Below, one piece after another: positions 1 through 64,000 of a stretch of 64,000 nt of DNA. The notes below the pieces were generated by a model. That model was given only the letters and a program-made list of their open reading frames with translations. It searched no databases and was not told the DNA's origin. Source of the DNA: Streptosporangium sp. NBC_01755 (GTDB taxonomy: Bacteria; Actinomycetota; Actinomycetes; Streptosporangiales; Streptosporangiaceae); contig NZ_CP109131.1 in NCBI RefSeq assembly GCF_035917995.1, positions 3,286,001 to 3,350,000 on the forward strand, in the 5' to 3' direction. Positions within the stretch are counted from its first letter, which is position 1; each line of letters starts with the position of its first letter. The position numbers were made by a program, and so were the translations under genes.

Positions 1-1358
1 CCGGCCCCCGGCAGCACCGGCAGGGGCGGACTCTCCGCGGGAACAGCCGGCCTGCCGGCCGGTCCACGCCCCGAAGGTCCGTTGCCCGGCGGTAGGGGCG
101 GGGTCTCCGCCGGGTGACCGGTCGGGCCCGGCACCGGCATCCGCCGGTCGATCACGGAGCCGGGTCCGGTGACGCTGACCGGCTCCGTCGACCCGAGCGA
201 ACCGATCCGCCCGACGGGCTCCGGCGTCGGCGGCAGGTCCCCCCGTCGAGGCTCCCCCGACCGACCGAGTTCCCCCAACCGACCAGGCTCCCCCGACCGA
301 CCAGGCTCCTCCAGCCGACCAGGCTCCTCCAGCCGACCAGGCTCCTCTGATCTCCGGTGCTCATCCGGCCTCTGGGCGACCGGGGGCTCCGCCGCCGTCG
401 AGAACACCTCCGAGGCGACACCGGGACCCGCCCCTTCGGGGACGAGCGTGGTCTGGGTGAGGAACAGAACGAGCGCCGCCGCCGCGGCGACCGCGGCCGC
501 CGTACCGGCCGCCGTACCGGCCGTCGCGTAGGGCCGGCGCCGACCTCCGCGAGCCGTACCGGCGGGGAACCCGGCACTGTCGAGAGGGCCGGCCCGGTGG
601 GCGACTTCATGCCGGTAGGGGATCCGCTCGGGGTCGGTGAAGCAGCCCATCACCCGCGCGCGCAGCGTCGGCGGCAGCGTGGCCTCCGGGAGCAGGTCGA
701 AGACCTTGGCCGCGGAGACCTGCCTGACCCGGTGCGGAGCGCAGGTGTCGCACCGGGTCACGTGGCGGATCATCCGCTCGCGCGTCTGTGCGGTGAGCTC
801 GCCGGTGAAGCCGGCCAGCATGCGGGCTCGGCTCGCGCAGTCGTGGGGCCCCTTGCGGACGAGGACCTCCACGGTGACGACGTCGCGCAGGTGCTCTCTC
901 GCCGATTCGTACAGCGCGCCCGCGACCTTGGTGGTGACGCCCAGGACCGCGGCGAGGTCGACGGGCCCGAACCCGTGTCGGCAGCTCAGGTCGAGGACCT
1001 CCCGGTCCTCGGGCGACAGGCTCCGGGTGGCGTTCCACGCCATCACCCGCAGGTCCACCTCGCCGGTGACCACCGGGACGGCGACCTGCGGGTCGAACTC
1101 CCCGGCGAGACGGCGCCGTACGCACTCCCCCCGAGCGAGTGCGTACAGCCACGCCTCCAGCCGACGGGAGTCGGCGAGCGCGTGAACATGGGCCTCGGCG
1201 GCGGCGAAGGTGTCAAGGAGCGCCAGTTCCGCGCCCGCCGGGACGCCGAGCATTGAATGGCAGTATCGGTAGACGCTTTCCGCGTACGAGTCGTAGAGGC
1301 CGGAAAGAGCCGCAGGTTCCCTCGCGCGCAGCGCTTCGACCAGGACACCGTCAGTCAT
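1..1358 (-). CDS. ECF-type sigma factor with C-terminal membrane extension (partial)
   Basis: The reading frame starts at the ATG at 1358 and stays open to the window edge, so the C-terminus is missing. Residues 15-40 resemble sigma region 2 (LYDSYAESVYRYC). Residues 110-165 resemble region 4 (SLSPEDREVLDL, then VDLAAVLGVTTKVAGAL). A C-terminal part with paired cysteines (RHVTRCDTCAPHRV) looks like an anti-sigma zinc finger. One hydrophobic segment (AAAVAAAAALVLFL) and a long Pro/Glu/Arg tail follow. Known family: ECF sigma factors with a fused membrane or anti-sigma extension, common in actinobacteria. I infer a membrane-tethered transcription factor. Longer overlapping frames on the plus strand have implausible composition and are shadows. 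Confidence 0.8.
   Translation of the reverse strand, partial: MTDGVLVEALRAREPAALSGLYDSYAESVYRYCHSMLGVPAGAELALLDTFAAAEAHVHALADSRRLEAWLYALARGECVRRRLAGEFDPQVAVPVVTGEVDLRVMAWNATRSLSPEDREVLDLSCRHGFGPVDLAAVLGVTTKVAGALYESAREHLRDVVTVEVLVRKGPHDCASRARMLAGFTGELTAQTRERMIRHVTRCDTCAPHRVRQVSAAKVFDLLPEATLPPTLRARVMGCFTDPERIPYRHEVAHRAGPLDSAGFPAGTARGGRRRPYATAGTAAGTAAAVAAAAALVLFLTQTTLVPEGAGPGVASEVFSTAAEPPVAQRPDEHRRSEEPGRLEEPGRLEEPGRSGEPGRLGELGRSGEPRRGDLPPTPEPVGRIGSLGSTEPVSVTGPGSVIDRRMPVPGPTGHPAETPPLPPGNGPSGRGPAGRPAVPAESPPLPVLPGA
255..345. repeat. 18-nt tandem repeats in the sigma-factor tail
   Basis: About five degenerate copies of an 18-nt unit (GACCAGGCTCCTCCAGCC type) lie inside the sigma-factor gene. On the minus strand they encode six-residue repeats of the type EPGRLE. 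The period is a multiple of three, so copy changes keep the frame. This is a coding microsatellite and not a CRISPR, because there are no spacers. Confidence 0.7.
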
Positions 1359-1542
1359 GTGACCGAAGGTAAGCGCTTGGCGACCATAAGTTCCAGCCTT
1401 TTCTCCATGGTGACAGCAACTGTCTCCACAGAGTCAATCAATCCTGTAAACAGCCCCTCGCGATCCGTAATCATAAATGCTAAAGAATGGCTATTTAGTC
1501 GAATTAATTGCGCTTACCGGTATGTCGGGGAAAGGGTCCCGA
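1359..1542. promoter_or_regulatory. AT-rich intergenic region upstream of the sigma gene
   Basis: This stretch is clearly richer in A and T than its surroundings, especially around 1440-1510. It separates the sigma gene from the convergently placed end of the lipoprotein gene. I infer that it carries the sigma-factor promoter. I could not assign a convincing -35/-10 pair. Confidence 0.4.
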
Positions 1543-2361
1543 TCACGGGCGGACGACGCTCGCGAGCGGGGCCTGCCTGCCCCGGTCCTTGGCGAACGGG
1601 GGCATCCTCGGCTTGACCGTGTGCAGAGGCAGGGCGCCACCGAGGGCGAGCTGCTCGAAGGGGCGGCTGCTCGACCCCCAGGTGCGCGCGGTCACCTCGG
1701 CGGAGGCGATGTCACGGGTGTTCTGGACGCTCTTGATCTGCAGGATGAACCGGCGGTTCTCGCCCGCCTGGATGTTGTCCACAAACGTGCTCCCACCGCC
1801 GAGCAGCTTGCCCCGCTTGTCGCGCAGGAGCGCGGTGACGGCCAGGCTCCGGGTCGGCATCACGTACGGGGTGCCGACGTAGCCGGTGACGAGATAGTTG
1901 CCGTCGGCGGTGCGGTCGGTCAGCACACCGCGGACCGGGAAGGGCTGGAAGGCCGAGACGATCCGGCCGGCCAGGTGCCAGCGTGCCGGGCGGTACGCGA
2001 TGCTCACGTTGGCGGGCTTGTCCTGGGTCACCACCTGCCCCGTGAAGGGCAGGGTTCCGGCGGGAGGCACCGCGTCCAGCGGCTGTTCCAGCCGGACCAG
2101 CTCCCGGCCCTCGGCGTTCTTGGCCACCACGGTGGCCATGATGTGCTCGCCGAAGTGCCACGGGTTGGTGTTGGCCAGCACTCCTGCCCAGTTCACCACA
2201 TACCCATCGTCACCCTTGATGATGGACGATGCCTGTTCCCTGACCGCGATCGGCTGGAGAGCGGCGGCCCGCTTCTTCTCCACCTCATCCTCGGTGCATC
2301 CGGCACTTCCGATGAGGAGAAGGAGGGCGAGGGCGCCGACGATTCGAGTGCTGTGCGTCAC
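1543..2361 (-). CDS. Secreted lipoprotein of unknown function
   Basis: A 272-residue protein starting at GTG 2361. The N-terminus is a lipoprotein signal peptide (IVGALALLLLIGSAGC) with the lipobox cysteine at residue 22, so the mature protein should be anchored outside the membrane. The rest is soluble with alternating beta-like stretches (NYLVTGYVGTPYV, FILQIKSVQNTR), as in FxLyD-like or Ig-like extracellular domains; that likeness is only a guess. It lies 63 bp downstream of the ABC-F gene on the same strand and could be co-transcribed with it. I do not recognise a specific function. Confidence 0.75.
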   Translation of the reverse strand: MTHSTRIVGALALLLLIGSAGCTEDEVEKKRAAALQPIAVREQASSIIKGDDGYVVNWAGVLANTNPWHFGEHIMATVVAKNAEGRELVRLEQPLDAVPPAGTLPFTGQVVTQDKPANVSIAYRPARWHLAGRIVSAFQPFPVRGVLTDRTADGNYLVTGYVGTPYVMPTRSLAVTALLRDKRGKLLGGGSTFVDNIQAGENRRFILQIKSVQNTRDIASAEVTARTWGSSSRPFEQLALGGALPLHTVKPRMPPFAKDRGRQAPLASVVRP

Positions 2362-2424
2362 CTAGCCGTGATAACCGGTGGCGCTCCCCCTCCCACTCCG
2401 ACGCGCCGGGAACGACCCGAGTCT

Positions 2425-4035
2425 TTACCTCTGGCGGACCACCCTGGCCTCATCCCATACCGGTTCGGATGATTCGTAGACCTTTCCATCGGCCCCGAAG
2501 ACCAGATACCGGTCGAAGTCATCGGCGAACCAGCGGTCATGGGTTACCGCGACCACGGTCCCGTCGAAGGCGTCCAGCCCCTCCTGGAGAGCCTCGGCGC
2601 TGGCCAGGTCGAGGTTGTCCGTCGGCTCGTCCAGCAGCAGCAGGGTGGTGCCCGACAGTTCGAGCAGCAGGATCTGCAGCCGGGCCTGCTGCCCGCCGGA
2701 GAGCGTCTCGAAGCGCTGCTCGGCGATGGTTCCGGCCAGCTCATAGCGGGACAGCGCCTTCATCGCCTCGTTCTTGAGCCGGGCGTGCTCGGTCATGACG
2801 ATCTCGCAGGGCGTCCGGCCGATGAGCTCCGGGCGGGCGTGCGTCTGGGCGAAGTGCCCCGGGACGACCCGGGCACCGAGCCTGGCCACGCCGGTGTGCC
2901 CGACCTCCTCCCCGGCGATCAGGCGCAGGAAGTGCGACTTGCCCGAGCCGTTGGAACCCAGCACCGCGACCCGCTCGCCGTACCAGATCTCCAGGTCGAA
3001 CGGCTTCATCAGGCCGGTGAGCTCAAGCCGCTCGCAGATCACCGCCCGCTTGGCGGTCCGGCCACCTTTGAGCCGCATGCTGATGAACTGCTCCTTGGGC
3101 GCCGCCTCCGGCGGTCCGGCCTCCTCGAACCTGCGCAGCCGGGTCTGGGCCGAATGGTAGGCGGCGGCCATGGTGTCCATGTACTTGGCCTTCTGCTTGA
3201 GCATCAGGACCAGCCGCTTGATCTTGGCGTGCTCCTCGTCCCAGCGCTTCTTCAGCTCGTCGAGGCGCTCGTTGCGTTCCCTGCGCGCCTGGGCGTAGCC
3301 GCCGAACCCTCCGCCGTGGACCCAGATGTTGCCGGACTCGACGGTGATGATCCGATCTGCCGCGTTGGCCAGGAGCTGCCGGTCGTGGCTGACCAGCACC
3401 ACCGTCTTGGGAGTCTCCCGGAGCGCCTGCTCCAGCCAGAGCTTGCCCGGCACGTCGAGATAGTTGTCCGGCTCGTCGAGCAGCAACGTCTGGTCGGGAC
3501 CGCGCAGCAGCGCCTCCAGCACCAGCCGCTTCTGCTCGCCGCCGGAGAGCGTGTTGACCTCGCGGTACTTGCAGCCGTCGTACGGCATGCCGAGCGCGGC
3601 CATCGTGCAGGTGTCCCAGAGCACCTCGATGTCGTAACCGCCGGCGTCGCTGTAGTCGGTGATGGCCTGCGCGTAGCGCATCTGGGCCTTCTCGTCCTCG
3701 CGCTCCATCATCACGAGCTCGGCGGCCTCAAGTTTCGCCGCCGCCTCCCGCACCCGCTGAGGGGCGACGCTGACCAGCAGGTCGTGCACGGACCTGCCGT
3801 CGCGGATGCTGCCGATGAACTGCCGCATGATCCCCAGGCCCCCGGAACTGGCGACGCTCCCGTCGACCGGCTGCAGGTCACCCGCGATCAGCCGCATCAG
3901 CGTCGTCTTGCCCGCCCCGTTGGGCCCGACGAGTGCCGCCTTGACCCCTTCGCCGACCCGGAAGGACACATCGTCCAGCAACGGCCGCCCGTCCGGCAGA
4001 ACGTACGTCAGATGCCCAACCTCAACGTGCCCCAC
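2425..4035 (-). CDS. ABC-F family ATP-binding protein (ribosome protection type)
   Basis: A 536-residue soluble protein with two ABC domains and no membrane segment, the ABC-F layout. The first domain has Walker A GPNGAGKTT, signature LSGGEQKRL and Walker B TLLLDEPDNYLD. The second has Walker A GSNGSGKSH, signature LSGGQQARL and Walker B LLLLDEPTDNLD. A charged linker rich in Lys and Arg (about residues 250-300) sits between them. I chose GTG 4035 because AGGAAGGG lies just upstream and the homology begins at VGHVEVGHLTYVLPDG; an in-frame ATG lies farther upstream at 4137. Known family role: ABC-F proteins act on the ribosomal E-site, and many give resistance to ribosome-targeting antibiotics. 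Which antibiotic cannot be told from sequence. Confidence 0.9.
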   Translation of the reverse strand: MGHVEVGHLTYVLPDGRPLLDDVSFRVGEGVKAALVGPNGAGKTTLMRLIAGDLQPVDGSVASSGGLGIMRQFIGSIRDGRSVHDLLVSVAPQRVREAAAKLEAAELVMMEREDEKAQMRYAQAITDYSDAGGYDIEVLWDTCTMAALGMPYDGCKYREVNTLSGGEQKRLVLEALLRGPDQTLLLDEPDNYLDVPGKLWLEQALRETPKTVVLVSHDRQLLANAADRIITVESGNIWVHGGGFGGYAQARRERNERLDELKKRWDEEHAKIKRLVLMLKQKAKYMDTMAAAYHSAQTRLRRFEEAGPPEAAPKEQFISMRLKGGRTAKRAVICERLELTGLMKPFDLEIWYGERVAVLGSNGSGKSHFLRLIAGEEVGHTGVARLGARVVPGHFAQTHARPELIGRTPCEIVMTEHARLKNEAMKALSRYELAGTIAEQRFETLSGGQQARLQILLLELSGTTLLLLDEPTDNLDLASAEALQEGLDAFDGTVVAVTHDRWFADDFDRYLVFGADGKVYESSEPVWDEARVVRQR

Positions 4036-4110
4036 TGCGATTCCCTTCCTAGGTCCTCGCGCAGGGTACCCGCCAGCCGGTCTCTCGGACATTTCGATTT
4101 TCGCCGTCAC
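4036..4110 (-). promoter_or_regulatory. Conserved 5' leader of the ABC-F gene
   Basis: Reading on the minus strand, the 38 bp before the GTG contain a block (positions 4051-4073) repeated almost exactly at 5369-5391. In one frame the block encodes RVPCART and ends in a TAG that overlaps the ABC-F Shine-Dalgarno. Antibiotic-inducible ABC-F genes are often controlled by upstream ORFs and attenuation. I therefore infer a translational or attenuation leader. A clear start codon with ribosome binding site for the short ORF is not visible. Confidence 0.45.
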
Positions 4111-4255
4111 CCTCTGCGTCAAGCTCAAGCGGGACATGCGGGGATGAAATTCCTAACATGACATGAGTAGGGCGAGACATGGTGTAACCCGGCGACGTGA
4201 GCCGAACTGCCCGCTGCTGATTCGCTCTCAACCCCAAGGAGTTCACACAGAACCT

Positions 4256-4290
4256 CCATACGAACGGTTAATGCCTAACCGTTCGCATGG
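4256..4290. promoter_or_regulatory. Inverted repeat, candidate TetR-type operator
   Basis: Arms of 15 bp with one mismatch (core CGAACGGTTA / TAACCGTTCG) flank a 5-nt spacer. No T-tract follows, so it is more like a dimeric repressor site than a terminator. It lies about 220 bp upstream of the ABC-F start, where a promoter would be expected. No TetR gene is adjacent. Confidence 0.5.
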
Positions 4291-4430
4291 AGGAGGAGCG
4301 AGAACGCTTCGTTTCCCGCCGTCACGGCACCGCGCGTTCACACCAGACCGGAGCCCGCGGCCGACGAGGCGCCAAAGTCTGCGATCGCTCCAGCCCATGC
4401 TCCGCGACCAGCCTCAGTGACCAGACGAGA

Positions 4431-4871
4431 TCAGACCTCTCCCATGCCTCGGAGCAGTTCGGTCTTCACCACGCCTTCGACCGCGTGACAGAGCTTGGCA
4501 TCCGTCGTGAGCAGGGGGACTCCCCGGTCAAGTGCCAGTTGGGCGAAGACGGCGTCGTACATGCGCAACGTCAGCCGTACGGCCAGACCGGCAGCCCGCT
4601 CCAGATGGTCGGCACCGATCGGGTGAACCGTCACACCGAGATCGTCGATGACGCGTACGGCCATCGCGAACTCCTCCGCTGTCAGGCGGCCCGCCAGAAG
4701 CCCCTTCTTCCGCAGCACTCCGGCCACCTCGATCCGGGCGAAGTCCGCTGTCTCCAACCCGACGAGATCGCCCAAGAAGGCCTCCTGGATCTCGCGAGCA
4801 TGTTCGAACCCAGGCTGATCGACGAACCAGCGCAGAAAGACGCCGGTGTCAACGATGTAGGCGTCAGCCAC
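4431..4871 (-). CDS. PIN-domain toxin (VapC-like)
   Basis: A 146-residue PIN-domain protein. It shows the acidic residues expected for the metal-dependent ribonuclease site: D8 in YIVDTGVFLRWF, a Glu in FARIEVAGVL, and the pair of Asp in RMYDAVFAQLA and LLTTDAKL. Known family: VapC toxins cleave RNA, often initiator tRNA or rRNA. Its start overlaps the end of the upstream small gene by 8 bp, the usual antitoxin-toxin order, which supports the assignment. Confidence 0.82.
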   Translation of the reverse strand: MADAYIVDTGVFLRWFVDQPGFEHAREIQEAFLGDLVGLETADFARIEVAGVLRKKGLLAGRLTAEEFAMAVRVIDDLGVTVHPIGADHLERAAGLAVRLTLRMYDAVFAQLALDRGVPLLTTDAKLCHAVEGVVKTELLRGMGEV

Positions 4872-5076
4872 GTGACTCGTCCCGGAGCCGGTCCAACTCC
4901 TCGTCCACCTCGGTCACCCCTCGCATCCGGTTACGGATGGCTTCCAGAGCCACCGCGGCCTTCTCCCGCCGACGGGATGACGACACGTTCTCCCTGACGA
5001 GCGCGAGCACCGGCAACACCCGGCTCTCCGGCAACTCGTCCACCAGCAGATGGAGTTCCTCACGCATCGCGCTCAT
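4864..5076 (-). CDS. Antitoxin partner of the PIN toxin
   Basis: A 70-residue protein starting at ATG 5076 (MSAMREELHLLVDELPESRV). Its N-terminal half resembles short prevent-type antitoxins that begin with a helix ending in a DELP motif. Its C-terminal half is rich in Glu, Arg and Asp (TEVDEELDRLRDESRG), fitting a toxin-wrapping tail. The longer open frame back to 5157 has signal-like but unlikely sequence, so the inner start is preferred. The overlap with the toxin gene implies coupled expression and probable autoregulation. Confidence 0.72.
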   Translation of the reverse strand: MSAMREELHLLVDELPESRVLPVLALVRENVSSSRRREKAAVALEAIRNRMRGVTEVDEELDRLRDESRG

Positions 5077-5332
5077 AGCCGCAGTGTACGACCCTGTTAC
5101 GGCCGGACACAGGATTACCGCCACCGAGTAGACGGCGGCTCGCCTCGTTTTCCGCACGTGCCGCGTCGTCGCAGGTCAGCAGCTATATATGATCCAGTGC
5201 AGCGGGTAATCACCCCAGGTCAATCGGGGTCACGTGCGGAATACAGGGCTCGCGCGGCTGGAAAGGACGAAGCCCATATCAGGTTGATAAACCACTGGGG
5301 TTCATGGGGGTCACGGTTTGCAAGTGGGCTGG

Positions 5333-5391
5333 CCAACCTCAACGTGCCCCACGACAATTCCCTTCCGCAGGTCCTCGCGCAGGGTACCCGC
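5333..5391 (-). pseudogene. Relic of a second ABC-F leader and start
   Basis: On the minus strand this 59-bp segment nearly repeats the leader, Shine-Dalgarno and first seven codons (VGHVEVG) of the ABC-F gene at 2425-4035. Similarity then stops abruptly at 5333. The rest of the 5077-5629 gap shows no convincing gene. I infer a paralogous ABC-F gene that was deleted after its seventh codon, leaving only the leader. Confidence 0.65.
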
Positions 5392-5629
5392 TGTTCTCTC
5401 TCCTGGGCACTCCGATTTCCCCCGGTACGGAGTGACATAGGGTGCCGCGGCAGCCGCCTCCGAGATCGACCACCCGCCGCCACCGGCAGGTCATGAACGC
5501 CGTCGTCCGGGGGCGTCACGGTCGAGGGCGCCGACACCGAACTCGATCCCCTTCCTCACCGCAGAGCAGCCTTCCCCGCGCCCCCTCACCGCGGTATGAC
5601 GTGGGGCCCACATGGTCACCCCCGAAGCA

Positions 5630-6883
5630 CTACCTGTCCCAGAGCGCACTGAGGGGCAACGCGGTCAGCCGGTCTCCGAAAGAGAGCGATCTCACTCCGG
5701 TGTAGAAGACGAACCCGTGAACGAAATCTTCGCCGAGGCTCTCGCGTAGAGCCACCAGGCCCTTGAAGTCGTCCTTGTTGACAGAGTCGGTGGCTTTGGC
5801 CTCCACACCGACGATCCGTCCGTTGTTCCGTTCGAGTACGAGGTCGACCTCAGCGCCCTGGCTGACCCTCCAGTGATGGAGTCCGACTCGGAACGGCGCC
5901 CACGTGGCCTGCTTCGCGATCTCGTTGACGATGAACGACTCGACGAGAGGGCCTCGTGCGGGCGAGACCCTGGCAGCCAGGCCGTCCGCGTCGACACCGA
6001 TCAGATGAGCGGCGAGGCCGGTATCGGTGACGTGCAGCTTGGGACGGCGAACCGCCCGGGCCACAAGGTTCCGAGACCACGCTGGAACCTGACGGATCAG
6101 GAAGACGGTCTCCAGCAGGCCGACATAACGGTTGACCGTACTCCGATGGAGCTGGAGATCACTGCCGATCTTGACCGTGTTCGGCTCTTGCGCCGTATTC
6201 GCCGCGGCGAGGTTGAGCAGTTGCCGGAGACTACTCGGCTCGTCGACTCGCGCCATCTCCCTGATGTCGGTGTCGATGACCGACTGAACATAGGTCCGGT
6301 ACCACCTGTCCCGGGTGAACTCCGACCTCATCGCGACCGCCTCCGGATAGAAACCTCGGCAGACCAGTTCGAAGTAGTCCCTTCGGCCGTAGTCACTGAG
6401 CGATGAGGACCGCAGCGCCTCAGGATCGTTGAAGGCCGTCACAAGAAAGGACTCCCCCGTTCCGGCAAGCTCCTCCTGGGCGAAGGGCCAGACCTCAAGG
6501 ATGCCCGCGCGCCCGGCAAGCGACTCGCTCAACGACGGCGTGGACAGAAACCTCGTGGAACCCGCCAGAACGAACTGCCCTCGCTCGGTCTTCCGATCGA
6601 CCTCCGCCTTGATCGCCAGGATCAGCTCGTCTCCTCCCCGCTGAATCTCGTCGATCATCATCGGACGCGCACCGTCGGCGATGAAGACAGCGGGATCGGC
6701 CTGCGCCGCCGATCTCAACGAGCCGTCATCCAGGGTGAGATACGTCCCCTCTCTTCCCCCGTTGAGCTGCCGAAGCAGGGTGGTCTTGCCCGACTGCCTC
6801 GGTCCGTTGACGATCACTACCCTGAAGGCGTCGAGGAACTCCTCGGCATGACCGGTTACACGACGTGAGACCAGCTCGGGCAC
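5630..6883 (-). CDS. AAA ATPase with DUF4143 domain
   Basis: A 417-residue protein. Walker A is GPRQSGKTTLL (about residues 28-38) and Walker B is MMIDEIQRG (about residue 78). The C-terminal DUF4143 part contains EVDLVLE followed by VGVEAKAT, a PD-(D/E)xK-like arrangement. Known family: ATP-binding DUF4143 proteins, widespread in bacteria and archaea, mostly uncharacterised, patchily distributed and often in mobile regions. It is alone on its strand with about 460 bp of non-coding DNA upstream. Its lower GC than the flanks and its position next to a toxin-antitoxin pair suggest an acquired cassette. Confidence 0.85.
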   Translation of the reverse strand: MPELVSRRVTGHAEEFLDAFRVVIVNGPRQSGKTTLLRQLNGGREGTYLTLDDGSLRSAAQADPAVFIADGARPMMIDEIQRGGDELILAIKAEVDRKTERGQFVLAGSTRFLSTPSLSESLAGRAGILEVWPFAQEELAGTGESFLVTAFNDPEALRSSSLSDYGRRDYFELVCRGFYPEAVAMRSEFTRDRWYRTYVQSVIDTDIREMARVDEPSSLRQLLNLAAANTAQEPNTVKIGSDLQLHRSTVNRYVGLLETVFLIRQVPAWSRNLVARAVRRPKLHVTDTGLAAHLIGVDADGLAARVSPARGPLVESFIVNEIAKQATWAPFRVGLHHWRVSQGAEVDLVLERNNGRIVGVEAKATDSVNKDDFKGLVALRESLGEDFVHGFVFYTGVRSLSFGDRLTALPLSALWDR

Positions 6884-6926
6884 TGCGGCTCCCCTCTGCG
6901 ACGGTTAAGTCCAGCATAAATCCAAA

Positions 6927-7030
6927 CCGACACTTGGCGGCACTTAAAACCGGCAGATCGCACATCAATCACCGACATTTGACGGGATTAAAAACCAGCA
7001 GATCACGGACCCACGACCGACATCCGAGTA
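6927..7030. repeat. 45-bp tandem repeat (about 2.3 copies)
   Basis: Units begin with CCGACA at 6927, 6972 and 7017. The first two copies share most positions (for example TTAAAA followed by CAGCAGATC-like sequence); the third is partial. It lies in the 6884-7345 intergenic region upstream of the DUF4143 ATPase. Apart from this repeat I see no gene or strong hairpin in that gap. It could serve as an operator array or be a decayed repeat. Confidence 0.6.
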
Positions 7031-7345
7031 GACACCCCGGCCGGCCCGCGCCAGACCGGTTCTTTACCGAACGTAGAGGTCATGGCCGGTGCACAGGCCG
7101 GCGTGCGGCACGGTCGTTCATTTGACCTGGGATCTGGCTCACGCCCCGACACCAGGCGGCCATGCCCGAGCGGTCCCGTACGGCGCAGCCATGCCGCACC
7201 CCGCACGGGCCCGAACGAACACCGCACCGCGCGGATTCTCACAGCGCCGAGCGATCTCGGCCCCCGGCACCTGCCCCGCGGCCTGCTCAGCCGGGGCGAT
7301 GAGCCCCTCCGGCGAAGCGGTCGATTTGCATGATCACTCCGTTGG

Positions 7346-8152
7346 TCATCGGATTGGCCATGCCACTTGAGTGAGCAGGTCGGCCTCGGCGGTCACGGCC
7401 GGATCGTTGAGGTAGGTTTCCCGGGGCGGACCGGCGATCTCGTGACCGTGCTCGGCGATCCAGGTGGTCAGGGCGTGATAGGCGGAAGCGATCTCGTCGT
7501 AGCGGCCCCTGTGGGTGGTGACCGCAGCGGTGGCCGCAGCCATCTGGCCGACCTGCACAGGAGGGGGCGCGGCAACAGGCGACTCGATCGGTATGCAGAC
7601 ATCGATGTCGCCGTCGTTGTCCGCGTCGATGACATCGTGGAACACCAGGAAGGGGGAACCGGCCGGGTGCCGACCGGCTTCCGTGAGAACCCCCATCAGG
7701 GTGCCGAAGCCCTCGGCGATCGTTGCGCTGATACCGGCCAGGTCGGTATGGCAGCGCACCGAGGCCACGGTCTGCGTGGGCAGGGCTTCGACAGTGATCG
7801 CGTAGTGCATGAGGCTCTCCTCGCCGTTGATCAATCGGGTTATGACGGCCAGCATGTGATCGTGGCGGTCGCGCTCCACCCGCAGGCGTCGCCGGTGTTC
7901 GGCCAACAAGCCGGAGACGTCCGCTGGGGACGCGGCCAGCACTCGCTTGATCTCCTCGATCGGCATATCGAGTGCCCGTAGCCTGCGGATCGATTCCGCC
8001 CTGCCTGCTTGGCTGAGCGCGTAGTAGCGATAGCCGCTGGAGGCGTCGACCTTCGCCGGCCGCAACAGACCCAGCTCGTCGTAGCGGCGCAATGCCTTGA
8101 CCGACAGCCGGGTCATGGTCGAGAACGTACCGATCAACACAAGCTGAGCCAT
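7346..8152 (-). CDS. MerR-family regulator with GyrI-like effector domain
   Basis: A 268-residue protein from ATG 8152. Residues 4-75 form a MerR winged-helix domain (IGTFSTMTRLSVKALRRYDELGLL, then SGYRYYALSQ). A linking helix follows, and residues 115-268 look like a GyrI/BmrR-type ligand pocket (TVASVRCHTDLAGI, RGRYDEIASAYHALTTWI). Known family: such proteins bind bulky cationic drugs and activate efflux genes by bending the promoter. It is divergent from a two-gene ABC exporter, so I infer that it senses a drug and controls that exporter, itself, or both. Confidence 0.85.
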   Translation of the reverse strand: MAQLVLIGTFSTMTRLSVKALRRYDELGLLRPAKVDASSGYRYYALSQAGRAESIRRLRALDMPIEEIKRVLAASPADVSGLLAEHRRRLRVERDRHDHMLAVITRLINGEESLMHYAITVEALPTQTVASVRCHTDLAGISATIAEGFGTLMGVLTEAGRHPAGSPFLVFHDVIDADNDGDIDVCIPIESPVAAPPPVQVGQMAAATAAVTTHRGRYDEIASAYHALTTWIAEHGHEIAGPPRETYLNDPAVTAEADLLTQVAWPIR

Positions 8153-8193
8153 CGCCAACCCCAATCACACACTTTGGTCCACCCACCGTCGCT

Positions 8194-8210
8194 TCTCCCC
8201 CCGGGGGAGA
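8194..8210. promoter_or_regulatory. MerR-type dyad in the divergent promoter
   Basis: A GC-rich palindrome (TCTCCCCC / GGGGGAGA with one central base) lies 42 bp from the merR start. On the minus strand it directly follows a TTGACT-like -35 box, which places it in the spacer, the usual MerR binding position. The remaining 8211-8467 region before the exporter shows no other clear dyad. Confidence 0.55.
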
Positions 8211-8467
8211 GTCAACCCGACGCCCCCGAGTGCGCAGTGCGGCATCCTCCAGCAACGAGGAGCCGGCTCGGCGGCAGGCGGCGGCCCCGGAACAGGCCGA
8301 GCGGCGCCCCCGCCGATTTCGCCTGACGGCCTCCCGATATCCGGGTCGGCCCGCGCGTCCGCCCGTGACGAGCAGGGCGGGGCCGAGAAAATGCGTGGGA
8401 AAGTGTCGGCGCCCGATGATAGAAAGCAAGTTCGACTTTCATCCTTGACCTGCTCGGGAGCGGGCCT

Positions 8468-10300
8468 GTGACCACCAGCAGTTCGGAGTTCTCCATCTCC
8501 GGCCGCCCGCATGACAGGCGGGGTCCGGTGCGCTGGTTCTGGTCCCATGTTCGCCGCCATCCGCTCCAGCTGACCGGATTCCTCGGCGCATCGCTGATCA
8601 TGGTCGTGCTCAACGCCACGGTCCCCGGGCTCACCGGCGCGGCCTTCGACGCCGTGCTGGGCGAGGACGGCGGCGGGGCACGGGAACTGGGCCTGATCTC
8701 GCTGGGACTACTGGCGATCGTGCTGGCCCGCGGCGCCTTCGACCTCATCGCGCGCCTGGCCGGCGAGGTTCTGGCCAAGCGGCTGGAGCGGGACACCAGG
8801 GACGAGCTCTACGTCAGCCTGCTCGGCAAGAGCCAGGCCTTCCACAACAGACAGCGGGTCGGCGACCTGATGGCGCGGGCGGCCAACGACATCCGGCAGC
8901 TCTCCATCATGATCTCCCCGGGCATCGACCTGATCGTCGACTCCGGTTTGACCGGCCTCGTGCCCCTGGTCTTCATCGCCGCGATCGACCCGCGACTGCT
9001 GCTGGTGCCCGGCGTCTTCGCGGTCGTCTTCGTTCTCGCGCTCTGGCACTACATGAGGCAGCTCAACCCGGTGGCGACCCGCATGCGTGAGCAGTTCGGC
9101 GATCTCAACGCCGGGCTGAACGAGGCGGTCCGCGGCATCGAGGTGATCAAGGTGTCCGCGCAGGAGGACCAGGAGCGGCGACGGTTCCGGGCACGCGCGC
9201 GACGCTATCGCGACTCCTTCGTCCACAACGGCCTGGTCCAGGCCCGTTACCTGCCGACCCTGCTCTTCGCCTTCGCGATGGCCGGGTCGCTCTGGCACGG
9301 CCTCTACCTCCGGGCCGCGGGCGACATCACGATCGGCGAACTGGTCGCCTTCATGAGCCTGATGAGCATGATCGGTTTCCCGACCAACATGTCGATCTTC
9401 ACCTTCTCGCTGGTCCAGCTCGGCATCGTGTCCGCCCGCCGGATCCTGAGCATCATGAACGCCGAGACCGAATTCGGGCGGCGCGCCGACGGCCACGCCG
9501 CACCGATCAGCGGGGCGATCCACTTCGAGAACGTGACGTTCGGCTACGGGGAGGACGATCCGGTGTTGCGCGGGGTGACGTTCACCGTGCAACCGGGCGA
9601 GACCGTGGCGATCGTCGGCGAGACCGGCTCGGGCAAGAGCACCCTGACGAAGCTGGTCCCCCGGATCTACGACGTCACCGCCGGCCGGATCCTGGTGGAC
9701 GGCGTGGACGTGCGCGAGTGGGACCTCGACTCGCTGCGCTCCCAGATCTCCACCATCGAGCAGGACATCGTGCTGTTCTCCAGGTCGGTGGCCGAGAACA
9801 TCGCCTTCGGAGTCGGCCAGCAGGTGGAGCGGGGCGCCGTCGTGAAGGCTGCGGAGGAGGCCCAGGCCGCCGAGTTCATCGGCGAGCTCGACGACGGCTA
9901 CGACACGGTCATCGGTGAGCGCGGCATCACCCTCTCCGGCGGCCAGCGCCAGCGCCTGGCCATCGCACGGGCACTGCTGACGGATCCGGCGATCCTCGTG
10001 CTCGACGACTCGACGAGTGCAATCGACTCCGCCACGGAGGACAGGATCCAACAGGCCGTCGACCGCGTTCTCGACGGGCGCACCACGCTCCTGATCACCC
10101 ACCGGCTCTCCCAGATCCGCTGGGCCGACAAGGTTCTGCTGCTCCGCCGAGGCGAGCTGGTCGACTACGGCACGCACGACGAACTGCTCACCCGCAGTCG
10201 CCTCTACCGGCGGATCTTCGCCCACTACGACGAGGTCGACCTGACAGGCACCACCGACCCGGGCGTGGTCCTCGCGGGCGAGCAGGGAGGGCAGGGCTGA
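8468..10300 (+). CDS. ABC exporter subunit A (degenerate ATPase site)
   Basis: A 610-residue fused exporter half: a six-helix membrane domain (about residues 30-310) and a nucleotide-binding domain (about 345-590). Walker A is GETGSGKSTL (about 383), signature LSGGQRQRLAIARAL (about 488), Walker B ILVLDDSTSAID. An Asp replaces the catalytic Glu after Walker B, so this site should hydrolyse ATP poorly. It starts at GTG 8468 with GGGAG a few bases upstream. The stop overlaps the start of the next gene (TGATG). Together they form a heterodimeric drug- or lipid-type exporter, probably regulated by the adjacent MerR protein. Confidence 0.9.
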   Translation: MTTSSSEFSISGRPHDRRGPVRWFWSHVRRHPLQLTGFLGASLIMVVLNATVPGLTGAAFDAVLGEDGGGARELGLISLGLLAIVLARGAFDLIARLAGEVLAKRLERDTRDELYVSLLGKSQAFHNRQRVGDLMARAANDIRQLSIMISPGIDLIVDSGLTGLVPLVFIAAIDPRLLLVPGVFAVVFVLALWHYMRQLNPVATRMREQFGDLNAGLNEAVRGIEVIKVSAQEDQERRRFRARARRYRDSFVHNGLVQARYLPTLLFAFAMAGSLWHGLYLRAAGDITIGELVAFMSLMSMIGFPTNMSIFTFSLVQLGIVSARRILSIMNAETEFGRRADGHAAPISGAIHFENVTFGYGEDDPVLRGVTFTVQPGETVAIVGETGSGKSTLTKLVPRIYDVTAGRILVDGVDVREWDLDSLRSQISTIEQDIVLFSRSVAENIAFGVGQQVERGAVVKAAEEAQAAEFIGELDDGYDTVIGERGITLSGGQRQRLAIARALLTDPAILVLDDSTSAIDSATEDRIQQAVDRVLDGRTTLLITHRLSQIRWADKVLLLRRGELVDYGTHDELLTRSRLYRRIFAHYDEVDLTGTTDPGVVLAGEQGGQG

Positions 10301-12162
10301 TGGGCTTCATCATGGACGGCCTCGACGCCGAGGACTACGACCGCACCTACAACGATCGTGATCTACTCCGCCGGATCCTTTCCTACTTCCGGCCGAAGCT
10401 GGGCGCGATGGTCCTGGTCGCGATCATGATCGTGCTCTTCTCACTGACCCAGGCGGCCATGCCGTTGCTGGTCAGCTGGGGCGTGGACGGGATCGAGGAC
10501 GGCACGATCGCCGACGTGAGCCGACAGCTCACCGTCGGCCTGCTGCTCGCCGGGGTGCTCGGCTGGCTGTTCAATTTCATCCGCCAGTGGTACAGCGCGA
10601 GGGTCACCGGAGACATCGTGCTGCGTCTTCGCGAGGACGCGTTCGACGCCGTGCTCAAGCGTGACCTGTCGTTCTACGACGAGAACCCGTCGGGCAAGAT
10701 CGTCAGCCGGGTCACCTCCGACACCGATGACTTCGCGACCGTCTCCACCCTGACGATGGACCTGATCAGCCAGGTGTTGATGGTTGGCTTCGTCACGATT
10801 CTGCTCTTCCTGCGCAGCGTCGAGCTCGCCCTGCTGACCCTTCTCGTGGTGCCGGTGGTGGTGGGCATCGCACTGCTGTTCCGGCGGGTCGCCCGCAGCA
10901 GCACCCGCAGGGCGCAACGCTCGCTGAGCCGGGTGAACGCCACCCTGCAGGAGACCATGGGCGGAATCACCGTCGCCAAGAACTTCCGCCAGGAGCAGCG
11001 GGTATACGACGAGTTCCGGCCCATCAACGAGCAGAGCTACCAGGTGACGCTCAGGCAGGGTTTCGTCTTCTCCGGCATCTTCCCGGTGCTCTTTCTCGTC
11101 GCCGGGCTTGCCACGGTCGCGCTCATCCAACTGGGCGGTACCACGGTGCTCGGCGGCGGTCTGTCCGCCGGCGACTGGTACCTCTTCCTCCAGGGCGTCG
11201 CGCTCTTCTGGTTCCCGCTGACCTCCATCGCCGCGTTCTGGTCCCAGTTCCAGCAGGGCCTGTCCGCGTCGGAGCGGGTCTTCGCCCTGATCGACGCGCC
11301 ATCCCGGGTCGTGCAGACCGACCCTCAGCCGGTCGGCAGGCTGACGGGCCGCATCGAGTTTCGCGACATCCGGTTCGGCTACGAAGCCGGCAGCACCGTC
11401 CTGCGGGACTTCAACCTCACCATCGAGGCGGGCGAGAGCGTCGCGCTGGTCGGTCACACCGGTGCGGGCAAGTCGACGCTCAGCAAGCTGATCACCCGGT
11501 TCTACGAGTTCCAGGACGGCCGGTTGAACATCGACGATCGTGACATCCGCACGCTGGATCTGGCCGGGTACCGGCGGCAGATCGGCGCGGTTCCGCAGGT
11601 TCCGTTCCTGTTCAGCGGCACTGTCGCCGACAACATCAGATACCCGAGGCCGGAGGCCGGCGACGAGGAGGTGCTCGCCTCCGCCACGGCGGTCGGCGGC
11701 GGCGACTGGATCGACGCCCTGCCCGACGGCCTGCGGACCGACGTCGGCGAACACGGCCGCGCCCTGTCCATGGGTCAGCGCCAGCTCGTCGCGCTGGCCC
11801 GCCTGCTCATCCAGGATCCGGCGATCGTGGTCCTGGACGAGGCCACCGCCAGTGTCGATCCGCTGACCGAGGCCCAGATCCAGGAGGGCCTGGACCGGGT
11901 GCTGGCCGACCGCACCTCCATCGTCATCGCACACCGGTTGTCCACGATCGAGCACGTCGATCGCATCATCGTGCTGGATCACGGCCGGATCGTCGAGGAG
12001 GGTGACCACAGCACGCTGCTGGCTCGCGGTGGTCACTACTGCCAGGTCTACAACACCTACTTCAGGCACCAGTCCCCCGACTACCGTCCCGGTTCCGGGT
12101 TCGTCTCCGTCACCGGCCCCGTTACCGGCCCCGTCACTGGCCCTGTCACTGGCTCTGCGTGA
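10300..12162 (+). CDS. ABC exporter subunit B (catalytic ATPase site)
   Basis: A 620-residue exporter half with the same layout as its upstream partner. Walker A is GHTGAGKSTLSK (about residue 385) and Walker B is IVVLDEATASVD with the catalytic Glu present. Its signature is LSMGQRQL in place of LSGGQ. Known for heterodimeric exporters such as TmrAB and TM287/288: one of the two composite ATP sites is degenerate. Here the Asp in subunit A and the LSMGQ in subunit B fall in the same composite site, so the pair fits that class. The C-terminus ends in four GPVT repeats. Confidence 0.9.
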   Translation: MGFIMDGLDAEDYDRTYNDRDLLRRILSYFRPKLGAMVLVAIMIVLFSLTQAAMPLLVSWGVDGIEDGTIADVSRQLTVGLLLAGVLGWLFNFIRQWYSARVTGDIVLRLREDAFDAVLKRDLSFYDENPSGKIVSRVTSDTDDFATVSTLTMDLISQVLMVGFVTILLFLRSVELALLTLLVVPVVVGIALLFRRVARSSTRRAQRSLSRVNATLQETMGGITVAKNFRQEQRVYDEFRPINEQSYQVTLRQGFVFSGIFPVLFLVAGLATVALIQLGGTTVLGGGLSAGDWYLFLQGVALFWFPLTSIAAFWSQFQQGLSASERVFALIDAPSRVVQTDPQPVGRLTGRIEFRDIRFGYEAGSTVLRDFNLTIEAGESVALVGHTGAGKSTLSKLITRFYEFQDGRLNIDDRDIRTLDLAGYRRQIGAVPQVPFLFSGTVADNIRYPRPEAGDEEVLASATAVGGGDWIDALPDGLRTDVGEHGRALSMGQRQLVALARLLIQDPAIVVLDEATASVDPLTEAQIQEGLDRVLADRTSIVIAHRLSTIEHVDRIIVLDHGRIVEEGDHSTLLARGGHYCQVYNTYFRHQSPDYRPGSGFVSVTGPVTGPVTGPVTGSA

Positions 12163-12166
12163 TCGA

Positions 12167-12220
12167 GGCTGCTCGAACCGGCGCCCGGGCACGGGTCAGG
12201 GATCCACGATTCGAGCAGCC
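12167..12220. terminator. Inverted repeat after the ABC exporter operon
   Basis: Perfect 11-bp arms (GGCTGCTCGAA / TTCGAGCAGCC) separated by 32 bp, starting 5 bp after the stop of subunit B. No T-tract follows, which is common in high-GC actinobacteria. It is probably the operon terminator. Confidence 0.5.
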
Positions 12221-12539
12221 CGCCAGGACGGTCAGCGTGCCCGCGCCGCGCGGATCCCGACCACGCCGTAGGGGGTGTTCGGTTCGGGTGGCGTCGTGAA
12301 GCGGGCGTTCGGCCAACTTGACGGGCCCGGCAGACCCACAAAACCACCCGCTAATCCCGGGAATATCGCCTAAATCATATTAGACAACACCTAAATATCT
12401 ATTATTGCCCCCCAAAAGGGAGGCAGAAAACCAATCTTCACGAGATGGTGGAATTACTTATGCCACCTTAATATTGTCTATTTTCGCCGTCCGCAGGCTC
12501 CATACGGAGTGATGATGTTGCGACGAGTGGCAATGAGTG
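12221..12539. other. Intergenic region with AT-rich patch
   Basis: No gene is visible. Between about 12355 and 12480 the sequence becomes strikingly AT-rich for this genome (runs such as CTAAATCATATTAG and TTAATATTGTC). It may hold the promoter of the TPR gene that follows, or mark foreign DNA. Confidence 0.4.
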
Positions 12540-13298
12540 ATGAGCCGCGATGAGAGCGGCGGTCAGCTCCGGCGGCCGCCCGACATCTCCAACTGGACCG
12601 CTGCTTTCCCCGATGGGGCGGGACAGCACGGAGAGGACCCCGCCGCGCACAACCGCGCCGCCGGGGCCGGACACACCCGCGACGGCCGCCGGCTGGTCGA
12701 ACCGCTCCAGGAGACGAGCAGGACCGAGGAGGCGATCGCCGCCTACCGGCACGCCGCGGAAGCCGGGAACACCGACGCCCGCTGGCGGCTGGTCGAGTTG
12801 TTCCAGCGGGTGGGCCGGACCGAGGAGGCGATCACCTGGCTGCGGACCCGGGCGGAGACCGGCGACATCGACGCCCTGTGGAAGGCGGTCGAGTTGCTCC
12901 AGGAGTCCGAGCGTGCCGAGGAGGCGATCACCTGGCTGCGGACCCGCGCCGAGGCCGGCGACACCCACGCCCTCAGGCGGCTCACCGTCCTGCTGTACCA
13001 GCTGGATCGGGCCGAGGAGGCGATCACCTGGCTGCGGACCCGTGCCGAGGCGGGTTACCCCGACGCCCTGGCGCACGCGGTCGACCTGATGTACGAGACA
13101 GGCCGTGCCCAGGAGGCAATCACCTGGCTGCGGGCCCGTACCGAGGCCGGTGACATCCACGCCCTGATATGGGCGGTCCTCCTGCTGTGCGAGGCCGGTC
13201 ATGCGGATAGAGCGATCCTTGCGGCGCGGCCCTGGAATCCCGCTCAGAAATCCGACCATCACCCGCAAGGCCCTGCGGGCTTCGGGTCTCGGCCGTAG
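12540..13298 (+). CDS. Tetratricopeptide/Sel1-like repeat protein
   Basis: A 252-residue protein made mostly of five helical repeats with a 32-residue period, each built around EEAITWLRTRAEAGD and a following VELLQ-type helix (about residues 60-230). The repeats are also near-identical in DNA (96-bp period), suggesting recent duplication. Such solenoids bind peptides or other proteins. The first 55 residues are low-complexity and may be unstructured. No partner gene is adjacent and I cannot assign a role. Confidence 0.75.
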   Translation: MSRDESGGQLRRPPDISNWTAAFPDGAGQHGEDPAAHNRAAGAGHTRDGRRLVEPLQETSRTEEAIAAYRHAAEAGNTDARWRLVELFQRVGRTEEAITWLRTRAETGDIDALWKAVELLQESERAEEAITWLRTRAEAGDTHALRRLTVLLYQLDRAEEAITWLRTRAEAGYPDALAHAVDLMYETGRAQEAITWLRARTEAGDIHALIWAVLLLCEAGHADRAILAARPWNPAQKSDHHPQGPAGFGSRP

Positions 13299-13379
13299 GT
13301 CTCTTGGCCTCCACCCGGTTCTCCCCGGCACCCAGGTAAGCGGGGAATCGATATCTGGGCGAAAGCCCACAAATGTAAC

Positions 13380-13416
13380 AGCAGGACGTGGATCTCTTTG
13401 GTCCGAACGTCCTGCT
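13380..13416. terminator. Hairpin downstream of the TPR gene
   Basis: Perfect 10-bp arms (AGCAGGACGT / ACGTCCTGCT) around a 17-nt loop, between the TPR gene and a lipoprotein gene on the same strand. Probably a factor-independent terminator, though it lacks a T-run. Confidence 0.45.
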
Positions 13417-13539
13417 CCATCCTGCGTTCGCCAGGAGAGTGGGAAATTCCGTTCCCGACCGCAGATGTGAGGCACCTGAGTGTGGCGGCTCTCAGGGAGA
13501 TCCAACCAGTGCACAAGTGCACTGGATCATCCTCACGTC

Positions 13540-14112
13540 ATGAACATCGCAAGAATCTCCCTCATGACGCTCGCGGCCGGCGTTCTCGCGGGATGCACCT
13601 TCACCGTCGAAGCGGATCAGGAGAATGCCTCATCGGCCCAGAACCCACCGAAACCCCCGGGAACCTTCGCGACCCCCTTCCCCACCGCGATCGGGGCGCT
13701 GGACCTGGTATCGGCGACCCCCGCCGAGGAACGTTTCAAGCTCCCGGACGGGCCGCACCACAAGATCCTCGGCACCCAGCTCACCACGCTCTACCAGGAC
13801 ACCCCGCGTCTGAAATCCTTCTACGCCACCGGGGCGCAGGCCGAGGTGACCGACCCCAAGGCCGCCGTGGACTGGCTGACCGCTCAGGACCGTGAGAGGG
13901 AGAACCCGCAGACGGACTGGGTCTACGTGGGAACCGGCCCGCTCCGCGGCGCGGCCTCCTGCCGGAACACCGACGACGGGACCTACTGCTACTGGGCCGA
14001 CGCCGACACGGTGGGTTTCCTTGAGATTCCGCGCAGCCTCGCCGGGAAGATCACGGAGAGCTTCGCCATGATCAGGAGCGCGCTGGAAGGAGAGCCCCCC
14101 AAGAGCCGGTGA
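13540..14112 (+). CDS. Secreted lipoprotein of unknown function
   Basis: A 190-residue protein from ATG 13540. The N-terminus is a signal peptide with lipobox (MTLAAGVLAGC). The mature part has an acidic, Pro-rich spacer and a globular C-terminal domain with two close cysteines (SCRNTDDGTYCYWADADTVGFLEI), plausibly a disulfide. Earlier in-frame starts give non-signal sequence and are rejected. The family is not recognised. Confidence 0.72.
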   Translation: MNIARISLMTLAAGVLAGCTFTVEADQENASSAQNPPKPPGTFATPFPTAIGALDLVSATPAEERFKLPDGPHHKILGTQLTTLYQDTPRLKSFYATGAQAEVTDPKAAVDWLTAQDRERENPQTDWVYVGTGPLRGAASCRNTDDGTYCYWADADTVGFLEIPRSLAGKITESFAMIRSALEGEPPKSR

Positions 14113-14146
14113 CCACCCGATTGGTTGTTCACGACGTTCGGCTGAG

Positions 14147-14460
14147 CTATGCCGGTCGGTGGGCCGGCAGGTAGGCCTGCTGTGTTGTATCCGTGCTCTC
14201 ATTGGGCTCGCGCAGCAGCCGGGCACGCATGACCAGCCCGGTCTGGCTCAACAGGCCGGCGATGTGGTCCGGCTGCAGCCGGTGGAAGTCGAGCGACACC
14301 GGGTGGCCGAACGGCCGATCCAGGTGCAGCGGCTCGTCACCGACCTGGAAGGCGAGCAGCACATGGCCGCCCGGCGCCGGCACCCGGTGAAACTCGGCGA
14401 ACACCTTCGGCAGCCGTTCCCGCGGGGTGTGGATGACGGAGCACGGAGGACCGTGATCAC
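14147..14460 (-). pseudogene. C-terminal fragment of a class I SAM methyltransferase
   Basis: The minus-strand frame contains PKVFAEFHRVPAPGGHVLLAFQ and DRPFGHPVSLDFHRL, then GLLSQTGLVMRARLLREP. This is the typical post-motif region of small actinobacterial methyltransferases. The N-terminal SAM-binding glycine motif is absent, and upstream of about 14450 the sequence no longer fits the family. It is a truncated remnant. Confidence 0.65.
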
Positions 14461-14512
14461 AGGCCGGCTCCCGAGGGTAGAGCCGACTTCGTGTCAGCAC
14501 GTGACTGAGAGG

Positions 14513-15028
14513 TCAAGCAAGGTAAGGCAGGCGTGCCGACCGGTAGAGGCGGATGATGAACCAGATGGTCGCAACGAATCCGACGACCGCAAGGATGAGT
14601 GCGATGGTTCCCAGGCCTTGTGGCGAGGTCACCGCGTAGCTCACCAGCCATCCCACGGCGATGACCGTGGCCAGAATCCAGCGGAGAACGTTGAAGGTCG
14701 AGGCCGTGGAGGCATCGCCGGCATTTCGCGCCCGGGCGATGATGCCCTCCGCGATCAGCCATATCGTGACCTGGGTGCTGAGCGTATAGAGCAGGCCGAT
14801 CACGGAGTTCACAGTCAGTCCGATGGGTACGGCACATGAGATCACCCCCGTGACGATGGCGCTTACCCGGGCCCTGCGGAAGGCGGGATCGACCGATGCC
14901 TCCATGCGTGACAGCCCGAAGACCACGAGAACCCATCCAATGACATCAACGAGGAGGTCGAACCCGTTGATCCTCAGCGCGAGGGACGTGATGAGGAATC
15001 CGGCCGCGATGCGATAAAGGGGAAGCAT
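14513..15028 (-). CDS. Small multi-pass membrane protein
   Basis: A 171-residue protein from ATG 15028. Four to five hydrophobic segments are visible, including LYRIAAGFLITSLAL, LLVDVIGWVLVVFGL, AIVTGVISCAVPIGL and LGTIALILAVVGFVATIWFII. There are no catalytic motifs. It is flanked by the methyltransferase remnant and a GntR regulator reading away. Function unknown. Confidence 0.65.
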   Translation of the reverse strand: MLPLYRIAAGFLITSLALRINGFDLLVDVIGWVLVVFGLSRMEASVDPAFRRARVSAIVTGVISCAVPIGLTVNSVIGLLYTLSTQVTIWLIAEGIIARARNAGDASTASTFNVLRWILATVIAVGWLVSYAVTSPQGLGTIALILAVVGFVATIWFIIRLYRSARLPYLA

Positions 15029-15192
15029 GGCCGATATCCTGCCATTCTCGGCAAAAAGTTCGAAACGACTTCCAGCAATCAACTAAAACAGTCAACGAAC
15101 CTTCGGCGCGGGATGTCCGGCGACCGGTTCCAGCAACGTCGTGACGGCGTACCGACGTCCACTTTGTACTTGGCCAGAGGCTACGCGATTGA

Positions 15193-15252
15193 GCATAGCC
15201 ATGTATAGCGATGCATGGCTTTCCATAGATTTCAGCAGGTCACCATAGCCAT
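15193..15252. promoter_or_regulatory. Repeated CATAGCCAT boxes upstream of a GntR gene
   Basis: CATAGCCAT occurs at 15194-15202 and 15244-15252, with GCATGG and CCATAG half-sites between them. The cluster ends 11 bp before the GntR start. I infer an autoregulatory operator. Confidence 0.45.
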
Positions 15253-15263
15253 ACGGTGAAGTC

Positions 15264-15554
15264 ATGAGCAGCGTCTCGCCGTTCGATCCAGAAGAGGACA
15301 GCCCGGAATACATGTATGTCCGGCTGGCCAATCACATCCAGGCGTTGATCGATGCCGGCGACCTACGGCCGGGTCAGCGACTCCCAGCAGAGCGTGATCT
15401 TGCTTCCGAATACGGGGTGGCATACCTGACAGTGCGGCGCGCGATGCGGGAACTACGTGGGCGTGGCCTGATCAGGACCGTGGTCGGAAGAGGGACGTAC
15501 ATCGACCCGCAAGCAGAACCCTCGCGTCCGGAAGACGTTCCGCCTGCCGACTGA
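15264..15554 (+). CDS. GntR-family mini-regulator (DNA-binding domain only)
   Basis: A 96-residue protein consisting of a GntR winged helix: YVRLANHIQALIDAGDLRPG, LPAERDLASEYGVAYLTVRRA, then GLIRTVVGRGTYI. There is no ligand-binding domain, as in YtrA-like or plasmid-type short GntR proteins. It is the first member of a module repeated at 27.2 kb, where GntR is followed by XRE and DUF397 genes. Here the XRE gene is missing. Confidence 0.82.
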   Translation: MSSVSPFDPEEDSPEYMYVRLANHIQALIDAGDLRPGQRLPAERDLASEYGVAYLTVRRAMRELRGRGLIRTVVGRGTYIDPQAEPSRPEDVPPAD

Positions 15555-15596
15555 TCAGCTCTCTGAGAGGTTCATGCGGGCCGAGCCCACTGTGAC

Positions 15597-15761
15597 CTTC
15601 TTGAACAGGTGGAACCGTTGCGTGGATCGGTCCGCAAGTGTCATGACATCCTCACCTTGAGCTAAGGAACCACACCGTAGGTAACCAATGGATGGCTGCG
15701 ATGCCGGTCGGACACCCTTGCACTTCTGTCACTCTAAGTAGCCGATCGGCTCCTTGTGAGG
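15597..15761. repeat. Intergenic repeat, copy 1 (matches 27468-27632)
   Basis: About 165 bp of clear similarity to the segment between the GntR and XRE genes at 27.5 kb (shared stretches include GGAACCGTTGC, GCAAGTGTCATG and GGTCGGACACCCTTGC-type sequence). Both copies follow a GntR gene. On the minus strand both also encode a peptide beginning MTLA-RS-QRF. It is probably a promoter/operator block duplicated together with the module. Confidence 0.7.
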
Positions 15762-15768
15762 AGTGAGT

Positions 15769-16320
15769 ATGATTTCCCCTGACCTGTCCGGCGCCGAGTT
15801 CCGCGAGTCCAGCTACAGCGGCCCCAACGGAGACGACTGTGTGGAAGTAGCCACGAACCTTCCGGGCCTCATCGCCGTACGCGACAGCAAGAACCCATCC
15901 GGCCCGATGCTGACCTTCTCCCCGATGGCCTGGAACAACTTCCTGACAGGCATCCGCAGCGGAGAAATTGGAGGCTGTGTGGTCTCCCAGCGAGAGGGCG
16001 AGCGGCTGAATGTGCTGCTGATCAACCTCACGCCGGGAGGATATCCGGGGCCGGTCGAGGAGCAGATCGAAGGCGGTGCCACACCGCTGCCGGAGATCCT
16101 CCCCGGGGTCACCGGCTACTACTTCAGGCGTCCCAGTGGCGAGGACAACGCCGCGTTCTCCACGCTGGTGCGAGGTAAGGCAGAGATCAACATTCAGCTG
16201 GAGATCGGGGCCGAGGGGCGGGACAACGCCGCTGATGTGCTGGCGTTGATGAAGCTGATCGCGCCGTACAGATGGCCAACCGTGCACCGGCCGGTGACAC
16301 GGGGAAGACGACCGCGCGGG
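15769..16320 (+). pseudogene. DUF397 gene fused to a lipoprotein-type C-terminal fragment
   Basis: The first 66 codons are a DUF397 protein (SSYSGPNGDDCVEVATNLPG, VRDSKNPSGPMLTF), nearly identical to the intact copy at 28550. Where that copy ends with GEI and a stop, this frame continues into an unrelated sequence (GGCVVSQREGERLNVLLINL, GVTGYYFRRPSGEDNAAF) resembling the end of actinobacterial DUF3558-like lipoproteins. The frame stays open to 16851, but the last 500 bp are antisense to the AsnC gene and not credible. I infer a deletion junction joining two gene remnants. Confidence 0.6.
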
Positions 16321-16779
16321 TCAGAACGGTCGCTCGACCCGGCGCCAGGAGTCCAGCACCATGAGGGTCTTGGTGCCGATGACGTTTTCGTCGCGGCGGA
16401 TCTGGTCGATCAACCGGTGCAGGTGCTGGAGGCTGTCGACCCGGAAGTGCACCAGGGCATCGGGGTCGCCGGCCACCGTGAACACCTCGGTGACCCCGGG
16501 GATGCGGCTGGCCGAGGCGGTGATCGACTCGACGTCCGTGTTGCCGCTGAAGCGGACCTCCGCGAAGGCCTCGATAGTGTCACCGAGCAGGCCCTCGTCG
16601 ACCAGTGTGGTGTAGCCGACGATGACGCCGAGCCGCTCCAGCCGTTCGATCCGCCGCTTGACCGGGCTCGGCGAGAGCCGCACCCGGATGGCGATGTCGC
16701 GCACGCTCCGACGCCCGTTCTCGACGAGCAGGTCCAGAATCCGGCGGTCGGTCGAGTCCAGTTCGGCGTTCGGAGGCAT
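16321..16779 (-). CDS. Lrp/AsnC-family transcriptional regulator
   Basis: A 152-residue protein from ATG 16779. The N-terminal winged helix is STDRRILDLLVENGRRSVRD and IAIRVRLSPSPVKRRIERLE. The C-terminal RAM ligand-binding domain follows (VESITASASRIPGVTEVFTV, DALVHFRV). Known family: amino-acid-responsive regulators. It is divergent from a pyruvate-dehydrogenase-like E1 gene with a 148-bp gap, so I infer that it controls that gene in response to an amino or keto acid. Confidence 0.88.
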   Translation of the reverse strand: MPPNAELDSTDRRILDLLVENGRRSVRDIAIRVRLSPSPVKRRIERLERLGVIVGYTTLVDEGLLGDTIEAFAEVRFSGNTDVESITASASRIPGVTEVFTVAGDPDALVHFRVDSLQHLHRLIDQIRRDENVIGTKTLMVLDSWRRVERPF

Positions 16780-16927
16780 GAGTGGATGGTAGCGCCGAGA
16801 GGGTGGAAAGATGCGCACCCCAGGCCGCCTGACCGCTTGAACACGCGATAGGGGGCGGGTTCCTGCGTCTTTCTTGCCCTGTGAGGCACCTCCGGGTGCA
16901 ATGAACGTCTCCGCAGGAAAGAGACAG

Positions 16928-19276
16928 ATGATGGCGATCCACCTGACCCCACCCGCCGACGAGCGTGCGAGGGCATCCGCTCAGACCGAGGTGCTGCGGC
17001 AGATCGCGCAGCGGGTGCTCTGGCTCTCCGCGGCCATCGTCGACGCCGCCAACCGCGGACGGCCCAACGACACCGGTGTGAAAGTCGGCGGTCACCAGGC
17101 CTCCAGCGCCTCGATGGTCGACATCATGGTCTCGCTGTACTTCTCCGAGCTGACCCACCTCGACCAGGTCTCCGTCAAACCGCACGCCTCGCCGGTGCTG
17201 CACGCGATCAACTACCTGCTGGACGACCTCGATGTCTCCTATCTGCCGAGGTTGCGCGAGCTGGGCGGGCTGCAGAGCTATCCGAGCCGGCTCAAGGACC
17301 CCGACACCGTCGACTTCTCGACCGGTTCCGTCGGCATCGGCGCGACCGCGCCGTTATGGGCCGCCATCTCCCACCGCTACCTGCGCTCGCGCTTCGCGTC
17401 GGCTCCGGCGGCGGGACGCTTCGTCAGCCTGCTCGGGGACGCCGAGCTCGACGAGGGTGCGATCTGGGAGGCCGTCGCCGACCCGTCCGTGGCCCGGATG
17501 GGCGAGTTGCTCTGGATCGTCGACCTCAACCGCCAGTCGCTCGACCGGGTGGTGCCGGACGTGCAGATCCACCGGTTGCGGGCGATGTTCGAGGCGGCCG
17601 GCTGGCAGGTCATCACCCTGAAGTGGGGACGCGCGATCACCGCCCTGTTCGAGCGGCCAGGCGGCGACGAGCTGCGGCAGCGGCTCGAACAGATGCCGAA
17701 CGAGGAGTACCAGCGCCTACTGCGGGTCGACGCCGCCGAGGTGGGGCCGCGACTCGTCGGGGAACGCGGCGGCGCGACACTGCGTGCCCTGGTCGCGTCC
17801 CTGCCGGACGCCGAGCTGGCGCGGGCGGTCCGCGACCTCGGCGGCCACGACCTCGACCTGCTGCTCGACACCTACCGGGAGGTGGACGACACCCGGCCCA
17901 CGGTGGTGTTCGCCTACACGGTCAAGGGGCGCGGCCTGCCGACCGAGGGACATCCGAACAACCACTCGGCGCTGCTGACCGAGGCGCAGATGCTCGCGCT
18001 GGCCGAGTCTTGCGGCACCGACCTCGCCGCCCCCTGGCGCGCCTTCGAACCGGGCACCGCCGCGTCAGACCTGTGCGCCACCCAAGGCGCGGCGCTGCGC
18101 CGCCCCCAGATCACCGGCAAGGCCCTCGGCCCACTGCCGAAGACGCTCGGCCGCTCGTACCGCTCGCCGATCTCGACCCAGGCCGCCCTCGGCCGCTTCC
18201 TCGTCGACTTCCTGCGCGCCGCCCCCGAGGCCGGCGCGCGGGTGGTGACCTGCAGCCCGGACGTCGCCTCCTCGACCAACCTCGGCGGGTGGATCAACAA
18301 GACCGGGGTGTGGTCGATCGAGGACCGGCACGACTGGTTCGCCGACGACACCGAACGCCTGCTGCGCTGGTCGGAGGGGACCGGCGGCCAGCACATCGAA
18401 CTCGGCATCGCCGAGGTCAACCTGGTGGGTCTGCTCGGCGAGCTCGGCGCCACCTGGAGTCGCTGGGCCGAGCGTCTCATCCCGATCGCCACGCTCTACG
18501 ACCCGTTCATCTCACGCGCGCTCGAACCGTGGTCGTACGGCATCTACGCCGGCGGGCAGTCGATCATCGTCGGTACGCCGTCCGGTGTGACGCTGTCGTC
18601 CGAGGGCGGCGCGCACCAGTCGATCACGACTCCGTCCATCGGTCTTGAGCAGCCGGGCTGCATCGCCTGGGAACCGGCGTTCGCCCAGGACCTGGAGTGG
18701 ACGATGCTGGCCGCCATGGAGCGGGTCGGTGTCGAGGGCGGCACGTCCTCGTACTTCCGGCTGTCGACCCGGCCGCTGAACCCCGACCTGGCGCGCGTGC
18801 CCGAGGACGAGCTACTGCTCGAACGACGCCGTCGGCACGCCGTCGCGGGCGGCTACCGCATCACCGACCACGACCCGGCGGCCGAGCAGGTCACCCTCGT
18901 CGGCGCGGGAGCCGTCATGCCCGAGGTGATCGCCGCCGCCGAACACCTGGCCGAGCGTTCGATCGTCGCCGGCGTGGTCTGCCTGACCAGTGCCGACCTG
19001 GTGTACCGGTCCTTCCAGGCCCGGGGCTCCCTCGGCGCGTCCGGCGGCGGCATCGTCGACGTCCTGTTCCCCGCCGACCATCCCGCATCCCTCGTCACGG
19101 TGCTCGACGGGCACCCGCACACGCTGTCCTTCCTGGCCGGCGTGCGCGGCGACCGGATTCGCAACCTCGGGGTCTCCGGTTTCGGCCAGTCCAGCGACCT
19201 GCACGACGCCTACCGCATCCACGGCATCGACACCGCCTCCATCGTCGACGCCGCCCTGACGCTGCTCGGCCGCTGA
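16928..19276 (+). CDS. Thiamine-diphosphate E1 enzyme, homodimeric keto-acid dehydrogenase type
   Basis: A 782-residue transketolase-like protein from ATG 16928 (AGGAAAGAGA upstream). The N-terminal ThDP-binding part contains GGHQASSASMVDIMV, STGSVGIGATAPLWAAI and the GDAELDEGAIWEA...NRQSLDRVV magnesium-ThDP motif. A pyrimidine-binding domain (GIAEVNLVGLLGELG, SEGGAHQSITTPSIG) and a transketolase C-terminal domain follow. It is related to AceE but shorter than the usual 880-930 residues, closer to MdeB-type alpha-ketobutyrate E1. In Pseudomonas mdeB is controlled by an Lrp-type MdeR, matching the divergent AsnC gene here. The substrate remains inferred. Confidence 0.82.
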   Translation: MMAIHLTPPADERARASAQTEVLRQIAQRVLWLSAAIVDAANRGRPNDTGVKVGGHQASSASMVDIMVSLYFSELTHLDQVSVKPHASPVLHAINYLLDDLDVSYLPRLRELGGLQSYPSRLKDPDTVDFSTGSVGIGATAPLWAAISHRYLRSRFASAPAAGRFVSLLGDAELDEGAIWEAVADPSVARMGELLWIVDLNRQSLDRVVPDVQIHRLRAMFEAAGWQVITLKWGRAITALFERPGGDELRQRLEQMPNEEYQRLLRVDAAEVGPRLVGERGGATLRALVASLPDAELARAVRDLGGHDLDLLLDTYREVDDTRPTVVFAYTVKGRGLPTEGHPNNHSALLTEAQMLALAESCGTDLAAPWRAFEPGTAASDLCATQGAALRRPQITGKALGPLPKTLGRSYRSPISTQAALGRFLVDFLRAAPEAGARVVTCSPDVASSTNLGGWINKTGVWSIEDRHDWFADDTERLLRWSEGTGGQHIELGIAEVNLVGLLGELGATWSRWAERLIPIATLYDPFISRALEPWSYGIYAGGQSIIVGTPSGVTLSSEGGAHQSITTPSIGLEQPGCIAWEPAFAQDLEWTMLAAMERVGVEGGTSSYFRLSTRPLNPDLARVPEDELLLERRRRHAVAGGYRITDHDPAAEQVTLVGAGAVMPEVIAAAEHLAERSIVAGVVCLTSADLVYRSFQARGSLGASGGGIVDVLFPADHPASLVTVLDGHPHTLSFLAGVRGDRIRNLGVSGFGQSSDLHDAYRIHGIDTASIVDAALTLLGR

Positions 19277-19338
19277 CCACCTCGATCCGCCCCGCCGCAC
19301 GAAAGAACTAGCCACCTGCGGCCCGCAGCTGGTCAAAC

Positions 19339-19389
19339 TTGCCAGAAACGGCGAGTTGCCAAACCTTGGCAACTCGCTGTTTCTGGCAA
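19339..19389. terminator. Long bidirectional terminator hairpin
   Basis: Arms of 24 bp with one mismatch around a 3-nt loop (inner part GCGAGTTGCCAA / TTGGCAACTCGC). It sits 63 bp after the E1 stop and before the convergent monooxygenase stop, so it can terminate both transcripts. Confidence 0.8.
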
Positions 19390-19519
19390 CTCTTCATGGA
19401 TTACCGATAGTTGCCATGTCACTCCGGAGCCATATGGAGGAAGAACGCATCCGACTGCTGGCTCCCGCATTCGTCGAAGCCAACGTGCCAGAGCCGTGAC
19501 GTGCCCCCGTATCTGTCAC

Positions 19520-21025
19520 TCAGCCATGGCGTGACGGTTCGGACGACGCCGATGCCATCGGAGCGTGGAAGAACCGCGCGGCGCGGGCGTGCTGGGTCCG
19601 GGTCAGCAACCAGTAGACCGAGGCGCCGTCCGGCCACTGGGTGACCACCCGGCCGCTCGCCGAGCGGAAGTAGTTCGGTGCCTGGGCGAACGAGCTGGCG
19701 TCCAGCCGGCGCTTCAACCACCGGTTCAACCGCCTGACCGCCTCGGGCCGGACCTCGACGGCCGAGGCCCCCCGGCGGCGCATCTCCCGCAGCGACCGGA
19801 CCACGAACTTCGCCTGCTGCTCGAAGTTGAACACCGGGGCGTAGTAGTTGGTGTTGGGGCCGTACATCATGAAGAGGTTCGGCATCTCGTCCACCATGAT
19901 CCCGAGGAACGCCATGGGGTCGTCGCCCCACTTCTCCCGCAGGTCACGCCCGCCGCGTCCGCGTACCTCCAGACCGCAGAGGAACTCGGCCGCGCGGAAG
20001 CCCGTCGCGGTGATCACGACGTCGAGCTCGTGCTCCCGGCCCGCGGCGTCCACCACCCCGGTCCCGGTCATCCGCTCCACCGCGTGGGGAACGAGGGTGA
20101 CGTCGTCGCGGAGCAGGGTCGGGTAGAAGGTGGAGCTGTGGATCGCCCGTTTGCCCAGGTAGGCCGAGTTCGGTGTCAGCGCCGCCTTGAGGTCGGGGTG
20201 GTCGCCGAACACCTCTTCGAGGTAGTCCTGGCAGACCTTGACCGCCCGGGTGTCGACGGTCCCGCCGGGCCGGATGATCCGGCCACCGAGCCACTTGCGC
20301 TCCAGCTCCAGGAAGAGCCGCCACCGGATGAGCCGCCGCGTCACCGGGTGGCGCCGCCGGGCGCGTTCCTCCTCGGTGAACGGGAGCGAGACCTTCGGGT
20401 CCACCCAGGCCGGCTGGCGCTGGAACACCGTCAGGTGCCCGGCGCGGCCACCGAGCTCCGCGACGATCTGGGCGGACGTCGAGCCGGTGCCGACCACTCC
20501 CACCCGGCGTCCGTCGATCTCCACGTCGGGGCGCCACCGCGCGGTGTGGAAGATGTCGCCGGTGAACAGCTCGCGGCCGGGCCAGGCGGGCTCGTTCGGG
20601 ACGTTCAGCAGCCCGACCGCGGTCACCACGGCGGTGAAACGCCGCACCTCCCCGGTGTCGAGGTGCACGGCCCACTGCTGACCGTCCTCCTCCCAGACCA
20701 GCCGCCGGACGGTGCGGCCGAACCGGAAGTGCGCCCTGAGGTCGAATCGGTCGGCCACGTGCTCAAGGTAGGACTGCAGCTCCGCCTGGCCGGGGTAGGA
20801 CCGTGACCAGTCGTACGGGGCGAACGAGAACGAGTACATCGGGGCCGGCGTGTCGACCTCGGCACCGGGGAAACGGTTGACCCGCCAGGTGCCGCCGGGC
20901 CCGTCCTCGGTCTCGAACACGGTGAACGAATACCCGTGCCGCTTCAGCTGGTGGGCCGCCGCGAGTCCGGCGAACCCGCCGCCGATCACGGCCACAGAGG
21001 GCATGGCTCCGCCCGTCGATGGCAT
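19520..21025 (-). CDS. Flavin-containing monooxygenase, type I Baeyer-Villiger class
   Basis: A 501-residue protein. FAD-binding GGGFAG lies at residues 15-20, followed by GGTWRVNRFPGAEVD. The Baeyer-Villiger fingerprint F-x-G-x3-H-x3-W is present as FTGDIFHTARW. The NADPH-binding second Rossmann motif is GVVGTGSTSAQI, and ATGF occurs near the C-terminal third. Known reaction: NADPH- and oxygen-dependent conversion of ketones to esters or lactones, or heteroatom oxidation. It lies 66 bp downstream of an amino-acid ABC importer on the same strand, so it probably acts on the imported compound. I chose ATG 21025; an inner ATG at 21004 is also possible. Confidence 0.87.
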   Translation of the reverse strand: MPSTGGAMPSVAVIGGGFAGLAAAHQLKRHGYSFTVFETEDGPGGTWRVNRFPGAEVDTPAPMYSFSFAPYDWSRSYPGQAELQSYLEHVADRFDLRAHFRFGRTVRRLVWEEDGQQWAVHLDTGEVRRFTAVVTAVGLLNVPNEPAWPGRELFTGDIFHTARWRPDVEIDGRRVGVVGTGSTSAQIVAELGGRAGHLTVFQRQPAWVDPKVSLPFTEEERARRRHPVTRRLIRWRLFLELERKWLGGRIIRPGGTVDTRAVKVCQDYLEEVFGDHPDLKAALTPNSAYLGKRAIHSSTFYPTLLRDDVTLVPHAVERMTGTGVVDAAGREHELDVVITATGFRAAEFLCGLEVRGRGGRDLREKWGDDPMAFLGIMVDEMPNLFMMYGPNTNYYAPVFNFEQQAKFVVRSLREMRRRGASAVEVRPEAVRRLNRWLKRRLDASSFAQAPNYFRSASGRVVTQWPDGASVYWLLTRTQHARAARFFHAPMASASSEPSRHG

Positions 21026-21091
21026 GACTTGCCTCTCTCTGTCGAGTTCGTGCCGCGGCACGATGGTGTGCGGCGCTCGCGGGCGCCGGGG

Positions 21092-21856
21092 CTAGAGGAC
21101 CTTGCTGAGGAAGTCGCGGGTGCTCGGGTGCTCGGCCTCGCCGGACAGCCGGCTGGACGGCCCCTCCTCGACGATGCGGCCGTCCTCCATGAACACGAAC
21201 CGGTCGCAGACCTCGCGGGCGAATCCGATCTCGTGGGTGACGATGATGGTGGTCATCCCGTCGAGCACCAGGCCGCGGATGACCTGCAGCACCTCGTTGA
21301 CCATCTCGGGGTCGAGCGCCGAGGTCGGTTCGTCGAAGAGCAGCACCTGGGGCTTCATGGCCAGGGCGCGGGCGATCGCGACGCGTTGCTGCTGACCACC
21401 GGAGAGCTGGGCCGGGTAGGCGTCGGCCTTCTCGGCCAGGCCGACCCGGTCGAGCAGCTCGTGCGCGTCACGGCGCGCCTCGTCGGCCGGGCGGCGCAGC
21501 ACCCGGATGGGCGCCTCGACCACGTTCTCCAGCACGGTCTTGTGCGAGAACAGGTTGAACTGCTGGAACACCATGCCGAGGCGCTGGCGCTGCCTGGCCT
21601 CCCGCTTCGCCGACAGCCGGTGGATCTTGCCGCCGCGCTCCTCGTAGCCGAGCAGTTCGCCGTCGAGCATGACCACTCCCGAGTCGGTGCGCTCAAGCAG
21701 GTTGAGGCAGCGCAGGAAGGTGCTCTTGCCGCTGCCGGAGCGGCCGAGCAGGCAGACCGCCTCCCCCTGGTGGACGTCCAGCGACACGTCGTGCAGGACC
21801 GTGTGCTGGCCGAAGGACTTGCGCACGTTCAGTGCGCTGATCAGCGGCGTCGTCAT
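21092..21856 (-). CDS. Polar amino-acid ABC importer, ATP-binding subunit
   Basis: A 254-residue GlnQ-type ATPase: Walker A GRSGSGKSTFLR, signature LSGGQQQRVAIARALA, Walker B VLLFDEPTSALD, switch His in IVTHEIGFA. The gene overlaps the permease end by 4 bp. Together with the two upstream genes it forms a complete periplasmic-binding-protein-dependent importer. The ligand is probably an amino acid or similar small polar molecule. Confidence 0.92.
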   Translation of the reverse strand: MTTPLISALNVRKSFGQHTVLHDVSLDVHQGEAVCLLGRSGSGKSTFLRCLNLLERTDSGVVMLDGELLGYEERGGKIHRLSAKREARQRQRLGMVFQQFNLFSHKTVLENVVEAPIRVLRRPADEARRDAHELLDRVGLAEKADAYPAQLSGGQQQRVAIARALAMKPQVLLFDEPTSALDPEMVNEVLQVIRGLVLDGMTTIIVTHEIGFAREVCDRFVFMEDGRIVEEGPSSRLSGEAEHPSTRDFLSKVL

Positions 21857-22827
21857 GGCTGGGCCCTCACTCGTCCGGCGCGGCGCGTCGTCGTGGCGGT
21901 GCTCCTGCCGAGCACGCGCTCCAGGTAGTACTGGCCGACCGACAGCACGCTGACGAGGATCATGTACCAGATGGTCGCCACCATGAGCAGCGGGACGACC
22001 TCGAACGTGCGGTTGTAGATCTGCTGGACGCTGTAGAGCAGGTCAGAGACCGAGATGAAGGCGACGAGCGAGGTGGCCTTCATCAGGTTGATGAGGTCGT
22101 TGCTCACCGGCGGCACCGCGATCTTCATCGCCTGGGGGAAGACGATGCGGCGGAAGATGTCGAACGGCGTCATGCCCAGGGCGAGCGCCGCCTCGCGCTG
22201 CCCCTTGGGGACCGCCAGCAGCGAGGAACGGATGATCTCCGAGGTGTAGGCGGCCTGCTGGAGGCCGAAGGCCAGCACCGCCGACCAGTAGGCGGTCATC
22301 AGGTTGCGCGTCTGCAGCGCGAACAGGTCGCCACCGAAGGGGTTGGGCAGGCTGAACGTCGGATAGATCAGCGAGACGTTGAACCAGAGGATGAGCAGGA
22401 CCAGCAGCGGGATGGACCGGAAGAACCAGACGTACGTCCCGCTGACCGCGCGCAGCACCGGATTCGCCGAGAGCCGCATGTTCGCGATGACCACCGAGAC
22501 CACCAGGGCCAGCCCCATCGACAGGGCGGTCAGCGTGATGGTGTTGAGCAGGCCGTTCAGCACCCGCTCGGAGAAGAAGTAATCGGCCACCGTGGCCCAC
22601 TCGAAGGCGGGGTTGCGGGCGACGCTGACCGCGAGGCCGGCGACCGCGACCACCATCAGCACCGCGATGATCAGCCGGCCGAGGTGGAGCGGGCGCCCGT
22701 GCGGAAGCCGCGAGATCTCCTCCATCCGCCGGCGCCACTCCTCCGCCGCCCCGCCTGGCCCGTCCGGCCCGGCCTGGCCGGTGGGGACGGCGCTCGCGCC
22801 GGCCCCACCTGCCCGGATCTCACTCAT
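21853..22827 (-). CDS. Polar amino-acid ABC importer, permease subunit
   Basis: A 324-residue membrane protein of the HisM/GlnP family. After about 60 cytoplasmic residues there are five to six transmembrane helices. The EAA loop is EAALALGMTPFDIFRRIVF with PQAMKIAVPP downstream. A single permease gene suggests a homodimer. It overlaps both neighbours by 4 bp, which implies tight coupling. Confidence 0.92.
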   Translation of the reverse strand: MSEIRAGGAGASAVPTGQAGPDGPGGAAEEWRRRMEEISRLPHGRPLHLGRLIIAVLMVVAVAGLAVSVARNPAFEWATVADYFFSERVLNGLLNTITLTALSMGLALVVSVVIANMRLSANPVLRAVSGTYVWFFRSIPLLVLLILWFNVSLIYPTFSLPNPFGGDLFALQTRNLMTAYWSAVLAFGLQQAAYTSEIIRSSLLAVPKGQREAALALGMTPFDIFRRIVFPQAMKIAVPPVSNDLINLMKATSLVAFISVSDLLYSVQQIYNRTFEVVPLLMVATIWYMILVSVLSVGQYYLERVLGRSTATTTRRAGRVRAQP

Positions 22828-23708
22828 GCGTTCGGTTCTGGGTTGATCACCGAGGTGGTGATCGCCATGTTCTCGGTGCCGTACCTGGCGAGGATCTTGG
22901 CGTAGCCACCGTTCTTGATCAGCGCCTCGGTGGCCTGCTGCAACTTGGCCGCCATGCCGTCACCCTTCATCGAGGCGAACCCGATGTCGATCGCCTGGTA
23001 CGTCGGCCCGGTGATCTTCCACACGCCGGGTTCGGTGCGCGTCTGGTAGCCCAGGCCGCTGGCGGTGGCCGTGGAGGTGTCGGCCCGGCCGCTCTTGACC
23101 GCGAGGTCGGCGGTCGCCTGGTCGGCGAAGGTCTGCACGTCGATGGGCTTCTTCCCGGCGGCCTCGCACTTCCCGGACTGGTCCGTGAGAGTCGAGACCG
23201 GGCTCGAACCTGCGGTCACCGCGACGGAGAGCCCGCACAGGTCGTCGAGTGAGTCACCGATGGTGATGCCGTCGGCCTTGACCCGGAAGCCGTAGCTCTC
23301 GACGAGGGTGGTGGCGAAGTCGAACTTCTTCAGCCGCTCGGCCGTGACGTCGGCGCCCGGCACCCAGGCGTAGGTGCCGCGCTGCAGGCCCAGGAGTGAG
23401 TTCTCGAACGACGCCTGCTCATTCTTGACGGTCACCCCCATCTCCTCGCCGAGCGCGGTGGACAGGTCCGGAAGCAGGCCGACGAGCTTGCCGCTCTCGT
23501 CCAGGAAGCTGTACGGCGGAACGCCGATCTGCTGGGGGATGGTGTAGACCTGCGAGCCGGAGCCGGAGCCTGAGCCGGAACCGGCCTCGGGGCCGGACGC
23601 GGAATCGCTTGAGGAGCTGCCACACGCCGAGAGGACGGCGGCGCCGAGCACGCCTGCGGCGACAACGTGGAGGGCGCGCCGGGTGCGACGGGTGCGAACC
23701 AACGTCAT
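22824..23708 (-). CDS. Polar amino-acid ABC importer, substrate-binding lipoprotein
   Basis: A 294-residue family 3 solute-binding protein. The signal peptide ends in a lipobox (VLGAAVLSAC), followed by a Ser/Gly spacer, so it is membrane-anchored on the outside. The binding lobes include QIGVPPYSFLDESGKLVGL and DLCGLSVAVTAGSSPVSTL. It is the first gene of the operon; the 167-bp gap to the divergent PucR gene must hold both promoters. The exact ligand cannot be read from sequence. Confidence 0.9.
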   Translation of the reverse strand: MTLVRTRRTRRALHVVAAGVLGAAVLSACGSSSSDSASGPEAGSGSGSGSGSQVYTIPQQIGVPPYSFLDESGKLVGLLPDLSTALGEEMGVTVKNEQASFENSLLGLQRGTYAWVPGADVTAERLKKFDFATTLVESYGFRVKADGITIGDSLDDLCGLSVAVTAGSSPVSTLTDQSGKCEAAGKKPIDVQTFADQATADLAVKSGRADTSTATASGLGYQTRTEPGVWKITGPTYQAIDIGFASMKGDGMAAKLQQATEALIKNGGYAKILARYGTENMAITTSVINPEPNA

Positions 23709-23875
23709 GTCGGTCCTCCTGATTCCTGGGGTTTCGGCCGGTCGGCCGGGGGGAGTGCTGTCACCCTAAAATGCCGAACGGCCTAGGGGCTTTGTGTAGT
23801 CCTCTATATTTTTGTCCAGTTCGCTGGATACTCGGACAGGTAGGTTACACCCGAGTCACAACGTGCCGGAGTCCT

Positions 23876-25495
23876 GTGAAAACCAGATATCCCCGCTGGT
23901 CATCCACCCTGACCGAGCTCCTCGACGCGGTACGCGACCCCTTCGTGTCGGCGGTCCACGCCCCCGGAGGCCTGGACGTCCCCATCGGCGGCTGCGTCGT
24001 TCTCGACCTGTCCGACGGGACGGACCTGCCCGATGATCACGAGCTGGACGGCGCCGTCGTGCTGCTGCTCGGCACCGGCGGGCCGGCGGCGGCCGATGCG
24101 GTCGCCGACCTCGCCCGCCACCGGCCCGGGGCGCTCGTCGTGAAACTCGGGGACGTCGATCCGTGGTCGCTGCGCGACGTGCCGGTCCCGGTCCTCGGGG
24201 TCACCGACCGGGCGCCGTGGTGGCGCCTGGTCGCCGAGGTCGAACGCTTCGGCCGGGAGTTCGAGGAGCGGTTCCCGCAGGGAGCCGGCCCCGCGCTCGG
24301 CGAGCACAACGACCTCTTCGGGCTCGCCAAGGCGCTCGGCATGATGACCGGCACGCTGATCTCCATCGAGGACGTGCAGGGACGGGTGCTCGCCTTCTCG
24401 CCCTACAGCGACCAGGCCGACGACATCCGGCGCCGCACCATCCTCGGGCGCGAGCCCCCGGCGGAACACATGGCGGAACTCCAGGCCATGCGGGTCTACG
24501 ACCGGCTGCGGCGTCCCCGTACCACGGTGACACTGAACGAGAAGATCGGGTTTCGGCGCAGGCTCGGGGTCGGCATGCACGATCCTCGGTCCGGCGAGTA
24601 CCTGGGCACCGTCTGGGCGCAGGAGACGGACCGGTCCTTCTCCCGGCAGACCGAGGAACACCTGGTCGCGGCATCGGTCTTCGCCGCGCGGCTCGTCGGC
24701 CAGAGCCGCCTCATCCACAACATGGGCACCGAGTTCGTGCAGCGCATGCTCGCCCCCAACCCGCAGCGCGACGACGCCGGGTTCGTCCGGCAGCTGAGCC
24801 TCGACGCCCCCGAGGAGTTCGCCGTGGTGGCCTTCGAAGCGGTCGGCGACGCCGGCGCGCGCCAGTGGCTCTCCTCCACCGAGGCGGTGACGATGCTGAC
24901 CGTGCACGCCCACTCCGTCCGCGACGAGTCGATGGTGGCCCCGGTCGGGCTGCGCCTGTACGCCGTCCTCCCCGGCCGGGTCGAGGTGGACCGCTACCTG
25001 AACTGGGCCCGGCGCACCCTGACGGCGTTCGAGCGGCACCTGGGGACCACCTTCCGGGCGGCGATCGCCTCGTCCCTGTCGGTGCCGACCGTGGCCGCGG
25101 CCCGCGCGGAGGTCGACCGGGTGTGCGAGACCGTCGCGTACACGCCCGACCGGCCGGTGATCAGTCTCGACGGCGAGCTCACGGCGGTGCTGCTCTCCGA
25201 GGCGCTCACCACGCTGGGGGTGACGGATCTGCTGAGCGACGAGCGGTTCCGCCGTCTGGTCGAGTACGACCGGAGCCACCACAGCTGTCTCATCGAGACC
25301 ATCGCCGCCTACCTCGGCACGTTCGGCGATGTGGGCGCCACGGCACGGACACTGCTCGTGCACCCCAACACCATCCGCTACCGGCTGGCACGGCTGGAGC
25401 AGGTGGGCGGATACCGGCTCGACGACCCCGACGACCGGGTGGTGCTGGACCTGCAACTCCGGCTGTGGCACCGCGAGGGGCCGGACGGTACCTGA
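23876..25495 (+). CDS. PucR-family transcriptional regulator
   Basis: A 539-residue protein from GTG 23876, chosen because GGAG lies 5 bases upstream; the frame itself is open from 23771. The C-terminus carries the PucR/CdaR helix-turn-helix (ETIAAYLGTFGDVGATARTL, HPNTIRYRLARLEQVGGYRL). The middle has a GGDEF-like CdaR region (about residues 270-440). Known family: regulators of purine, sugar-acid or nitrogen catabolism. It is divergent from the importer-monooxygenase operon, so I infer that it activates that operon in response to its substrate. Confidence 0.85.
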   Translation: MKTRYPRWSSTLTELLDAVRDPFVSAVHAPGGLDVPIGGCVVLDLSDGTDLPDDHELDGAVVLLLGTGGPAAADAVADLARHRPGALVVKLGDVDPWSLRDVPVPVLGVTDRAPWWRLVAEVERFGREFEERFPQGAGPALGEHNDLFGLAKALGMMTGTLISIEDVQGRVLAFSPYSDQADDIRRRTILGREPPAEHMAELQAMRVYDRLRRPRTTVTLNEKIGFRRRLGVGMHDPRSGEYLGTVWAQETDRSFSRQTEEHLVAASVFAARLVGQSRLIHNMGTEFVQRMLAPNPQRDDAGFVRQLSLDAPEEFAVVAFEAVGDAGARQWLSSTEAVTMLTVHAHSVRDESMVAPVGLRLYAVLPGRVEVDRYLNWARRTLTAFERHLGTTFRAAIASSLSVPTVAAARAEVDRVCETVAYTPDRPVISLDGELTAVLLSEALTTLGVTDLLSDERFRRLVEYDRSHHSCLIETIAAYLGTFGDVGATARTLLVHPNTIRYRLARLEQVGGYRLDDPDDRVVLDLQLRLWHREGPDGT

Positions 25496-25665
25496 CCTTC
25501 GCGGGTCGGGTCGGCCACCCAGGGGTCTCTCCTGCCTGGAGGACGCGAGCGGGCCGGACAGCTCCGCCCGCGTCACGTACCGCGCGGGCGCCTCTTCGCC
25601 CCTGTGCCGTACGTCGTCAAGGGCACGGCGGCCCGGACCGGGGAAGGGAGGGCCGCCGTGCCTGC

Positions 25666-25986
25666 TCAGAAGTGGCCGATGCCGGCCGAGGCGGAGGTCG
25701 GTGCCCAGCGCTGGAGGAGGGCGGTCATCTCGGCCTCGCGCATCTGGGTCTTCAGGCCCTCGATGGTCCGGTCGCAGAGGAGCAGTGGCTCGGGAGTGGG
25801 CCAGGTGGCGATGGCGTGGAAGAGGCGGCTACCGGTGCCGTAGAGGACGGACCAGCCGGGCCAGGTGATCTCCAGCATCGCGGCCTCGGCGCGGGCCTCG
25901 TGGTCCCAGGTGTACCGGGGTACGGGGGCGGTGGCCACACCGTCGCGGTGGCGGCCCCGGGGACGGGTGGGCCGTCGCCGGATCAT
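25666..25986 (-). CDS. Conserved small protein of unknown function
   Basis: A 106-residue protein whose start overlaps the stop of the upstream gene (ATGA). The central part has several Trp and aromatic residues (EITWPGWSVLYGTGSRLFHA) and a final acidic helix. It resembles in length and pattern the product of 41151-41483 (PTWLVMWSLRHRRFEAW), so the two clusters probably share this gene type. Function unknown. The gap 25496-25665 contains no visible gene. Confidence 0.6.
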   Translation of the reverse strand: MIRRRPTRPRGRHRDGVATAPVPRYTWDHEARAEAAMLEITWPGWSVLYGTGSRLFHAIATWPTPEPLLLCDRTIEGLKTQMREAEMTALLQRWAPTSASAGIGHF

Positions 25987-26261
25987 GAGATCACCTGCCC
26001 GGTGGCGGTCTCCGTGACGGCAGCCGCCTGAGCGTTGGCCTGTTGGGTGTTGGCCTCCTGGGCGAGGGCCTCCTGCCGGTCGGTCTCGGCCCGCAGCGCC
26101 TCCAGACTGTCGCCGTCGACGGTCCGTTCGGCTCCGGCGTGGAACGCGGCCGGGGAGAAGGGCTGCTCCCGGCTGGCCCAGAGCCGTCCGGCGTCGCTGA
26201 GGATGAGCCGCCAGCCGGGGATGGTGGTGGGTTCGGGGGTGGTGGACCTACCATCGTTCAT
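25983..26261 (-). CDS. Small protein of unknown function in the Cys-motif cluster
   Basis: A 92-residue protein beginning MNDGRSTTPEPTTIPGWRLI. It has a short globular front (LSDAGRLWASREQPFSPAAF) and an Ala/Gln/Glu-rich helical tail. A structured leader (26285-26320) lies just upstream and is shared with other genes in this window, which supports translation from this internal ATG even though the frame is open from 27026. Confidence 0.6.
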   Translation of the reverse strand: MNDGRSTTPEPTTIPGWRLILSDAGRLWASREQPFSPAAFHAGAERTVDGDSLEALRAETDRQEALAQEANTQQANAQAAAVTETATGQVIS

Positions 26262-27026
26262 TGATTGGACCTCGATCCGATCAAGGGCCCGTCTGTTCGT
26301 TGGTAGCGGTGGACGGGCCCGCTTCATGGGGTGGGGAAAGGCGTGGAGGGGTGTGCCGTACCGGCCGGGTGGCCGGTACGGAGGCAGGGTGGGCATCGCC
26401 CGGGGTGGAGCGCAGGTCCTCCTGCCGGTGCGGGGGACGCGGCGGCGCCCTCCGCCGGGCCGGGGCGGTCCGGTACGGGTGCCCCTGGACAGGGGCCGGA
26501 GAGGGCAGCGCACCCGGCGAAGTGGCGACACCGGCACGGCGGCCGGGGCCTGCTCGGGGCGGCGCGGGACGATCACCGGCGGGGCCGTCTCCACCGAGGC
26601 CCGCCCGGCGGAGCGCTGACCGGCCACCGGCGCGACCGTCTCGGCCGAGACCCGCTCGCCGGGCCGCTGTTCGGCCACCGGTGCGGTCGTCTCCACCGGG
26701 ACCTGCCGGGCGGGCCGCCGGGCGAACTGTTGGGCCGGCACCAGCGGGATCATCTCGGCCGGGACCGCGAGGGCGGGCGGCTCGAAGCAGGGCAGTTCAA
26801 AACAAGGCAGCGAGCGGTCCCCGGTCCGGCGAACCCGCAGGCGGGTGTCCATCAGCACGGCGGACGGCTGGGCGTACTCGTGGTCAGCGGGCCGGTCGGG
26901 GCAGCCGTGCGCGTAGGGGGCGTGCCCGCAGGCGGCACAGCCCATCGGCATCGGCGCCGCATCGGCGAAACAGCCGCAACCACCGACCGCCTGCCTGTCG
27001 AGAACGGGAGCACTAAGGTTGCTCAC
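25983..27026 (-). CDS. Cys-motif protein, N-terminal zinc-ribbon-like (3' limit uncertain)
   Basis: The start at 27026 opens with GGCGCFADAAPMPMGCAACG and HAPYAHGCPDRPADHEYAQP. The spacing C-x-C ... C-x2-C ... C and His residues suggest metal binding. A Pro/Arg-rich tail follows that looks unstructured. The same N-terminus occurs at 40077. No stop appears before 25983, so the frame runs into the next gene (25983-26261). Either the native stop was lost or the true end lies near 26340 in another frame. No function is known to me. A divergent GntR gene starts 172 bp away. Confidence 0.5.
   Translation of the reverse strand: MSNLSAPVLDRQAVGGCGCFADAAPMPMGCAACGHAPYAHGCPDRPADHEYAQPSAVLMDTRLRVRRTGDRSLPCFELPCFEPPALAVPAEMIPLVPAQQFARRPARQVPVETTAPVAEQRPGERVSAETVAPVAGQRSAGRASVETAPPVIVPRRPEQAPAAVPVSPLRRVRCPLRPLSRGTRTGPPRPGGGRRRVPRTGRRTCAPPRAMPTLPPYRPPGRYGTPLHAFPHPMKRARPPLPTNRRALDRIEVQSMNDGRSTTPEPTTIPGWRLILSDAGRLWASREQPFSPAAFHAGAERTVDGDSLEALRAETDRQEALAQEANTQQANAQAAAVTETATGQVIS
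26285..26320 (-). ncRNA. Structured leader, copy B
   Basis: Stem GGGCCCGTC / GACGGGCCC around an 18-nt loop, preceded by CATGAAGC and followed by TTGATC on the minus strand. It lies 23 bp before the start at 26261. This is the same leader design as copies at 27052, 40008, 47881 and 50885. Confidence 0.6.
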
Positions 27027-27051
27027 GGGTCAGGAGTCCCTTCCTGATCAA

Positions 27052-27094
27052 GGACCCGTCACGGTGTTCCAGCACCGGGCGGGTCCGCTTTATG
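27052..27094 (-). ncRNA. Structured leader, copy A
   Basis: On the minus strand: CATAAAGC, outer stem GGACCCG / CGGGTCC, inner stem CGGTG / CACCG with loop CTGGAA, then TTGATC. It lies 26 bp upstream of the Cys-motif gene start. The outer stem differs from copies D and E by two compensatory changes. Confidence 0.65.
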
Positions 27095-27198
27095 AGCCTT
27101 GAGGCGGATTCCGAGCCCCCGCAGCTCTTCTCTATATGTGCTCGTCCATGCTCGTACTCGCATGAGTGCCTATGAGCATGACCGTCTACCGTCTCCTC

Positions 27199-27453
27199 AT
27201 GATCGAGTTCGAGCGCGATCGGCCGATATGGATCCAGGTCGCGGAGACCTTCACCGAGAGGATCGAACGCGGCCAGTACCTGCCGCGCCATCTGATCCCC
27301 TCCGAGGTGCAGATGGTGCAGGAGTTCGGCATCGCCCGAGGTACGGCCAGGAAGGTGGTCGCCTACCTCCGGGAACAGGGGGTGGTCTACACCGTCCCGC
27401 AGATCGGATCGTTCGTCAGCCCGGCGAGGACACCCGCTGACGAGAAGGACTGA
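27199..27453 (+). CDS. GntR-family mini-regulator
   Basis: An 84-residue winged-helix protein: FERDRPIWIQVAETFTERIE, VQMVQEFGIARGTARKVVAY, then QGVVYTVPQIGSFV. It has no effector domain and the same size as the GntR protein at 37492. I chose ATG 27199 by homology; in-frame ATGs at 27166 and 27178 are alternatives. Upstream lie CATGCTCG and TATGAGCATG half-sites that may be its operator. It is divergent from the Cys-motif cluster and heads the GntR-XRE-DUF397 module. Confidence 0.8.
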   Translation: MIEFERDRPIWIQVAETFTERIERGQYLPRHLIPSEVQMVQEFGIARGTARKVVAYLREQGVVYTVPQIGSFVSPARTPADEKD

Positions 27454-27467
27454 GTCCACCGTCGCGA

Positions 27468-27632
27468 CTTTCTTGGACAAGAGGAACCGTTGCACGGATC
27501 GGCCTGCAAGTGTCATGGCGCCCTCACCTTGAGTTAACGAACCAGACCGCAGACAACCAACGATGGCTGCGGCACCAGTCGGACACCCTTGCCATATCGT
27601 CACTCTTAGTAGCTGACCGACTCCTTACAGTG
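27468..27632. repeat. Intergenic repeat, copy 2 (matches 15597-15761)
   Basis: Second copy of the roughly 165-bp block described at 15597. It lies between the GntR gene and the XRE/DUF5753 gene and probably carries the XRE promoter. On the minus strand it again encodes a peptide starting MTLA-RS-QRF with GGTGAGG upstream. Confidence 0.7.
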
Positions 27633-27714
27633 TGGCGTGCAACTTACATGATCACAAGTACCTTGTATAAATTTGCTCGGCGCACGATGACGTTGATCAG
27701 GCATGCTTGTCGGC

Positions 27715-28563
27715 ATGGCTTCTGCGAGTCCCACCGTTCGACACCGCCGCCTTGGCCGTGAGCTGCGAAGACTTCGAGAGAAGGCAAATCTCACGCTGGA
27801 AGAGGTGGCCACACCGCTTCGCTGGTCCACGGCCAAGCTAAGCCGCATCGAGAACGCCCGGACCATGCCCAGCGGCACGGACGTTGCCGACCTCTGTGAT
27901 CTGTACGCCGTTGACCCGCCAACGAAGGCCGGGCTGATCCAACTCGGTCAGGATGCCGGTCAACGTGGTTGGTGGACCGCTTACAGCGATGTGTTCGCCG
28001 GCGCCTACGTCGGCCTGGAATCCGAGGCGACGACCATCCGCAGCTGGGAACCGCTGTTGGTACCGGGCCTTCTGCAGAACGAGGACTACGCACGTGAACT
28101 TATCCGCACGTCTCGCCCGGGACTGGCCGCCACAGAGCTGAAGCGGTATGTGGCAGCTCGGATGGCACGCAAAATCAGCCTTCTCAGCTCACAAGCGCCC
28201 GCGCTGCACGTACTCATGGACGAATGCGCTCTGCGCCGCCCTGTCGGCTCGCCCGGCATCATGGCCCACCAACTCGGAGACATCCTTCAGGTCATGGACT
28301 GGCCCAACATCACCGTTCAGGTTCTTCCGCTTCGGATCGGTGCGCACTGTGGCTTGGAGGGCGCTTTCTCCCTACTGGCGTTCGATGCCGAAGATCCAGA
28401 AGTGGGCTACACCGGCTGCCCCGGCGGAGACGTCTATGTAGAGGCGACGGATCAGGTGGAGAACCTTAAACTGACATTCGAACGTCTTGCTGGTGTGTGC
28501 TTGTCCCCCGAGGAGTCTGCGGCGTTCATTGCTGCGGTAAGGAGTGACCATGCCCCCCTCTGA
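27715..28563 (+). CDS. XRE-family regulator with DUF5753 domain
   Basis: A 282-residue protein. The N-terminal helix-turn-helix is LGRELRRLREKANLTLEEVA with STAKLSRIENAR. The C-terminal DUF5753 domain contains LLVPGLLQNEDYARELI and later AFSLLAFDAEDPEVGY. Known: these proteins are hugely expanded in Streptomyces and relatives and pair with an adjacent DUF397 protein; BldB/AbaA-like and WhiJ-like systems are examples. The stop overlaps the DUF397 start by 14 bp, so the two are co-translated. Confidence 0.9.
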   Translation: MASASPTVRHRRLGRELRRLREKANLTLEEVATPLRWSTAKLSRIENARTMPSGTDVADLCDLYAVDPPTKAGLIQLGQDAGQRGWWTAYSDVFAGAYVGLESEATTIRSWEPLLVPGLLQNEDYARELIRTSRPGLAATELKRYVAARMARKISLLSSQAPALHVLMDECALRRPVGSPGIMAHQLGDILQVMDWPNITVQVLPLRIGAHCGLEGAFSLLAFDAEDPEVGYTGCPGGDVYVEATDQVENLKLTFERLAGVCLSPEESAAFIAAVRSDHAPL

Positions 28564-28753
28564 CCTGAATGGCGCCGCATGGCATAAAAGCAGCTACAGC
28601 GGCGGAAGCAGCGACAACTGCGTGGAAGTAGCCACGAACCTGCCCGGCTTCGTCGCCGTACGCGACAGCAAGGACCCGTCCGGCCCGATGCTGACCTTCT
28701 CCCCCACGGCCTGGACCGACTTCTTGACGGGCATCCGCAGCGGAGAAATCTGA
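28550..28753 (+). CDS. DUF397 domain protein
   Basis: A 67-residue protein with the family pattern WHKSSYSGGSSDNCVEVA, VRDSKDPSGPMLTF and a final WTDFLTGIRSGEI. Known: the small partner of XRE/DUF5753 regulators, proposed to modulate their DNA binding. It overlaps the XRE gene end. A GTG at 28544 in the same frame is an alternative start. Confidence 0.9.
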   Translation: MPPSDLNGAAWHKSSYSGGSSDNCVEVATNLPGFVAVRDSKDPSGPMLTFSPTAWTDFLTGIRSGEI

Positions 28754-28766
28754 CCCGACCACGAAC

Positions 28767-28810
28767 GCCGCACGGCCGAAACCAACCGAAAAGCCACCAG
28801 GCCGTGCGGC
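28767..28810. terminator. Hairpin after the XRE-DUF397 pair
   Basis: Perfect 11-bp arms (GCCGCACGGCC / GGCCGTGCGGC) around a 22-nt loop, 14 bp after the DUF397 stop. Probable operon terminator. Confidence 0.6.
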
Positions 28811-28946
28811 AACCTACGCCGGCATCCAAGGAACCTCGCCAGCAAGATTCCGGCATACCAAATACAGGGTATTCAAACAGCCGAAAATCATCATCGACGA
28901 CCCAACCTCGTAGCCCTTCATTCGGCTCTCTGTTGCGCCACATACA

Positions 28947-30941
28947 GTGATCGGCAATGATGCCCATGTGCACATCCCAGTTGAAGTCAAGCCAGACTTT
29001 ATTGAGCGCGTAGCCCGGCGAGGTGACCCGGTTGGGGCCGTGGAAGAGCTCATCTGGAATTGCCTGGATGCTGACGCCAAAGAGGTTTCCGCAGAGATCG
29101 AACTGAACGATCTAGACGGTGTCGATTCGGTTTCGATCACAGATACTGGTCACGGAATTCCTGCTGATTCGGTACACCCAGCCTTCAGCGGAATGGGTGG
29201 ATCGTGGAAGAAAAAGGCCAAAGGGACAAATAACCTCGGACGACAGCTGCACGGCAGACACGGCTACGGCCGGTTCCGAGTTCTCGCTCTTGGCTCGTCC
29301 GCCAACTGGGTAACGGTCGCAGACGGGCCGACCGCTCGCACGCGCACCACCGTACGATTCGCAGACGGAGCCAGCGTCTTCGACCTGGAGGACAGCCGGC
29401 CCACCGAGGAAGAAACCGGGACGACTGTCCGTGTTGTTGGGGATGCCCCCAAGAAGAACCGGCTTCTCCTGGACCGCGTCAGGTTTGAGCTCACAAGCCG
29501 CTTTGCTGTCTACCTCGGCAAGTACCCAGACGTAAAGATTTCCTGGCGAGGACGACAGCTCGATCCGTCTGAGGTCATCCGCCGCCAGGATGAATACGCG
29601 CTTACCCTGGATAATGCTGATGCGGAGATCTCGACAGACGAGATGAGCGCCGGGCCGGTGCTGCGTATCGTGGAGTGGTCCACCAAGCCGCAAAAGCGAG
29701 AGCTCTTGATCTGCGACGATCAGGGTGTTCACCGCCTGACACTTTCGGCAGGAATTCAGGCACCTGACTTTAATTTCACCGCATACATCTTATGGCATCG
29801 CCTCCGTAACCTATCTGAACACGATTCCCTTGACGGCGAGTTTGAGATAGACGATACACCGCTTGGGCGAGTTGCGAAGGCAGCGCGTGACCAAATGCGA
29901 TTACATTTTCGTATGCGAGAAAGCGAGCGAACGAAAGAGCAGGTCGAACTCTGGATACAAGAGGGCGTGTATCCTTACAAGGGTTCACCGGAGTCGGATG
30001 TTGAAGTTGCCGAGCGAGCCACATTCGATGATGTCGCAGTGTTTCTGAGCCGTCATTTCAAGGGTGGGAAGCAAGCTCGACGCACACAGTTGGTCCTGCT
30101 CAGTGAAGCGCTTCGCAGGCAACCCACTTCCATATCCAAGGTGCTCGAAGACCTGTTCGGCCTTTCGGTGGCACAGAAGGAAGAGATCGAAAGGTTGGTA
30201 GGTCGAGCCAGCCTGGGGAACATCGTCGCGGCCAACGCGCAAGCCGTTGATCGAGTCGACTTTCTGACGTTGCTGCGCAACCTGATCTATGGGCCAGAGG
30301 CGAAGTGGGAGCTACGCGAGCGGACCCAACTCCATCGGATGTTGGAAAAAGAGCTGTGGGTTTTTGGTGATGAGTTCTCCAGTGCTGTTTCGGAAACGGG
30401 ACTCACCGAAGCCCTGGAGCGGCACCTGGCGATTCTTGAAGGGACAGCCCCGCGCCGAGGCTCCAGGCGACCGGTTCGTCGTGCCGATGGAAGATCGGGA
30501 CGCCTGGACCTCATGCTGTCCGGAGTTACCGGTGCGGACCAGAACAAGCGCCATCTCATTGTGGAACTGAAGCGGCCAAGCCTTACCCTCACCGAAAAAG
30601 AGCTCGCCCAGCTACGCAGTTATGCTTTTGCGGTGGTGTCCGATGATCGATACAAACACGACGAGAAGACTCGGTGGGACTTCTGGTTGATCGGCAACAC
30701 CATTGATCCAGCCCTGGACTGGCAGATCAAGGGGCTCCGGCTTCCCCCCAACTGCGTCCAGGACGATGGCCGGGTTGGCCTGTGGGTCTTCCGCTGGGGT
30801 CAGATCCTGGATATGTGCGAGGAGCGTGTGCGCAAAACTCAGGAACGCCTCAACTACGCATCAAGCAGAGCGCTGGCCGCGGAGTACGCGGAACGTGTGC
30901 ATGCCGACGCCGATGTGGTCTCACTCCTGCCTCCGGCGTAG
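28947..30941 (+). CDS. GHKL ATPase with C-terminal PD-(D/E)xK-like nuclease domain
   Basis: A 664-residue protein from GTG 28947. The N-terminus is a GHKL (Hsp90/MutL/MORC-type) ATPase: N-box VEELIWNCLDADA (about 32-44), G1 box ITDTGHGI (about 64-71), G2 box GRHGYGRFRVLALG (about 103-116), and GTTVRVVG. A long middle region follows. Near residues 518-560 are GRLDLML, LIVELKRP and AQLRSYAFAV, matching D...ExK and the QxxxY of PD-(D/E)xK nucleases. Its base and codon use is less GC-rich than its neighbours, which suggests transfer. I infer an ATP-gated nuclease of the anti-phage type. Confidence 0.75.
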   Translation: MIGNDAHVHIPVEVKPDFIERVARRGDPVGAVEELIWNCLDADAKEVSAEIELNDLDGVDSVSITDTGHGIPADSVHPAFSGMGGSWKKKAKGTNNLGRQLHGRHGYGRFRVLALGSSANWVTVADGPTARTRTTVRFADGASVFDLEDSRPTEEETGTTVRVVGDAPKKNRLLLDRVRFELTSRFAVYLGKYPDVKISWRGRQLDPSEVIRRQDEYALTLDNADAEISTDEMSAGPVLRIVEWSTKPQKRELLICDDQGVHRLTLSAGIQAPDFNFTAYILWHRLRNLSEHDSLDGEFEIDDTPLGRVAKAARDQMRLHFRMRESERTKEQVELWIQEGVYPYKGSPESDVEVAERATFDDVAVFLSRHFKGGKQARRTQLVLLSEALRRQPTSISKVLEDLFGLSVAQKEEIERLVGRASLGNIVAANAQAVDRVDFLTLLRNLIYGPEAKWELRERTQLHRMLEKELWVFGDEFSSAVSETGLTEALERHLAILEGTAPRRGSRRPVRRADGRSGRLDLMLSGVTGADQNKRHLIVELKRPSLTLTEKELAQLRSYAFAVVSDDRYKHDEKTRWDFWLIGNTIDPALDWQIKGLRLPPNCVQDDGRVGLWVFRWGQILDMCEERVRKTQERLNYASSRALAAEYAERVHADADVVSLLPPA

Positions 30942-31026
30942 CCGGGCCGGCGGGTGGCTCGATTGACGGACAGGCGTCCAGGGGAACCGGCACGGTCCGT
31001 GTGCGCCTGCCGATAATGCCATCCGC

Positions 31027-31761
31027 TCAGCCGAGGTGGGCGGCGGCTCCTGCGGTGAGGTTGCCGTCGGTCATGGTCAGCACGCTGTCCACCATGGTGA
31101 GCGTGGCCAGGTCGTGGGTGACCATGACGGTGGCCACGCCGTTCTGCTTGGTCAGGCCGGCCAGCAGAGAGACGATCTGCTCGCCGCGCCGGTGGTCGAG
31201 GGCACTGGTGGGCTCGTCGACCAGTAGTACCTCGGGTTCGTTCATCAGCGCGCGGGCGATGTTCGCCCGCTGCCGCTCGCCGCCGGAGAGCTGGTGCGGC
31301 CTCTTGTCCTGCTTGCCCGCCAGGTCTACGGCTGTCAGCAGTTCGCGCGCCCGCTTGGTGGCCTGCCGTGTCGAGCGGGCGACCAGGTCGGCCATGACCA
31401 GGAGCTGGTCCAGGACGGTGAGCGAGGCCAGCAGGTTGGGCTGCTGGAAAACGATGCCGATGTGGTCGCGCCGGATGCGAGTCCGGTCGGCCGGGCTCGC
31501 GCCGGACACGTCGTACCCGGCCACGGTCACGGTGCCGGACTCGGGGGTGAGGAGGGTGGCGGCGACGGGAACGACGGTGGTGGCCGCCGACAGGACGAAC
31601 GGGACGGTGCCCTCGGCCAGCGAGCCGAGCCCGGCGCTGAGGTCGATCTGGACGCCTTCCAGACTCCAGGAACGGGTGTTTCCGGCACATCGTGAAAACG
31701 GGCGGCGCGGGCGCCTTCTTTTGGTCGGCTGGAAATCAACCTTTTGAAGGATGCATCCCAT
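31027..31761 (-). pseudogene. Dead MacB/LolD-type ABC ATPase (Walker A lost)
   Basis: The C-terminal two thirds are a normal ATPase: Q-loop IGIVFQQPNLLASLTVLDQL, signature LSGGERQRANIARALM, Walker B VLLVDEPTSALD. Where Walker A should be, the sequence reads EGTVPFVLSAATTVVPVAAT with no GxxGxGK. The first 30 residues are also unlike the family. No permease gene follows, although such ATPases are normally paired with one; the adjacent sequence is the GHKL gene. I infer a decayed transporter operon whose permease was lost. Confidence 0.7.
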
Positions 31762-31790
31762 CGAACCCCCTCACCTACTCTGGGGGAGAA

Positions 31791-32993
31791 ATGATGGACT
31801 TCCCGTTCCCGCCGACGCTCAAGCTGCTCAGGTGGGCCATTCACGGCACCTTCGCGGTCCTGCTGGCGATCGCCGTCGCCGGGGCCGCACACGAGGGCCA
31901 CGCCGCCGTCGCGACCTGCGGTGTCCTGCTCGGCGTGCTGTACGCGGCAGGAATCGTCATCGAAGGACGGCTCCCGCGCTTCGGCGGCCCCGCGCATCTG
32001 CTGCTGGGACGCATCTGGCTGCTGATCGTCACGCTCGGCTGGGCCGCGCTGGCCCTGAACTCACCGCTTTTCGTATGGCTGGCCTTCCCGCTCTTCTTCG
32101 CCTACCTGCACGTGCTGCCCCTGATGGTCGCGCTGCCCGGCGTCGCGGCGCTCAGCGTCGCGGCGATCGCCACAGCCGGCCGGCATACGGGCGGGGTGAG
32201 CGCGCCCCAGGTGATCGGGCCGTCCATCGGCGCGGCGGTGGCCACGCTCATGGGACTGGTCTACAAGGCGCTCTACAGCGAGAGCGAGCAGCGCCGCCTG
32301 CTGATCGACGACCTGGTCCGCACCAGAGGCATGCTCATGCAGGCGGAGGCCGACACGGCCCGCCTGGCCGAGCGGGAACGCCTGGCCAGGGAGATCCACG
32401 ACACCCTCGCCCAGGGCATGTCCAGCATCATCCTGCTGCTGCGCGCAGCCCGCCGCGATCTTGCCACCCGGCCCGGGGACGCCGAGCAGCGGATCGCCGA
32501 GGCCGAGCACGCCGCCCAGGACAACCTGGAGGAGGCACGCAACTTCGTCCGTGCCCTGGCACCCCCCGCGCTGCAGCACTCCTCGCTGACCGCCGCTCTG
32601 CGCAGGATCAGCGCCTCAGCCGCCGCGGGCACCCCCACCCGGGTCGGGTTCGAGATGTCGGGCACGCCGGTGCCGCTGTCCGCCGACTACGACCTGGCGC
32701 TGCTGCGCATCGCCCAGGGGGCGCTGGGCAACGTCAGCCGCCACGCGCAGGCCGCGCATGCCACCGTGACGCTCACCTACCTGGACGACATGATCGTGCT
32801 GGACATCGTCGACGACGGCTGCGGCTTCGTCCCGGCGCAGGCCCCCGCCGAGACCGCGAGCACCGGCTACGGTCTGCGCACCATGCACGACCGGGCAAGG
32901 GCGTTGGGCGGCAGCCTCACCATCGAGTCCGCCCCGGGAGAGGGCACCGCGGTCGCCGCCACACTGCCGCTGCCCGAAGGGGCGGCCCGGTGA
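31791..32993 (+). CDS. Sensor histidine kinase (NarL/DesK class)
   Basis: A 400-residue protein from ATG 31791 with GGGGGAGAA upstream. About five membrane helices fill residues 10-150. A coiled linker leads to the phospho-acceptor motif LAREIHDTLAQGMSSIILLL (His about residue 202). The HATPase_c domain has GALGNVSRHAQA, DIVDDGCGF and GYGLRTMHDRA. The stop overlaps the response-regulator start (GTGA). The dead ABC ATPase gene is divergent, and such systems commonly regulate adjacent ABC exporters. Confidence 0.9.
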   Translation: MMDFPFPPTLKLLRWAIHGTFAVLLAIAVAGAAHEGHAAVATCGVLLGVLYAAGIVIEGRLPRFGGPAHLLLGRIWLLIVTLGWAALALNSPLFVWLAFPLFFAYLHVLPLMVALPGVAALSVAAIATAGRHTGGVSAPQVIGPSIGAAVATLMGLVYKALYSESEQRRLLIDDLVRTRGMLMQAEADTARLAERERLAREIHDTLAQGMSSIILLLRAARRDLATRPGDAEQRIAEAEHAAQDNLEEARNFVRALAPPALQHSSLTAALRRISASAAAGTPTRVGFEMSGTPVPLSADYDLALLRIAQGALGNVSRHAQAAHATVTLTYLDDMIVLDIVDDGCGFVPAQAPAETASTGYGLRTMHDRARALGGSLTIESAPGEGTAVAATLPLPEGAAR

Positions 32994-33622
32994 CAGCGCC
33001 GATCAGGATCCTGCTGGTGGACGATCACCCCGTAGTGCGCTCGGGCATCCGTGCCATGCTCGCCGGACAGCCCGACTTCGAGCTGGTCGGGGAGGCGGCC
33101 ACGGGCGAGGACGGCGTGGAGGCGGCACGTGCCCTCGCACCCGACGTCGTCTTGATGGACCTTCAGTTCGGGACGGGCATCCACGGCAGCGAGGCGACCC
33201 GGCGAATCGTCGCGCTCGGCGGTCCCCGCGTCCTGGTGCTCACCACCTTCGACACCGACGCCGACATCGTGGCGGCCGTCGAGGCGGGCGCCACCGGCTA
33301 CCTGCTCAAGGACGCCCCCTCCGACGACCTGCACGCCGCGATCCGCTCGTCCGCCACGGGCACCAGCGCGCTGGCCCCCAGCGTCGCCTCGCGGCTGCTG
33401 GGCCGGGTCCGCACCCCGGCCACCACGCTCAGCCCAAGAGAACTGGAGGTGCTCGGCCACGTCGCGGCCGGCCTGTCCAACCGGCAGATCGGCAAGCAGA
33501 TGTTCCTGAGCGAGACCACTGTCAAGACCCACCTCGTGCACATCTACGCCAAGCTCGGCGTCGACTCCCGCACCTCGGCGGTGGCCGCCGCCACCAGAAA
33601 GGGGCTCATCCGCCCGGCGTGA
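32990..33622 (+). CDS. Response regulator, NarL/LuxR class
   Basis: A 210-residue protein from GTG 32990. The receiver domain has ILLVDDHPVVRSGIRAML, phospho-acceptor Asp in VVLMDLQFG, and the switch Thr in VLVLTTFDTDADI with Lys in GYLLKDAPS. The C-terminal LuxR helix-turn-helix is LSPRELEVLGHVAAGLSNRQ followed by SETTVKTHLVHIYAKLGV. It forms a two-component pair with the upstream kinase. Its target may have been the decayed ABC operon. The gap 33623-33889 shows no gene. Confidence 0.92.
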   Translation: MTAPIRILLVDDHPVVRSGIRAMLAGQPDFELVGEAATGEDGVEAARALAPDVVLMDLQFGTGIHGSEATRRIVALGGPRVLVLTTFDTDADIVAAVEAGATGYLLKDAPSDDLHAAIRSSATGTSALAPSVASRLLGRVRTPATTLSPRELEVLGHVAAGLSNRQIGKQMFLSETTVKTHLVHIYAKLGVDSRTSAVAAATRKGLIRPA

Positions 33623-33889
33623 TCTCACCGTCCCACGCCGCTTGGCCGACGGCGCCGGCACTGATCGACGCCATCCAGAAGGCCCTGGCCGCGGCGCCTC
33701 CGGGACTCGCCTCCGGGACTCGCCTCCGGCCGCCGCTGAGGCGTGTCTCGCGGGTCTTACCTCAGCCGGGATCGGTCAGGGTCTGCCCCGGTACGTCAAC
33801 GACGGACACTGCGCCCTCGATCCCGAGACTCCCGCCTGAGGCCCTTGCCGGGCGATCCCCGGTAAAGCGGCGCGCATCCCTGTGCCGCG

Positions 33890-36055
33890 TCAGTAGTCCT
33901 GGCCAGGGAGGACGTTCACGTCCTCGCTGTTGCCGGGGCCGTCGTCGTTCGACGGGGGCGGCGCGGGCCGGCAGCTCTGGCCGCAGCCGCCGAACCGGGC
34001 CGAGTTGATCGGGGTGAACGACGTCGGCTCGACGTTCCGCAGCGCCGCCAGCATCGTGTCCTTCCAGATCGGGCCCGGGATGCTGGCGCCGAAGACCGAG
34101 CCGTAGTAGCGTCCGCCGATCGTGACGCCGTTCAGCTTGTACTTCTGCGCGCCGCGCGGGTCGCCGATGCTGACCGCGCCGGCCAGGTCCGGGGTGAACC
34201 CGGCGAACCAGGCGGTGGCGGAGCTGTCGGTGGTGCCGGTCTTGCCCGCCGCGTCGCGGCCGATGCCGCCGACGGCACGCATCGTGCCCTTGGTGAACAC
34301 CCCGGACAGCACGTCCGCCGCCGCGTCGGCCACCTCGGGGTCGAGCGCCTGGCGGCACTTGGGCTCATACTCGGTGACCTTGCCGTCGCGGTCGGTGATC
34401 TGGGTGATCACCATCGGCGCGCAGTACTTGCCGCGCGCGCCGATCGTGGCGTACGCGTTCGCCACGGTCACCGGGTCCATCTCGTTGGTGCCGAGCGTGA
34501 ACGTCTCGTACTCCTGGAGCGCGAGCCCGTCGGAGCGGTGGATACCCAGCGACTTGGCGGTCTTGACCGTGTCACAGAGCCCGACGCGCTGCTCCAGCAC
34601 CATGAAGAAGGTGTTCACCGAACCCCAGGTGCCGGTCTGCAGGGTTCGCCAGCCGGGGCTGCCCTCGTCGTTGGTCACGGTGTGGGTCGGGTCACCGATG
34701 TTCTCGCCCTTGCAGTTCTTGAACGCGGAATAGCCCGGGGCGAGGTAACCGGCGCCGACGGTGAAGCCGTCGTTGACCTTCATGCCCTTGTTCAGCGCGG
34801 TGAGCAGCGTGAACGTCTTGAAGGTCGAGCCGGCCTGGAAGCCGACGCCACCGCCGTGCGCGGCGTCCGCGACGACGTTGTAGGACATCTCGTTCCTGGC
34901 CTTGTTCTGGCCGTACGCCCGGCTGGCCGCCATGGCCTTGATCGCCCCGGTGCCCGGCTGGACCAGGGCCTCGGCCGCCACCGGGTTGTCGGTGGGGTTG
35001 ACCCACTTCCTGATCGCCCGGTCCGCCGCCGCCTGCATGGTCGGGTCGATGGTGGTCCTGATCGTCAGACCGCCACGGTTGAGGAACGCCACGCGTGCCT
35101 TGGCCGTCTTCCCGAAGTCAGGATTTTTCAGGATCTCGTTGCGGACGTAGACGCAGAAGTACGGATAGTCGCCGGCCTCGCAGCCACCGGGTAGCTTCGT
35201 ACCCTTGTAGCCGAGCCTGGTGGCCTTCGCCTCAGCCGCCTCGGCAGTGGTGATCTTGCCCAGCTCGGCCATCCGGTTCAGCACCACGTTGCGCCGGTTC
35301 AGCAGCCGCTCACGCTGCTTCGCCCCCAGGTTGGGGTCGGTGGCGTTGGGGTCCTGCACGGCACCGGCCAGTGTCGCCGCCTGCGGCAGGGTGAGCTCGG
35401 CCGCCGTGACGCCGAAGAACCGCTTGGCCGCCGCCTCGACCCCATAGGCACCCGCGCCGAAGTAGGCGATGTTCAGGTACTTCTCCAGGATCTCGTCCTT
35501 GGAGTACTTCTGCTCCACCGCCATCGCATGGCGCAGCTCATTGAGCTTGCGCGCGTAGCTGGCCTCCAGCGCCTTGTCCTTCTCCGCGTCGGTCTCGGCG
35601 GAGTTGAGCAGCACCTGCTTGACGTACTGCTGGGTGATGCTGGAGCCGCCCTGGCTCACCCCGTCCGCCTGGAGGTTCTTGGCGAACGCGCGGATCGTGC
35701 CCTCGATGTCGATCGCACCGTGCTCGTAGAACCGGTAGTCCTCGATCGAGACGATCGCGGTCTTCATGACCTCGGCCACCTGGTCGAGCTTGACGACCTC
35801 GCGGTACTCCTCGTAGAACCGTGCGATCTCCCTGCCCCTGGCGTCCTGCACGACGGTGACCTCCGCCGGCGGAGGCTCGACGAGCTCCTCGGGGTTGAGG
35901 TTCAGCTGGTTGGTCGCCGACACGATGCCGAGCCCCGCACCCCCCACGGCCGGTAGTGCGATCCCCGCGACCAGCACACCCGCCGCCGTCCCCACGGCGG
36001 CAAGACGCATGATCTTCGACGCGGTCCCCGACTGATCCTTACCCCGTTCCGACAT
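33890..36055 (-). CDS. Class A penicillin-binding protein (bifunctional PBP)
   Basis: A 721-residue protein with one N-terminal membrane anchor (about 15-45). The glycosyltransferase family 51 domain shows IVSIEDYRFYEHGAIDIEG with the catalytic Glu about residue 105, then GGSSITQQYVKQ. The transpeptidase has S-x-x-K in GSTFKTF (about 408), S-x-N in WGSVNTFF (about 480) and K-T-G in AGKTGTTD (about 604). The C-terminus is Pro/Asn/Asp-rich with a CGQSC pair. Known role: it polymerises and cross-links peptidoglycan outside the membrane. It is monocistronic. Confidence 0.95.
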   Translation of the reverse strand: MSERGKDQSGTASKIMRLAAVGTAAGVLVAGIALPAVGGAGLGIVSATNQLNLNPEELVEPPPAEVTVVQDARGREIARFYEEYREVVKLDQVAEVMKTAIVSIEDYRFYEHGAIDIEGTIRAFAKNLQADGVSQGGSSITQQYVKQVLLNSAETDAEKDKALEASYARKLNELRHAMAVEQKYSKDEILEKYLNIAYFGAGAYGVEAAAKRFFGVTAAELTLPQAATLAGAVQDPNATDPNLGAKQRERLLNRRNVVLNRMAELGKITTAEAAEAKATRLGYKGTKLPGGCEAGDYPYFCVYVRNEILKNPDFGKTAKARVAFLNRGGLTIRTTIDPTMQAAADRAIRKWVNPTDNPVAAEALVQPGTGAIKAMAASRAYGQNKARNEMSYNVVADAAHGGGVGFQAGSTFKTFTLLTALNKGMKVNDGFTVGAGYLAPGYSAFKNCKGENIGDPTHTVTNDEGSPGWRTLQTGTWGSVNTFFMVLEQRVGLCDTVKTAKSLGIHRSDGLALQEYETFTLGTNEMDPVTVANAYATIGARGKYCAPMVITQITDRDGKVTEYEPKCRQALDPEVADAAADVLSGVFTKGTMRAVGGIGRDAAGKTGTTDSSATAWFAGFTPDLAGAVSIGDPRGAQKYKLNGVTIGGRYYGSVFGASIPGPIWKDTMLAALRNVEPTSFTPINSARFGGCGQSCRPAPPPSNDDGPGNSEDVNVLPGQDY

Positions 36056-36231
36056 AAGCGTAGATTCTAAGCTTTAACCCTGTTCTGTGCACATAAAGCG
36101 CTTTCTGCCACATAGCGCACAGCGCCGGTTATCTCCGGAGAGCTCTGGATCACCCGTGAACAGACAGCCTAATGGACCCCGCCGAGGCCGTGGACGAGGA
36201 GCGCAAGCCGGCTGCAAGCGGGCTGCACACA

Positions 36232-37128
36232 ATGGCTGGCATGAAAGCCTCCCTCACCGGACGCCTCAGTGTGCCCCTCCGGCTTGCCGCCGGCGCGACC
36301 CTCGTGTTCCTGACCATCACCGGATGCGGTGCCGGCGTTGACACGCTCCGGAACGATCAGCCCGTTCCGGAGCGCGTGACCAGCACGGCGACCGCCGAGA
36401 CCACCCAACCCACGGAGAACAGCGAGCCGGCCGAGACCAAGACCGAGACGGGCGCCCCGGCCCAGGCCCAGACGGCTGTGCAGCCGGGTGGGACCCTCGT
36501 CGACGGCGGCACCGTCGCGGCCGAGCTCACCCGCGCCGGGCAGCGGGACAAGTTCACCCTGGACCTGGGCGACAGCAGGGAGTTCTACGTCACCGACATG
36601 ACCGGCGACGACATCCAGCTCCAGGTGTTCTCCGAGGTCGACGGCCAGCCGGTCAGCCCGTCCGGCATCGCTCTCAGCTGGGGCACGTCGGTCGTCAAGC
36701 TGACCAAGGCGGGCAGGCACCGGCTGGAGGTCTTCGGGAACACGAACGTCATCGGGCCGTACAGTCTCAGGATCGCGACGGTGAAGGTCCGCACCTTCCC
36801 GGCGACGATCGGCCTGCAGATCGGCGGGGGCAGCCCGGACGGCGCGGGGCGGCTGGACGTCCCAGGACGCATCGACCGCTTCGAGTTCGACGCGGACGGC
36901 GCGTCGGCCATCAAGATCCTCGGTGGGACCGGGGCGTGCACGGCCATCGAGCTGGAGCTCACAGATGCCGCGGAGAAGAACGTCGCCGATCCACGGCAAC
37001 CCGTCCCACTCTGCGGATACGAGTTCGACATCCCGCTCTCCAACGGAGACGGCAGGTATGCGCTCGTGGTCAGATCGGGTACGGCGAAGACCGGGGCCTA
37101 CTCGTTCCAGATCGCGCGGGCGGGTTGA
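36232..37128 (+). CDS. Secreted lipoprotein of unknown function
   Basis: A 298-residue protein from ATG 36232 (an ATG at 36241 is also possible). The signal peptide ends at a lipobox (LVFLTITGC). A Thr/Glu/Pro-rich linker (about 40-85) leads to two similar beta-rich domains (GQRDKFTLDLGDSREFYVTD; GRIDRFEFDADGASAIKIL), suggesting duplicated jelly-roll-like modules. It is divergent from the PBP gene. Function unknown; a cell-wall-associated role is only a guess from location. Confidence 0.72.
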   Translation: MAGMKASLTGRLSVPLRLAAGATLVFLTITGCGAGVDTLRNDQPVPERVTSTATAETTQPTENSEPAETKTETGAPAQAQTAVQPGGTLVDGGTVAAELTRAGQRDKFTLDLGDSREFYVTDMTGDDIQLQVFSEVDGQPVSPSGIALSWGTSVVKLTKAGRHRLEVFGNTNVIGPYSLRIATVKVRTFPATIGLQIGGGSPDGAGRLDVPGRIDRFEFDADGASAIKILGGTGACTAIELELTDAAEKNVADPRQPVPLCGYEFDIPLSNGDGRYALVVRSGTAKTGAYSFQIARAG

Positions 37129-37429
37129 GCATCGACCGGGCGTCTGTGCCGGTCCTGCATCACACGCCCATTCCGGAAGACGCCAAGAACACCTGAGATG
37201 CCCCAACAGTCCCGGGTACGGCACGCCCCCCGTACCCTCGACTCACCCCGCGCCGTCTTCGTGGCCCTCGTCACCGACCGTGGACGACGTCTCGAAGCCG
37301 TCCATCGTGAGTCCGGAGCGGCTGGACATCGGGTGATGGTCCGGCAGACGTGCCCAACCGGTCTCCTCGTAGCAGCTTCCGTTGAGTTACGGTCCTTACA
37401 TATCCGCGGGCAGGCGAGGGGCCTGTACA
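37129..37429. other. Intergenic region without a convincing gene
   Basis: Several open frames cross this stretch on both strands, but all have Arg/Pro/Cys-heavy composition typical of GC-rich shadow frames and no ribosome binding site. I see nothing else here before the hairpin at 37430. Confidence 0.5.
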
Positions 37430-37482
37430 GCCGCACGATCGGGCCTTCAGGCGCTCCCCAGGCACTGACCCGATCGTGCGGC
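37430..37482. terminator. Inverted repeat downstream of the GntR gene
   Basis: Perfect 14-bp arms (GCCGCACGATCGGG / CCCGATCGTGCGGC) separated by 25 bp, ending 10 bp beyond the stop of the minus-strand GntR gene. Probable terminator. Confidence 0.65.
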
Positions 37483-37491
37483 ACCCGCCGG

Positions 37492-37746
37492 TCAGTCGGC
37501 CGTCGGGGCGTCGTCTCGCTTGACGACGAACGTGCCACGGCCCATCACAGTGACCAACAGGCCCTGCTCGTTGAGCAGCCGGATGGTGCCGCGGACGGTG
37601 CTCCTTGAGACGCCGAACTCCTCGTACAGTGCGGCCTCGGACGGGATGGCGCGGCGCGGCTCGTAGGTGCCGGCCTCGATCCTCGTGGTGATCACGGCCG
37701 CGATCTGCCGGTAGAGCGGCTCGGACCCCAGAAGATCAATACTCAC
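37492..37746 (-). CDS. GntR-family mini-regulator
   Basis: An 84-residue winged helix: LLGSEPLYRQIAAVITTRIE, AALYEEFGVSRSTVRGTIRL, then GLLVTVMGRGTFVVKRD. There is no effector-binding domain. It is divergent from the HAD hydrolase gene with a 179-bp gap. It may regulate itself or that gene. Confidence 0.85.
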   Translation of the reverse strand: MSIDLLGSEPLYRQIAAVITTRIEAGTYEPRRAIPSEAALYEEFGVSRSTVRGTIRLLNEQGLLVTVMGRGTFVVKRDDAPTAD

Positions 37747-37925
37747 GGTCCGCCCCTAAGCGTGCCGGAACGGTTCTCACCGAGCTAGAGCAGGTAGTGA
37801 CAGGCTGGCATAGCCTCTAGATCAAGCGCGGCGGCGAACTCTTCCCAGGCGTACGCCGCCGCGCCAGGTAGCGGGCACACGGGGCGGGCTGGCTGGCGCA
37901 TCTGGAGCCCCAATAGGCTCCCGGC

Positions 37926-38588
37926 ATGATTCGAGCTGTGATCTTTGACGTCGGCGAGTGCCTCGTGGACGAGAGCCGCGAGTACGGCACCTGGGCAGAC
38001 TGGCTCGGGGTCCCCCGCCACACCTTCAGCGCCGTCTTCGGCGCGACCATCGCCCGCGGGCTCGACTACCGCGAGGCGTTCCAGGTATTCCGGCCAGGCT
38101 TCGACCTTTACGAGGAGCGCGAGAAGCGCGCCGCTGCCGGACGGCCTGAGACCTTCGGCGAAGAGGACCTGTACCCAGATGTCCGACCAGCTCTCGCGGC
38201 CCTGCGTGCTGATGGACTCTGGCTCGGGATCGCGGGCAATCAGACCGTCCGTGCGGGCCGGATCCTCCGCCAGTTGTTCACGGCCGACGTGGACCTGATC
38301 GGCACCTCCGACGACTGGGGTGCCTCCAAGCCGGATCCGGAGTTCTTCAAGCGGGTCGCCGAGGTCGTCCCTTTCGAGGCGGGGGAGATCCTGTACGTCG
38401 GCGACCGCCTGGACAACGACATCCTTCCGGCGACCGCGGCCGGGATGCACACCGCGCTGATCCGGCGCGGCCCGTGGGGGGTGATCCAGCAGGCCGACCC
38501 GGACGCCGACCGCGCGCCCTCGCTACGTATCGACTCCCTGACCGAGCTGCCGGACAAGGTGCGCGCGTTCAACGTTGCAGCGCGATGA
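37926..38588 (+). CDS. HAD-superfamily hydrolase
   Basis: A 220-residue phosphatase-like protein. Motif I is VIFDVGECLVDE with the nucleophile Asp first; the usual second Asp is Gly here. Motif II lies in GIAGNQT, motif III Lys in ASKPDPEFF, motif IV in YVGDRLDNDI. A helical cap domain occupies about residues 20-95. The substrate is unknown. Its last 20 bp overlap the end of the convergent XRE gene, so transcripts of the two genes are complementary at their 3' ends. Confidence 0.85.
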   Translation: MIRAVIFDVGECLVDESREYGTWADWLGVPRHTFSAVFGATIARGLDYREAFQVFRPGFDLYEEREKRAAAGRPETFGEEDLYPDVRPALAALRADGLWLGIAGNQTVRAGRILRQLFTADVDLIGTSDDWGASKPDPEFFKRVAEVVPFEAGEILYVGDRLDNDILPATAAGMHTALIRRGPWGVIQQADPDADRAPSLRIDSLTELPDKVRAFNVAAR

Positions 38589-39840
38589 GGGTCGTACGCC
38601 ATTCGTACAGCCGATCATCCAGCTGCGTGACGCACTCGCGGTCGCCCCACTTCTCAAGGGCTCGCCGTACTTCGCGGATCCGATCCATACCCGTCGCGTA
38701 CCAGGTGATCGACAGCTGATCGAGAGCCTCGACGGCGCGAGCACAGGCGGCCTCAGGATCCCCTTCGGCCGCGGCGACCGCGGCCAGGTCCCCGAGCACG
38801 ACGGTGCGCTGCTTCCTGTGCTCTTCGGGAAGGTTCTCCAGGACCTGAAGAAGCGTCTGCCTGGCCTGGGGTAGATGGCCGGCCTTGAGCTGGGTGTTGC
38901 CCTTGAAGGAGGCCAGCCGGACCGGTGAGAACCAGTCGAACCACTCTGGCAGCGGGGTCTCGTCACCTCCGGCCAAGGTGTCCTCCGCCTGGCCGATGAC
39001 ACGCAGCGCCTCCCGGTGCTTGCCGCATCGCGTCTCGCACTCAGCTTCCACCGCGTACAGCCACGTGGTGAACGAAGCAGGTACGGAGTCCGCACGGCGC
39101 GCGTAGGCCCGCGCAGCACGAAGACGCTCGGCCGCACCATCTCTGTCCCCCGCCCACCCGGGCACGAACGCCGAGTGCCCCAAGATGGCGGCCCCGAGCA
39201 GCTGGTCATCAGCAGCACCTGCCGCCTGCAGGGCCTCGACGAACTTGGCATCGGCCTCGACCGGCTGCCGCAAGTCGAAGAACTCGATGCGACCCACCAG
39301 CAGCAGCGATTCGGCCAGAGCCGCCGCGAGTGCCCGGCGGGGCATGCCGCCCACCTCGCTCAAGAGCTGAGCTCCGAAGCGTGCGTGCTCCGCCGCGGCG
39401 GAGCGGATCAGAGGCGGCTGGACGCGCCAGTACAGCCGCCGGTGCGCCCTGGTCACAGCCGCGTAGTCCACCGCTAGTGCCGCAGGCTGCGTCGTGGTCG
39501 TCGGGGCTGGCGGCGGCAGCGGCAGCACGATGGGGTGAGCTGCCGCTCCGGACCGGACTGGCGCGGCCTGGCGCTCGGACTGGCCGCCCCAAGGCGGGGT
39601 GAACCCGAGTTGCTCGACCGACATCCCCAGCGTGTGCTCCAGCAGACGCTGATGGACGGCGTGGGGCCATGGCGGGGTGGCGCTCTCCCAGCGCCGCACC
39701 TGCCGGATGCTCACCTCCGCATCGGCCTCGCCGAGTTCGACTCCGGCGCGAGCGAGGGCGTCGGCCAGGGCCTGCTGCGAGGCGTACCCGGCGTGCTGGC
39801 GAGCTGCCTTGAGCTTGACGTTGCCTGATTCTCGGGGCAC
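38569..39840 (-). CDS. XRE-type regulator with TPR-like C-terminal region
   Basis: A 423-residue protein. I chose GTG 39840 because GGAGG lies 5 bases upstream; the open frame extends to 39897. The N-terminal helix-turn-helix covers KAARQHAGYASQQALADALA and SIRQVRRWESATPPWP. From about residue 150 the protein is a helical repeat solenoid (LLVGRIEFFDLRQPVEADAK, AAEGDPEAACARAVEALDQL). It is of the same kind as 48319-49611. Such proteins are regulators whose repeat region binds a peptide or protein. Target unknown. Confidence 0.8.
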   Translation of the reverse strand: MPRESGNVKLKAARQHAGYASQQALADALARAGVELGEADAEVSIRQVRRWESATPPWPHAVHQRLLEHTLGMSVEQLGFTPPWGGQSERQAAPVRSGAAAHPIVLPLPPPAPTTTTQPAALAVDYAAVTRAHRRLYWRVQPPLIRSAAAEHARFGAQLLSEVGGMPRRALAAALAESLLLVGRIEFFDLRQPVEADAKFVEALQAAGAADDQLLGAAILGHSAFVPGWAGDRDGAAERLRAARAYARRADSVPASFTTWLYAVEAECETRCGKHREALRVIGQAEDTLAGGDETPLPEWFDWFSPVRLASFKGNTQLKAGHLPQARQTLLQVLENLPEEHRKQRTVVLGDLAAVAAAEGDPEAACARAVEALDQLSITWYATGMDRIREVRRALEKWGDRECVTQLDDRLYEWRTTLIALQR

Positions 39841-39880
39841 GGCGGCCTCCACAGTTGAACCATTGAAGGACTTCAGAGTA

Positions 39881-39950
39881 CCTAAAAGGCCCCCCATGGA
39901 CAGAATCAGCGTCGATACGGCCCATGAAGGTCCTAAAGAAGTCCCCTAAA
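39881..39950. promoter_or_regulatory. CCTAAA boxes upstream of the XRE gene
   Basis: Three direct CCTAAA copies at 39881, 39932 and 39945 lie within 110 bp upstream of the XRE start, in a less GC-rich stretch. They are candidate binding sites for the regulator itself. Confidence 0.35.
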
Positions 39951-40007
39951 TGGCCTTCCGAAGGCTCCGCGGTAACTCCAGCATTACAGCTAGCGAGTTC
40001 CGCTGCA

Positions 40008-40051
40008 CATAAAACGAGCCCGCCCGGCGCTGCACACGACCGGACGAGCTC
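40008..40051 (+). ncRNA. Structured leader, copy C
   Basis: Starts with CATAAAAC, then GAGC...GCTC as outer stem with an inner CGG/CCG pairing, then TTGACC. It lies 25 bp before the GTG at 40077 and before the same gene type as copy A. It is the most diverged of the five copies. Confidence 0.55.
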
Positions 40052-40076
40052 TTGACCAGGAAGCGAGTCCTGATCC

Positions 40077-40740
40077 GTGAACGATCCTAGTGTCGTCCTC
40101 GACCGGCCAACAGCGGCAGATGCCTGCGGCTGCTTCGCCGACGCCCCGCCCCTGCCGATGGGATGCGCCGCCTGCGGGCACGCACCCTACGCCCACGGCT
40201 GCCCCGGCCAGAGCGCCGATCACGAGTACGCGCAGCCGTCCGGTGCCCTGATGGCCGAGCGCCTGGAGGTACGCCGCCAGCTTGGTCTCGGCCAGGCCCT
40301 GCCGACCTTCGAGCCCGCCCGCGAGGTCACCGCCCAGCCAACGCTCGTACCCGCGCCCCGCCAGGCCGACCCCGAGGCGACCGTCGCGCACCCGGCCCAC
40401 CGGACGCACCGACACCCGACGCCCGGCGACGCCCGGCGCCCGCCCGCGCCGGCCGGTCGAGACGCGGGCAGACCGCGCGGTCCGCCTGGCGCTCGCCCGC
40501 GACCCCCTCTCCCGGCGACGAGCCCGCATCGCGGCCCGCGCACACGAGCACGGCGCCCCGCCCCCGAGCGTGAGCCGGGAGCCGAACGCCCGGCCGCCGC
40601 TCACCCTGCTGCCGGATCCTCCCGAGCACCAGCACCAGCCCCTCCGGCCGGGGCCCGCCGTCGCCCTCGGCCGGAGCCACTCGCCGGATGCTTCCCCGCC
40701 CCGACGGCACGCCCCGTACCGGCGGGAGGCGGCGGTATGA
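40077..40740 (+). CDS. Cys-motif protein, second copy (probable frameshift)
   Basis: From GTG 40077 the product opens with DACGCFADAPPLPMGCAACG and HAPYAHGCPGQSADHEYAQP, nearly the same as the gene at 27026. The frame that best looks coding later (ETRADRAVRLALARDP, RRRARIAARAHEHGAPPP) is one base different, and it ends at a TGA (40738-40740) overlapping the next gene's ATG. This implies a frameshift somewhere in 40330-40450. The N-terminal motif suggests metal binding; the tail is Pro/Arg-rich. Function unknown. Confidence 0.5.
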
Positions 40741-41167
40741 GTAGGGCTCCAGAGGGCGGCACCCCCACGAGCAGGCGCGGCGGCAGTCCAGCTTCCCAGG
40801 CGTCCGCCGCCGCGCCGTCGACCACCACACCGTCTCCCGCCCGGCTTCGCGCCGAAGAGCTGGCCGCCGAACTGGACCGCGCCCACGGCATCAAGGCCGA
40901 CGTCACGAACTGCGCTCCGGCAACGCCATCATCTCCGTCTACTACGGGCTGCTCGCCTACAGCGACGGCGAGAACTTCTGGTGGACCAGCCCCGAGCTCG
41001 ACTCCGGCCACCACCTGCTCAGCGCCGCCGTAGACCCGGCCGCAGCCGCCGAGCGGCTCGCCGAGCACTACGAGATCCTGCGCGCCCGCCCCCTCACCAC
41101 CGTGCTGGGCAGCGAGCTGCCGCTGCTGGCCGACGTGATCCTGGCCGAGCATGTCGTCCCGCGCTGA
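40737..41167 (+). pseudogene. Conserved small protein, frameshifted near 40906
   Basis: The ATG at 40737 overlaps the preceding stop. The frame gives ARLRAEELAAELDRAHGIKA and then breaks. One base is missing between about 40906 and 40907; the adjacent frame continues as ELRSGNAIISVYYGLLAYSD and ends with LPLLADVILAEHVVPR at 41167. Restoring one base yields a normal protein of about 143 residues. It could be a true mutation or a sequence error. Confidence 0.6.
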
Positions 41168-41483
41168 CGCCGAGGCGGCGCGCGTCGCCCGGCAGGTGCA
41201 GCAGCACGCGCCCACCTGGCTGGTCATGTGGAGCCTGCGCCACCGACGGTTCGAGGCCTGGCAGTGCAGCGACCCGAAGAGCTGCCGCACCGTTCATGGA
41301 CGCACCGCCGCCGAGCTGTGGAACCGCATGCAACAGGTGGAACTCGAACTCCGGCGGACCCTGCCCCGAGGCGCCGCGCAGCCCACACCCGCTGCGAACG
41401 GCCGCCTGAGTTCGCCAGTCCCCGCGGCCCCGGGATACGTCCCGGGGCCACGCCCCCACCCCGACGAAAGGACTCGGCCGTGA
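41151..41483 (+). CDS. Small Trp-rich protein of unknown function
   Basis: A 110-residue protein whose start lies inside the end of the previous gene. The core PTWLVMWSLRHRRFEAWQCS and RTAAELWNRMQQVELELRR is followed by a Pro-rich tail. It is similar in pattern to the product of 25666-25986. The stop overlaps the next start (GTGA). Function unknown. Confidence 0.65.
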   Translation: MSSRADAEAARVARQVQQHAPTWLVMWSLRHRRFEAWQCSDPKSCRTVHGRTAAELWNRMQQVELELRRTLPRGAAQPTPAANGRLSSPVPAAPGYVPGPRPHPDERTRP

Positions 41484-41809
41484 TCCCGCCCTACGGCACA
41501 CCGGTTAGCGACCGGCTGAACGCGGCCACCCGGCGCAGCGGTGCCATCGCCGCCCTCAAGCACCTGCGCACCGAGCTGCACACCCACCGGATCTACCCGG
41601 AGATCTCCTACGACGAAGGCCAGCCCCGCCTCGTGATCAGCGCCGAGCTGACCGTGTGGGCCGACCGCGCCGGAACCGTCTTCTGCTGGGGCGCTGTCCA
41701 CCTGGAAGAACCCGCCGACCACGCGCCGGTCGACGACTTGGTGAAGGTCGCGCACCGCATCGCCGGACGCCTCGGGAACCACTACGCCGAGCCGGTGACC
41801 CCACCATGA
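41480..41809 (+). CDS. Small protein of unknown function, end of the Cys-motif operon
   Basis: A 109-residue protein from GTG 41480. It looks folded, with predicted beta strands (RLVISAELTVWADRAGTVFC) and helices (DDLVKVAHRIAGRLGNHYAE). It is translationally coupled to the upstream gene. No family is recognised. A hairpin at 41956 follows after a gap of 146 bp. Confidence 0.65.
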   Translation: MIPPYGTPVSDRLNAATRRSGAIAALKHLRTELHTHRIYPEISYDEGQPRLVISAELTVWADRAGTVFCWGAVHLEEPADHAPVDDLVKVAHRIAGRLGNHYAEPVTPP

Positions 41810-41955
41810 GCCGGCGCGGCGGCGCGGCGACCAGCCTCCCGTGCCGTCGCGCCCCCAACTCCCCTCGGGCGGCGGTGCACCATCAGGGGCCGCCCGCGGG
41901 GGTAGACGCGACCGTACGACCTCCTGCTTGGAGGGGCGTGAACCTCGGTCGAAAT

Positions 41956-41993
41956 GATGGTGCCCCGCCAGTTCTTTCCAGCGGGGCACCATC
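41956..41993. terminator. Terminator hairpin before hemC
   Basis: Perfect 13-bp arms (GATGGTGCCCCGC / GCGGGGCACCATC) around a 12-nt loop containing TTCTTT. It separates the small-gene operon from hemC. Confidence 0.7.
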
Positions 41994-42073
41994 CGATGGC
42001 AGTCAGCGTGCACCTCCCCCCACAGATAGTCACACTCTGCAATCAGAGTCTCACTAACAGGAAGAGCTTCGCC

Positions 42074-43057
42074 GTGACCGATGTGTTCCTCAACCGATTC
42101 GCCGAAACCCCGCTCCGGATCGGCACCCGCACCTCCACCCTGGCCAAGATTCAGGCCAGTCGTGTCGCCGAGATGATCACCAAGCTCGCGCCCGAGATCC
42201 CGATCGAGATCGTGCCCACGCAGGTAACCGCTGACCTCTGGCCCGGTGACCTGGCCGAGATCGGCGGCAAGGGAGCCTTCAGCAAGGAGATCGACAGCGC
42301 CTTGACCGGCGGCCGGATCGATATCGCCGTCCACTGCGTCAAAGACGTCCCCGGCGATGTGCCCCTGGCCGAGGGCACCGCGTTCGGCGCCTACCTGGAA
42401 CGGGACGACGTCCACGACGTCGTCGTCACCCGCGACGGCGTCGCCCTGGCCGACCTGCCCGCCGGGTCACTGATCGGCACCAGCTCCGTGCGGCGTCGCG
42501 CACAGCTCAGCATCCACCGGCCCGACCTGCGCACCGAGCGCATCCGCGGCAACGTCGACACCCGGTTGAACAAACTCGACGAGGATGGCAAGTACGCCGC
42601 GCTGATCCTGGCCCGCACCAGCCTGAGCCGCCTCGGCCTGCTGGAGCGCCACCACGAGATCCTCCCCCTGGAGTTCCACACCGCGAGCGAAGGCATGTCC
42701 ATGGTGCCGCCCGTAGGTGCGGGCGTCATCGGTATCCAGGCTCGTCAGTCCGACGGGCCGGTCATGCGGCTGCTGGACGAGCTCAACCACGTGCCCACCG
42801 CCCGGCACGTCCTCGCTGAGCGCACCATGCTGCACATGCTGCGTGGCCACTGCAACTCCCCGATCGCCGGGCACGCCTGCACTACCGCAGACGGGAAGAT
42901 GGGCTTGTTCGGCATGGTGTTCAATCGCGACGGCTCCCAGTTCGTCCGCTCCCACGCCTGGGGCGGCCACGAGGATCCGGCCACGCTCGGAGCGCGCGTC
43001 GCCGCTGATCTGCTGCACCAGGGTGCCCGTAACCTGATCACCGCCACCCGGAAATGA
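42074..43057 (+). CDS. hemC: Hydroxymethylbilane synthase (porphobilinogen deaminase), orphan copy
   Basis: A 327-residue protein from GTG 42074, with AGGAAGAG upstream. It shows the family opening LRIGTRTSTLAKIQASRVAE, the active-site segment DIAVHCVKDVPGDVP (usually HS-x-KD), the Arg cluster IGTSSVRRRAQL and RGNVDTRLNKLD, and the cofactor-binding Cys in RGHCNSPIAGHA. Known reaction: joins four porphobilinogen molecules into hydroxymethylbilane for haem, sirohaem and cobalamin. No other tetrapyrrole gene is near; it is flanked by small unknown genes and an integrase fragment, so it is probably an accessory, acquired copy. Confidence 0.88.
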   Translation: MTDVFLNRFAETPLRIGTRTSTLAKIQASRVAEMITKLAPEIPIEIVPTQVTADLWPGDLAEIGGKGAFSKEIDSALTGGRIDIAVHCVKDVPGDVPLAEGTAFGAYLERDDVHDVVVTRDGVALADLPAGSLIGTSSVRRRAQLSIHRPDLRTERIRGNVDTRLNKLDEDGKYAALILARTSLSRLGLLERHHEILPLEFHTASEGMSMVPPVGAGVIGIQARQSDGPVMRLLDELNHVPTARHVLAERTMLHMLRGHCNSPIAGHACTTADGKMGLFGMVFNRDGSQFVRSHAWGGHEDPATLGARVAADLLHQGARNLITATRK

Positions 43058-43487
43058 CCACCGGGCCAAAGGCGGCGGCCTGGTCTTCCGCAAGCCGAAG
43101 GGGAAGTCCAAGCGGATGGTACCCCTGCCCCCCGAACTGATCCCGATTCTCAAGACACACCGCACCCGCCAGAAGGCGGAGCGCCTCGCGGCCGGCGCCA
43201 CTTGGGAGGATCACGATCTCGTGTTCACCCAGCCGACCGGCAGGCCGATCGACAAGCACGACGACTGGGAGGAGTGGAAGGAGCTGCTGATGGCCGCCGA
43301 CGTCCGGGAGACCCGGGTGCACGACGCCCGGCACACGGCCGCCACCTTGCTGATCGAGCAGGGCGTGCACGTCCGGACGGTGCAGGAGATCCTCGGGCAC
43401 TCCGATATCAGGGGCACGCAGCGTTACCCGCACATCGCCTCACCGATGGCCGAGGACGGGATGCGGCGCATGGGGGCGGCCCTGTGA
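43058..43487 (+). pseudogene. C-terminal fragment of a tyrosine integrase
   Basis: The frame reads KGGGLVFRKPKGKSKRMVPL, then RVHDARHTAATLLIEQGVHV and QEILGHSDIRGTQRYPHIAS. These are the H-x-x-R, LGH and Tyr parts of the phage/AICE integrase catalytic domain. The N-terminal two thirds, including the first catalytic Arg, are missing because the sequence joins directly to hemC. It lies about 100 bp from a tRNA attachment site, where such genes normally sit. Confidence 0.82.
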
Positions 43488-43587
43488 AACTGATCAGCCG
43501 GATGGCCGGCTGCGGAGCCCCTCCGGGAACTGCAACCGCAACGACAAAGGCGCCCACCCGATTTCGGGTGAACGCCCTGGTCATCTA

Positions 43588-43637
43588 TGGAGCCGCCTTG
43601 GGGAATCGAACCCCAGACCCCTTCATTACGAGCGAAG
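43588..43637 (-). mobile_element. attachment site: 3' half of tRNA-Thr(CGU)
   Basis: On the minus strand the sequence runs from the anticodon stem (CTTCG-CTCGTAA-TGAAG, anticodon CGT) through the T-arm GGGGTTCGATTCCCC to the acceptor end GGCGGCT-CCA. The D-arm and 5' acceptor strand are absent on the other side. This is what site-specific integration into a tRNA leaves at the end away from the intact gene. By that logic the element lies at higher coordinates, and the complete tRNA-Thr should be beyond 64 kb. Confidence 0.75.
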
Positions 43638-43755
43638 CGGGAGCGCCTCGATTTCGCCTGCTGGCGTCGCTAACCAGCAGGTGAGAGGCCCTGCGGGGGA
43701 GAGAACGGACATATCTCGGGCCGTCTGAGCGCATCTCAGTCTCCCCGACCCATGA

Positions 43756-44187
43756 TCATCTCTCCCTGGATTCTCCCAGCGCCTCCCCGCAGATTTCAGT
43801 GCGGTCGGCGGCCAGCAGCCGGGGCTTCTCCCCCTCCCGCTCGACGACGAGAACCGGGACACCCTCCTTGACTCCGAGCTGTAAGCGCTCCTCGGGCGAC
43901 GGCATGCGAGCGGTCACCCGGTCGGCCGGCCCAATGATGACGCTCTGGCGGGGCTGCTCGGGGCGGACCCTGGACCCTCTGGCGGTGGTGATGATCAGCC
44001 CCTCACTGCGGAGCGTGGCCATGGCACGGCGAACGGAGTCGCGGCTGATGCCGTAGCGGTCAACGTAGTCCTTCTCTGCGGGCACGCGCTGTCCCGGCTC
44101 CAGTGCGCCTCGCGCTATCTGCGAGCGGACGAGGTCGGCCAGTTGCTTGTACACGGGGCGGTCAGCCTCCGGGTTGATCATGATCAT
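43756..44187 (-). CDS. GntR-family regulator with shortened effector domain
   Basis: A 143-residue protein from ATG 44187. The winged helix is RPVYKQLADLVRSQIARGAL, AEKDYVDRYGISRDSVRRAM, then GLIITTARGSRV. The last 60 residues (PADRVTARMPSPEERLQLGV, VPVLVVEREGEKPRLLAADR) resemble the start of a UTRA domain and match the GntR protein at 45066. Known: KorSA-type GntR repressors control transfer and replication of AICEs. Repeated TACGTAC-like sites upstream (44191-44251) may be its operator. Confidence 0.82.
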   Translation of the reverse strand: MIMINPEADRPVYKQLADLVRSQIARGALEPGQRVPAEKDYVDRYGISRDSVRRAMATLRSEGLIITTARGSRVRPEQPRQSVIIGPADRVTARMPSPEERLQLGVKEGVPVLVVEREGEKPRLLAADRTEICGEALGESRER

Positions 44188-44190
44188 GAC

Positions 44191-44251
44191 CGTACGTATG
44201 GCCGTAGCAGGGTCCGGATGCGCGTGCGTACGGACGTTGCTACGTACGTAC
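44191..44251. promoter_or_regulatory. TACGTAC-type palindromes in the GntR promoter
   Basis: CGTACGTATG at 44191, GCGTACGG near 44226 and TACGTACGTAC at 44241 form a cluster of related palindromes just upstream of the GntR start. Candidate autoregulatory operator that could also affect the divergent lipoprotein gene. Confidence 0.45.
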
Positions 44252-44347
44252 ACCTCTCCAGCGACAGGTCCGCCCTACCTGGACAACCCTCACCGCGCGC
44301 CCGGCGTCTACTCTCCGCCCCCGACCCCCCGCCAGGAGTAACCAGCC

Positions 44348-45007
44348 ATGCGGAGAAAATCCCGCCGTACCCTCGTGTCAGCCGCAGTCGCTGGCGTGCT
44401 CGTCATTACCGCCTACGGCTGCCTCACCCGAGAGCAAGACGACTCCCGGGCCGTGACGGCTATCCCAGCGGAGCCCGCCCCTTCGGAAACCACCACGGCC
44501 GCTCTACTCGCCGCCGGGTGCTCTGACCCCGGCCTGCTTACATTCCTCGACGGGGTCCAGGAGCACGCTGCCACGGGGACGCTGGATCCGGACGTGGCTG
44601 CGCTCGACTGGCACACCGGCCTGCTGCAGGCCGCCAGCGGCACCTCGCCAGAGGTGCGCGAGCGGGTCGACGCGGCGACCCGCACTGTGGAGGCATACCT
44701 GGCGACGGAAACCGGCACGGCGACAGCGCGGGCCCACGGCCGGGCGATCGCACGCGCAGCGGTGAAGGTGGTCGAGGCGTGCGGCCTCGAGGCCGACTAC
44801 GACATCACGGTGCCGAAGAAGGCCAAGCCGCGGCGGTCCCCGACACCGGAGGCGGAGAGGAGTTCGGAGCGTCCGGCGGCGGATCCCCGGTTCGGGAGTT
44901 GCGCGGCGGCGAACCGGGCCGGCCACGGGCCGTACTATCGCGGCGCGGACGTGGAGTACGGGTGGTACGAGGACAGAGACGGTGACGGCACGGTGTGTGA
45001 GCGGTAG
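44348..45007 (+). CDS. Excalibur-domain lipoprotein
   Basis: A 219-residue secreted protein. The signal peptide (TLVSAAVAGVLVITAYGC) carries a lipobox Cys. The middle is helical. The C-terminus is an Excalibur calcium-binding motif: FGSCAAANRAGHGPYYRG and DRDGDGTVCER, with the typical D-x-D-x-D-G-x2-C-E ending. Known family: extracellular Ca-binding modules in surface proteins. Its place inside a mobile element is unusual and may relate to cell-surface contact or entry exclusion; that is speculation. Confidence 0.82.
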   Translation: MRRKSRRTLVSAAVAGVLVITAYGCLTREQDDSRAVTAIPAEPAPSETTTAALLAAGCSDPGLLTFLDGVQEHAATGTLDPDVAALDWHTGLLQAASGTSPEVRERVDAATRTVEAYLATETGTATARAHGRAIARAAVKVVEACGLEADYDITVPKKAKPRRSPTPEAERSSERPAADPRFGSCAAANRAGHGPYYRGADVEYGWYEDRDGDGTVCER

Positions 45008-45020
45008 CCAGACACGCGAG

Positions 45021-45052
45021 AGAGGCCCGACCTTGCCCAGGGTCGAGGCTCT
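45021..45052. terminator. Imperfect hairpin between convergent genes
   Basis: AGAGGCCCGACC and GGTCGAGGCTCT can pair with two mismatches around an 8-nt loop. It lies between the Excalibur gene and the convergent GntR gene. Confidence 0.4.
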
Positions 45053-45065
45053 TCGCTGTCCGGAG

Positions 45066-45461
45066 CTACTCGGGGATGCGGATCTCTGAGGAGTCCGCGG
45101 GGAGGACCTCGACCTGGTCGCCGCGCTCGACCATGAGGACGGGTACGAGCTCGTCGAGGGCGAGCTCTTCGCGTTCGGCCTCGGTGGGCATGCGGGCGGT
45201 GATGCGCATGCCGGGCTCCGGAGCGACCACAGTCACTTCGGTCGCGCGGACGAAGCTTCCGCGGTTGCGCACGGTGTGGATCAGGTTCAAGTCACGCAGG
45301 TGGGCCATGGCCTGCAACACGGTGTTGCGCGCCACCCCGAACTCTTGCTCCAGGTGCGTGACGGTAGGCAGGCGCCGGCGGTACTGGCCGGACTCGATGC
45401 GCACCCGGATTGCCTGCGCGATCTGCCGATACGCGGGCAGCTCCGACTCGTAATCGATCAT
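45066..45461 (-). CDS. GntR-family regulator, paralogue of 43756
   Basis: A 131-residue protein with winged helix ELPAYRQIAQAIRVRIESGQ, THLEQEFGVARNTVLQAMAH, then LIHTVRNRGSFV. The tail (MRITARMPTEAEREELALDE, VPVLMVERGDQVEVLPADSS) matches the tail of the GntR protein at 43756. It is divergent from two small genes at 45593. Probably one of two layered repressors of the element. Confidence 0.84.
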   Translation of the reverse strand: MIDYESELPAYRQIAQAIRVRIESGQYRRRLPTVTHLEQEFGVARNTVLQAMAHLRDLNLIHTVRNRGSFVRATEVTVVAPEPGMRITARMPTEAEREELALDELVPVLMVERGDQVEVLPADSSEIRIPE

Positions 45462-45592
45462 GGGTTGACGGTAAGTGCAGGCATCGTTAGGTCCTGAGTG
45501 CGCTCAGAGCACCTGATGATGCCTAAGTCATCTCATGACGACTGCTAAGCCATGACCTGTCCTACCCATCGGTAGCGGCGTAGCGTCGCCCC

Positions 45593-45808
45593 ATGACTCA
45601 CAGTGACCTGGAGAAGTTCGCGAAGAACTGGCCCGACTGGGTGATCTGGCAAGGCATCAGGTCGGACGCCGGGCCGGGCGACTACTACGCCAACCGGCGC
45701 CGATGGTCGGCCGATCCGCCGGCGGAGGCGTCGCTGACCGTCGTCGGCACGGACCTCGACGAGCTGGAGGTACAGCTCAAGGAGCAGCAGCGGATCGAGG
45801 AGCGGTGA
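45593..45808 (+). CDS. Small protein of unknown function
   Basis: A 71-residue protein with DLEKFAKNWPDWVIWQGIRS and a C-terminal helix (TDLDELEVQLKEQQRIEER). The length and pattern resemble small accessory proteins of actinomycete plasmids. The stop overlaps the next start (GTGA). The 131-bp gap upstream is a divergent promoter with the GntR gene. Confidence 0.7.
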   Translation: MTHSDLEKFAKNWPDWVIWQGIRSDAGPGDYYANRRRWSADPPAEASLTVVGTDLDELEVQLKEQQRIEER

Positions 45809-45981
45809 GCGATCCGATCCCCGGCTGGACCGACCGGGAGGGGCGTCTCTGGTTGGACACCGGTTACACCAAGGACGGCGAGGTGGTGATCGAGCTCCTC
45901 AACGGTGCGGCCCGGGGGACGCTCGGCTGGGTGACCGCTCAGTTCGGCCCGATGGAGAGGCTGGGGGGTGTGACGCGCTGA
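45805..45981 (+). CDS. Small protein of unknown function
   Basis: A 58-residue protein from GTG 45805: DPIPGWTDREGRLWLDTGYT and ELLNGAARGTLGWVTAQFGP. It is coupled to the preceding gene by a 4-bp overlap and followed by a strong terminator. Confidence 0.6.
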   Translation: MSDPIPGWTDREGRLWLDTGYTKDGEVVIELLNGAARGTLGWVTAQFGPMERLGGVTR

Positions 45982-45986
45982 GATGC

Positions 45987-46029
45987 GACGGAGGCCCCCG
46001 CCCTGGCGAGTAGGTCGGGGGCCTCCGTC
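45987..46029. terminator. Strong bidirectional terminator
   Basis: Perfect 14-bp arms (GACGGAGGCCCCCG / CGGGGGCCTCCGTC) around a 15-nt loop, between the plus-strand small genes and the convergent gene at 46044. Confidence 0.8.
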
Positions 46030-46043
46030 ATAACAGGGGGCGG

Positions 46044-46247
46044 TTACACGCCTTCGAGGCGGGCGACGACGCGAGCGAGCAGGTCGCGGATCTCGATCTG
46101 GCCGGCCTTGAGTTCGGCGACGTCGTCCCGCATGACGGCAGTGGTCTTCTCGATGTTGCCGACCGACCGCTCGATGACGCCGAGCCGGTCCTTGATCTCG
46201 GCGATGTCGGTCTCGACGGTGGAGACGCGCTCCTCGATGTACGGCAT
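46044..46247 (-). CDS. Small coiled-coil protein
   Basis: A 67-residue protein from ATG 46247. Almost the whole length is heptad-like coiled coil (VETDIAEIKDRLGVIERSVG, DVAELKAGQIEIRDLLARVV). It may oligomerise or bind another coiled-coil partner. Function unknown. Confidence 0.65.
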   Translation of the reverse strand: MPYIEERVSTVETDIAEIKDRLGVIERSVGNIEKTTAVMRDDVAELKAGQIEIRDLLARVVARLEGV

Positions 46248-46377
46248 GGGCTCAGGATAGGACGATCCCGACGAACGCGGGGTTGAACGGTGCCGCCGTG
46301 GGGCGAGCCGCTTGGCCGGTATCGGCCGTTCCCTATGGGGGCGTTGCAATCGGCCATCGCCCGGTCACGATGACGGT

Positions 46378-46482
46378 GTGACCATCCATGCCGATCCTGA
46401 CCTGCAACACCTCTCCGACCTCCTGGACTTTCTCCCAGGCCCCGACGACCGCGAACCAACGATCACAGGGGGACGTTCATGA
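46378..46482 (+). CDS. 34-residue ORF coupled to the next gene
   Basis: GTG 46378 opens a frame whose product contains DLQHLSDLLDFLPGPDDREP and ends in a TGA overlapping the ATG of 46479 (ATGA). The composition is reasonable for a protein and the overlap suggests translational coupling. No Shine-Dalgarno is evident. Confidence 0.4.
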   Translation: MTIHADPDLQHLSDLLDFLPGPDDREPTITGGRS

Positions 46483-46745
46483 GTGAGAACTACACGTCGA
46501 AAGATCTCGCTGACTGGGAACGATCAGTCAACGTCCTGAACCCCGACCCGCGCCCCGACCCCGCAGACCTGCACGAGGCCCAAGAGGCGACCGCGAACAT
46601 GTGCTCGGCGTGGGGCGGCTGGATGGACATGCCGGAGGCGATCAACAACATCGTCCAGCGCGCCATCGAAGCCGGGTATCTCCAGGCGCTTTCCGATGTG
46701 CGTGACGGCAAAATCGATGGACTCGGGCCGGTGGAGGACGACTGA
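46479..46745 (+). CDS. Small acidic protein of unknown function
   Basis: An 88-residue protein with GGGGGACG upstream as ribosome binding site. It is helical and acidic (DLADWERSVNVLNPDPRPDP, MPEAINNIVQRAIEAGYLQA). It converges on the replication-type gene at 46786. Function unknown. Confidence 0.7.
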   Translation: MSENYTSKDLADWERSVNVLNPDPRPDPADLHEAQEATANMCSAWGGWMDMPEAINNIVQRAIEAGYLQALSDVRDGKIDGLGPVEDD

Positions 46746-46785
46746 CACATTCCCTCGCTGACAGCGGACGGCCCCAGCCGGACCA

Positions 46786-47784
46786 TTACCGATCGCGAGC
46801 CAGTTCGGCAGCCAGGATGATCACCTCGTCTCGGGGTGCGGTCTCGCCGAGCTTCTCGCGAGCGGCGATCAGGTGGTCGGCGAAGTCGCCTCGACTGTTG
46901 AGGTAGTCGCGTGCAGCTTGGGCGGCGGGCGATGACTCCTCGGGGGCCTGCCGGGGTCTCAGGATCCGGGCGGGCCCCTTCTCGCCCTTGCGGACCCGCG
47001 ATCCCTGGAGCGCCTCTCGGACGGCGGCGCGGGCTGCTGCGGCTTCCTCGGGCGTCACCGACGGCTCGCCGGGGTCCGGGGCCTGCTCGACGACGGGCGG
47101 CGGCTGGGCCGGGCGGGCGGCGTAGGCGGCGCGGCGAGCGGCTGCGGCGCGAACGTCGGCCAGGTAGCCCGGAAGGTCATTGTTCTTGGCCATGGCCCGG
47201 AAGTACGGGGTTGGCTTCTCGATTTTGACCTTGCTCGTTTTGTGAACTTCCTTGATCACTTCTCTCATCTCGTCCTCGGTGACCCCGAGGTGGCTCAGGG
47301 CGTCCATGACGATGCGCTCGTGGCCAGAGAGAGATGAGGGGTCTTGAGGGGACTGAGGGGAAGGCATCCGGGTTTCCCGGACCCTGGGAGGGCAATTCCC
47401 GGACCCTGGGCCAGCGGAATCCGGACCCTGGGAATCGTCCAGCGTCTGGGTTTCCCGGATGCTGGGGGGTGGCTCAGCATCCGGGGTTTCCGGACCCTGG
47501 GCAGCCGTGAGCGGAGGGATCCGGAAGACGGCGTGCTGATGCATCTGGCCGCGCTTCACCCGCTCCAGGGCGCCCTTGTCGATGAGGCCCGCGATGATCG
47601 CCGCGCGCTCGGTGCGCCCCGTGCGCATGCGGCGAACAAGCGTCGGGTTGCTCTCGACGCCCTTGAGGCACAGACGAGTCTCGTCTCGCGCGTCCTCGGC
47701 GATGGCGATCAGCGCCCAGCGCTCGCGGGGTGTGAGGGTCTCGGGTGCATGGTCGAGGACTTCGACCATCAAACGGACGCCCAT
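46786..47784 (-). CDS. Replication-initiator-like helix-turn-helix protein
   Basis: A 332-residue protein from ATG 47784. The N-terminal 100 residues form a winged-helix domain of the type seen in plasmid and phage replication proteins (LTPRERWALIAIAEDARDET, PTLVRRMRTGRTERAAIIAG, LIDKGALERVKRGQMHQHAV). The middle is low-complexity and encoded by iteron-like repeats (47373-47502). A further part contains HERIVMDALSHLGVTEDEMR. An origin inside the rep gene is a known layout for actinomycete replicons. I infer that this is the element's replication initiator. It is preceded by a 20-codon coupled ORF and by leader copy D. Confidence 0.6.
   Translation of the reverse strand: MGVRLMVEVLDHAPETLTPRERWALIAIAEDARDETRLCLKGVESNPTLVRRMRTGRTERAAIIAGLIDKGALERVKRGQMHQHAVFRIPPLTAAQGPETPDAEPPPSIRETQTLDDSQGPDSAGPGSGNCPPRVRETRMPSPQSPQDPSSLSGHERIVMDALSHLGVTEDEMREVIKEVHKTSKVKIEKPTPYFRAMAKNNDLPGYLADVRAAAARRAAYAARPAQPPPVVEQAPDPGEPSVTPEEAAAARAAVREALQGSRVRKGEKGPARILRPRQAPEESSPAAQAARDYLNSRGDFADHLIAAREKLGETAPRDEVIILAAELARDR
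47373..47502. repeat. Iteron-like array inside the replication gene
   Basis: Five copies of a 15-bp unit close to TTCCCGGACCCTGGG begin at about 47373, 47395, 47417, 47451 and 47487. The first three are exactly 22 bp apart, two helical turns, placing them on the same DNA face. Direct repeats with helical phasing inside a rep-type gene are the hallmark of an iteron origin. Confidence 0.65.
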
Positions 47785-47846
47785 CAGACTCCTGCGCTCA
47801 GGCGCGCGAATATGCACGTCTGAGCGCACGGCGATATCGTGACCAC
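47784..47846 (-). CDS. 20-residue leader ORF before the replication gene
   Basis: GTG 47846 follows an excellent ribosome binding site (AGGAGGAG, 4 bases away). It encodes a 20-residue peptide with two cysteines (SPCAQTCIFARLSAGV at its end). The stop TGA shares its A with the ATG of the replication gene at 47784. That gene lacks its own clear Shine-Dalgarno, so its translation probably depends on this leader, as in other plasmids where a coupled leader limits Rep synthesis. Confidence 0.6.
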   Translation of the reverse strand: MVTISPCAQTCIFARLSAGV

Positions 47847-47880
47847 GGGTCTCCTCCTGCTGATCCCAGGTGGGGCTCAA

Positions 47881-47922
47881 GGGCCTGTTCGGTGTTGACG
47901 CACCGGCCAGGCCCGCCTTATG
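47881..47922 (-). ncRNA. Structured leader, copy D
   Basis: On the minus strand: CATAAGGC, outer stem GGGCCTG / CAGGCCC, inner stem CGGTG / CACCG with loop CGTCAA, then TTGAGC. Both stems and the loop are identical to copy E at 50885. It lies upstream of the 20-codon leader ORF. Confidence 0.7.
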
Positions 47923-47930
47923 TAATTTGA

Positions 47931-48308
47931 TCAATCGGCCAACGAGGGGCGCTGGCTCGCCTGCTCGATACGGTCGAAGATGTCGGCATCCGTCTCCCGC
48001 TGCCACGCCGGCAGGTCATCCCAGTCGGCCACGTACGCCGGCTTCGGGGCGGGGATGTGCTTGAAGATCTGGCCGATCCAGCAGATCGCGATGAACCGGC
48101 CGCGCTGCTCCCGGGTCAGCTTCGCCGTCTGGCGGGCGGTCACCGCGATGAACGCGCTCACCTGCTCCTCAACCGCCGCGGCGCATGAGCGCTCCCAGTC
48201 AGGCGTCTCCTCCCACGGCGTGACGTAGCCGGGCTTCGGCTCGCCAGGGAAGTGCTTCTTCACTCCGTCGATCCACGCTTCGCGGAAAGTACGGCCAGGT
48301 TCCTGCAC
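47931..48308 (-). CDS. Conserved small protein with internal repeat
   Basis: A 125-residue protein. Two similar motifs occur: KKHFPGEPKPGYVTPWEETPDWER and, 50 residues later, KHIPAPKPAYVADWDDLPAWQRE. The segment between them is helical (AAAVEEQVSAFIAVTARQTA, KLTREQRGRFIAICWI). The pattern is familiar from hypothetical proteins beside XRE regulators in Streptomyces and relatives. The XRE gene stops 10 bp upstream, so the two are probably one operon. Confidence 0.72.
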   Translation of the reverse strand: MQEPGRTFREAWIDGVKKHFPGEPKPGYVTPWEETPDWERSCAAAVEEQVSAFIAVTARQTAKLTREQRGRFIAICWIGQIFKHIPAPKPAYVADWDDLPAWQRETDADIFDRIEQASQRPSLAD

Positions 48309-48318
48309 GGTGGCTCCT

Positions 48319-49611
48319 TCAGGTTCCGCTGACCGTGGCCAGCTCGGCGATGTCGTTGTTCAAACTGCGTACCTGGTTGTCCGTCACATCGGCCAGGTGC
48401 GATTGCAAGCCGCGCAGCTTCTGGCCGATGACACCCGATCCAGTGCGGCGTGCGAGCTCGAGCGCGGCTCGGCCGTGTTCGAGCGTCTTGTCGATCTCGC
48501 CTCGCTGCACGCCGAGCGCGGCCAGGTCGACGAGGACGCCGGCGCGGCGGCGGGCGGACAGGTTGTGAGTAAGGGCGTCGACGAGGACAACTTCGGCGAG
48601 GTCGGGCCGTCGAAGCATCGTGTAGCAGGCGCCACGCTCTTCGTGGAGACGGCTGCCGTCGAAGCGCAGCCAACCGCCGTTGTGGATCTGACCGGTCAGA
48701 TCGCGGACATGTTCAGCCGCATCAAGGGCGCGCTGGCAACCGTCGAAATCGCCGAGTCCTGCCAAGGCCTCGGCGCGGACCACATCGACCCAATGGCGGG
48801 TGGAAAGGCCGCTGTCGCCGCGGCGAGACAGGTTGGTGGCGAGGTCGAGCATCGGGACGGCCTTGCCGTACTCGCGTTCGTAGACACCGATGAAGGCATG
48901 GCGAGTCATCGCGCACGCCCACAGGTCGTAGGCGCCCGCTTCTCTGCTGGCGGACGCGGCGAGGCTGTAGCAGTGAGCGGCGTCGGTGTACTGGTTGGCA
49001 TCGAAATGGATCTCGCCAGCGAGTTGAAACAGGTCGCCGGCGAGCGCGCACAGACGCCGGTGGGTGGCCTCGGTGGCGGAACGCTGGAGGCTCTCGACGA
49101 GCGCGGCGAGGTGGTCCTGTACGAGCGGGTAGACCTTGCTCTTGCTACTGGCGAGCATGAACACCTGCCACAGGTGACTGTTCAGCATTTCGTACTGGGT
49201 GGCCGTTTCGGCGTCAGGTCTGCCCGTGCGGGCTGCGATCCGGTCGAGGTCGAGTGCCTGCTCTGCCTGGGGGGTGGCGATGACAGCACCGGCCATGGTG
49301 AAGATTCTGAGTAGCTCGCGGCGGTTCATGTCGTCATCGGTCCACTCCTGCTGGGGTACGGGTTGCGGCTTCGTGGCCTGCTGCTGGATCAGCAGGGCGA
49401 AGCGGGCCTTGACGTGGTCTGGTGCCTGCCAGAGGTGGACGTCAAGGATCTGCTGTTGCTCCGGCTTTTGCTGCATCGCCGGGCACTCTTCCCATTTCGC
49501 GATGGTGCGCGCGGAGACCCCCAGTCGGGCAGCGAACCCCTCCTGGGAGTAGTGGTAGGCCTGGCGGAGGGTCTTGGCCAGGGCGCCGGTCCACGTTTCT
49601 ACAACTTCCAC
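48319..49611 (-). CDS. XRE-type regulator with TPR-like region
   Basis: A 430-residue protein. The helix-turn-helix is KTLRQAYHYSQEGFAARLGV with SARTIAKWEE. A linker with DDMNRRELLRIFTMAGAVIA is typical of this actinobacterial family. Residues 150-400 are helical repeats (GEIHFDANQYTDAAHCYSLA, HLGARRR-like HNLSARRRAGVLVDLAALGV). A near-palindrome GTCCCCTTAAAGGGAC lies upstream (49729-49744) and may be its operator. It probably controls this part of the element. Confidence 0.82.
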   Translation of the reverse strand: MEVVETWTGALAKTLRQAYHYSQEGFAARLGVSARTIAKWEECPAMQQKPEQQQILDVHLWQAPDHVKARFALLIQQQATKPQPVPQQEWTDDDMNRRELLRIFTMAGAVIATPQAEQALDLDRIAARTGRPDAETATQYEMLNSHLWQVFMLASSKSKVYPLVQDHLAALVESLQRSATEATHRRLCALAGDLFQLAGEIHFDANQYTDAAHCYSLAASASREAGAYDLWACAMTRHAFIGVYEREYGKAVPMLDLATNLSRRGDSGLSTRHWVDVVRAEALAGLGDFDGCQRALDAAEHVRDLTGQIHNGGWLRFDGSRLHEERGACYTMLRRPDLAEVVLVDALTHNLSARRRAGVLVDLAALGVQRGEIDKTLEHGRAALELARRTGSGVIGQKLRGLQSHLADVTDNQVRSLNNDIAELATVSGT

Positions 49612-49770
49612 GGCGATCTCCTTACTGAGATCCAGTCTGCCGGGGTTCTCGGCTCGCGCTAGTGGAGATTCAGTGCTGGTTCAGCGCTGGTGTGGTGTCC
49701 GTTCATGGCTACTCCGGGTGGTGTCGCGGTCCCCTTAAAGGGACAGGAAATGCCGCGCGACCTCGGGAGT

Positions 49771-50058
49771 TCAGGTATGAGTCGGTCCCGTCTCGGCCTC
49801 GATGTGTCCGGTGTGTTGCCGCGCCCTTTTGCCTCCCGGTGGCTGTGCCTTGATTCCGTTCTCTCGAGCGATGCGCCGGATGTAGGAGTCGGTGAACGGC
49901 GAATGCTCAGCGACGTCGGTGGGCCGCTCTCCTGCGCGCAGGGCAGCCAGGGCGGCGGCCACCACCTCTTGCCTCGCGTGTTCGTGGGCCTGCTCCGTCT
50001 GGCGGTATCGGGTGGTAGTCGCGTCGAGCAGCGCCAGGGGGCTCATTTCCTCGGTCAT
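49771..50058 (-). CDS. Small helix-turn-helix protein
   Basis: A 95-residue protein. The C-terminal half holds a resolvase-like helix-turn-helix (AALRAGERPTDVAEHSPFTD, SYIRRIARENGIKAQPPGGK). The N-terminal half is a helix rich in Gln, Glu and Ala. It is divergent from the gene at 50266 with a 207-bp gap. Probably a local regulator. Confidence 0.7.
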   Translation of the reverse strand: MTEEMSPLALLDATTTRYRQTEQAHEHARQEVVAAALAALRAGERPTDVAEHSPFTDSYIRRIARENGIKAQPPGGKRARQHTGHIEAETGPTHT

Positions 50059-50265
50059 GAGAACAGACTACCGGAACACAGTTGCGGAACCTACACCTGT
50101 GCGCTAACGTCATGAGCGCAACAGAGTTCCGGAAGGGAAGTCCGGACACAAGTTTCGGTCAAGAAGATGTTGGTGGCCAAAAGCCTTCAGGTCACCACTC
50201 GCGCGGCCCCCCGGGCCGCCTGACCAGCTCGACCCCGGAAACCAACCGCAACAAGGAGAAGAACC

Positions 50266-50877
50266 ATGCAGCACAACACGACGTCCGCCAGCGCCGCCGA
50301 GTTCCCCATCGTCGTCCCGAACGACCCGCACCGCCGCTCGGTGCGTAGCGAGGTCCACCTCCAGGGGAATTCCATCGTGGTTCGCCAGATCGGCTGCGCC
50401 CCGGCCGGGCACATGCTCACCCTGCAGTGGGCCGAGGAGCTGCGCGACGCCCTCGACGCGGCCATCCAGGCGACCCGCGCCGCCGGGAAGACGGTGACCG
50501 CCCCCGTCGCCGACCAGCATGAGCCCATCAAGCAGCGCATCTACATCAGCGAGCAGCCGAACACCGGACCCGCCTCGATCTGCATCGTCGAGCACGGCGA
50601 CCTGCACTTCACCCCCACGCGCGCCGAGGTCATCCGCTTGGACGCCGACCTCACGCCCAGCGCCGTCCACCAGGCCGTCACCGACCACGAGGCCAAGCGT
50701 GCCGTCCTGCACGCCCACGACCTCGACTTCGTCCCGAAGATCCCCCGGGAGTACCTGGCGTTCGAGCTGGCCCAGGCCGAGGAGAAGGTCAAGCACTGCG
50801 CGACCCCCGAGAACGTCGCCCTTCTGGCCGCGATCCGTGACGACGCCGCCCGGCGCGGCCTGGTCGCCGCCTCCTAA
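50266..50877 (+). CDS. Conserved protein of unknown function
   Basis: A 203-residue protein with AAGGAGAAG upstream as ribosome binding site. It includes SVRSEVHLQGNSIVVRQIGC, HMLTLQWAEELRDALDAAIQ and a C-terminal helical part (REYLAFELAQAEEKVKHCAT). A hairpin (GCGGCCC / GGGCCGC) lies about 60 bp before the start. It is the first gene of the long plus-strand operon. No function recognised. Confidence 0.65.
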   Translation: MQHNTTSASAAEFPIVVPNDPHRRSVRSEVHLQGNSIVVRQIGCAPAGHMLTLQWAEELRDALDAAIQATRAAGKTVTAPVADQHEPIKQRIYISEQPNTGPASICIVEHGDLHFTPTRAEVIRLDADLTPSAVHQAVTDHEAKRAVLHAHDLDFVPKIPREYLAFELAQAEEKVKHCATPENVALLAAIRDDAARRGLVAAS

Positions 50878-50884
50878 ACGAAGT

Positions 50885-50917
50885 GGGCCTGCCGGTGCGT
50901 CAACACCGAACAGGCCC
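50885..50917 (+). ncRNA. Structured leader, copy E
   Basis: Outer stem GGGCCTG / CAGGCCC, inner stem CGGTG / CACCG, loop CGTCAA, identical to copy D in both stems and the loop. It lies 35 bp upstream of the ATG at 50953. No T-tract follows, so simple termination is unlikely. Confidence 0.7.
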
Positions 50918-50952
50918 TGTGATCCCCGCCCTGACTACACCAGAGGAGAACC

Positions 50953-51216
50953 ATGCTCCAGGCTACTCCCGCACCGCCGCTCCACCAGCCTTGGTGCACC
51001 GACCACTACTACTACGGCCCCAACCCCGAGGACAGCTACTGCCAGCGCACCGCCCCGGGCGAGTTCTCCGGCATGTACCTGACCGACACCCACGACGGCC
51101 CCGTGATCCTCGCCAACGAGGTCGTCCACGACGAGCTCCCCCTGGCCCAGGCCGAGGCGTACTTCCGTGCCGGTCTCGCCCTGGTCGACGCGGCCCGGAC
51201 GGCGGTGGCCGCGTGA
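50953..51216 (+). CDS. DUF6907-like small protein
   Basis: An 87-residue protein with AGAGGAGAA upstream. It opens with HQPWCTDHYYYGPNPEDSYC, the C-x-D-H pattern seen in DUF6907-type actinobacterial proteins, then DTHDGPVILANEVVHDE and ARA-rich helix. Cys and His residues may bind metal. The stop overlaps the next start (GTGA). Confidence 0.68.
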   Translation: MLQATPAPPLHQPWCTDHYYYGPNPEDSYCQRTAPGEFSGMYLTDTHDGPVILANEVVHDELPLAQAEAYFRAGLALVDAARTAVAA

Positions 51217-51344
51217 CCGCCGACCAGATCACCCAGACCATCACCACCCTCACCCAGGCCATGACCACGCAGCGGCCCACGATCTCCACCGGCGCCTGCA
51301 CCACCCCCGGCTGCACCGCCTGCACGAAGGGCGGCAAGCGATGA
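51213..51344 (+). CDS. 43-residue Cys-containing microprotein
   Basis: From GTG 51213: DQITQTITTLTQAMTTQRPT, then a C-x5-C-x2-C ending (ACTTPGCTACTKGGKR). Three clustered cysteines suggest metal binding. It is coupled on both sides by 4-bp overlaps, which supports it as a real gene. Confidence 0.55.
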   Translation: MTADQITQTITTLTQAMTTQRPTISTGACTTPGCTACTKGGKR

Positions 51345-51457
51345 GCACCCCGCCGCACACCCCGGCCAAGCCGCTCCACAGCCCCACCACCCGCGCCACC
51401 AACGCGCAGGACGCCCGCCAGCCGCTCCAGACCAGCAAGCCGAAGGGCGGCAAGTGA
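51341..51457 (+). CDS. 38-residue microprotein
   Basis: From ATG 51341, overlapping the preceding stop. The product is Pro/Thr-rich and polar (MSTPPHTPAKPLHSPTTRAT) and ends in basic KPKGGK. The end resembles the KGGKR end of the previous protein. Probably unstructured. Real mainly on the evidence of coupling. Confidence 0.45.
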   Translation: MSTPPHTPAKPLHSPTTRATNAQDARQPLQTSKPKGGK

Positions 51458-51666
51458 TGCCCCGCTTCACCTTCACCACGCCCAACGGCCCCCGCGCGGT
51501 GCGGGCCGCCGACGAGGACACCGCCCGCGCCTACCTGGAGACCCAGCTCCACCACCCCGACCCCAACGGGACCGGCGGACAGCCGTACACCTCCGCCCAG
51601 CTCGCCAAGATCCGCCGCGAACGGGACGCCCGCGCCGCCCTCCTGACCCTGCGGGAGGAGCAGTGA
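51457..51666 (+). CDS. Small protein of unknown function
   Basis: A 69-residue protein (PRFTFTTPNGPRAVRAADED, TSAQLAKIRRERDARAALLT) with a short beta start and a C-terminal helix. ATG 51457 overlaps the previous stop; GTG 51454 is also possible. The next gene again overlaps. Confidence 0.55.
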   Translation: MPRFTFTTPNGPRAVRAADEDTARAYLETQLHHPDPNGTGGQPYTSAQLAKIRRERDARAALLTLREEQ

Positions 51667-51794
51667 CGCCCGCCGAGCGGCTCGCCGCCACCCTCACCGC
51701 CCTCAACCAGCTCGACTCCGCGATGGCGCAGCCCGAGCCCCGGCCCCGACAGGACGACTCCGCCCGCACCAACCCGCCGAGGAGGACGAAGTGA
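51663..51794 (+). CDS. 43-residue microprotein
   Basis: From GTG 51663 (TPAERLAATLTALNQLDSAM, then a Pro/Arg-rich end). One amphipathic helix is predicted. Both ends overlap neighbouring genes by 4 bp. Confidence 0.45.
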   Translation: MTPAERLAATLTALNQLDSAMAQPEPRPRQDDSARTNPPRRTK

Positions 51795-52120
51795 GCAGCG
51801 AGACCGCCTGGCCCGAAGGTGTCATCGCCCGCTACCTCACCGTCGGCGGCGCCACCACCGACGTGATCGACGAGCAGACCCACGGCAGCAACCACATCAA
51901 GCACGTCTTCAGCGCGCGATGCACGGGCGCCCTGTGCGACGCGCAAATGGGGGGCGGCACCGGCACCACCTACACCGTCCCGACTCATGACGCGGAGTGG
52001 GTCAAGGAGCACAACGAGTCCTGGACGCAGGAGTACGAGGCCATCACGCGCCGCTTCGCCGAGTGGGCGCAGTCCCACGCCGAGAAGTGCCGGGCCATGC
52101 CGAAGCCGAACCAGACCTGA
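51791..52120 (+). CDS. Small protein with Cys pair
   Basis: A 109-residue protein from GTG 51791. It contains HIKHVFSARCTGALCDAQMG, with a C-x4-C pair and nearby His, followed by an acidic helical tail (DAEWVKEHNESWTQEYEAIT, RRFAEWAQSHAEKCRAMPKP). The pattern suggests a small zinc-binding fold. Similar proteins are common in Streptomyces phages and plasmids. No role known. Confidence 0.62.
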   Translation: MSSETAWPEGVIARYLTVGGATTDVIDEQTHGSNHIKHVFSARCTGALCDAQMGGGTGTTYTVPTHDAEWVKEHNESWTQEYEAITRRFAEWAQSHAEKCRAMPKPNQT

Positions 52121-52129
52121 GGGGGCGAC

Positions 52130-52285
52130 ATGGCCACGATCACGCCGGAGACCGCCGCGAAACTCCTCATCGCCCGGTCGTACGCCGCCACAGGCGACAC
52201 CGCCGCCAAGCTCCGCCACCAGGCGGACACCGTCACCCCAGGACAGACCATCCACCTAGGCAAGGACCAGCTCGTTGTCCGCTGA
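52130..52285 (+). CDS. 51-residue protein of unknown function
   Basis: From ATG 52130 with GAGGGGG upstream: TITPETAAKLLIARSYAATG and TPGQTIHLGKDQLVVR. A helix followed by a small beta hairpin seems likely. It ends just before the first two-hairpin leader. Confidence 0.55.
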   Translation: MATITPETAAKLLIARSYAATGDTAAKLRHQADTVTPGQTIHLGKDQLVVR

Positions 52286-52342
52286 CGTTGCGGATGCCGC
52301 CCGGCCCCACGGTCGGACGGCGTCCGGAGCACCAGCTCCACA
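52286..52342 (+). ncRNA. Two-hairpin leader, copy 1
   Basis: GTTGCGGAT, then an imperfect GCCG-CCC / CGG-ACGGC hairpin, then GGAGC-ACCA-GCTCC followed by CAC. It lies 17 bp upstream of the gene at 52359. It shares its order of parts with 52515, 57215 and 57536. Confidence 0.55.
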
Positions 52343-52358
52343 CCGACAGGAGAAGCGC

Positions 52359-52514
52359 ATGAGCAAGAAGTACACCGACGCGGCGATGGAAACCCTGGTC
52401 AAGTCCGCCGCACAGTACCTGCTGGCCCACGAGAAGGGAGACAAGGCTGGGGCCGCTGCTGAGCTGGCCAAAGCCAAGGTCATCAGCAACAACCCGAAGG
52501 CCCGCAAGCGCTGA
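52359..52514 (+). CDS. 51-residue helical basic protein
   Basis: From ATG 52359 with ACAGGAGAAG upstream: MSKKYTDAAMETLVKSAAQY, LLAHEKGDKAGAAAELAKAK, then NPKARKR. It is Lys/Ala-rich and helical, and could bind nucleic acid. It is framed by two copies of the two-hairpin leader. Confidence 0.6.
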   Translation: MSKKYTDAAMETLVKSAAQYLLAHEKGDKAGAAAELAKAKVISNNPKARKR

Positions 52515-52568
52515 TGTTGCGGATCGCGCCCGGTCGACCGGGCGCGTGTCCGGAGCACCAGCTCCACC
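52515..52568 (+). ncRNA. Two-hairpin leader, copy 2
   Basis: GTTGCGGAT, perfect GCGCCCGG-TCGA-CCGGGCGC hairpin (52526-52545), then GGAGC-ACCA-GCTCC (52552-52565). It is followed by a longer 57-bp stretch to the HU gene. Confidence 0.6.
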
Positions 52569-52624
52569 GCACCCGCCTCGGGCGCGGAACAAAACGGAAC
52601 ACCCCAGAACGAAGGAGAACGACC

Positions 52625-52930
52625 ATGAACAAGACCGAGCTCGTCGCCGCCGTCACCGAGCACATCGACGGCATCGACAAGAAGACCGTCGCCAAGGTCC
52701 TCGACGGAATCCTCGACGTCATCCCGATGGCCGTCGCCGCCGGCGACCCGGTCACCCTCCCGGGCTTCGGCACCTTCGACACCGTCGACAAGGCCGAGCG
52801 CGCCGGCCGACACCCGCAGACCGGCGCCCAGATCACGATCGCCGCGTCCCGGGCGCCGAAGTTCAAGCCCGGCGCCGGGTTCAAGGGCCTCGTCAACGAG
52901 AGCCGGTCCCAGGCGCTCACCCCCGCCTAA
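52625..52930 (+). CDS. HU/IHF-family DNA-binding protein
   Basis: A 101-residue HU-like protein: MNKTELVAAVTEHIDGIDKK, TVAKVLDGILDVIPMAVAAG, DPVTLPGFGTFDTVDKAERA, GRHPQTGAQITIAASRAPKF. The usual beta-arm and the Pro intercalation region are recognisable. Known role: DNA bending in nucleoids and in recombination or replication complexes. An element-encoded copy could serve excision, iteron-origin function or transfer. Confidence 0.92.
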   Translation: MNKTELVAAVTEHIDGIDKKTVAKVLDGILDVIPMAVAAGDPVTLPGFGTFDTVDKAERAGRHPQTGAQITIAASRAPKFKPGAGFKGLVNESRSQALTPA

Positions 52931-53011
52931 CCCAAGCGGGTGGAGGCCGGCGACTCCACCGCCGACCTCCGCCCTCGACCCCGCACCTGACAGAAGCAGG
53001 AGAAGGATCTT

Positions 53012-54427
53012 ATGGAGCACGCTACGGACACGGCCCCGGCCGCGCCAGAGCGCGCCGAGCCGAGTCGGCGCCTGTGGCGCTCCCGCGCCGAACGCCGCGC
53101 CGACGCCGCCCGCGCCCGCATCGATGAGCAGCGCGCCCGCCAGCAGGCTGAGCGCGAGCGCCTCGAAACCGAGAGCGAGCACGCCCGCCTCCGCGCGCAG
53201 CTCGACGAGCAGACCACCACCGCCGCAGCCAAGCGCCGCGACCAGCGCCGCACCCTACGCCAGCGCATCAGCCTCGCCGTCGTCCTGGCCGCCGCGAACA
53301 TCGGCGTCAACGCCGCCGCCGTCCTCGGCCAGATCCTCGCCCTGATGTACGGCCTGGACTGGAAGTGGTGGCAGGCCGTCCCGCTGGCTGTCGTGGTCGA
53401 GTCGGTGGCGGTGAACGTCGGCTATCTCGCCCACGACAAGATGATCAAGGGGTTCAGTGCATACGGCCTGCGCCTGCTGTCCTACGCCATCGGCGTCGGC
53501 GTCGGCCTCTTCAACTACAGCCACAACTCCGGCCTGACCGAGACCAAGGAGTTCGCCGGCGTGTTCGGCGCCGCCTCCGTCCTCAGCCCGGTGCTGTGGC
53601 AGATCTACTCCCAATGGCGCCACTGGGAGAGCATGCGCGAACAGGGCCTGCTGGAACAGAGGCCGCTGCGCTTCCCGCTGCTGCGCTGGGTCATCCCGTC
53701 CCTGCGCGCCGAGACCTGGGCCGCCTTCAAGTACGGAGTCGCCGAGGACATCCGTTCCCCGCAAGTCGCCCTGGCCGAGATCCGTGCGATGAGCGCGATG
53801 GACGCCGCGTGGCGGGGCCTCGGGGACGCCCGGGACGGGTTGATCCGAGCCCAGGGCGACGTCCTCACGGTCACGCAGTTGGTCATCGCCGACCTGGAGG
53901 CGGCGCGCGACGCCGTGAACACCAGCGCGACGATCGGAGCACCGGCGATCGTCGCCCGCGAGGTCACCCAGGCGGTCACCGGACCGGTCACCGTCGAGGT
54001 CGCTCCCGCGAACGATGCCGTGAACACCTCGGCGACGATCGAGTGTTCGCCGGAGGTCCCCGCGAGCGACCCGGCGCCGGTCACCGCCGCGGTCACTTCG
54101 GACGCTGGCGATGACGACCCGGACAGTGATCGGGATCGCCCCGATGAGCAGGACAATCGCGACGCCGAGAAGTGGATCAGGGCGTGCATCCGCAAGGGCC
54201 GCACGCCGACCTACGGCGATGTCGTCGAGCGGTACAAGTTCAGCCGCGGCTGGGCACGGCTCCGTGTACAGGCGGCGCGCGCCGAGATGACCGCGAAGGG
54301 CTACCGGTTCCTGCCCGCGAACGTCGTCCAGTCGCCCGCCGAGCCGGTCACCGCGAATGGCTCTCGCAGTGTCCACGCCGAGGACATCGACATGACCGCT
54401 GTGGGCTCGGCGGGCGGTGCGTCATGA
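53012..54427 (+). CDS. DUF2637 membrane protein (plasmid spread/transfer type)
   Basis: A 471-residue protein from ATG 53012 with CAGGAGAAGG upstream. A charged coiled coil (about 35-80) precedes four membrane helices (ISLAVVLAAANIGVNAAAVL; AVPLAVVVESVAVNVGYLA; LRLLSYAIGVGVGLFNYS; GVFGAASVLSPVLWQIYSQW), the DUF2637 pattern. The C-terminal half holds acidic spacers and a winged-helix-like end (RACIRKGRTPTYGDVVERYK, SRGWARLRVQAARAEM). Known: DUF2637 proteins accompany TraB-type translocases in Streptomyces plasmids and AICEs, in the place of Spd proteins. Confidence 0.8.
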   Translation: MEHATDTAPAAPERAEPSRRLWRSRAERRADAARARIDEQRARQQAERERLETESEHARLRAQLDEQTTTAAAKRRDQRRTLRQRISLAVVLAAANIGVNAAAVLGQILALMYGLDWKWWQAVPLAVVVESVAVNVGYLAHDKMIKGFSAYGLRLLSYAIGVGVGLFNYSHNSGLTETKEFAGVFGAASVLSPVLWQIYSQWRHWESMREQGLLEQRPLRFPLLRWVIPSLRAETWAAFKYGVAEDIRSPQVALAEIRAMSAMDAAWRGLGDARDGLIRAQGDVLTVTQLVIADLEAARDAVNTSATIGAPAIVAREVTQAVTGPVTVEVAPANDAVNTSATIECSPEVPASDPAPVTAAVTSDAGDDDPDSDRDRPDEQDNRDAEKWIRACIRKGRTPTYGDVVERYKFSRGWARLRVQAARAEMTAKGYRFLPANVVQSPAEPVTANGSRSVHAEDIDMTAVGSAGGAS

Positions 54428-54573
54428 CCCGCTGGGAGTACCTCGCCCGCGGCAACTGCTCCGCTGACGAGCTCAACGAGCTCGGCGCGGACGGCTGGGA
54501 GCTCGTCTCCGCCGCCTACAACTCCGACCGCTCTGGCTTCGCCTTCTACTTCAAGCGCCCGAAGGAGGCGTGA
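54424..54573 (+). CDS. 49-residue DUF4177-like protein
   Basis: From ATG 54424, overlapping the previous stop: RWEYLARGNCSADELNELGA and DGWELVSAAYNSDRSGFAFY, ending in FKRPKEA. The WEY...LN-LG-DGWELV pattern is that of DUF4177. Function unknown. Confidence 0.75.
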   Translation: MTRWEYLARGNCSADELNELGADGWELVSAAYNSDRSGFAFYFKRPKEA

Positions 54574-54875
54574 TGTCCACCGCCCTGACCCTGCTGCTCG
54601 GCCTGCTGGCCTTCGCCCTGGCGTCGACCAGGCCGACCACCGCCCAGGCCCGAACCTGCGCCGAGATGCGCGCCACCCTCCAACGCGCTGGCTGGCCGCG
54701 GGTCACCGCCCGCACCCTGCAGGTCGCCGTCGTGCTGACGTTGCTGCTGCTGGCCACGGTGTGCCGCCTGCTCTGGCACACCGCCTACGGCGTCGGCAGC
54801 GTCCTGGCCGTCGTCGCCGTCGGCCTGGCCACCCTCGGCGGCGGTCCTGAACTCCGGGCGGGAGGTGCAGCATGA
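54573..54875 (+). CDS. Small two-helix membrane protein (Spd-like)
   Basis: A 100-residue protein from ATG 54573 (GAAGGAGG upstream; GTG 54570 possible). Hydrophobic segments are ALTLLLGLLAFALAS, LQVAVVLTLLLLATVCRLLW and VLAVVAVGLATLGGG. It lies immediately before the translocase gene with a 4-bp overlap. Small membrane proteins here typically help plasmid spread in mycelium. Confidence 0.65.
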   Translation: MSTALTLLLGLLAFALASTRPTTAQARTCAEMRATLQRAGWPRVTARTLQVAVVLTLLLLATVCRLLWHTAYGVGSVLAVVAVGLATLGGGPELRAGGAA

Positions 54876-57028
54876 GCGAGTCCCAGCGCCCCTACCTGCA
54901 CATTGTCCGTGACGCTGCAGACGCTCCGCCCCTCCCCGGCGCCGAGCACAGCACCGACCTGGAGCCGACCACGCAGCACAGCGCCAAACTGGAACAGCAG
55001 GTCTTCGAGGGCGAAATCGTTGACGACGAGCCCACCCCGCGGTACCTGCCCGTCCGGATCGCCGGCCGCGCTGTCGCCGTTCAGCCGTCCCCGGCCGTAC
55101 GGCAGGCCGCCCAGGTCACCGCCGTAGCCGCGTTCACCGTCGCCCAGGGCTGGCACTCCTGGGCAGTCCGCGCCGCCGACGGCCTCACCTTCGGCGTCTA
55201 CCGGCGGCAGATCCGCGCTGCCGAGGCCATGGGGGATCGCGAGGCGCTCGCCGAGTGGATCGACCGCAAGGAGCGGGCCGTCCACCAGCGCCACGCCCGC
55301 CTCATGGACCTGCCGAGGGTGGCCCTGAACGTCGCGAAGATGCTGGGGATCTCGCTGGTCGGGGCGCTGGTGCTGCTGCTGGCACTGTCCACCGCGATGT
55401 GGGCGACCGGTGTCGCCGACTTCGGCGCGGTCTGGATGGTCGCCGGGGGCGCGCTCCGCCTGCTGCTGACGATCCTGAAGTACACCTGGTTCCTGCTGCC
55501 GCTCTGGATGCTCGTCGGCGCGTGGCGGGAGGGCCGCCGCCGGGGCGCTCGCCCTCAGTGGATGACCCCCGCTCGGGAGCGTGAGGCCGAGTCCGTGGTG
55601 ATCACCCCGTCCATCGTGGTCGTCGCCCTGCGTGACCTGGGGATTTCCCCGCTGCGCAAGGCCATCCAGGACATGGGGGACGCCGGAGCGGCCATGCTCG
55701 GCCCGATCCGCATCGCCGGATGCGGCGTCGAGGTGGACGTGATGCTGCCCTCGGGAGTCTCCACCGAAGAGGTCGAGAAGAAGCGGCGCAAGCTCGCCGA
55801 GAACCTGGGCAGGCACGAGCACGAGCTGTTCATCACCAAGCCCGAGGCCGCGCGCACGGTGCGGCTATGGATCGCCGACTCCGGCGCGCTGGACGAGCCG
55901 ATCGGCCCTTCTCCGCTGGTCACCGACGCCGGCATGAGGGCCAGCTACGCATCCGACCGGGCGCCGTGGGGCCAGGACCTGCGGGGCGACGCCGCGCGGA
56001 TCAGCCTGCACCAGCGGCACCTGCTGATCACGGGCCTGTCCAACCAGGGCAAGACCGCCGCGATGCGGGCCCTGGCCTTGTGGCTGGCCTTCGATTCCCG
56101 GGTGGAGTTCCGCATCGCCGACCTCAAGGGCGTCGGTGACTGGGCGATGTTCAACGACCTGGCCACCGTGCTGATTCAGGGACCGACGGACGACCACGTC
56201 GTGGCCGCGACCAAGATGGTCGAGGCGGGCGTGGCGGAGATGGAGCGGCGGCTGCTCGCCCCACCCGGTTCGAAGTTCGACCCGCTGATCCTGATGGTCG
56301 ACGAGGCCCAGGTCGCCTTCATGTGCCCGGAGAAGGACGACGCAGGCAACCCCTACGGCGGCACCAAGGCGACCAGCCGCTACTTCCGGGCCGTCCGGAA
56401 GATCCACAACCAGGGGCGGGCCGTGGACGTGACCCTGTGGCAGGGCACGCAGGACCCCACCGACCAGAACCTTCCCAAGCTGGTCCGGGAAGGCGCCCAC
56501 ATCCGGGCGTCGCTGGTCGTGGGCTCCGAGGAGCAGGCCCGCATGGCGCTGGGAGACAAGGCCATCGATGGTGGCGCCGCCCCGCACAAGCTGCGTCAGG
56601 GCCTGGACAAGGGCACCGTGGTCGTGGCGGGCGACGGAGTGGAGATGGCCCCCGGCCAGGCGTCGATCACGATCCGCACGCACTACGTCTCCACCGAGGA
56701 CGCCGCCAAGGTCGCCGCCCGGGCCAAGGCCCGCCGCGCGAAGGTGACCACGCGCAGCTCTGCGGCGGTCGAGGAGGCGCGAGACCTGCTGGCCGACCTG
56801 GACGAGGTGCTCGATGCGGACGGGGAGCGGATCAAGCTGTCCGACGTCCCCGCCCTGTTGCGGGATCTTGCTCCGGGCTGGCCCGGCTACGCGGGGCTGA
56901 CCGGCGTCCGGCTGCGTGAGGTCCTGACGCAAAAGCACGGGGTGCGAGTGATCAACAAGGGCAACGTTCTGCTGCTCGATCCGGCCGACGTGCGACGTGC
57001 CATGGCGGGACGCGAGGCCAGTGAGTGA
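54872..57028 (+). CDS. TraB/FtsK-type conjugative DNA translocase
   Basis: A 718-residue protein. Two to three membrane helices lie at about 150-215 (MLGISLVGALVLLLALSTAM; LRLLLTILKYTWFLLPLWML). The FtsK-type ATPase has Walker A in LLITGLSNQGKTAAM (about 385) and Walker B in LILMVDEAQVAF (about 475), with an Arg-rich RKIHNQGRAVDVTLWQGTQ segment. A C-terminal winged helix (VRLREVLTQKHGVRVINKGN) probably reads DNA. Known: actinomycete TraB/TraSA moves double-stranded DNA between cells as a hexamer and recognises clt repeats. It is the last gene of the transfer operon; candidate clt repeats follow. Confidence 0.88.
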   Translation: MSESQRPYLHIVRDAADAPPLPGAEHSTDLEPTTQHSAKLEQQVFEGEIVDDEPTPRYLPVRIAGRAVAVQPSPAVRQAAQVTAVAAFTVAQGWHSWAVRAADGLTFGVYRRQIRAAEAMGDREALAEWIDRKERAVHQRHARLMDLPRVALNVAKMLGISLVGALVLLLALSTAMWATGVADFGAVWMVAGGALRLLLTILKYTWFLLPLWMLVGAWREGRRRGARPQWMTPAREREAESVVITPSIVVVALRDLGISPLRKAIQDMGDAGAAMLGPIRIAGCGVEVDVMLPSGVSTEEVEKKRRKLAENLGRHEHELFITKPEAARTVRLWIADSGALDEPIGPSPLVTDAGMRASYASDRAPWGQDLRGDAARISLHQRHLLITGLSNQGKTAAMRALALWLAFDSRVEFRIADLKGVGDWAMFNDLATVLIQGPTDDHVVAATKMVEAGVAEMERRLLAPPGSKFDPLILMVDEAQVAFMCPEKDDAGNPYGGTKATSRYFRAVRKIHNQGRAVDVTLWQGTQDPTDQNLPKLVREGAHIRASLVVGSEEQARMALGDKAIDGGAAPHKLRQGLDKGTVVVAGDGVEMAPGQASITIRTHYVSTEDAAKVAARAKARRAKVTTRSSAAVEEARDLLADLDEVLDADGERIKLSDVPALLRDLAPGWPGYAGLTGVRLREVLTQKHGVRVINKGNVLLLDPADVRRAMAGREASE

Positions 57029-57082
57029 GGTGACGGCCCACCCCTCGAAACCCTCTCTGGGAGGGTCTGAGAGGCCCGGACC

Positions 57083-57180
57083 TAACTGGCGCTAACCGGC
57101 TAACCGTCCTAACTTTCCGCAGGTCATGGCCGCGATTGCGGCGACTTAACCCCGCAGTGGGATCACTAACCGGGTTAGGT
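57083..57180. repeat. Candidate clt locus: TAAC-box cluster
   Basis: Downstream of the translocase, TAACTGG (57083), TAACCGG (57093), TAACCGT (57101) and TAACTTT (57110) occur in the same orientation. They are followed by TTAACCCC and by the near-palindrome CTAACC-G-GGTTAG (57166-57178). In pSVH1-type plasmids TraB binds 8-bp repeats in a non-coding clt locus near traB. The 57029-57291 gap otherwise has no gene. Confidence 0.55.
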
Positions 57181-57214
57181 CCGCTGGTCTCACCTTTCAC
57201 CCCCGCGAGCGGGG

Positions 57215-57270
57215 GCCGCGGGTGCTCTCCCGCATGCGACGGGACGGGCGCCCGGAGCAGCCGCTCCACC
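57215..57270 (+). ncRNA. Two-hairpin leader, copy 3
   Basis: A GC-rich imperfect hairpin is followed by GGAGC-AGCC-GCTCC (57254-57267) and CAC. It is the weakest copy, 22 bp before the gene at 57292. Confidence 0.45.
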
Positions 57271-57291
57271 ACTCCATCGAGAGGACTCGAC

Positions 57292-57531
57292 ATGCCCAGC
57301 AAGATGACCCCCGCCCAGCTCGCCGCCGCCAAGGGCGCCGCGAAGCACTCCAGCGACCTCGGTGGTCTCGCGACCGCGGCGAACGGCCTCGGCGTCAGCC
57401 GCGCCGACAAGGCCAAGGCCGCCGCCGCCCTGGAGCAGCGGGTCGGTAAGCGCCAAGCGGCCCGGCTGAAAGAGGAAGCCCTGCAGCGTGCGGGTGCCGC
57501 GCCCAAGGGTCTACGCCGGTGGTTCGGCTGA
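57292..57531 (+). CDS. Small Ala/Lys-rich protein
   Basis: A 79-residue protein with GAGAGGAC upstream: TPAQLAAAKGAAKHSSDLGG, RADKAKAAAALEQRVGKRQA, ending GLRRWFG. It is helical and basic. Function unknown. Confidence 0.6.
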   Translation: MPSKMTPAQLAAAKGAAKHSSDLGGLATAANGLGVSRADKAKAAAALEQRVGKRQAARLKEEALQRAGAAPKGLRRWFG

Positions 57532-57535
57532 CGTG

Positions 57536-57593
57536 GAGGTTGCGGGTGAGCGCCCGACCATGGTCGGGCGCGATCCCGGAGCAGCTGCTCCAC
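57536..57593 (+). ncRNA. Two-hairpin leader, copy 4
   Basis: GGTTGCGGG, then a perfect 22-bp palindrome (half-site GCGCCCGACCA, 57550-57571), then the perfect palindrome GGAGCAGCTGCTCC (57578-57591) and CAC. It lies 17 bp before the gene at 57611. It shows the same order of parts as the copy at 52515, with different bases keeping the pairing. Confidence 0.6.
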
Positions 57594-57610
57594 ACCGAGA
57601 GGAGCCCACG

Positions 57611-57868
57611 ATGGGCCTGTTCAGCAGCAAGAAGAAGGCCGCCGAAGCGGAGAAGTGGGAGAAGAAGGCCGAAACGTACAGCAAAGAAGCTCGCGAGGAA
57701 GCCCGAAAGGCCGCGAAGCACACGGAGCTCCTGAGGTCCGGCAAGAGCACCGACCCCGCCGCCGACAGGTACATGATCCGGGAGCACGACGGTAACCGCC
57801 GGGTCGCGGAGGCCAACGCGCGGGACTGCCGGTTCAACGCCGAGACGACGCGGAAGTGGTGGACCTGA
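57611..57868 (+). CDS. Small charged helical protein
   Basis: An 85-residue protein with GAGAGGAG upstream: MGLFSSKKKAAEAEKWEKKA, ETYSKEAREEARKAAKHTEL, then AEANARDCRFNAETTRKWWT. It is mostly coiled coil. The stop overlaps the Nudix start (TGATG). Function unknown. Confidence 0.62.
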   Translation: MGLFSSKKKAAEAEKWEKKAETYSKEAREEARKAAKHTELLRSGKSTDPAADRYMIREHDGNRRVAEANARDCRFNAETTRKWWT

Positions 57869-58524
57869 TGACCACGTACACGCATCCCGACGTGCTCACC
57901 CGGGGCGTCGAGGAGGGATGGGCGGACCCGCAGGAGGACCCGACCAGGATCGACTGGGCCGCCCGCCAGCGGGATGCTGCGATCCCCTTCCAGGTCGTCG
58001 ACGGCCGCCCGGTCAGCCCCGGTGCGCCGACCGGCATCCGGTACGGCCGGGGCGAGCTGGGCCACTGGGGCGAGCGGCAGGCCGCCGACGCCATCGTCTT
58101 CGCCCGCACCGCCGGCGGCCGGTGGGCGCTGATGGTCGAGCGCGACGACGACCACGGGTGGGCCATTCCGGGCGGGTGCCTGGACCCCGGAGAGGACCCG
58201 CTGACGGCCGCCGTCCGGGAGCTGGCCGAGGAGACCGGCCTGACCTTGCCGGGCGCGTCCTGGCAGGTGCTCCCCGTCCGAATCGTGCCGGACCCCAGGG
58301 CGACGGACGAGGCGTGGATGGTGACCTGGCCCGCCGTGGCCGACCTGGGCGACCTGGGCGACGTCGCCGAGCTGCCCGCCGTGACGGGGGCCGACGACGC
58401 CCGACGAGCCGAGTGGGTACGCGCGGACAGCTACGCCGTCCTGGTCACGGACCTGAAGGCGACCTACGACGGACAGGTGTTCGCCGCACACCAAGGGCTG
58501 CTCGCCGAGACGCTCACCGCCTAA
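57868..58524 (+). CDS. Nudix hydrolase
   Basis: A 218-residue protein from ATG 57868. The Nudix box is intact: GGCLDPGEDPLTAAVRELAE followed by ETGL (G-x5-E-x7-R-E-x2-E-E-x-G). Upstream is ALMVERDDDHGWAIPG. The first 70 residues are a family-specific extension related to ADP-ribose pyrophosphatase-type proteins. Known reaction: cleavage of nucleoside diphosphates linked to another moiety, with Mg. In a mobile element it could process NAD-derived or damaged nucleotides; a counter-defence role is only speculation. Confidence 0.85.
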   Translation: MTTYTHPDVLTRGVEEGWADPQEDPTRIDWAARQRDAAIPFQVVDGRPVSPGAPTGIRYGRGELGHWGERQAADAIVFARTAGGRWALMVERDDDHGWAIPGGCLDPGEDPLTAAVRELAEETGLTLPGASWQVLPVRIVPDPRATDEAWMVTWPAVADLGDLGDVAELPAVTGADDARRAEWVRADSYAVLVTDLKATYDGQVFAAHQGLLAETLTA

Positions 58525-58574
58525 CCCGTGGCCCCGGCATCGGGGCCACCACTCACCACCGAGAGGAGCCCGAC

Positions 58575-58718
58575 ATGGGCAAGGACAAGAACGAGCCGGT
58601 TGTCATCAAGAGCAGCGATGGCCGCATCCGGGCCGTCTTCGCGGGCGGCGTCGGCAAGATCCACGAGGGTGGCGTGTTCCACGAGGACTTCACCTTCACC
58701 GACTCCGATGACGACTGA
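58575..58718 (+). CDS. 47-residue protein of unknown function
   Basis: From ATG 58575 with GAGAGGAG upstream: KDKNEPVVIKSSDGRIRAVF, AGGVGKIHEGGVFHEDFTFT, ending SDDD. A small beta-rich fold is likely. A hairpin GTGGCCCCG-GCAT-CGGGGCCAC precedes it. Its end overlaps the next gene by 11 bp. Confidence 0.6.
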   Translation: MGKDKNEPVVIKSSDGRIRAVFAGGVGKIHEGGVFHEDFTFTDSDDD

Positions 58719-58962
58719 CCAGCCCCAGACAGACGAGCCGGACGTCCCGGCTCACGCTGAAGACCCCCGACCCCTGGAGGGCTCGATGGGATGGACATCC
58801 CCGCGCAAGGACGGCGACCACGCCAAGAAGGTGGGCGAGCGCATGGCCGGCGCCTACGAGGAGGAGCTCGGCCGGACACTCACGGCCGACGAGTTGCGCC
58901 AGGTCCACGCCGAGGCGGAGAAGACCGTGAGGTCCTGGGGCGAGACCGGCCGTAAGTCCTGA
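58708..58962 (+). CDS. Small acidic protein of unknown function
   Basis: An 84-residue protein. After a disordered acidic start (TTDQPQTDEPDVPAHAEDPR) comes a helical part (KKVGERMAGAYEEELGRTLT, ADELRQVHAEAEKTVRSWGE). It is the last gene before the resolvase region. Confidence 0.58.
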   Translation: MTTDQPQTDEPDVPAHAEDPRPLEGSMGWTSPRKDGDHAKKVGERMAGAYEEELGRTLTADELRQVHAEAEKTVRSWGETGRKS

Positions 58963-59017
58963 CCACCCTGCGGCCCCGGTGTCCCCCTCGGCGCCGGGGC
59001 CGCTCTTTCCCTGGTCG

Positions 59018-59125
59018 TGTTGTAAATCGACCGTCTCTCAACAAGATCGGTCCGGGGAGCCGGGAGAGCCGATTCGAACCCCCCGGACTGTCGGGAAACG
59101 TGTTGAGAAATCTTGCTGTTCAACA
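59018..59125. promoter_or_regulatory. Candidate res site upstream of the resolvase
   Basis: Two related sites begin TGTTG and end TCAACA: 59018-59043 (26 bp) and 59101-59125 (25 bp), both containing AAATC near the left end. Their centres are about 82 bp apart. Tn3-family res sites consist of such inverted-end subsites directly upstream of the resolvase gene, where they also serve as operators. Confidence 0.45.
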
Positions 59126-59161
59126 ATCCCCCCACCGCCCTTTTGTCGACACGGGGACACC

Positions 59162-59806
59162 ATGACCACCACTGATGATCTTCTGCCCGCCGCCCGCACC
59201 GGCACCCTTGTCGGGTACGGCCGCGTCTCCACCAAAGACCAGAACCTGGACCGGCAGATCCGCGCCCTCACCGAAGCCGGATGCATCCGCGTCTTCACCG
59301 ACAAGCTGTCCGGCAAGAACACCGACCGGCCCGAGCTGGCCGCGTGCCTCGACTACCTCCGCCCCGGCGACACCCTTGTCGTGCTCTCCCTCGATCGGCT
59401 CGCCCGCTCCCTCCAGGACCTCATCACGATCGTCGGTGACCTGCGTCGGCGAGAGGTCGGCTTTCGCTCCCTGCATGAAGCGCTCGACACCACCACCCCG
59501 GGCGGCCGGCTGGTCTTCCACGTCTTCGCTGCGCTAGCCGAGTTCATTCGCGAACTCATCGTGGAGGGCACCAACGAGGGCTTGGCCGCCGCCCGGGCCC
59601 GGGGGCAGCGTCTTGGCCGGCCGCCCGCGATGGACGCGGAGATGGTGGAGCGGGCGCGGCGGCTGCTGGCCCAGCCGGAGGAGACCGTGTCGAGCATCGC
59701 GAAGTTGCTGGGCGTGTCCCGGGCGACGCTCTACAAGTACGTGCCGGAGCTGCTCGCCGGTAGCGGCGCCCCGGGATCCCCTGCGGTCGATCAGCAGGCA
59801 GGGTGA
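59162..59806 (+). CDS. Serine recombinase of the resolvase/invertase family
   Basis: A 214-residue protein from ATG 59162. The catalytic domain has VGYGRVSTKDQNLDRQ with the nucleophilic Ser, then LSGKNTDRPEL and LVVLSLDRLARSLQDL. The long E helix reads AALAEFIRELIVEGTNEGLA, followed by ARGQRLGRPP and a C-terminal helix-turn-helix (TVSSIAKLLGVSRATLYKYV). Full-length and probably active. Its role is likely multimer resolution or DNA inversion; large-serine-integrase domains are absent, so it is not the element's integrase. Confidence 0.93.
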   Translation: MTTTDDLLPAARTGTLVGYGRVSTKDQNLDRQIRALTEAGCIRVFTDKLSGKNTDRPELAACLDYLRPGDTLVVLSLDRLARSLQDLITIVGDLRRREVGFRSLHEALDTTTPGGRLVFHVFAALAEFIRELIVEGTNEGLAAARARGQRLGRPPAMDAEMVERARRLLAQPEETVSSIAKLLGVSRATLYKYVPELLAGSGAPGSPAVDQQAG

Positions 59807-59841
59807 GCCGTGGCCCTGCCGGACCCCGACCAGTAGCCGAA

Positions 59842-59884
59842 CGCGAAGAGGCCCCCGCCGATCTCGGGCGGGGGCCTCTTCGCG
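59842..59884. terminator. Strong terminator after the resolvase
   Basis: Perfect 18-bp arms (inner part GAGGCCCCCGCC / GGCGGGGGCCTC) around a 7-nt loop, 35 bp after the resolvase stop. Confidence 0.85.
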
Positions 59885-59912
59885 CATCACTTCGCCATCT
59901 GGCGAAGTGATG
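59885..59912. repeat. Perfect 13-bp inverted repeat
   Basis: CATCACTTCGCCA / TGGCGAAGTGATG with a 2-nt centre, directly abutting the terminator. The tiny centre makes it a DNA-level dyad (protein-binding or cruciform site) more than an RNA hairpin. Confidence 0.7.
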
Positions 59913-59920
59913 ATTGGCCT

Positions 59921-59958
59921 GGTCGCCAGGGTTACCGGCCCGCGTAACCCTGGCGACC
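59921..59958. repeat. Perfect 15-bp inverted repeat
   Basis: GGTCGCCAGGGTTAC / GTAACCCTGGCGACC around an 8-nt spacer, only 8 bp after the previous dyad. An 8-nt spacer between inverted arms resembles a tyrosine-recombinase core or an operator. It may be a recombination or origin site. Confidence 0.7.
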
Positions 59959-60017
59959 TGTGACATCGGGATCATTTCCGGCACTTCCCGAAAATGGTCC
60001 TGAGCTGCGGATTCTCG

Positions 60018-60197
60018 TTAGCCGATGTCGCCCTGGTAGCGCCAGGTGGCGGGGTCGTCGCCGGGGCCGGGCTCGTAGATCGCGCGGTGCATCTCCCCAG
60101 GCACGATCATGTACGCGCCGGGGTCATCACCGAGCTGCTGCTTGGGCAGGGTCATGCCGTCGAGGGGGCCGCCCATCAGGCGGACGTCAGTCTCCAT
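60018..60197 (-). CDS. 59-residue protein of unknown function
   Basis: From ATG 60197: ETDVRLMGGPLDGMTLPKQQ, GAYMIVPGEMHRAIYEPGPG, ending TWRYQGDIG. The GGPLDG opening and a Tyr-Glu-Pro middle are familiar from small hypothetical proteins of actinophages. It is oriented against the transfer operon. Confidence 0.7.
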   Translation of the reverse strand: METDVRLMGGPLDGMTLPKQQLGDDPGAYMIVPGEMHRAIYEPGPGDDPATWRYQGDIG

Positions 60198-60496
60198 CCG
60201 TCCAGCATGCCGCACACGGAAAAGCCCCGCCCTCCGAAGAGAGCGGGGCTCCGGGTCCCGCCGGGGCGGGTCAGCTGCAGCAGCATCCCCAGGGGAGGGG
60301 GCCGTACCAGGCCAGCGTACGGCGATGGCTCCCCGGGACGCGGGCGAATCGGCTCGGCTGCTGGCGCTCGTTATGCCGGTCCGTTATACGTGACAACCGG
60401 CGCTACGCGTGATACGTCCGATACGCGCAGTGGTCTCTGAGGTCCGGCCCCCGCGAGGGTGGGGCCGGCCAGCCACACCCGACCGAGAGGAAACCA
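60198..60496. other. Intergenic region with hairpin and TACG repeats
   Basis: AGCCCCGC (60223) and GCGGGGCT (60243) form a hairpin near the left end. Around 60373-60430 the motif TACGYG or TACGTCC recurs four times, in a less GC-rich stretch upstream of the coupled genes at 60497. It is probably a promoter with operator repeats. Confidence 0.4.
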
Positions 60497-60544
60497 ATGA
60501 CGTTTTCCGAAGGCTGGCACGACCAGTACAACCGCATCCGATGA
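60497..60544 (+). CDS. 15-residue leader ORF
   Basis: ATG 60497 has a good ribosome binding site (GAGAGGAAA) and encodes MTFSEGWHDQYNRIR. Its TGA overlaps the ATG of the next gene at 60541 (ATGA), while that gene has no Shine-Dalgarno of its own. I infer a translated leader that delivers ribosomes to the membrane-protein gene. Confidence 0.6.
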   Translation: MTFSEGWHDQYNRIR

Positions 60545-61146
60545 GCACTTTTCGCGCCCGCGCCGTGGCCTGGCGCATGGCGATCACCCTGGCCCTATTC
60601 ACACTGGCTGGGCTGGCCGCGTTACTGGATCGGCCTCGCGGATGGTCGGTTGCCGGCGCCGCCAGCATCTGCATCTGGTTTGCCTACTGGCTGCACCACA
60701 GCACGGCCACCTTCGCCGACCCCCAGCAACTACGCGCACTACAGGCAGCAGTCAAGGCAACACCTCCGGACGCGGTGCTTTGGCATGACGGCGTGCTGCT
60801 ACAGGTGAGCAAACCATCATGGGGGGAGAGGGACACGACGATCTACCGCACCGCCGAGGCAGACAGAGCCGAAGCTCGTGCTGATCTATCGGCCGGAGCG
60901 CGGATCACCACGGTGATGTATGAGGTGTTCGTCATCCAGGGCCGTTACATGATCACTGGCATGCGGGGCGCCCACACTGCCGAAGCCGATACGGACGGCT
61001 CCCTGAAGTTCGTTGCTCCGCCGAAGACATCGGCCTACAAGCGGATACGGGCATTGCGGGCCGCTGGCCGATCAGGTGCCCTGCACGTCACTCCTGAAGA
61101 AATCGATGGCCTGCTGCACCAGCTCCGACACGCCCAGCAGGTGTAG
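60541..61146 (+). CDS. Membrane protein of unknown function
   Basis: A 201-residue protein from ATG 60541. Two N-terminal membrane helices (AWRMAITLALFTLAGLAALL; VAGAASICIWFAYWL) are followed by a soluble domain with YRTAEADRAEARADLSAGAR and TTVMYEVFVIQGRYMITGMR. A large cytoplasmic domain is likely. It is the last gene of the plus-strand block, followed by a strong terminator. Function unknown. Confidence 0.68.
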   Translation: MSTFRARAVAWRMAITLALFTLAGLAALLDRPRGWSVAGAASICIWFAYWLHHSTATFADPQQLRALQAAVKATPPDAVLWHDGVLLQVSKPSWGERDTTIYRTAEADRAEARADLSAGARITTVMYEVFVIQGRYMITGMRGAHTAEADTDGSLKFVAPPKTSAYKRIRALRAAGRSGALHVTPEEIDGLLHQLRHAQQV

Positions 61147-61180
61147 GCCGTAAGTCCGAGGACCCGCTACATAGCGAAAG

Positions 61181-61212
61181 GTGCCCCGCCGTCCTTCAGG
61201 ACGGCGGGGCAC
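61181..61212. terminator. Terminator at the junction of the conjugative and phage blocks
   Basis: Perfect 14-bp arms (GTGCCCCGCCGTCC / GGACGGCGGGGCAC) around a TTCA loop. It lies between the convergent plus-strand membrane protein gene and the minus-strand phage genes. Confidence 0.88.
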
Positions 61213-61242
61213 CGCTCGGGGCCCGTTTCTATAAGAGCAAGA

Positions 61243-61515
61243 TCAGCTCATCGGGTACGGACCGGTCGGCTTCTCGACGAGCGGCCGACCACGGTCGTCC
61301 CGAGGGTCGGCGACCGGGGTGACGACGCGGTGCGCGGACCACCAGGCCAGCGCCGCGAACGCGCCGTCGATGACCTGCTCGATGCTGACGACGTCGACTG
61401 TCGCCCAGTCGGCGGGCAGCCAGCCCGCCCACACGCCGAGGCGGACCACGCCGACGCCCACCAGGGCGAGCGCCCCGCGGACGACGAGGGGCTGCCGGAT
61501 CGTGAACTTGCTCAT
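61243..61515 (-). CDS. Putative phage holin
   Basis: A 90-residue protein from ATG 61515. It has one to two hydrophobic segments (LVVRGALALVGVGVVRLGVW; QVIDGAFAALAWWSAHRVVT) and a polar C-terminus. Size, topology and location next to the endolysin gene fit actinophage holin-like proteins. Confidence 0.6.
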   Translation of the reverse strand: MSKFTIRQPLVVRGALALVGVGVVRLGVWAGWLPADWATVDVVSIEQVIDGAFAALAWWSAHRVVTPVADPRDDRGRPLVEKPTGPYPMS

Positions 61516-61585
61516 GATGATCTCCCTCATTCGAGGTCGGAAATTTGGAACCACCAGCCACGAAGAGGCACGATGGGCAGGGAAG

Positions 61586-61604
61586 GGCTGGTCAGCAGGG
61601 GTGT
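61586..61604 (-). repeat. Phage intergenic 19-bp repeat, copy 1
   Basis: GGCTGGTCAGCAGGGGTGT is repeated exactly at 61892-61910. On the minus strand each copy lies upstream of a phage gene start (61515 and 61844) at similar distance, with related flanks (AAATTT and GACCT motifs). I infer a shared late promoter or leader. Confidence 0.6.
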
Positions 61605-61640
61605 TGCGAAACCGGTGTTTTTATCACCGGTTTCGCAACA
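61602..61640. terminator. Strong hairpin between phage genes
   Basis: Perfect 16-bp arms (TGTTGCGAAACCGGTG / CACCGGTTTCGCAACA) around a TTTTTAT loop. It follows the minus-strand gene at 61647 and can terminate it. Confidence 0.75.
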
Positions 61641-61646
61641 GCAAGA

Positions 61647-61844
61647 TCAGCGGTCGTGCTCTGAGGGTGGGTTCAGGACGGCGTGATAGACGGCACCAGC
61701 CGCCGCGACCCAGGCGTGCTGGATCGGCTGGCCGAGGTCCTCCCAGGCGGGCATCGGCTCGCCGCGGAAGTTCTTGCCGCCGGTGGATTCGCCGTACGCG
61801 GCGTAAGCCGTCTGGGCGAGCTCAAGCGGAGACGGACGAGACAT
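61647..61844 (-). CDS. Small phage protein of unknown function
   Basis: A 65-residue protein (SPLELAQTAYAAYGESTGGK, MPAWEDLGQPIQHAWVAAAG). The LAQTAYAAY...NFRGEPMPAWEDLG pattern is recurrent in actinophage small proteins. No function known. Confidence 0.72.
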   Translation of the reverse strand: MSRPSPLELAQTAYAAYGESTGGKNFRGEPMPAWEDLGQPIQHAWVAAAGAVYHAVLNPPSEHDR

Positions 61845-61891
61845 GGATCTTCCTCATCACAGGTCGAATTTTTGGACCTGCTGAGCGGTAT

Positions 61892-61910
61892 GGCTGGTCA
61901 GCAGGGGTGT
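61892..61910 (-). repeat. Phage intergenic 19-bp repeat, copy 2
   Basis: Exact second copy of the 19-bp repeat at 61586-61604, upstream of the gene starting at 61844. Confidence 0.6.
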
Positions 61911-61942
61911 GGAATATTTCCCGGCATAAAATCGGGCTGGTC

Positions 61943-62761
61943 CTACACCTGCGGGGCGGGGGCGTCCGGCACGTTGAGGCGGACCGTGATGCCCTCGATG
62001 GCCGACTCGATCCGGGCCACCAGCGCCTCCACATCAATCTCCTCGTCCCGGGCGGCGATCACCTCGACGAGGGCCTTGATGGCGGCGCCCTGAGCGTCGA
62101 GCTTCGCGCCCAGCCCAGCGACCGTCTCGCGGATGTCCTTCGCCCACTTGGCCGCGTTGACCAGCACGTTGCCCGCCTGCCACTCCGGGTTCTCCTTGCT
62201 GCCGAACGGCACCGGCAGCTCGTGGGTCCACATGTCCTTGGCGCTCACGTCGTCCTCCTTCGTTGATCCAGCAGGTGATCCGGTGAATGTGCCGTTCCGT
62301 ACGAGGGCATAGAGCCGGTCGCCGGGGCACGAGGTGGCGAAAAAGTCCCGGTGACCCTTCACCGCGGCGCCCATGCCCTTGCTCATCAGCCACACCCGGA
62401 GCTGGCGGACCGCGTCGACCTGCGCGGCGGTCGGGTCCTCGCCAGGGCCCGACATGAGGGTCACCGAGTAGTGGCTGCTGTTGCCGCCCGGCTGAGCCGC
62501 CTGCACCCGGTCCAGGCCGCGGCCCTCGAAGACGTAGCCGTGCGGACAACAGCCGAAGCTGTAGCCGATGTCCGCCCAGCCACGGGCCGCGCCCATGTGG
62601 AACTTCCGGGTGTTCTGCCAGTAGGTGACGCACGTGCTGTGCGCCTTGCCGGCTAAGCCTTGGTCGCTGCCGTCATAGTGGATGACCAAGCCCTCGCGAG
62701 GGCGGGCTGGGTCCGCGTCGGACGGGCCCCACCCGAACGCGCCGCGGTTGACGAGCTTCAT
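61943..62761 (-). CDS. Phage endolysin, N-acetylmuramoyl-L-alanine amidase
   Basis: A 272-residue protein. The amidase domain (residues 1-165) has the zinc ligands of the T7-lysozyme/PGRP fold: His in GLVIHYDGSD, His in AVKGHRDFF and Cys in SCPGDRLYALV. The C-terminal 100 residues are helical (NAAKWAKDIRETVAGLGAKL) and probably mediate wall binding or oligomerisation. Known reaction: it cleaves the amide bond between MurNAc and L-Ala in peptidoglycan, lysing the host. The start overlaps the stop of the upstream gene (TGATG). Confidence 0.9.
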   Translation of the reverse strand: MKLVNRGAFGWGPSDADPARPREGLVIHYDGSDQGLAGKAHSTCVTYWQNTRKFHMGAARGWADIGYSFGCCPHGYVFEGRGLDRVQAAQPGGNSSHYSVTLMSGPGEDPTAAQVDAVRQLRVWLMSKGMGAAVKGHRDFFATSCPGDRLYALVRNGTFTGSPAGSTKEDDVSAKDMWTHELPVPFGSKENPEWQAGNVLVNAAKWAKDIRETVAGLGAKLDAQGAAIKALVEVIAARDEEIDVEALVARIESAIEGITVRLNVPDAPAPQV

Positions 62762-63066
62762 CAGTCCTCCAAGCTGCGGATGTGGGTGTCGAGCTTGCTC
62801 TCGACGCGCTTCACGGCGTCCTTCAAGCTGGAACCGTCGTTGGTGCGGACCTCGTGCTCGATGGTCCCCAGACGCTCCATGACGCCGGAGCGGGCCGGCA
62901 CGCCGGATCGGGCAGGGGCGCCGCGCCAGTCGTCCAGGAAGTCGTCCAGCGACTGGAACAGCAGCCAGACACGGCGCCAGATCCGGCCCACCACGGTCAG
63001 CAGGCCCAGACCGCCAGCCACGATGCCGAGGACCACGAAGACGTCGAGGACGTGGTTTCCGGTCAT
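62761..63066 (-). CDS. DUF2746-like phage membrane protein
   Basis: A 101-residue protein with one N-terminal membrane helix (LDVFVVLGIVAGGLGLLTVV) and a C-terminal coiled coil (LGTIEHEVRTNDGSSLKDAV, KRVESKLDTHIRSLED). This layout matches DUF2746 proteins found beside lysis genes in actinophages. It may be a holin accessory. Confidence 0.75.
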   Translation of the reverse strand: MTGNHVLDVFVVLGIVAGGLGLLTVVGRIWRRVWLLFQSLDDFLDDWRGAPARSGVPARSGVMERLGTIEHEVRTNDGSSLKDAVKRVESKLDTHIRSLED

Positions 63067-63521
63067 GGCATCGGGATCACGATGATGTCGCGCGAGGCGA
63101 TGTCCGCGGTGTCAGGGTCGGTGCCAGCGCTGGTGAGGTGCTGGGTGCGGATGTAGTACAGGGCGCCCGGGGACAGCCCGTCGAGCAATGAGACGCGGGA
63201 GCCGTACTGGAACTCCGTGTTCTCGGCCGCGGACCCGTAGCCGCGGACGGTCACGGACGGCGCCAGGACCTCCGTCCCGGCGGAGGAGTCGCGGAAGAGC
63301 TGAGGGGCCAGAAAGATCCTGTCTCGAGCGCTGGCGCCGTTGTCTCGGAACCCGCCGCCGATCGTCAGCCGGACACGGCCGGACGGCGGGGCGACGAAGT
63401 ACACGCCGACCTCCGGCGACCCGGTCTCGTAGGCGGTGCTCACCAGGTTGGCCAGGATGGTGTCCTCGTGGAAGAACGCCGTCTGGCCGCTCGGCCGCAG
63501 GGTGTTGTCTGCCGCGGTCAT
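63063..63521 (-). CDS. Phage structural-type protein, paralogue of the next gene
   Basis: A 152-residue beta-rich protein (PEVGVYFVAPPSGRVRLTIG, FQYGSRVSLLDGLSPGALYY, DTADIASRDIIVIPMP). The same framework occurs in the adjacent gene at 63518, so the two arose by duplication. Similar proteins lie in tail or minor structural modules of actinophages; virion surface location is inferred. It overlaps both neighbours by 4 bp. Confidence 0.72.
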   Translation of the reverse strand: MTAADNTLRPSGQTAFFHEDTILANLVSTAYETGSPEVGVYFVAPPSGRVRLTIGGGFRDNGASARDRIFLAPQLFRDSSAGTEVLAPSVTVRGYGSAAENTEFQYGSRVSLLDGLSPGALYYIRTQHLTSAGTDPDTADIASRDIIVIPMP

Positions 63522-64000
63522 GGGATCGGCACCACCGTGATGTCCCGGCACGCGATGTCAGCCGTAGTCGTCCCAGCGTCGGGCACCTGCACCACGTACT
63601 TGACGACCGCGTAGTAGACCACCCCCGGCGTCAGGCCCTCCAGCACGGACTCGCGGGAGCCGTAGGTGTGCCCGGATGAGCAGTTGTCGGAGCCCCATCC
63701 TCGGCTGGTGACACCGGGCACCAGGACCACCGCGCCGCCCGAGGTTCCGACCCGGACCTCCGGGGACAGGGAGATCCTGTCGGCGCCTGCGGAGTTGCCC
63801 ATCCCTCCACCGACAACGATCAGTACCCGGCCCGACGTCGGCGCGACGAACGTCAGCTCGACCGCAGGCGACCCGGCGATGTAGCTGGTGTTAGCCGGGT
63901 TCGCAATGGCAGTGATGTCCTGGCTCCACTTCGGCGGCGGGAAGTCCAGGGCCTTCACGGTCTGGCCGGCGTAGTTGCCGCCGAGCGGGGTCGGGCAGAC
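63518..64000 (-). CDS. Phage structural-type protein (partial, runs off the window)
   Basis: The frame is open from the window end (NYAGQTVKALDFPPPKWSQD), so the start probably lies beyond 64000. A GTG at 63958 is possible but interrupts the homologous-looking front. The body repeats the pattern of the previous gene: VELTFVAPTSGRVLIVVGGG, DRISLSPEVRV, YGSRESVLEGLTPGVVYYAV, DIACRDITVVPIP. Probably a tail-associated or receptor-region protein. Confidence 0.7.
   Translation of the reverse strand, partial: VCPTPLGGNYAGQTVKALDFPPPKWSQDITAIANPANTSYIAGSPAVELTFVAPTSGRVLIVVGGGMGNSAGADRISLSPEVRVGTSGGAVVLVPGVTSRGWGSDNCSSGHTYGSRESVLEGLTPGVVYYAVVKYVVQVPDAGTTTADIACRDITVVPIP

Follow-up and report, generated by a model that had tools for sequence, protein, structure and literature searches.

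Covarying two-hairpin elements at mobile-gene starts in Actinomycetota as probable cis-encoded antisense RNAs

Five copies (A to E) of a two-hairpin element lie in the window, the whole 64,000-nucleotide stretch of Streptosporangium sp. NBC_01755 DNA analysed here. Judged by sequence and covariation, they are members of a large covarying family without an Rfam match, and each copy is probably a cis-encoded antisense small RNA that represses translation of the mobile-element gene it crosses. The evidence consists of sequence, conservation, covariation, strand asymmetry, a -10 box and position, from which we infer transcription, the RNA ends, duplex formation and repression.

The five copies and their family

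An earlier note had described five stem-loop leaders with a common order of parts, and all five were found in the window sequence where it placed them and in that order (Table 1). In their five-row gene-strand alignment (A2), 86.7% of the stem cells are paired, compared with at most 46.4% with slid partners. The covariation claimed for them was also seen, as 97.1% of the outer stem (seven pairs) is paired and changes on both sides occur in 3 of 12 pairs. The inner stem is the weak point on the gene strand: 72% of it is paired, and the gene-strand fold of copy B (26285) lacks it. The copies do lie upstream of gene starts, but the distance of 23-120 bp given in the note is wrong: from the TTGANC box to the start codon we measured 17 nt (B), 19 nt (A and C), 28 nt (D) and 29 nt (E, which carries TGTGAT in place of the box).

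Table 1. Features at the five copies; antisense RNA ends are predicted, bit scores are those of R3, the antisense model, and -10 boxes are read from the sequence
Feature	Coordinates	Strand	Remarks
Putative antisense RNA A	27027..27094	+	90.1 bits over 27012-27094 (+); two-hairpin fold; order: GGGUC start, hairpin with Shine-Dalgarno complement, AA, terminator-like hairpin, tail GCUUUAUG
Candidate -10 box A, TAAGGT	27014..27019	+	within codons of the minus-strand gene
Gene under A	25983..27026	-	GTG start at 27026; 347 aa; Cys-rich N-terminus
Putative antisense RNA B	26262..26328	+	70.2 bits over 26247-26328 (+)
Candidate -10 box B, TACCAT	26249..26254	+	
Frame under B	25983..26261	-	ATG at 26261; 92 aa
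Putative antisense RNA C	40008..40076	-	80.0 bits over 40008-40091 (-)
Candidate -10 box C, TAGGAT	40084..40089	-	
Gene under C	40077..41033	+	GTG; 318 aa; Cys-rich start resembling the gene under A (by eye)
Putative antisense RNA D	47847..47922	+	long-linker class; 43.5 bits over 47832-47922 (+)
Candidate -10 box D, TATCGT	47835..47840	+	one base outside the usual register
Leader under D	47784..47846	-	20 codons; GTG start; stop overlaps next start as TGATG
Protein after leader D	46786..47784	-	332 aa; weak phrog_270 match
Putative antisense RNA E	50877..50952	-	long-linker class; 33.8 bits over 50877-50967 (-)
Candidate -10 box E, TAGCCT	50960..50965	-	
Gene under E	50953..51216	+	ATG; 87 aa

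The frame under copy B is in frame with that under copy A and shares its stop. Pfam and NCBIfam searches of the genes under copies A and E returned no match at E 0.01. A replication-like gene does lie near copy D, as the note had it, but the copy first meets a short leader overlapping that gene, whose match to phrog_270 (replication initiation protein) is weak (E 2.6e-5, scanned as 46786-47811).

With a model built from the five copies (R1), the genome of the same organism (8.15 Mb) yielded 16 additional places at E <= 0.003, and full-length models found 29 matches there, the five window copies included; with so many matches in one genome the family is therefore not a product of chance, all E-values for family matches being given by model calibration alone. 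Of 246 genomes sampled from the class Actinomycetes, 62 also have matches, as do five genomes from outside that class. One of these outside matches, in genome G477, looks unsound (no start codon, 20 bits with R3). The proposed tie to mobile DNA was borne out, in that copies lie in islands, integrative elements and phages and 32 of the 44 viral contigs searched with model R2 (out of 59) contain a match; the carriers belong mainly to the class Actinomycetes, with a few genomes elsewhere in the phylum. Many of the matches listed by a degenerate DNA pattern scan of genome contigs came from unrelated phyla and look like chance, and R2 matched 15 of 56 named loci at E <= 0.001, weakly in three cases. 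By blastn, the integrative element had only short matches among plasmids, in three Streptomyces records, and the one useful hit of single elements among named phages and plasmids was to Nonomuraea gerenzanensis, whose entry there has no gene annotation. As the note had suspected, the window has no match in Rfam 15 at the gathering cut-off, and a scan of 10 other loci at E <= 1 returned only M23, outside the element and under its cut-off.

Position at gene starts

The positioning of the element at gene starts holds across the family. An ATG or GTG frame of at least 40 codons begins 17-22 nt downstream in 75 of 114 core matches, compared with 3-26 core matches in each of the other six-base bins outside 23-34 nt. 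In a count from which identical-core duplicates and six loci (L130, L171, L201, L206, L207 and L230) had been removed beforehand, 97 cores have an assigned start, and the distance is 17-22 nt in 75 and 24-35 nt in 22, which places the element opposite the translation start of its target, as required of a cis-encoded antisense RNA.

Elements without a long frame often have a short leader instead. Eight of the 14 core matches lacking a 40-codon frame were examined for leaders (L001, which is copy D, L032, L042, L044, L210, the first match of L234, L239 and L243), the other six being L051, L060, L074, L082 and the second matches of L216 and L234, and L020 (47-codon frame), L286, L309, L317 and L326 were added. 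In 12 of these 13 elements, L309 and L317 sharing one leader and so not being independent, a frame of at least 60 codons starts -1 to +7 from the stop of a leader of 13-29 codons, which thus adjoins the real gene. The sole failure was L020. The genes beneath the elements, which fall into 66 similarity clusters among 130, include integrases and genes for replication, conjugation, HNH, HATPase and DUF6907 proteins.

Strand, candidate promoter and tail

The earlier note read the element as a leader in the direction of the gene, a reading that is not borne out: wobble asymmetry, fold energy, a -10 box and a T-rich tail all favor the opposite strand. The non-Watson-Crick stem cells on the gene strand comprise 172 A.C, 24 G.U and 77 others, the strand, pairing and box counts given here being counts of sequences and not of independent events. 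Without the most biased pair the A.C and G.U counts are 97 and 24, and in the outer stem alone they are 23 and 6. Each gene-strand A.C cell is a G.U cell when read on the opposite strand, and the excess is seen even though the search models behind these copies were built on the gene strand. The antisense fold energy is lower in 110 of 115 elements, with a mean difference (antisense minus gene strand) of -8.4 kcal/mol compared with -3.3 kcal/mol after shuffling (one shuffle each), and the hairpin at the Shine-Dalgarno (SD) region folds at -10.1 kcal/mol on the antisense strand versus -7.0 kcal/mol in the mRNA (antisense lower in 100 of 115). Six of the 75 short-linker rows were excluded from the alignments, and the remaining 69 were reduced by similarity to 61, of which 60 were used (L261 left out). 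The antisense alignment A6 has 93.4% of its cells paired and a covariation of 0.430 (slid controls at most 0.087), versus 86.7% and 0.337 for the gene-strand alignment A3. The fold energies and A6 thus show the stable antisense-strand hairpins that a cis-encoded antisense RNA requires. Model bit scores fail to tell the strands apart: in the own genome R3 scores above the gene-strand model R2 in 10 of 29 matches and below in 19, while among 40 loci outside the training set it is higher in 23, lower in 16 and equal in 1 (mean +0.77 bits).

Opposite positions +13 to +8 of the coding sequence, 95 of 115 elements carry a candidate -10 box, TANNNT, when a shift of one base is allowed, compared with 0-3 elements in each of 16 upstream windows; in elements found without use of the coding sequence it is exact in 61 of 97 and within one base in 72 of 97. 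No -35 element is recognisable, the best match to TTGACA averaging 2.49 of 6 at spacings of 16-19 versus 2.56, 2.30 and 2.37 at control spacings, and promoter and terminator scans at copies A and C called none. The observation in the note that no T-tract follows is true for the gene strand as read, but the opposite strand carries a T-rich tail in all five copies (A GCTTTATG, B GCTTCATG, C GTTTTATG, D GCCTTATG and E ACTTCGTT). At the predicted antisense 3' end a long GC-rich hairpin is followed by this imperfect U-tail, with 3.58 T in eight bases versus 1.94 in the next eight. Conservation upstream of the element is low (at most 0.17 bits per position).

Other candidates were rejected. A promoter upstream of the flank is not indicated by TANNNT, present within 35 upstream bases in 27 of 97 elements versus 22 in shuffles; pairing of the coding-sequence box with the loops is absent among the 40 highest column pairs; a short upstream frame from the TTG of TTGATC is in frame with a downstream TAG in one linker class only (by eye); and a plain intrinsic terminator, with a hairpin and T-tract alone, is contradicted by the second covarying hairpin, the -10 box and the fixed start codon.

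It is unlikely that the mRNA itself folds into the two hairpins and shows its SD sequence in a loop under the control of a protein or ligand. In favor of such a leader are the element's exact distance from the start codon, the position of the SD in a covarying hairpin's loop, the slight edge in own-genome bit scores and a likeness to the SAS/ESAS of cluster K phages, but the A.C excess in its stems and its weaker fold speak against it, and it leaves unexplained both the A-rich flank and the conserved A+8, T+12 and A+13 within different genes. An RNA starting from the same -10 box could instead be a leader or attenuator of the divergent gene, with the long hairpin deciding whether RNA polymerase reads on; this we consider improbable. 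A divergent regulator faces copies A and C, and a heuristic gene caller placed the next gene clearly on the opposite strand in 50 of 112 elements, that is, 50 of the 86 with a clear neighbor, so the RNA could also be its leader. Against this, the neighbor lies on the same strand in 36 elements and is not clear in 26, copies D and E abut same-strand genes, and the first hairpin extends over the other gene's SD region. By eye, the divergent next gene is often GntR or XRE. Antisense repression and a role as divergent-gene leader can coexist. That the elements act as DNA, as dimer operators for element regulators or as recombination sites, is very improbable, for while they are palindromic, multicopy, in mobile DNA and at several loci next to GntR genes (copy A; others by eye), their stems covary widely, two distinct hairpins keep a fixed order, the -10 box is on one strand, and the mismatch strand asymmetry already weakens this reading.

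Proposed mechanism and known systems

We propose that an antisense promoter, its -10 box lying within codons 3-5 of the target and no -35 being recognisable, would start an RNA at GGGUC or its equivalent, across from the base that immediately precedes the start codon. Running from there to the end of the tail, the RNA would be 67-76 nt long in the window; the loop region of its first hairpin would bear the complement of the SD sequence, and its 3' end would consist of a long hairpin resembling a terminator, followed by an imperfect U-tail. Pairing with the mRNA of the crossed gene would block ribosome binding, either directly or via the short leader peptide adjoining the gene, and mobile-element genes would be held low. 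The G.U wobbles of the RNA correspond to A.C mismatches in the mRNA, and therefore the regulator would be stably folded and the target more open. It is about as likely as not that the family is a single portable antisense lock, spread over Actinomycetota and their phages and recruited repeatedly by unrelated mobile genes. In that case paired stem drift would make each lock fit mainly its own gene, the regulator would stay folded and the target open through the G.U/A.C asymmetry, and a chromosome could contain dozens of locks, so that mobile elements might cross-talk.

Genes for integrases, endonucleases, HATPases, replication and conjugation all appear to be served by the same RNA architecture, which may be a portable off-switch. 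The hairpin family flags mobile genes that have no recognised protein family, and its related yet distinct antisense pairs are material for specificity studies. The antisense reading gives directly testable predictions on transcripts, target sites and silent mutations.

Antisense control is familiar from single plasmids and transposons. CopA of IncFII, Inc RNA of ColIb-P9, ctRNA_pGA1 and ctRNA_p42d are counter-transcribed RNAs of plasmid replication genes, and like them the element, in mobile DNA, would give a short antisense RNA with hairpins and a putative terminator that spans the start of translation of either a gene or a leader peptide coupled to it. To the best of our knowledge, each known counter-transcribed RNA belongs to one replicon type, whereas here one architecture without an Rfam match extends over 66 gene similarity clusters, with 29 matches in a genome. 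RNA-OUT of IS10 and art200 RNA of IS200 are antisense RNAs lying across a mobile gene's ribosome-binding site, which the hairpin family likewise covers; these, as far as we know, are single element families in other hosts, and the Rfam scans reported here gave no match. The cis-antisense RNAs seen by RNA-seq in Streptomyces, some at phage integration sites, are likewise actinobacterial, but are described as lacking general conservation, and in what that report says of them no comparable two-hairpin family is described (PMC3765725). The SAS/ESAS of cluster K mycobacteriophages and cluster EF Microbacterium phages, as far as these reports describe them, combine an SD-containing symmetric box with an upstream inverted repeat before different phage genes (PMC3203893; PMC7302621), and have a fixed 13-base sequence and 17-bp inverted repeats with putative promoters (PMC11373665). 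The hairpin family differs from those of cluster K in sequence, matching neither the 13-base GGGATAGGAGCCC nor the 17-bp repeats, and R2 found no match over 31 kb of phage Pixie (best E 2.8), but both present a repeated SD-containing box with an inverted repeat before varied genes (PMC3203893; PMC7302621).

A structured element at gene starts

All five copies of a stem-loop that the earlier note read on the gene strand as a leader were found in the window, and their alignment confirmed the order proposed for that strand: an A-rich box, an outer stem, an inner stem and a TTGANC-like box. The covariation claimed for the stems was borne out, within five rows only, by changes on both sides in 3 of 12 pairs, and 86.7% of cells were paired as compared with at most 46.4% when partners were slid. 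Built from these copies, a covariance model limited to the 48-base core (R1) found all five and 16 further places in the same genome (E <= 0.003), and matched 15 of 16 genomes of the genus (E <= 0.01) and 55 of 120 genomes sampled within the family (40 of 68 genera; E <= 1e-5), own genome counted in both. Four tandem pairs of the A/B type, with copies ~600-770 bp apart, occur in the Streptosporangium genome (G000). On one short contig (L328), two equal-scoring matches lie 12.7 kb apart, perhaps in a repeated or circular element.

Beyond the core, the element includes another hairpin, also conserved, that surrounds the Shine-Dalgarno (SD) sequence, and a start codon in a fixed position. The earlier claim that the motif is tied to gene starts is upheld: in 75 of 114 distinct core matches with sufficient sequence, a frame of 40 or more codons opens with ATG or GTG 17-22 nt past the core, the next two bins (23-34 nt, a long-linker class) hold 15 and 30, and the remaining six-base bins hold 3-26 each (mean 11). 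Starts assigned in 97 distinct cores, a count that leaves out six set-aside loci and 14 frameless matches, fall at 17-22 nt in 75 and at 24-35 nt in 22. In a MAFFT sequence alignment of 60 elements (A3), 15 of 20 pairs show both-side changes, with 155 such cells versus 48 in shuffles, and RNAalifold, unaided, recovers 13 of those pairs and no others. When 115 distinct elements were fitted to the full-length gene-strand model (R2), both-side-change cells numbered 348 versus 97 in shuffles; in this model-fitted alignment, corrected mutual information ranks nine of the proposed pairs above every other pair of columns.

Copies of the element and associated features (gene-strand coordinates for copies)
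Feature	Sequence	Position	Strand
Copy A	window	27052-27094	-
Copy B	window	26285-26320	-
Copy B start codon	window	26261	-
Copy C	window	40008-40051	+
Copy D	window	47881-47922	-
Copy E	window	50885-50917	+
Cys-rich family frame begun under copy A	window	25983-27026	-
Second Cys-rich family frame	window	40077-41033	
Possible island edge	window	41954-43487	
Integrative-element gene set	window	45066-58524	
Tandem pair	G000	3312247/3313012	
Tandem pair	G000	3725517/3726259	
Tandem pair	G000	3748664/3749267	
Tandem pair	G000	3840023/3840665	
Geodermatophilaceae MAG copy	L130	149-238	
Geodermatophilaceae MAG copy	L171	6312-6401	
Equal-scoring matches	L328	2001-2081, 14708-14788	

Sequence evidence for a proposed transcript of the opposite strand

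Of 273 non-Watson-Crick stem cells on the gene strand of the 115 elements, 172 are A.C and 24 G.U, and the inner stem accounts for 56 of the remaining 77; the A.C cells are G.U wobbles on the opposite strand. By stem, A.C outnumbers G.U by 23:6 (outer), 25:6 (inner) and 124:12 (SD hairpin), and overall by 97:24 once the most biased pair is removed. Fold energy is lower for the antisense strand in 110 of 115 elements (mean -40.0 versus -31.5 kcal/mol), the corresponding difference in shuffled sequences being -3.3 kcal/mol. Paired cells and covariation score are 93.4% and 0.430 in a fresh opposite-strand alignment (A6), and 86.7% and 0.337 in A3. Bit scores of R2 and the antisense model (R3) do not separate the strands, the antisense model scoring higher at 10 and lower at 19 of 29 own-genome elements, and higher at 23 and lower at 16 of 40 loci outside the training set.

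Putative transcription signals also point to the opposite strand, where the A-rich box reads as a tail rich in T (3.58 T per 8 bases versus 1.94 in the following eight). Across different proteins, the sense coding sequence keeps A at +8, T at +12 and A at +13; on the opposite strand these spell TANNNT, the usual actinobacterial -10 box. TANNNT lies within one base of register in 95 of 115 elements, versus 0-3 in each of 16 upstream windows; among 97 elements found with the core model, which holds no coding sequence, it is exact in 61 and within one base in 72. Seven bases separate it from GGGUC, the predicted start, which is a normal distance for a transcript start. No -35 box was found upstream of the antisense -10 box in the 115 elements scanned. 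Across the 35 bases upstream of the element, conservation stays at or below 0.17 bits per position.

We favor a cis-antisense small RNA, with a two-hairpin fold predicted for most of the 29 own-genome RNAs, that would lie across both the ribosome-binding site and the 5' leader in the mRNA beneath it. Its first hairpin carries an SD complement, CUCC or CCUC, in 80 of 115 elements, and pairing at the SD region would likely block initiation; we infer that the target is repressed. The SD-region hairpin is predicted at -10.1 kcal/mol in the RNA versus -7.0 in the mRNA, so the target should be translatable when the antisense RNA is absent, and this wobble asymmetry would aid the control. Computed duplex energies for the 29 RNAs average -166 kcal/mol for cognate and -120 for the best non-cognate target, and some near-identical RNA/target pairs should, on this model, cross-react. 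Where a divergent gene exists, the RNA may double as its leader: a heuristic gene caller placed divergent neighbors at 50, same-strand neighbors at 36 and no clear assignment at 26 of 112 elements.

Genes beneath the element and its distribution

The 130 frames at the conserved start, some short ones possibly spurious, group by similarity into 66 clusters (blastp E 1e-4). Pfam matches among 80 scanned were DUF6907 (7), HATPase_c_2 (6), Resolvase (2), NUMOD4 (2) and HNH_3 (2), with single matches including endonuclease VII, phage integrase, TraG/TraD-type, IS4/5-type transposase and HTH_17; further matches from PHROGs include replication initiation (2). At loci chosen by eye, anti-sigma-like HATPase_c_2 genes follow the copies of L288, L308, L310, L318 and L319, and that of L044 with a leader in between, an arrangement like that of whiJ/abaA-type clusters. 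The largest cluster (45 of 130, single linkage) includes a family, seen twice in the window, that is rich in Cys, carries a PMGCAACGHAPYAHGCP-like motif and matches neither Pfam nor NCBIfam. The long frame begun under copy A contains copy B, whose start codon is in frame with the same stop, so two proteins, one long and one short, may come from one frame; paired frames at L033/L045 and L015/L007 likewise end at the same base. Two copies in Geodermatophilaceae MAGs (L130, L171; R2 44 bits) precede only short, non-coding-looking frames and are perhaps decayed or trans-acting.

Of 246 genomes from 104 genera sampled within the class, R2 (E <= 1e-5) matched 62, in 26 genera; of 198 sampled within the phylum it matched 9, five of them outside the class, of which four look sound. 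Viral contigs gave 59 pattern matches, in part matched by R1; R2 matched 32 of 44 of these contigs (E <= 0.001), several near-identical. On the viral contig of L247 there are, in addition, genes for a major head protein and a tape-measure/endolysin-like protein, which places the element in at least one real phage or prophage. In the window, GntR, replication-like, HU-like, FtsK/SpoIIIE and NUDIX protein genes form an integrative-element set (45066-58524) of the kind found in pSAM2-like elements; at 41954-43487, a possible island edge, a porphobilinogen deaminase gene adjoins a 123-aa integrase C-terminal fragment.

Comparison with known systems

As the earlier note supposed, no Rfam family matched the element, Rfam 15 giving none in the window or the other loci scanned. 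No description of the two-hairpin family was found among the open-licence papers searched, and an earlier one may exist elsewhere. SAS/ESAS of cluster K phages have by description a similar layout, but their sequence is fixed, and R2 had no match in the cluster K phage Pixie.

Thirteen elements were chosen for having no long frame at the start codon (one has 47 codons); they include eight of the 14 frameless matches, and in 12 of the 13 a frame of at least 60 codons begins -1 to +7 bases from the short-frame stop. Leaders have 13-29 codons, L309 and L317 sharing one. The 20-codon leader of copy D overlaps the next gene as TGATG, and the protein encoded there weakly matches phage replication initiation. 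IncFII and IncI plasmids have leader-coupled replication genes under antisense control, an arrangement that copy D resembles.
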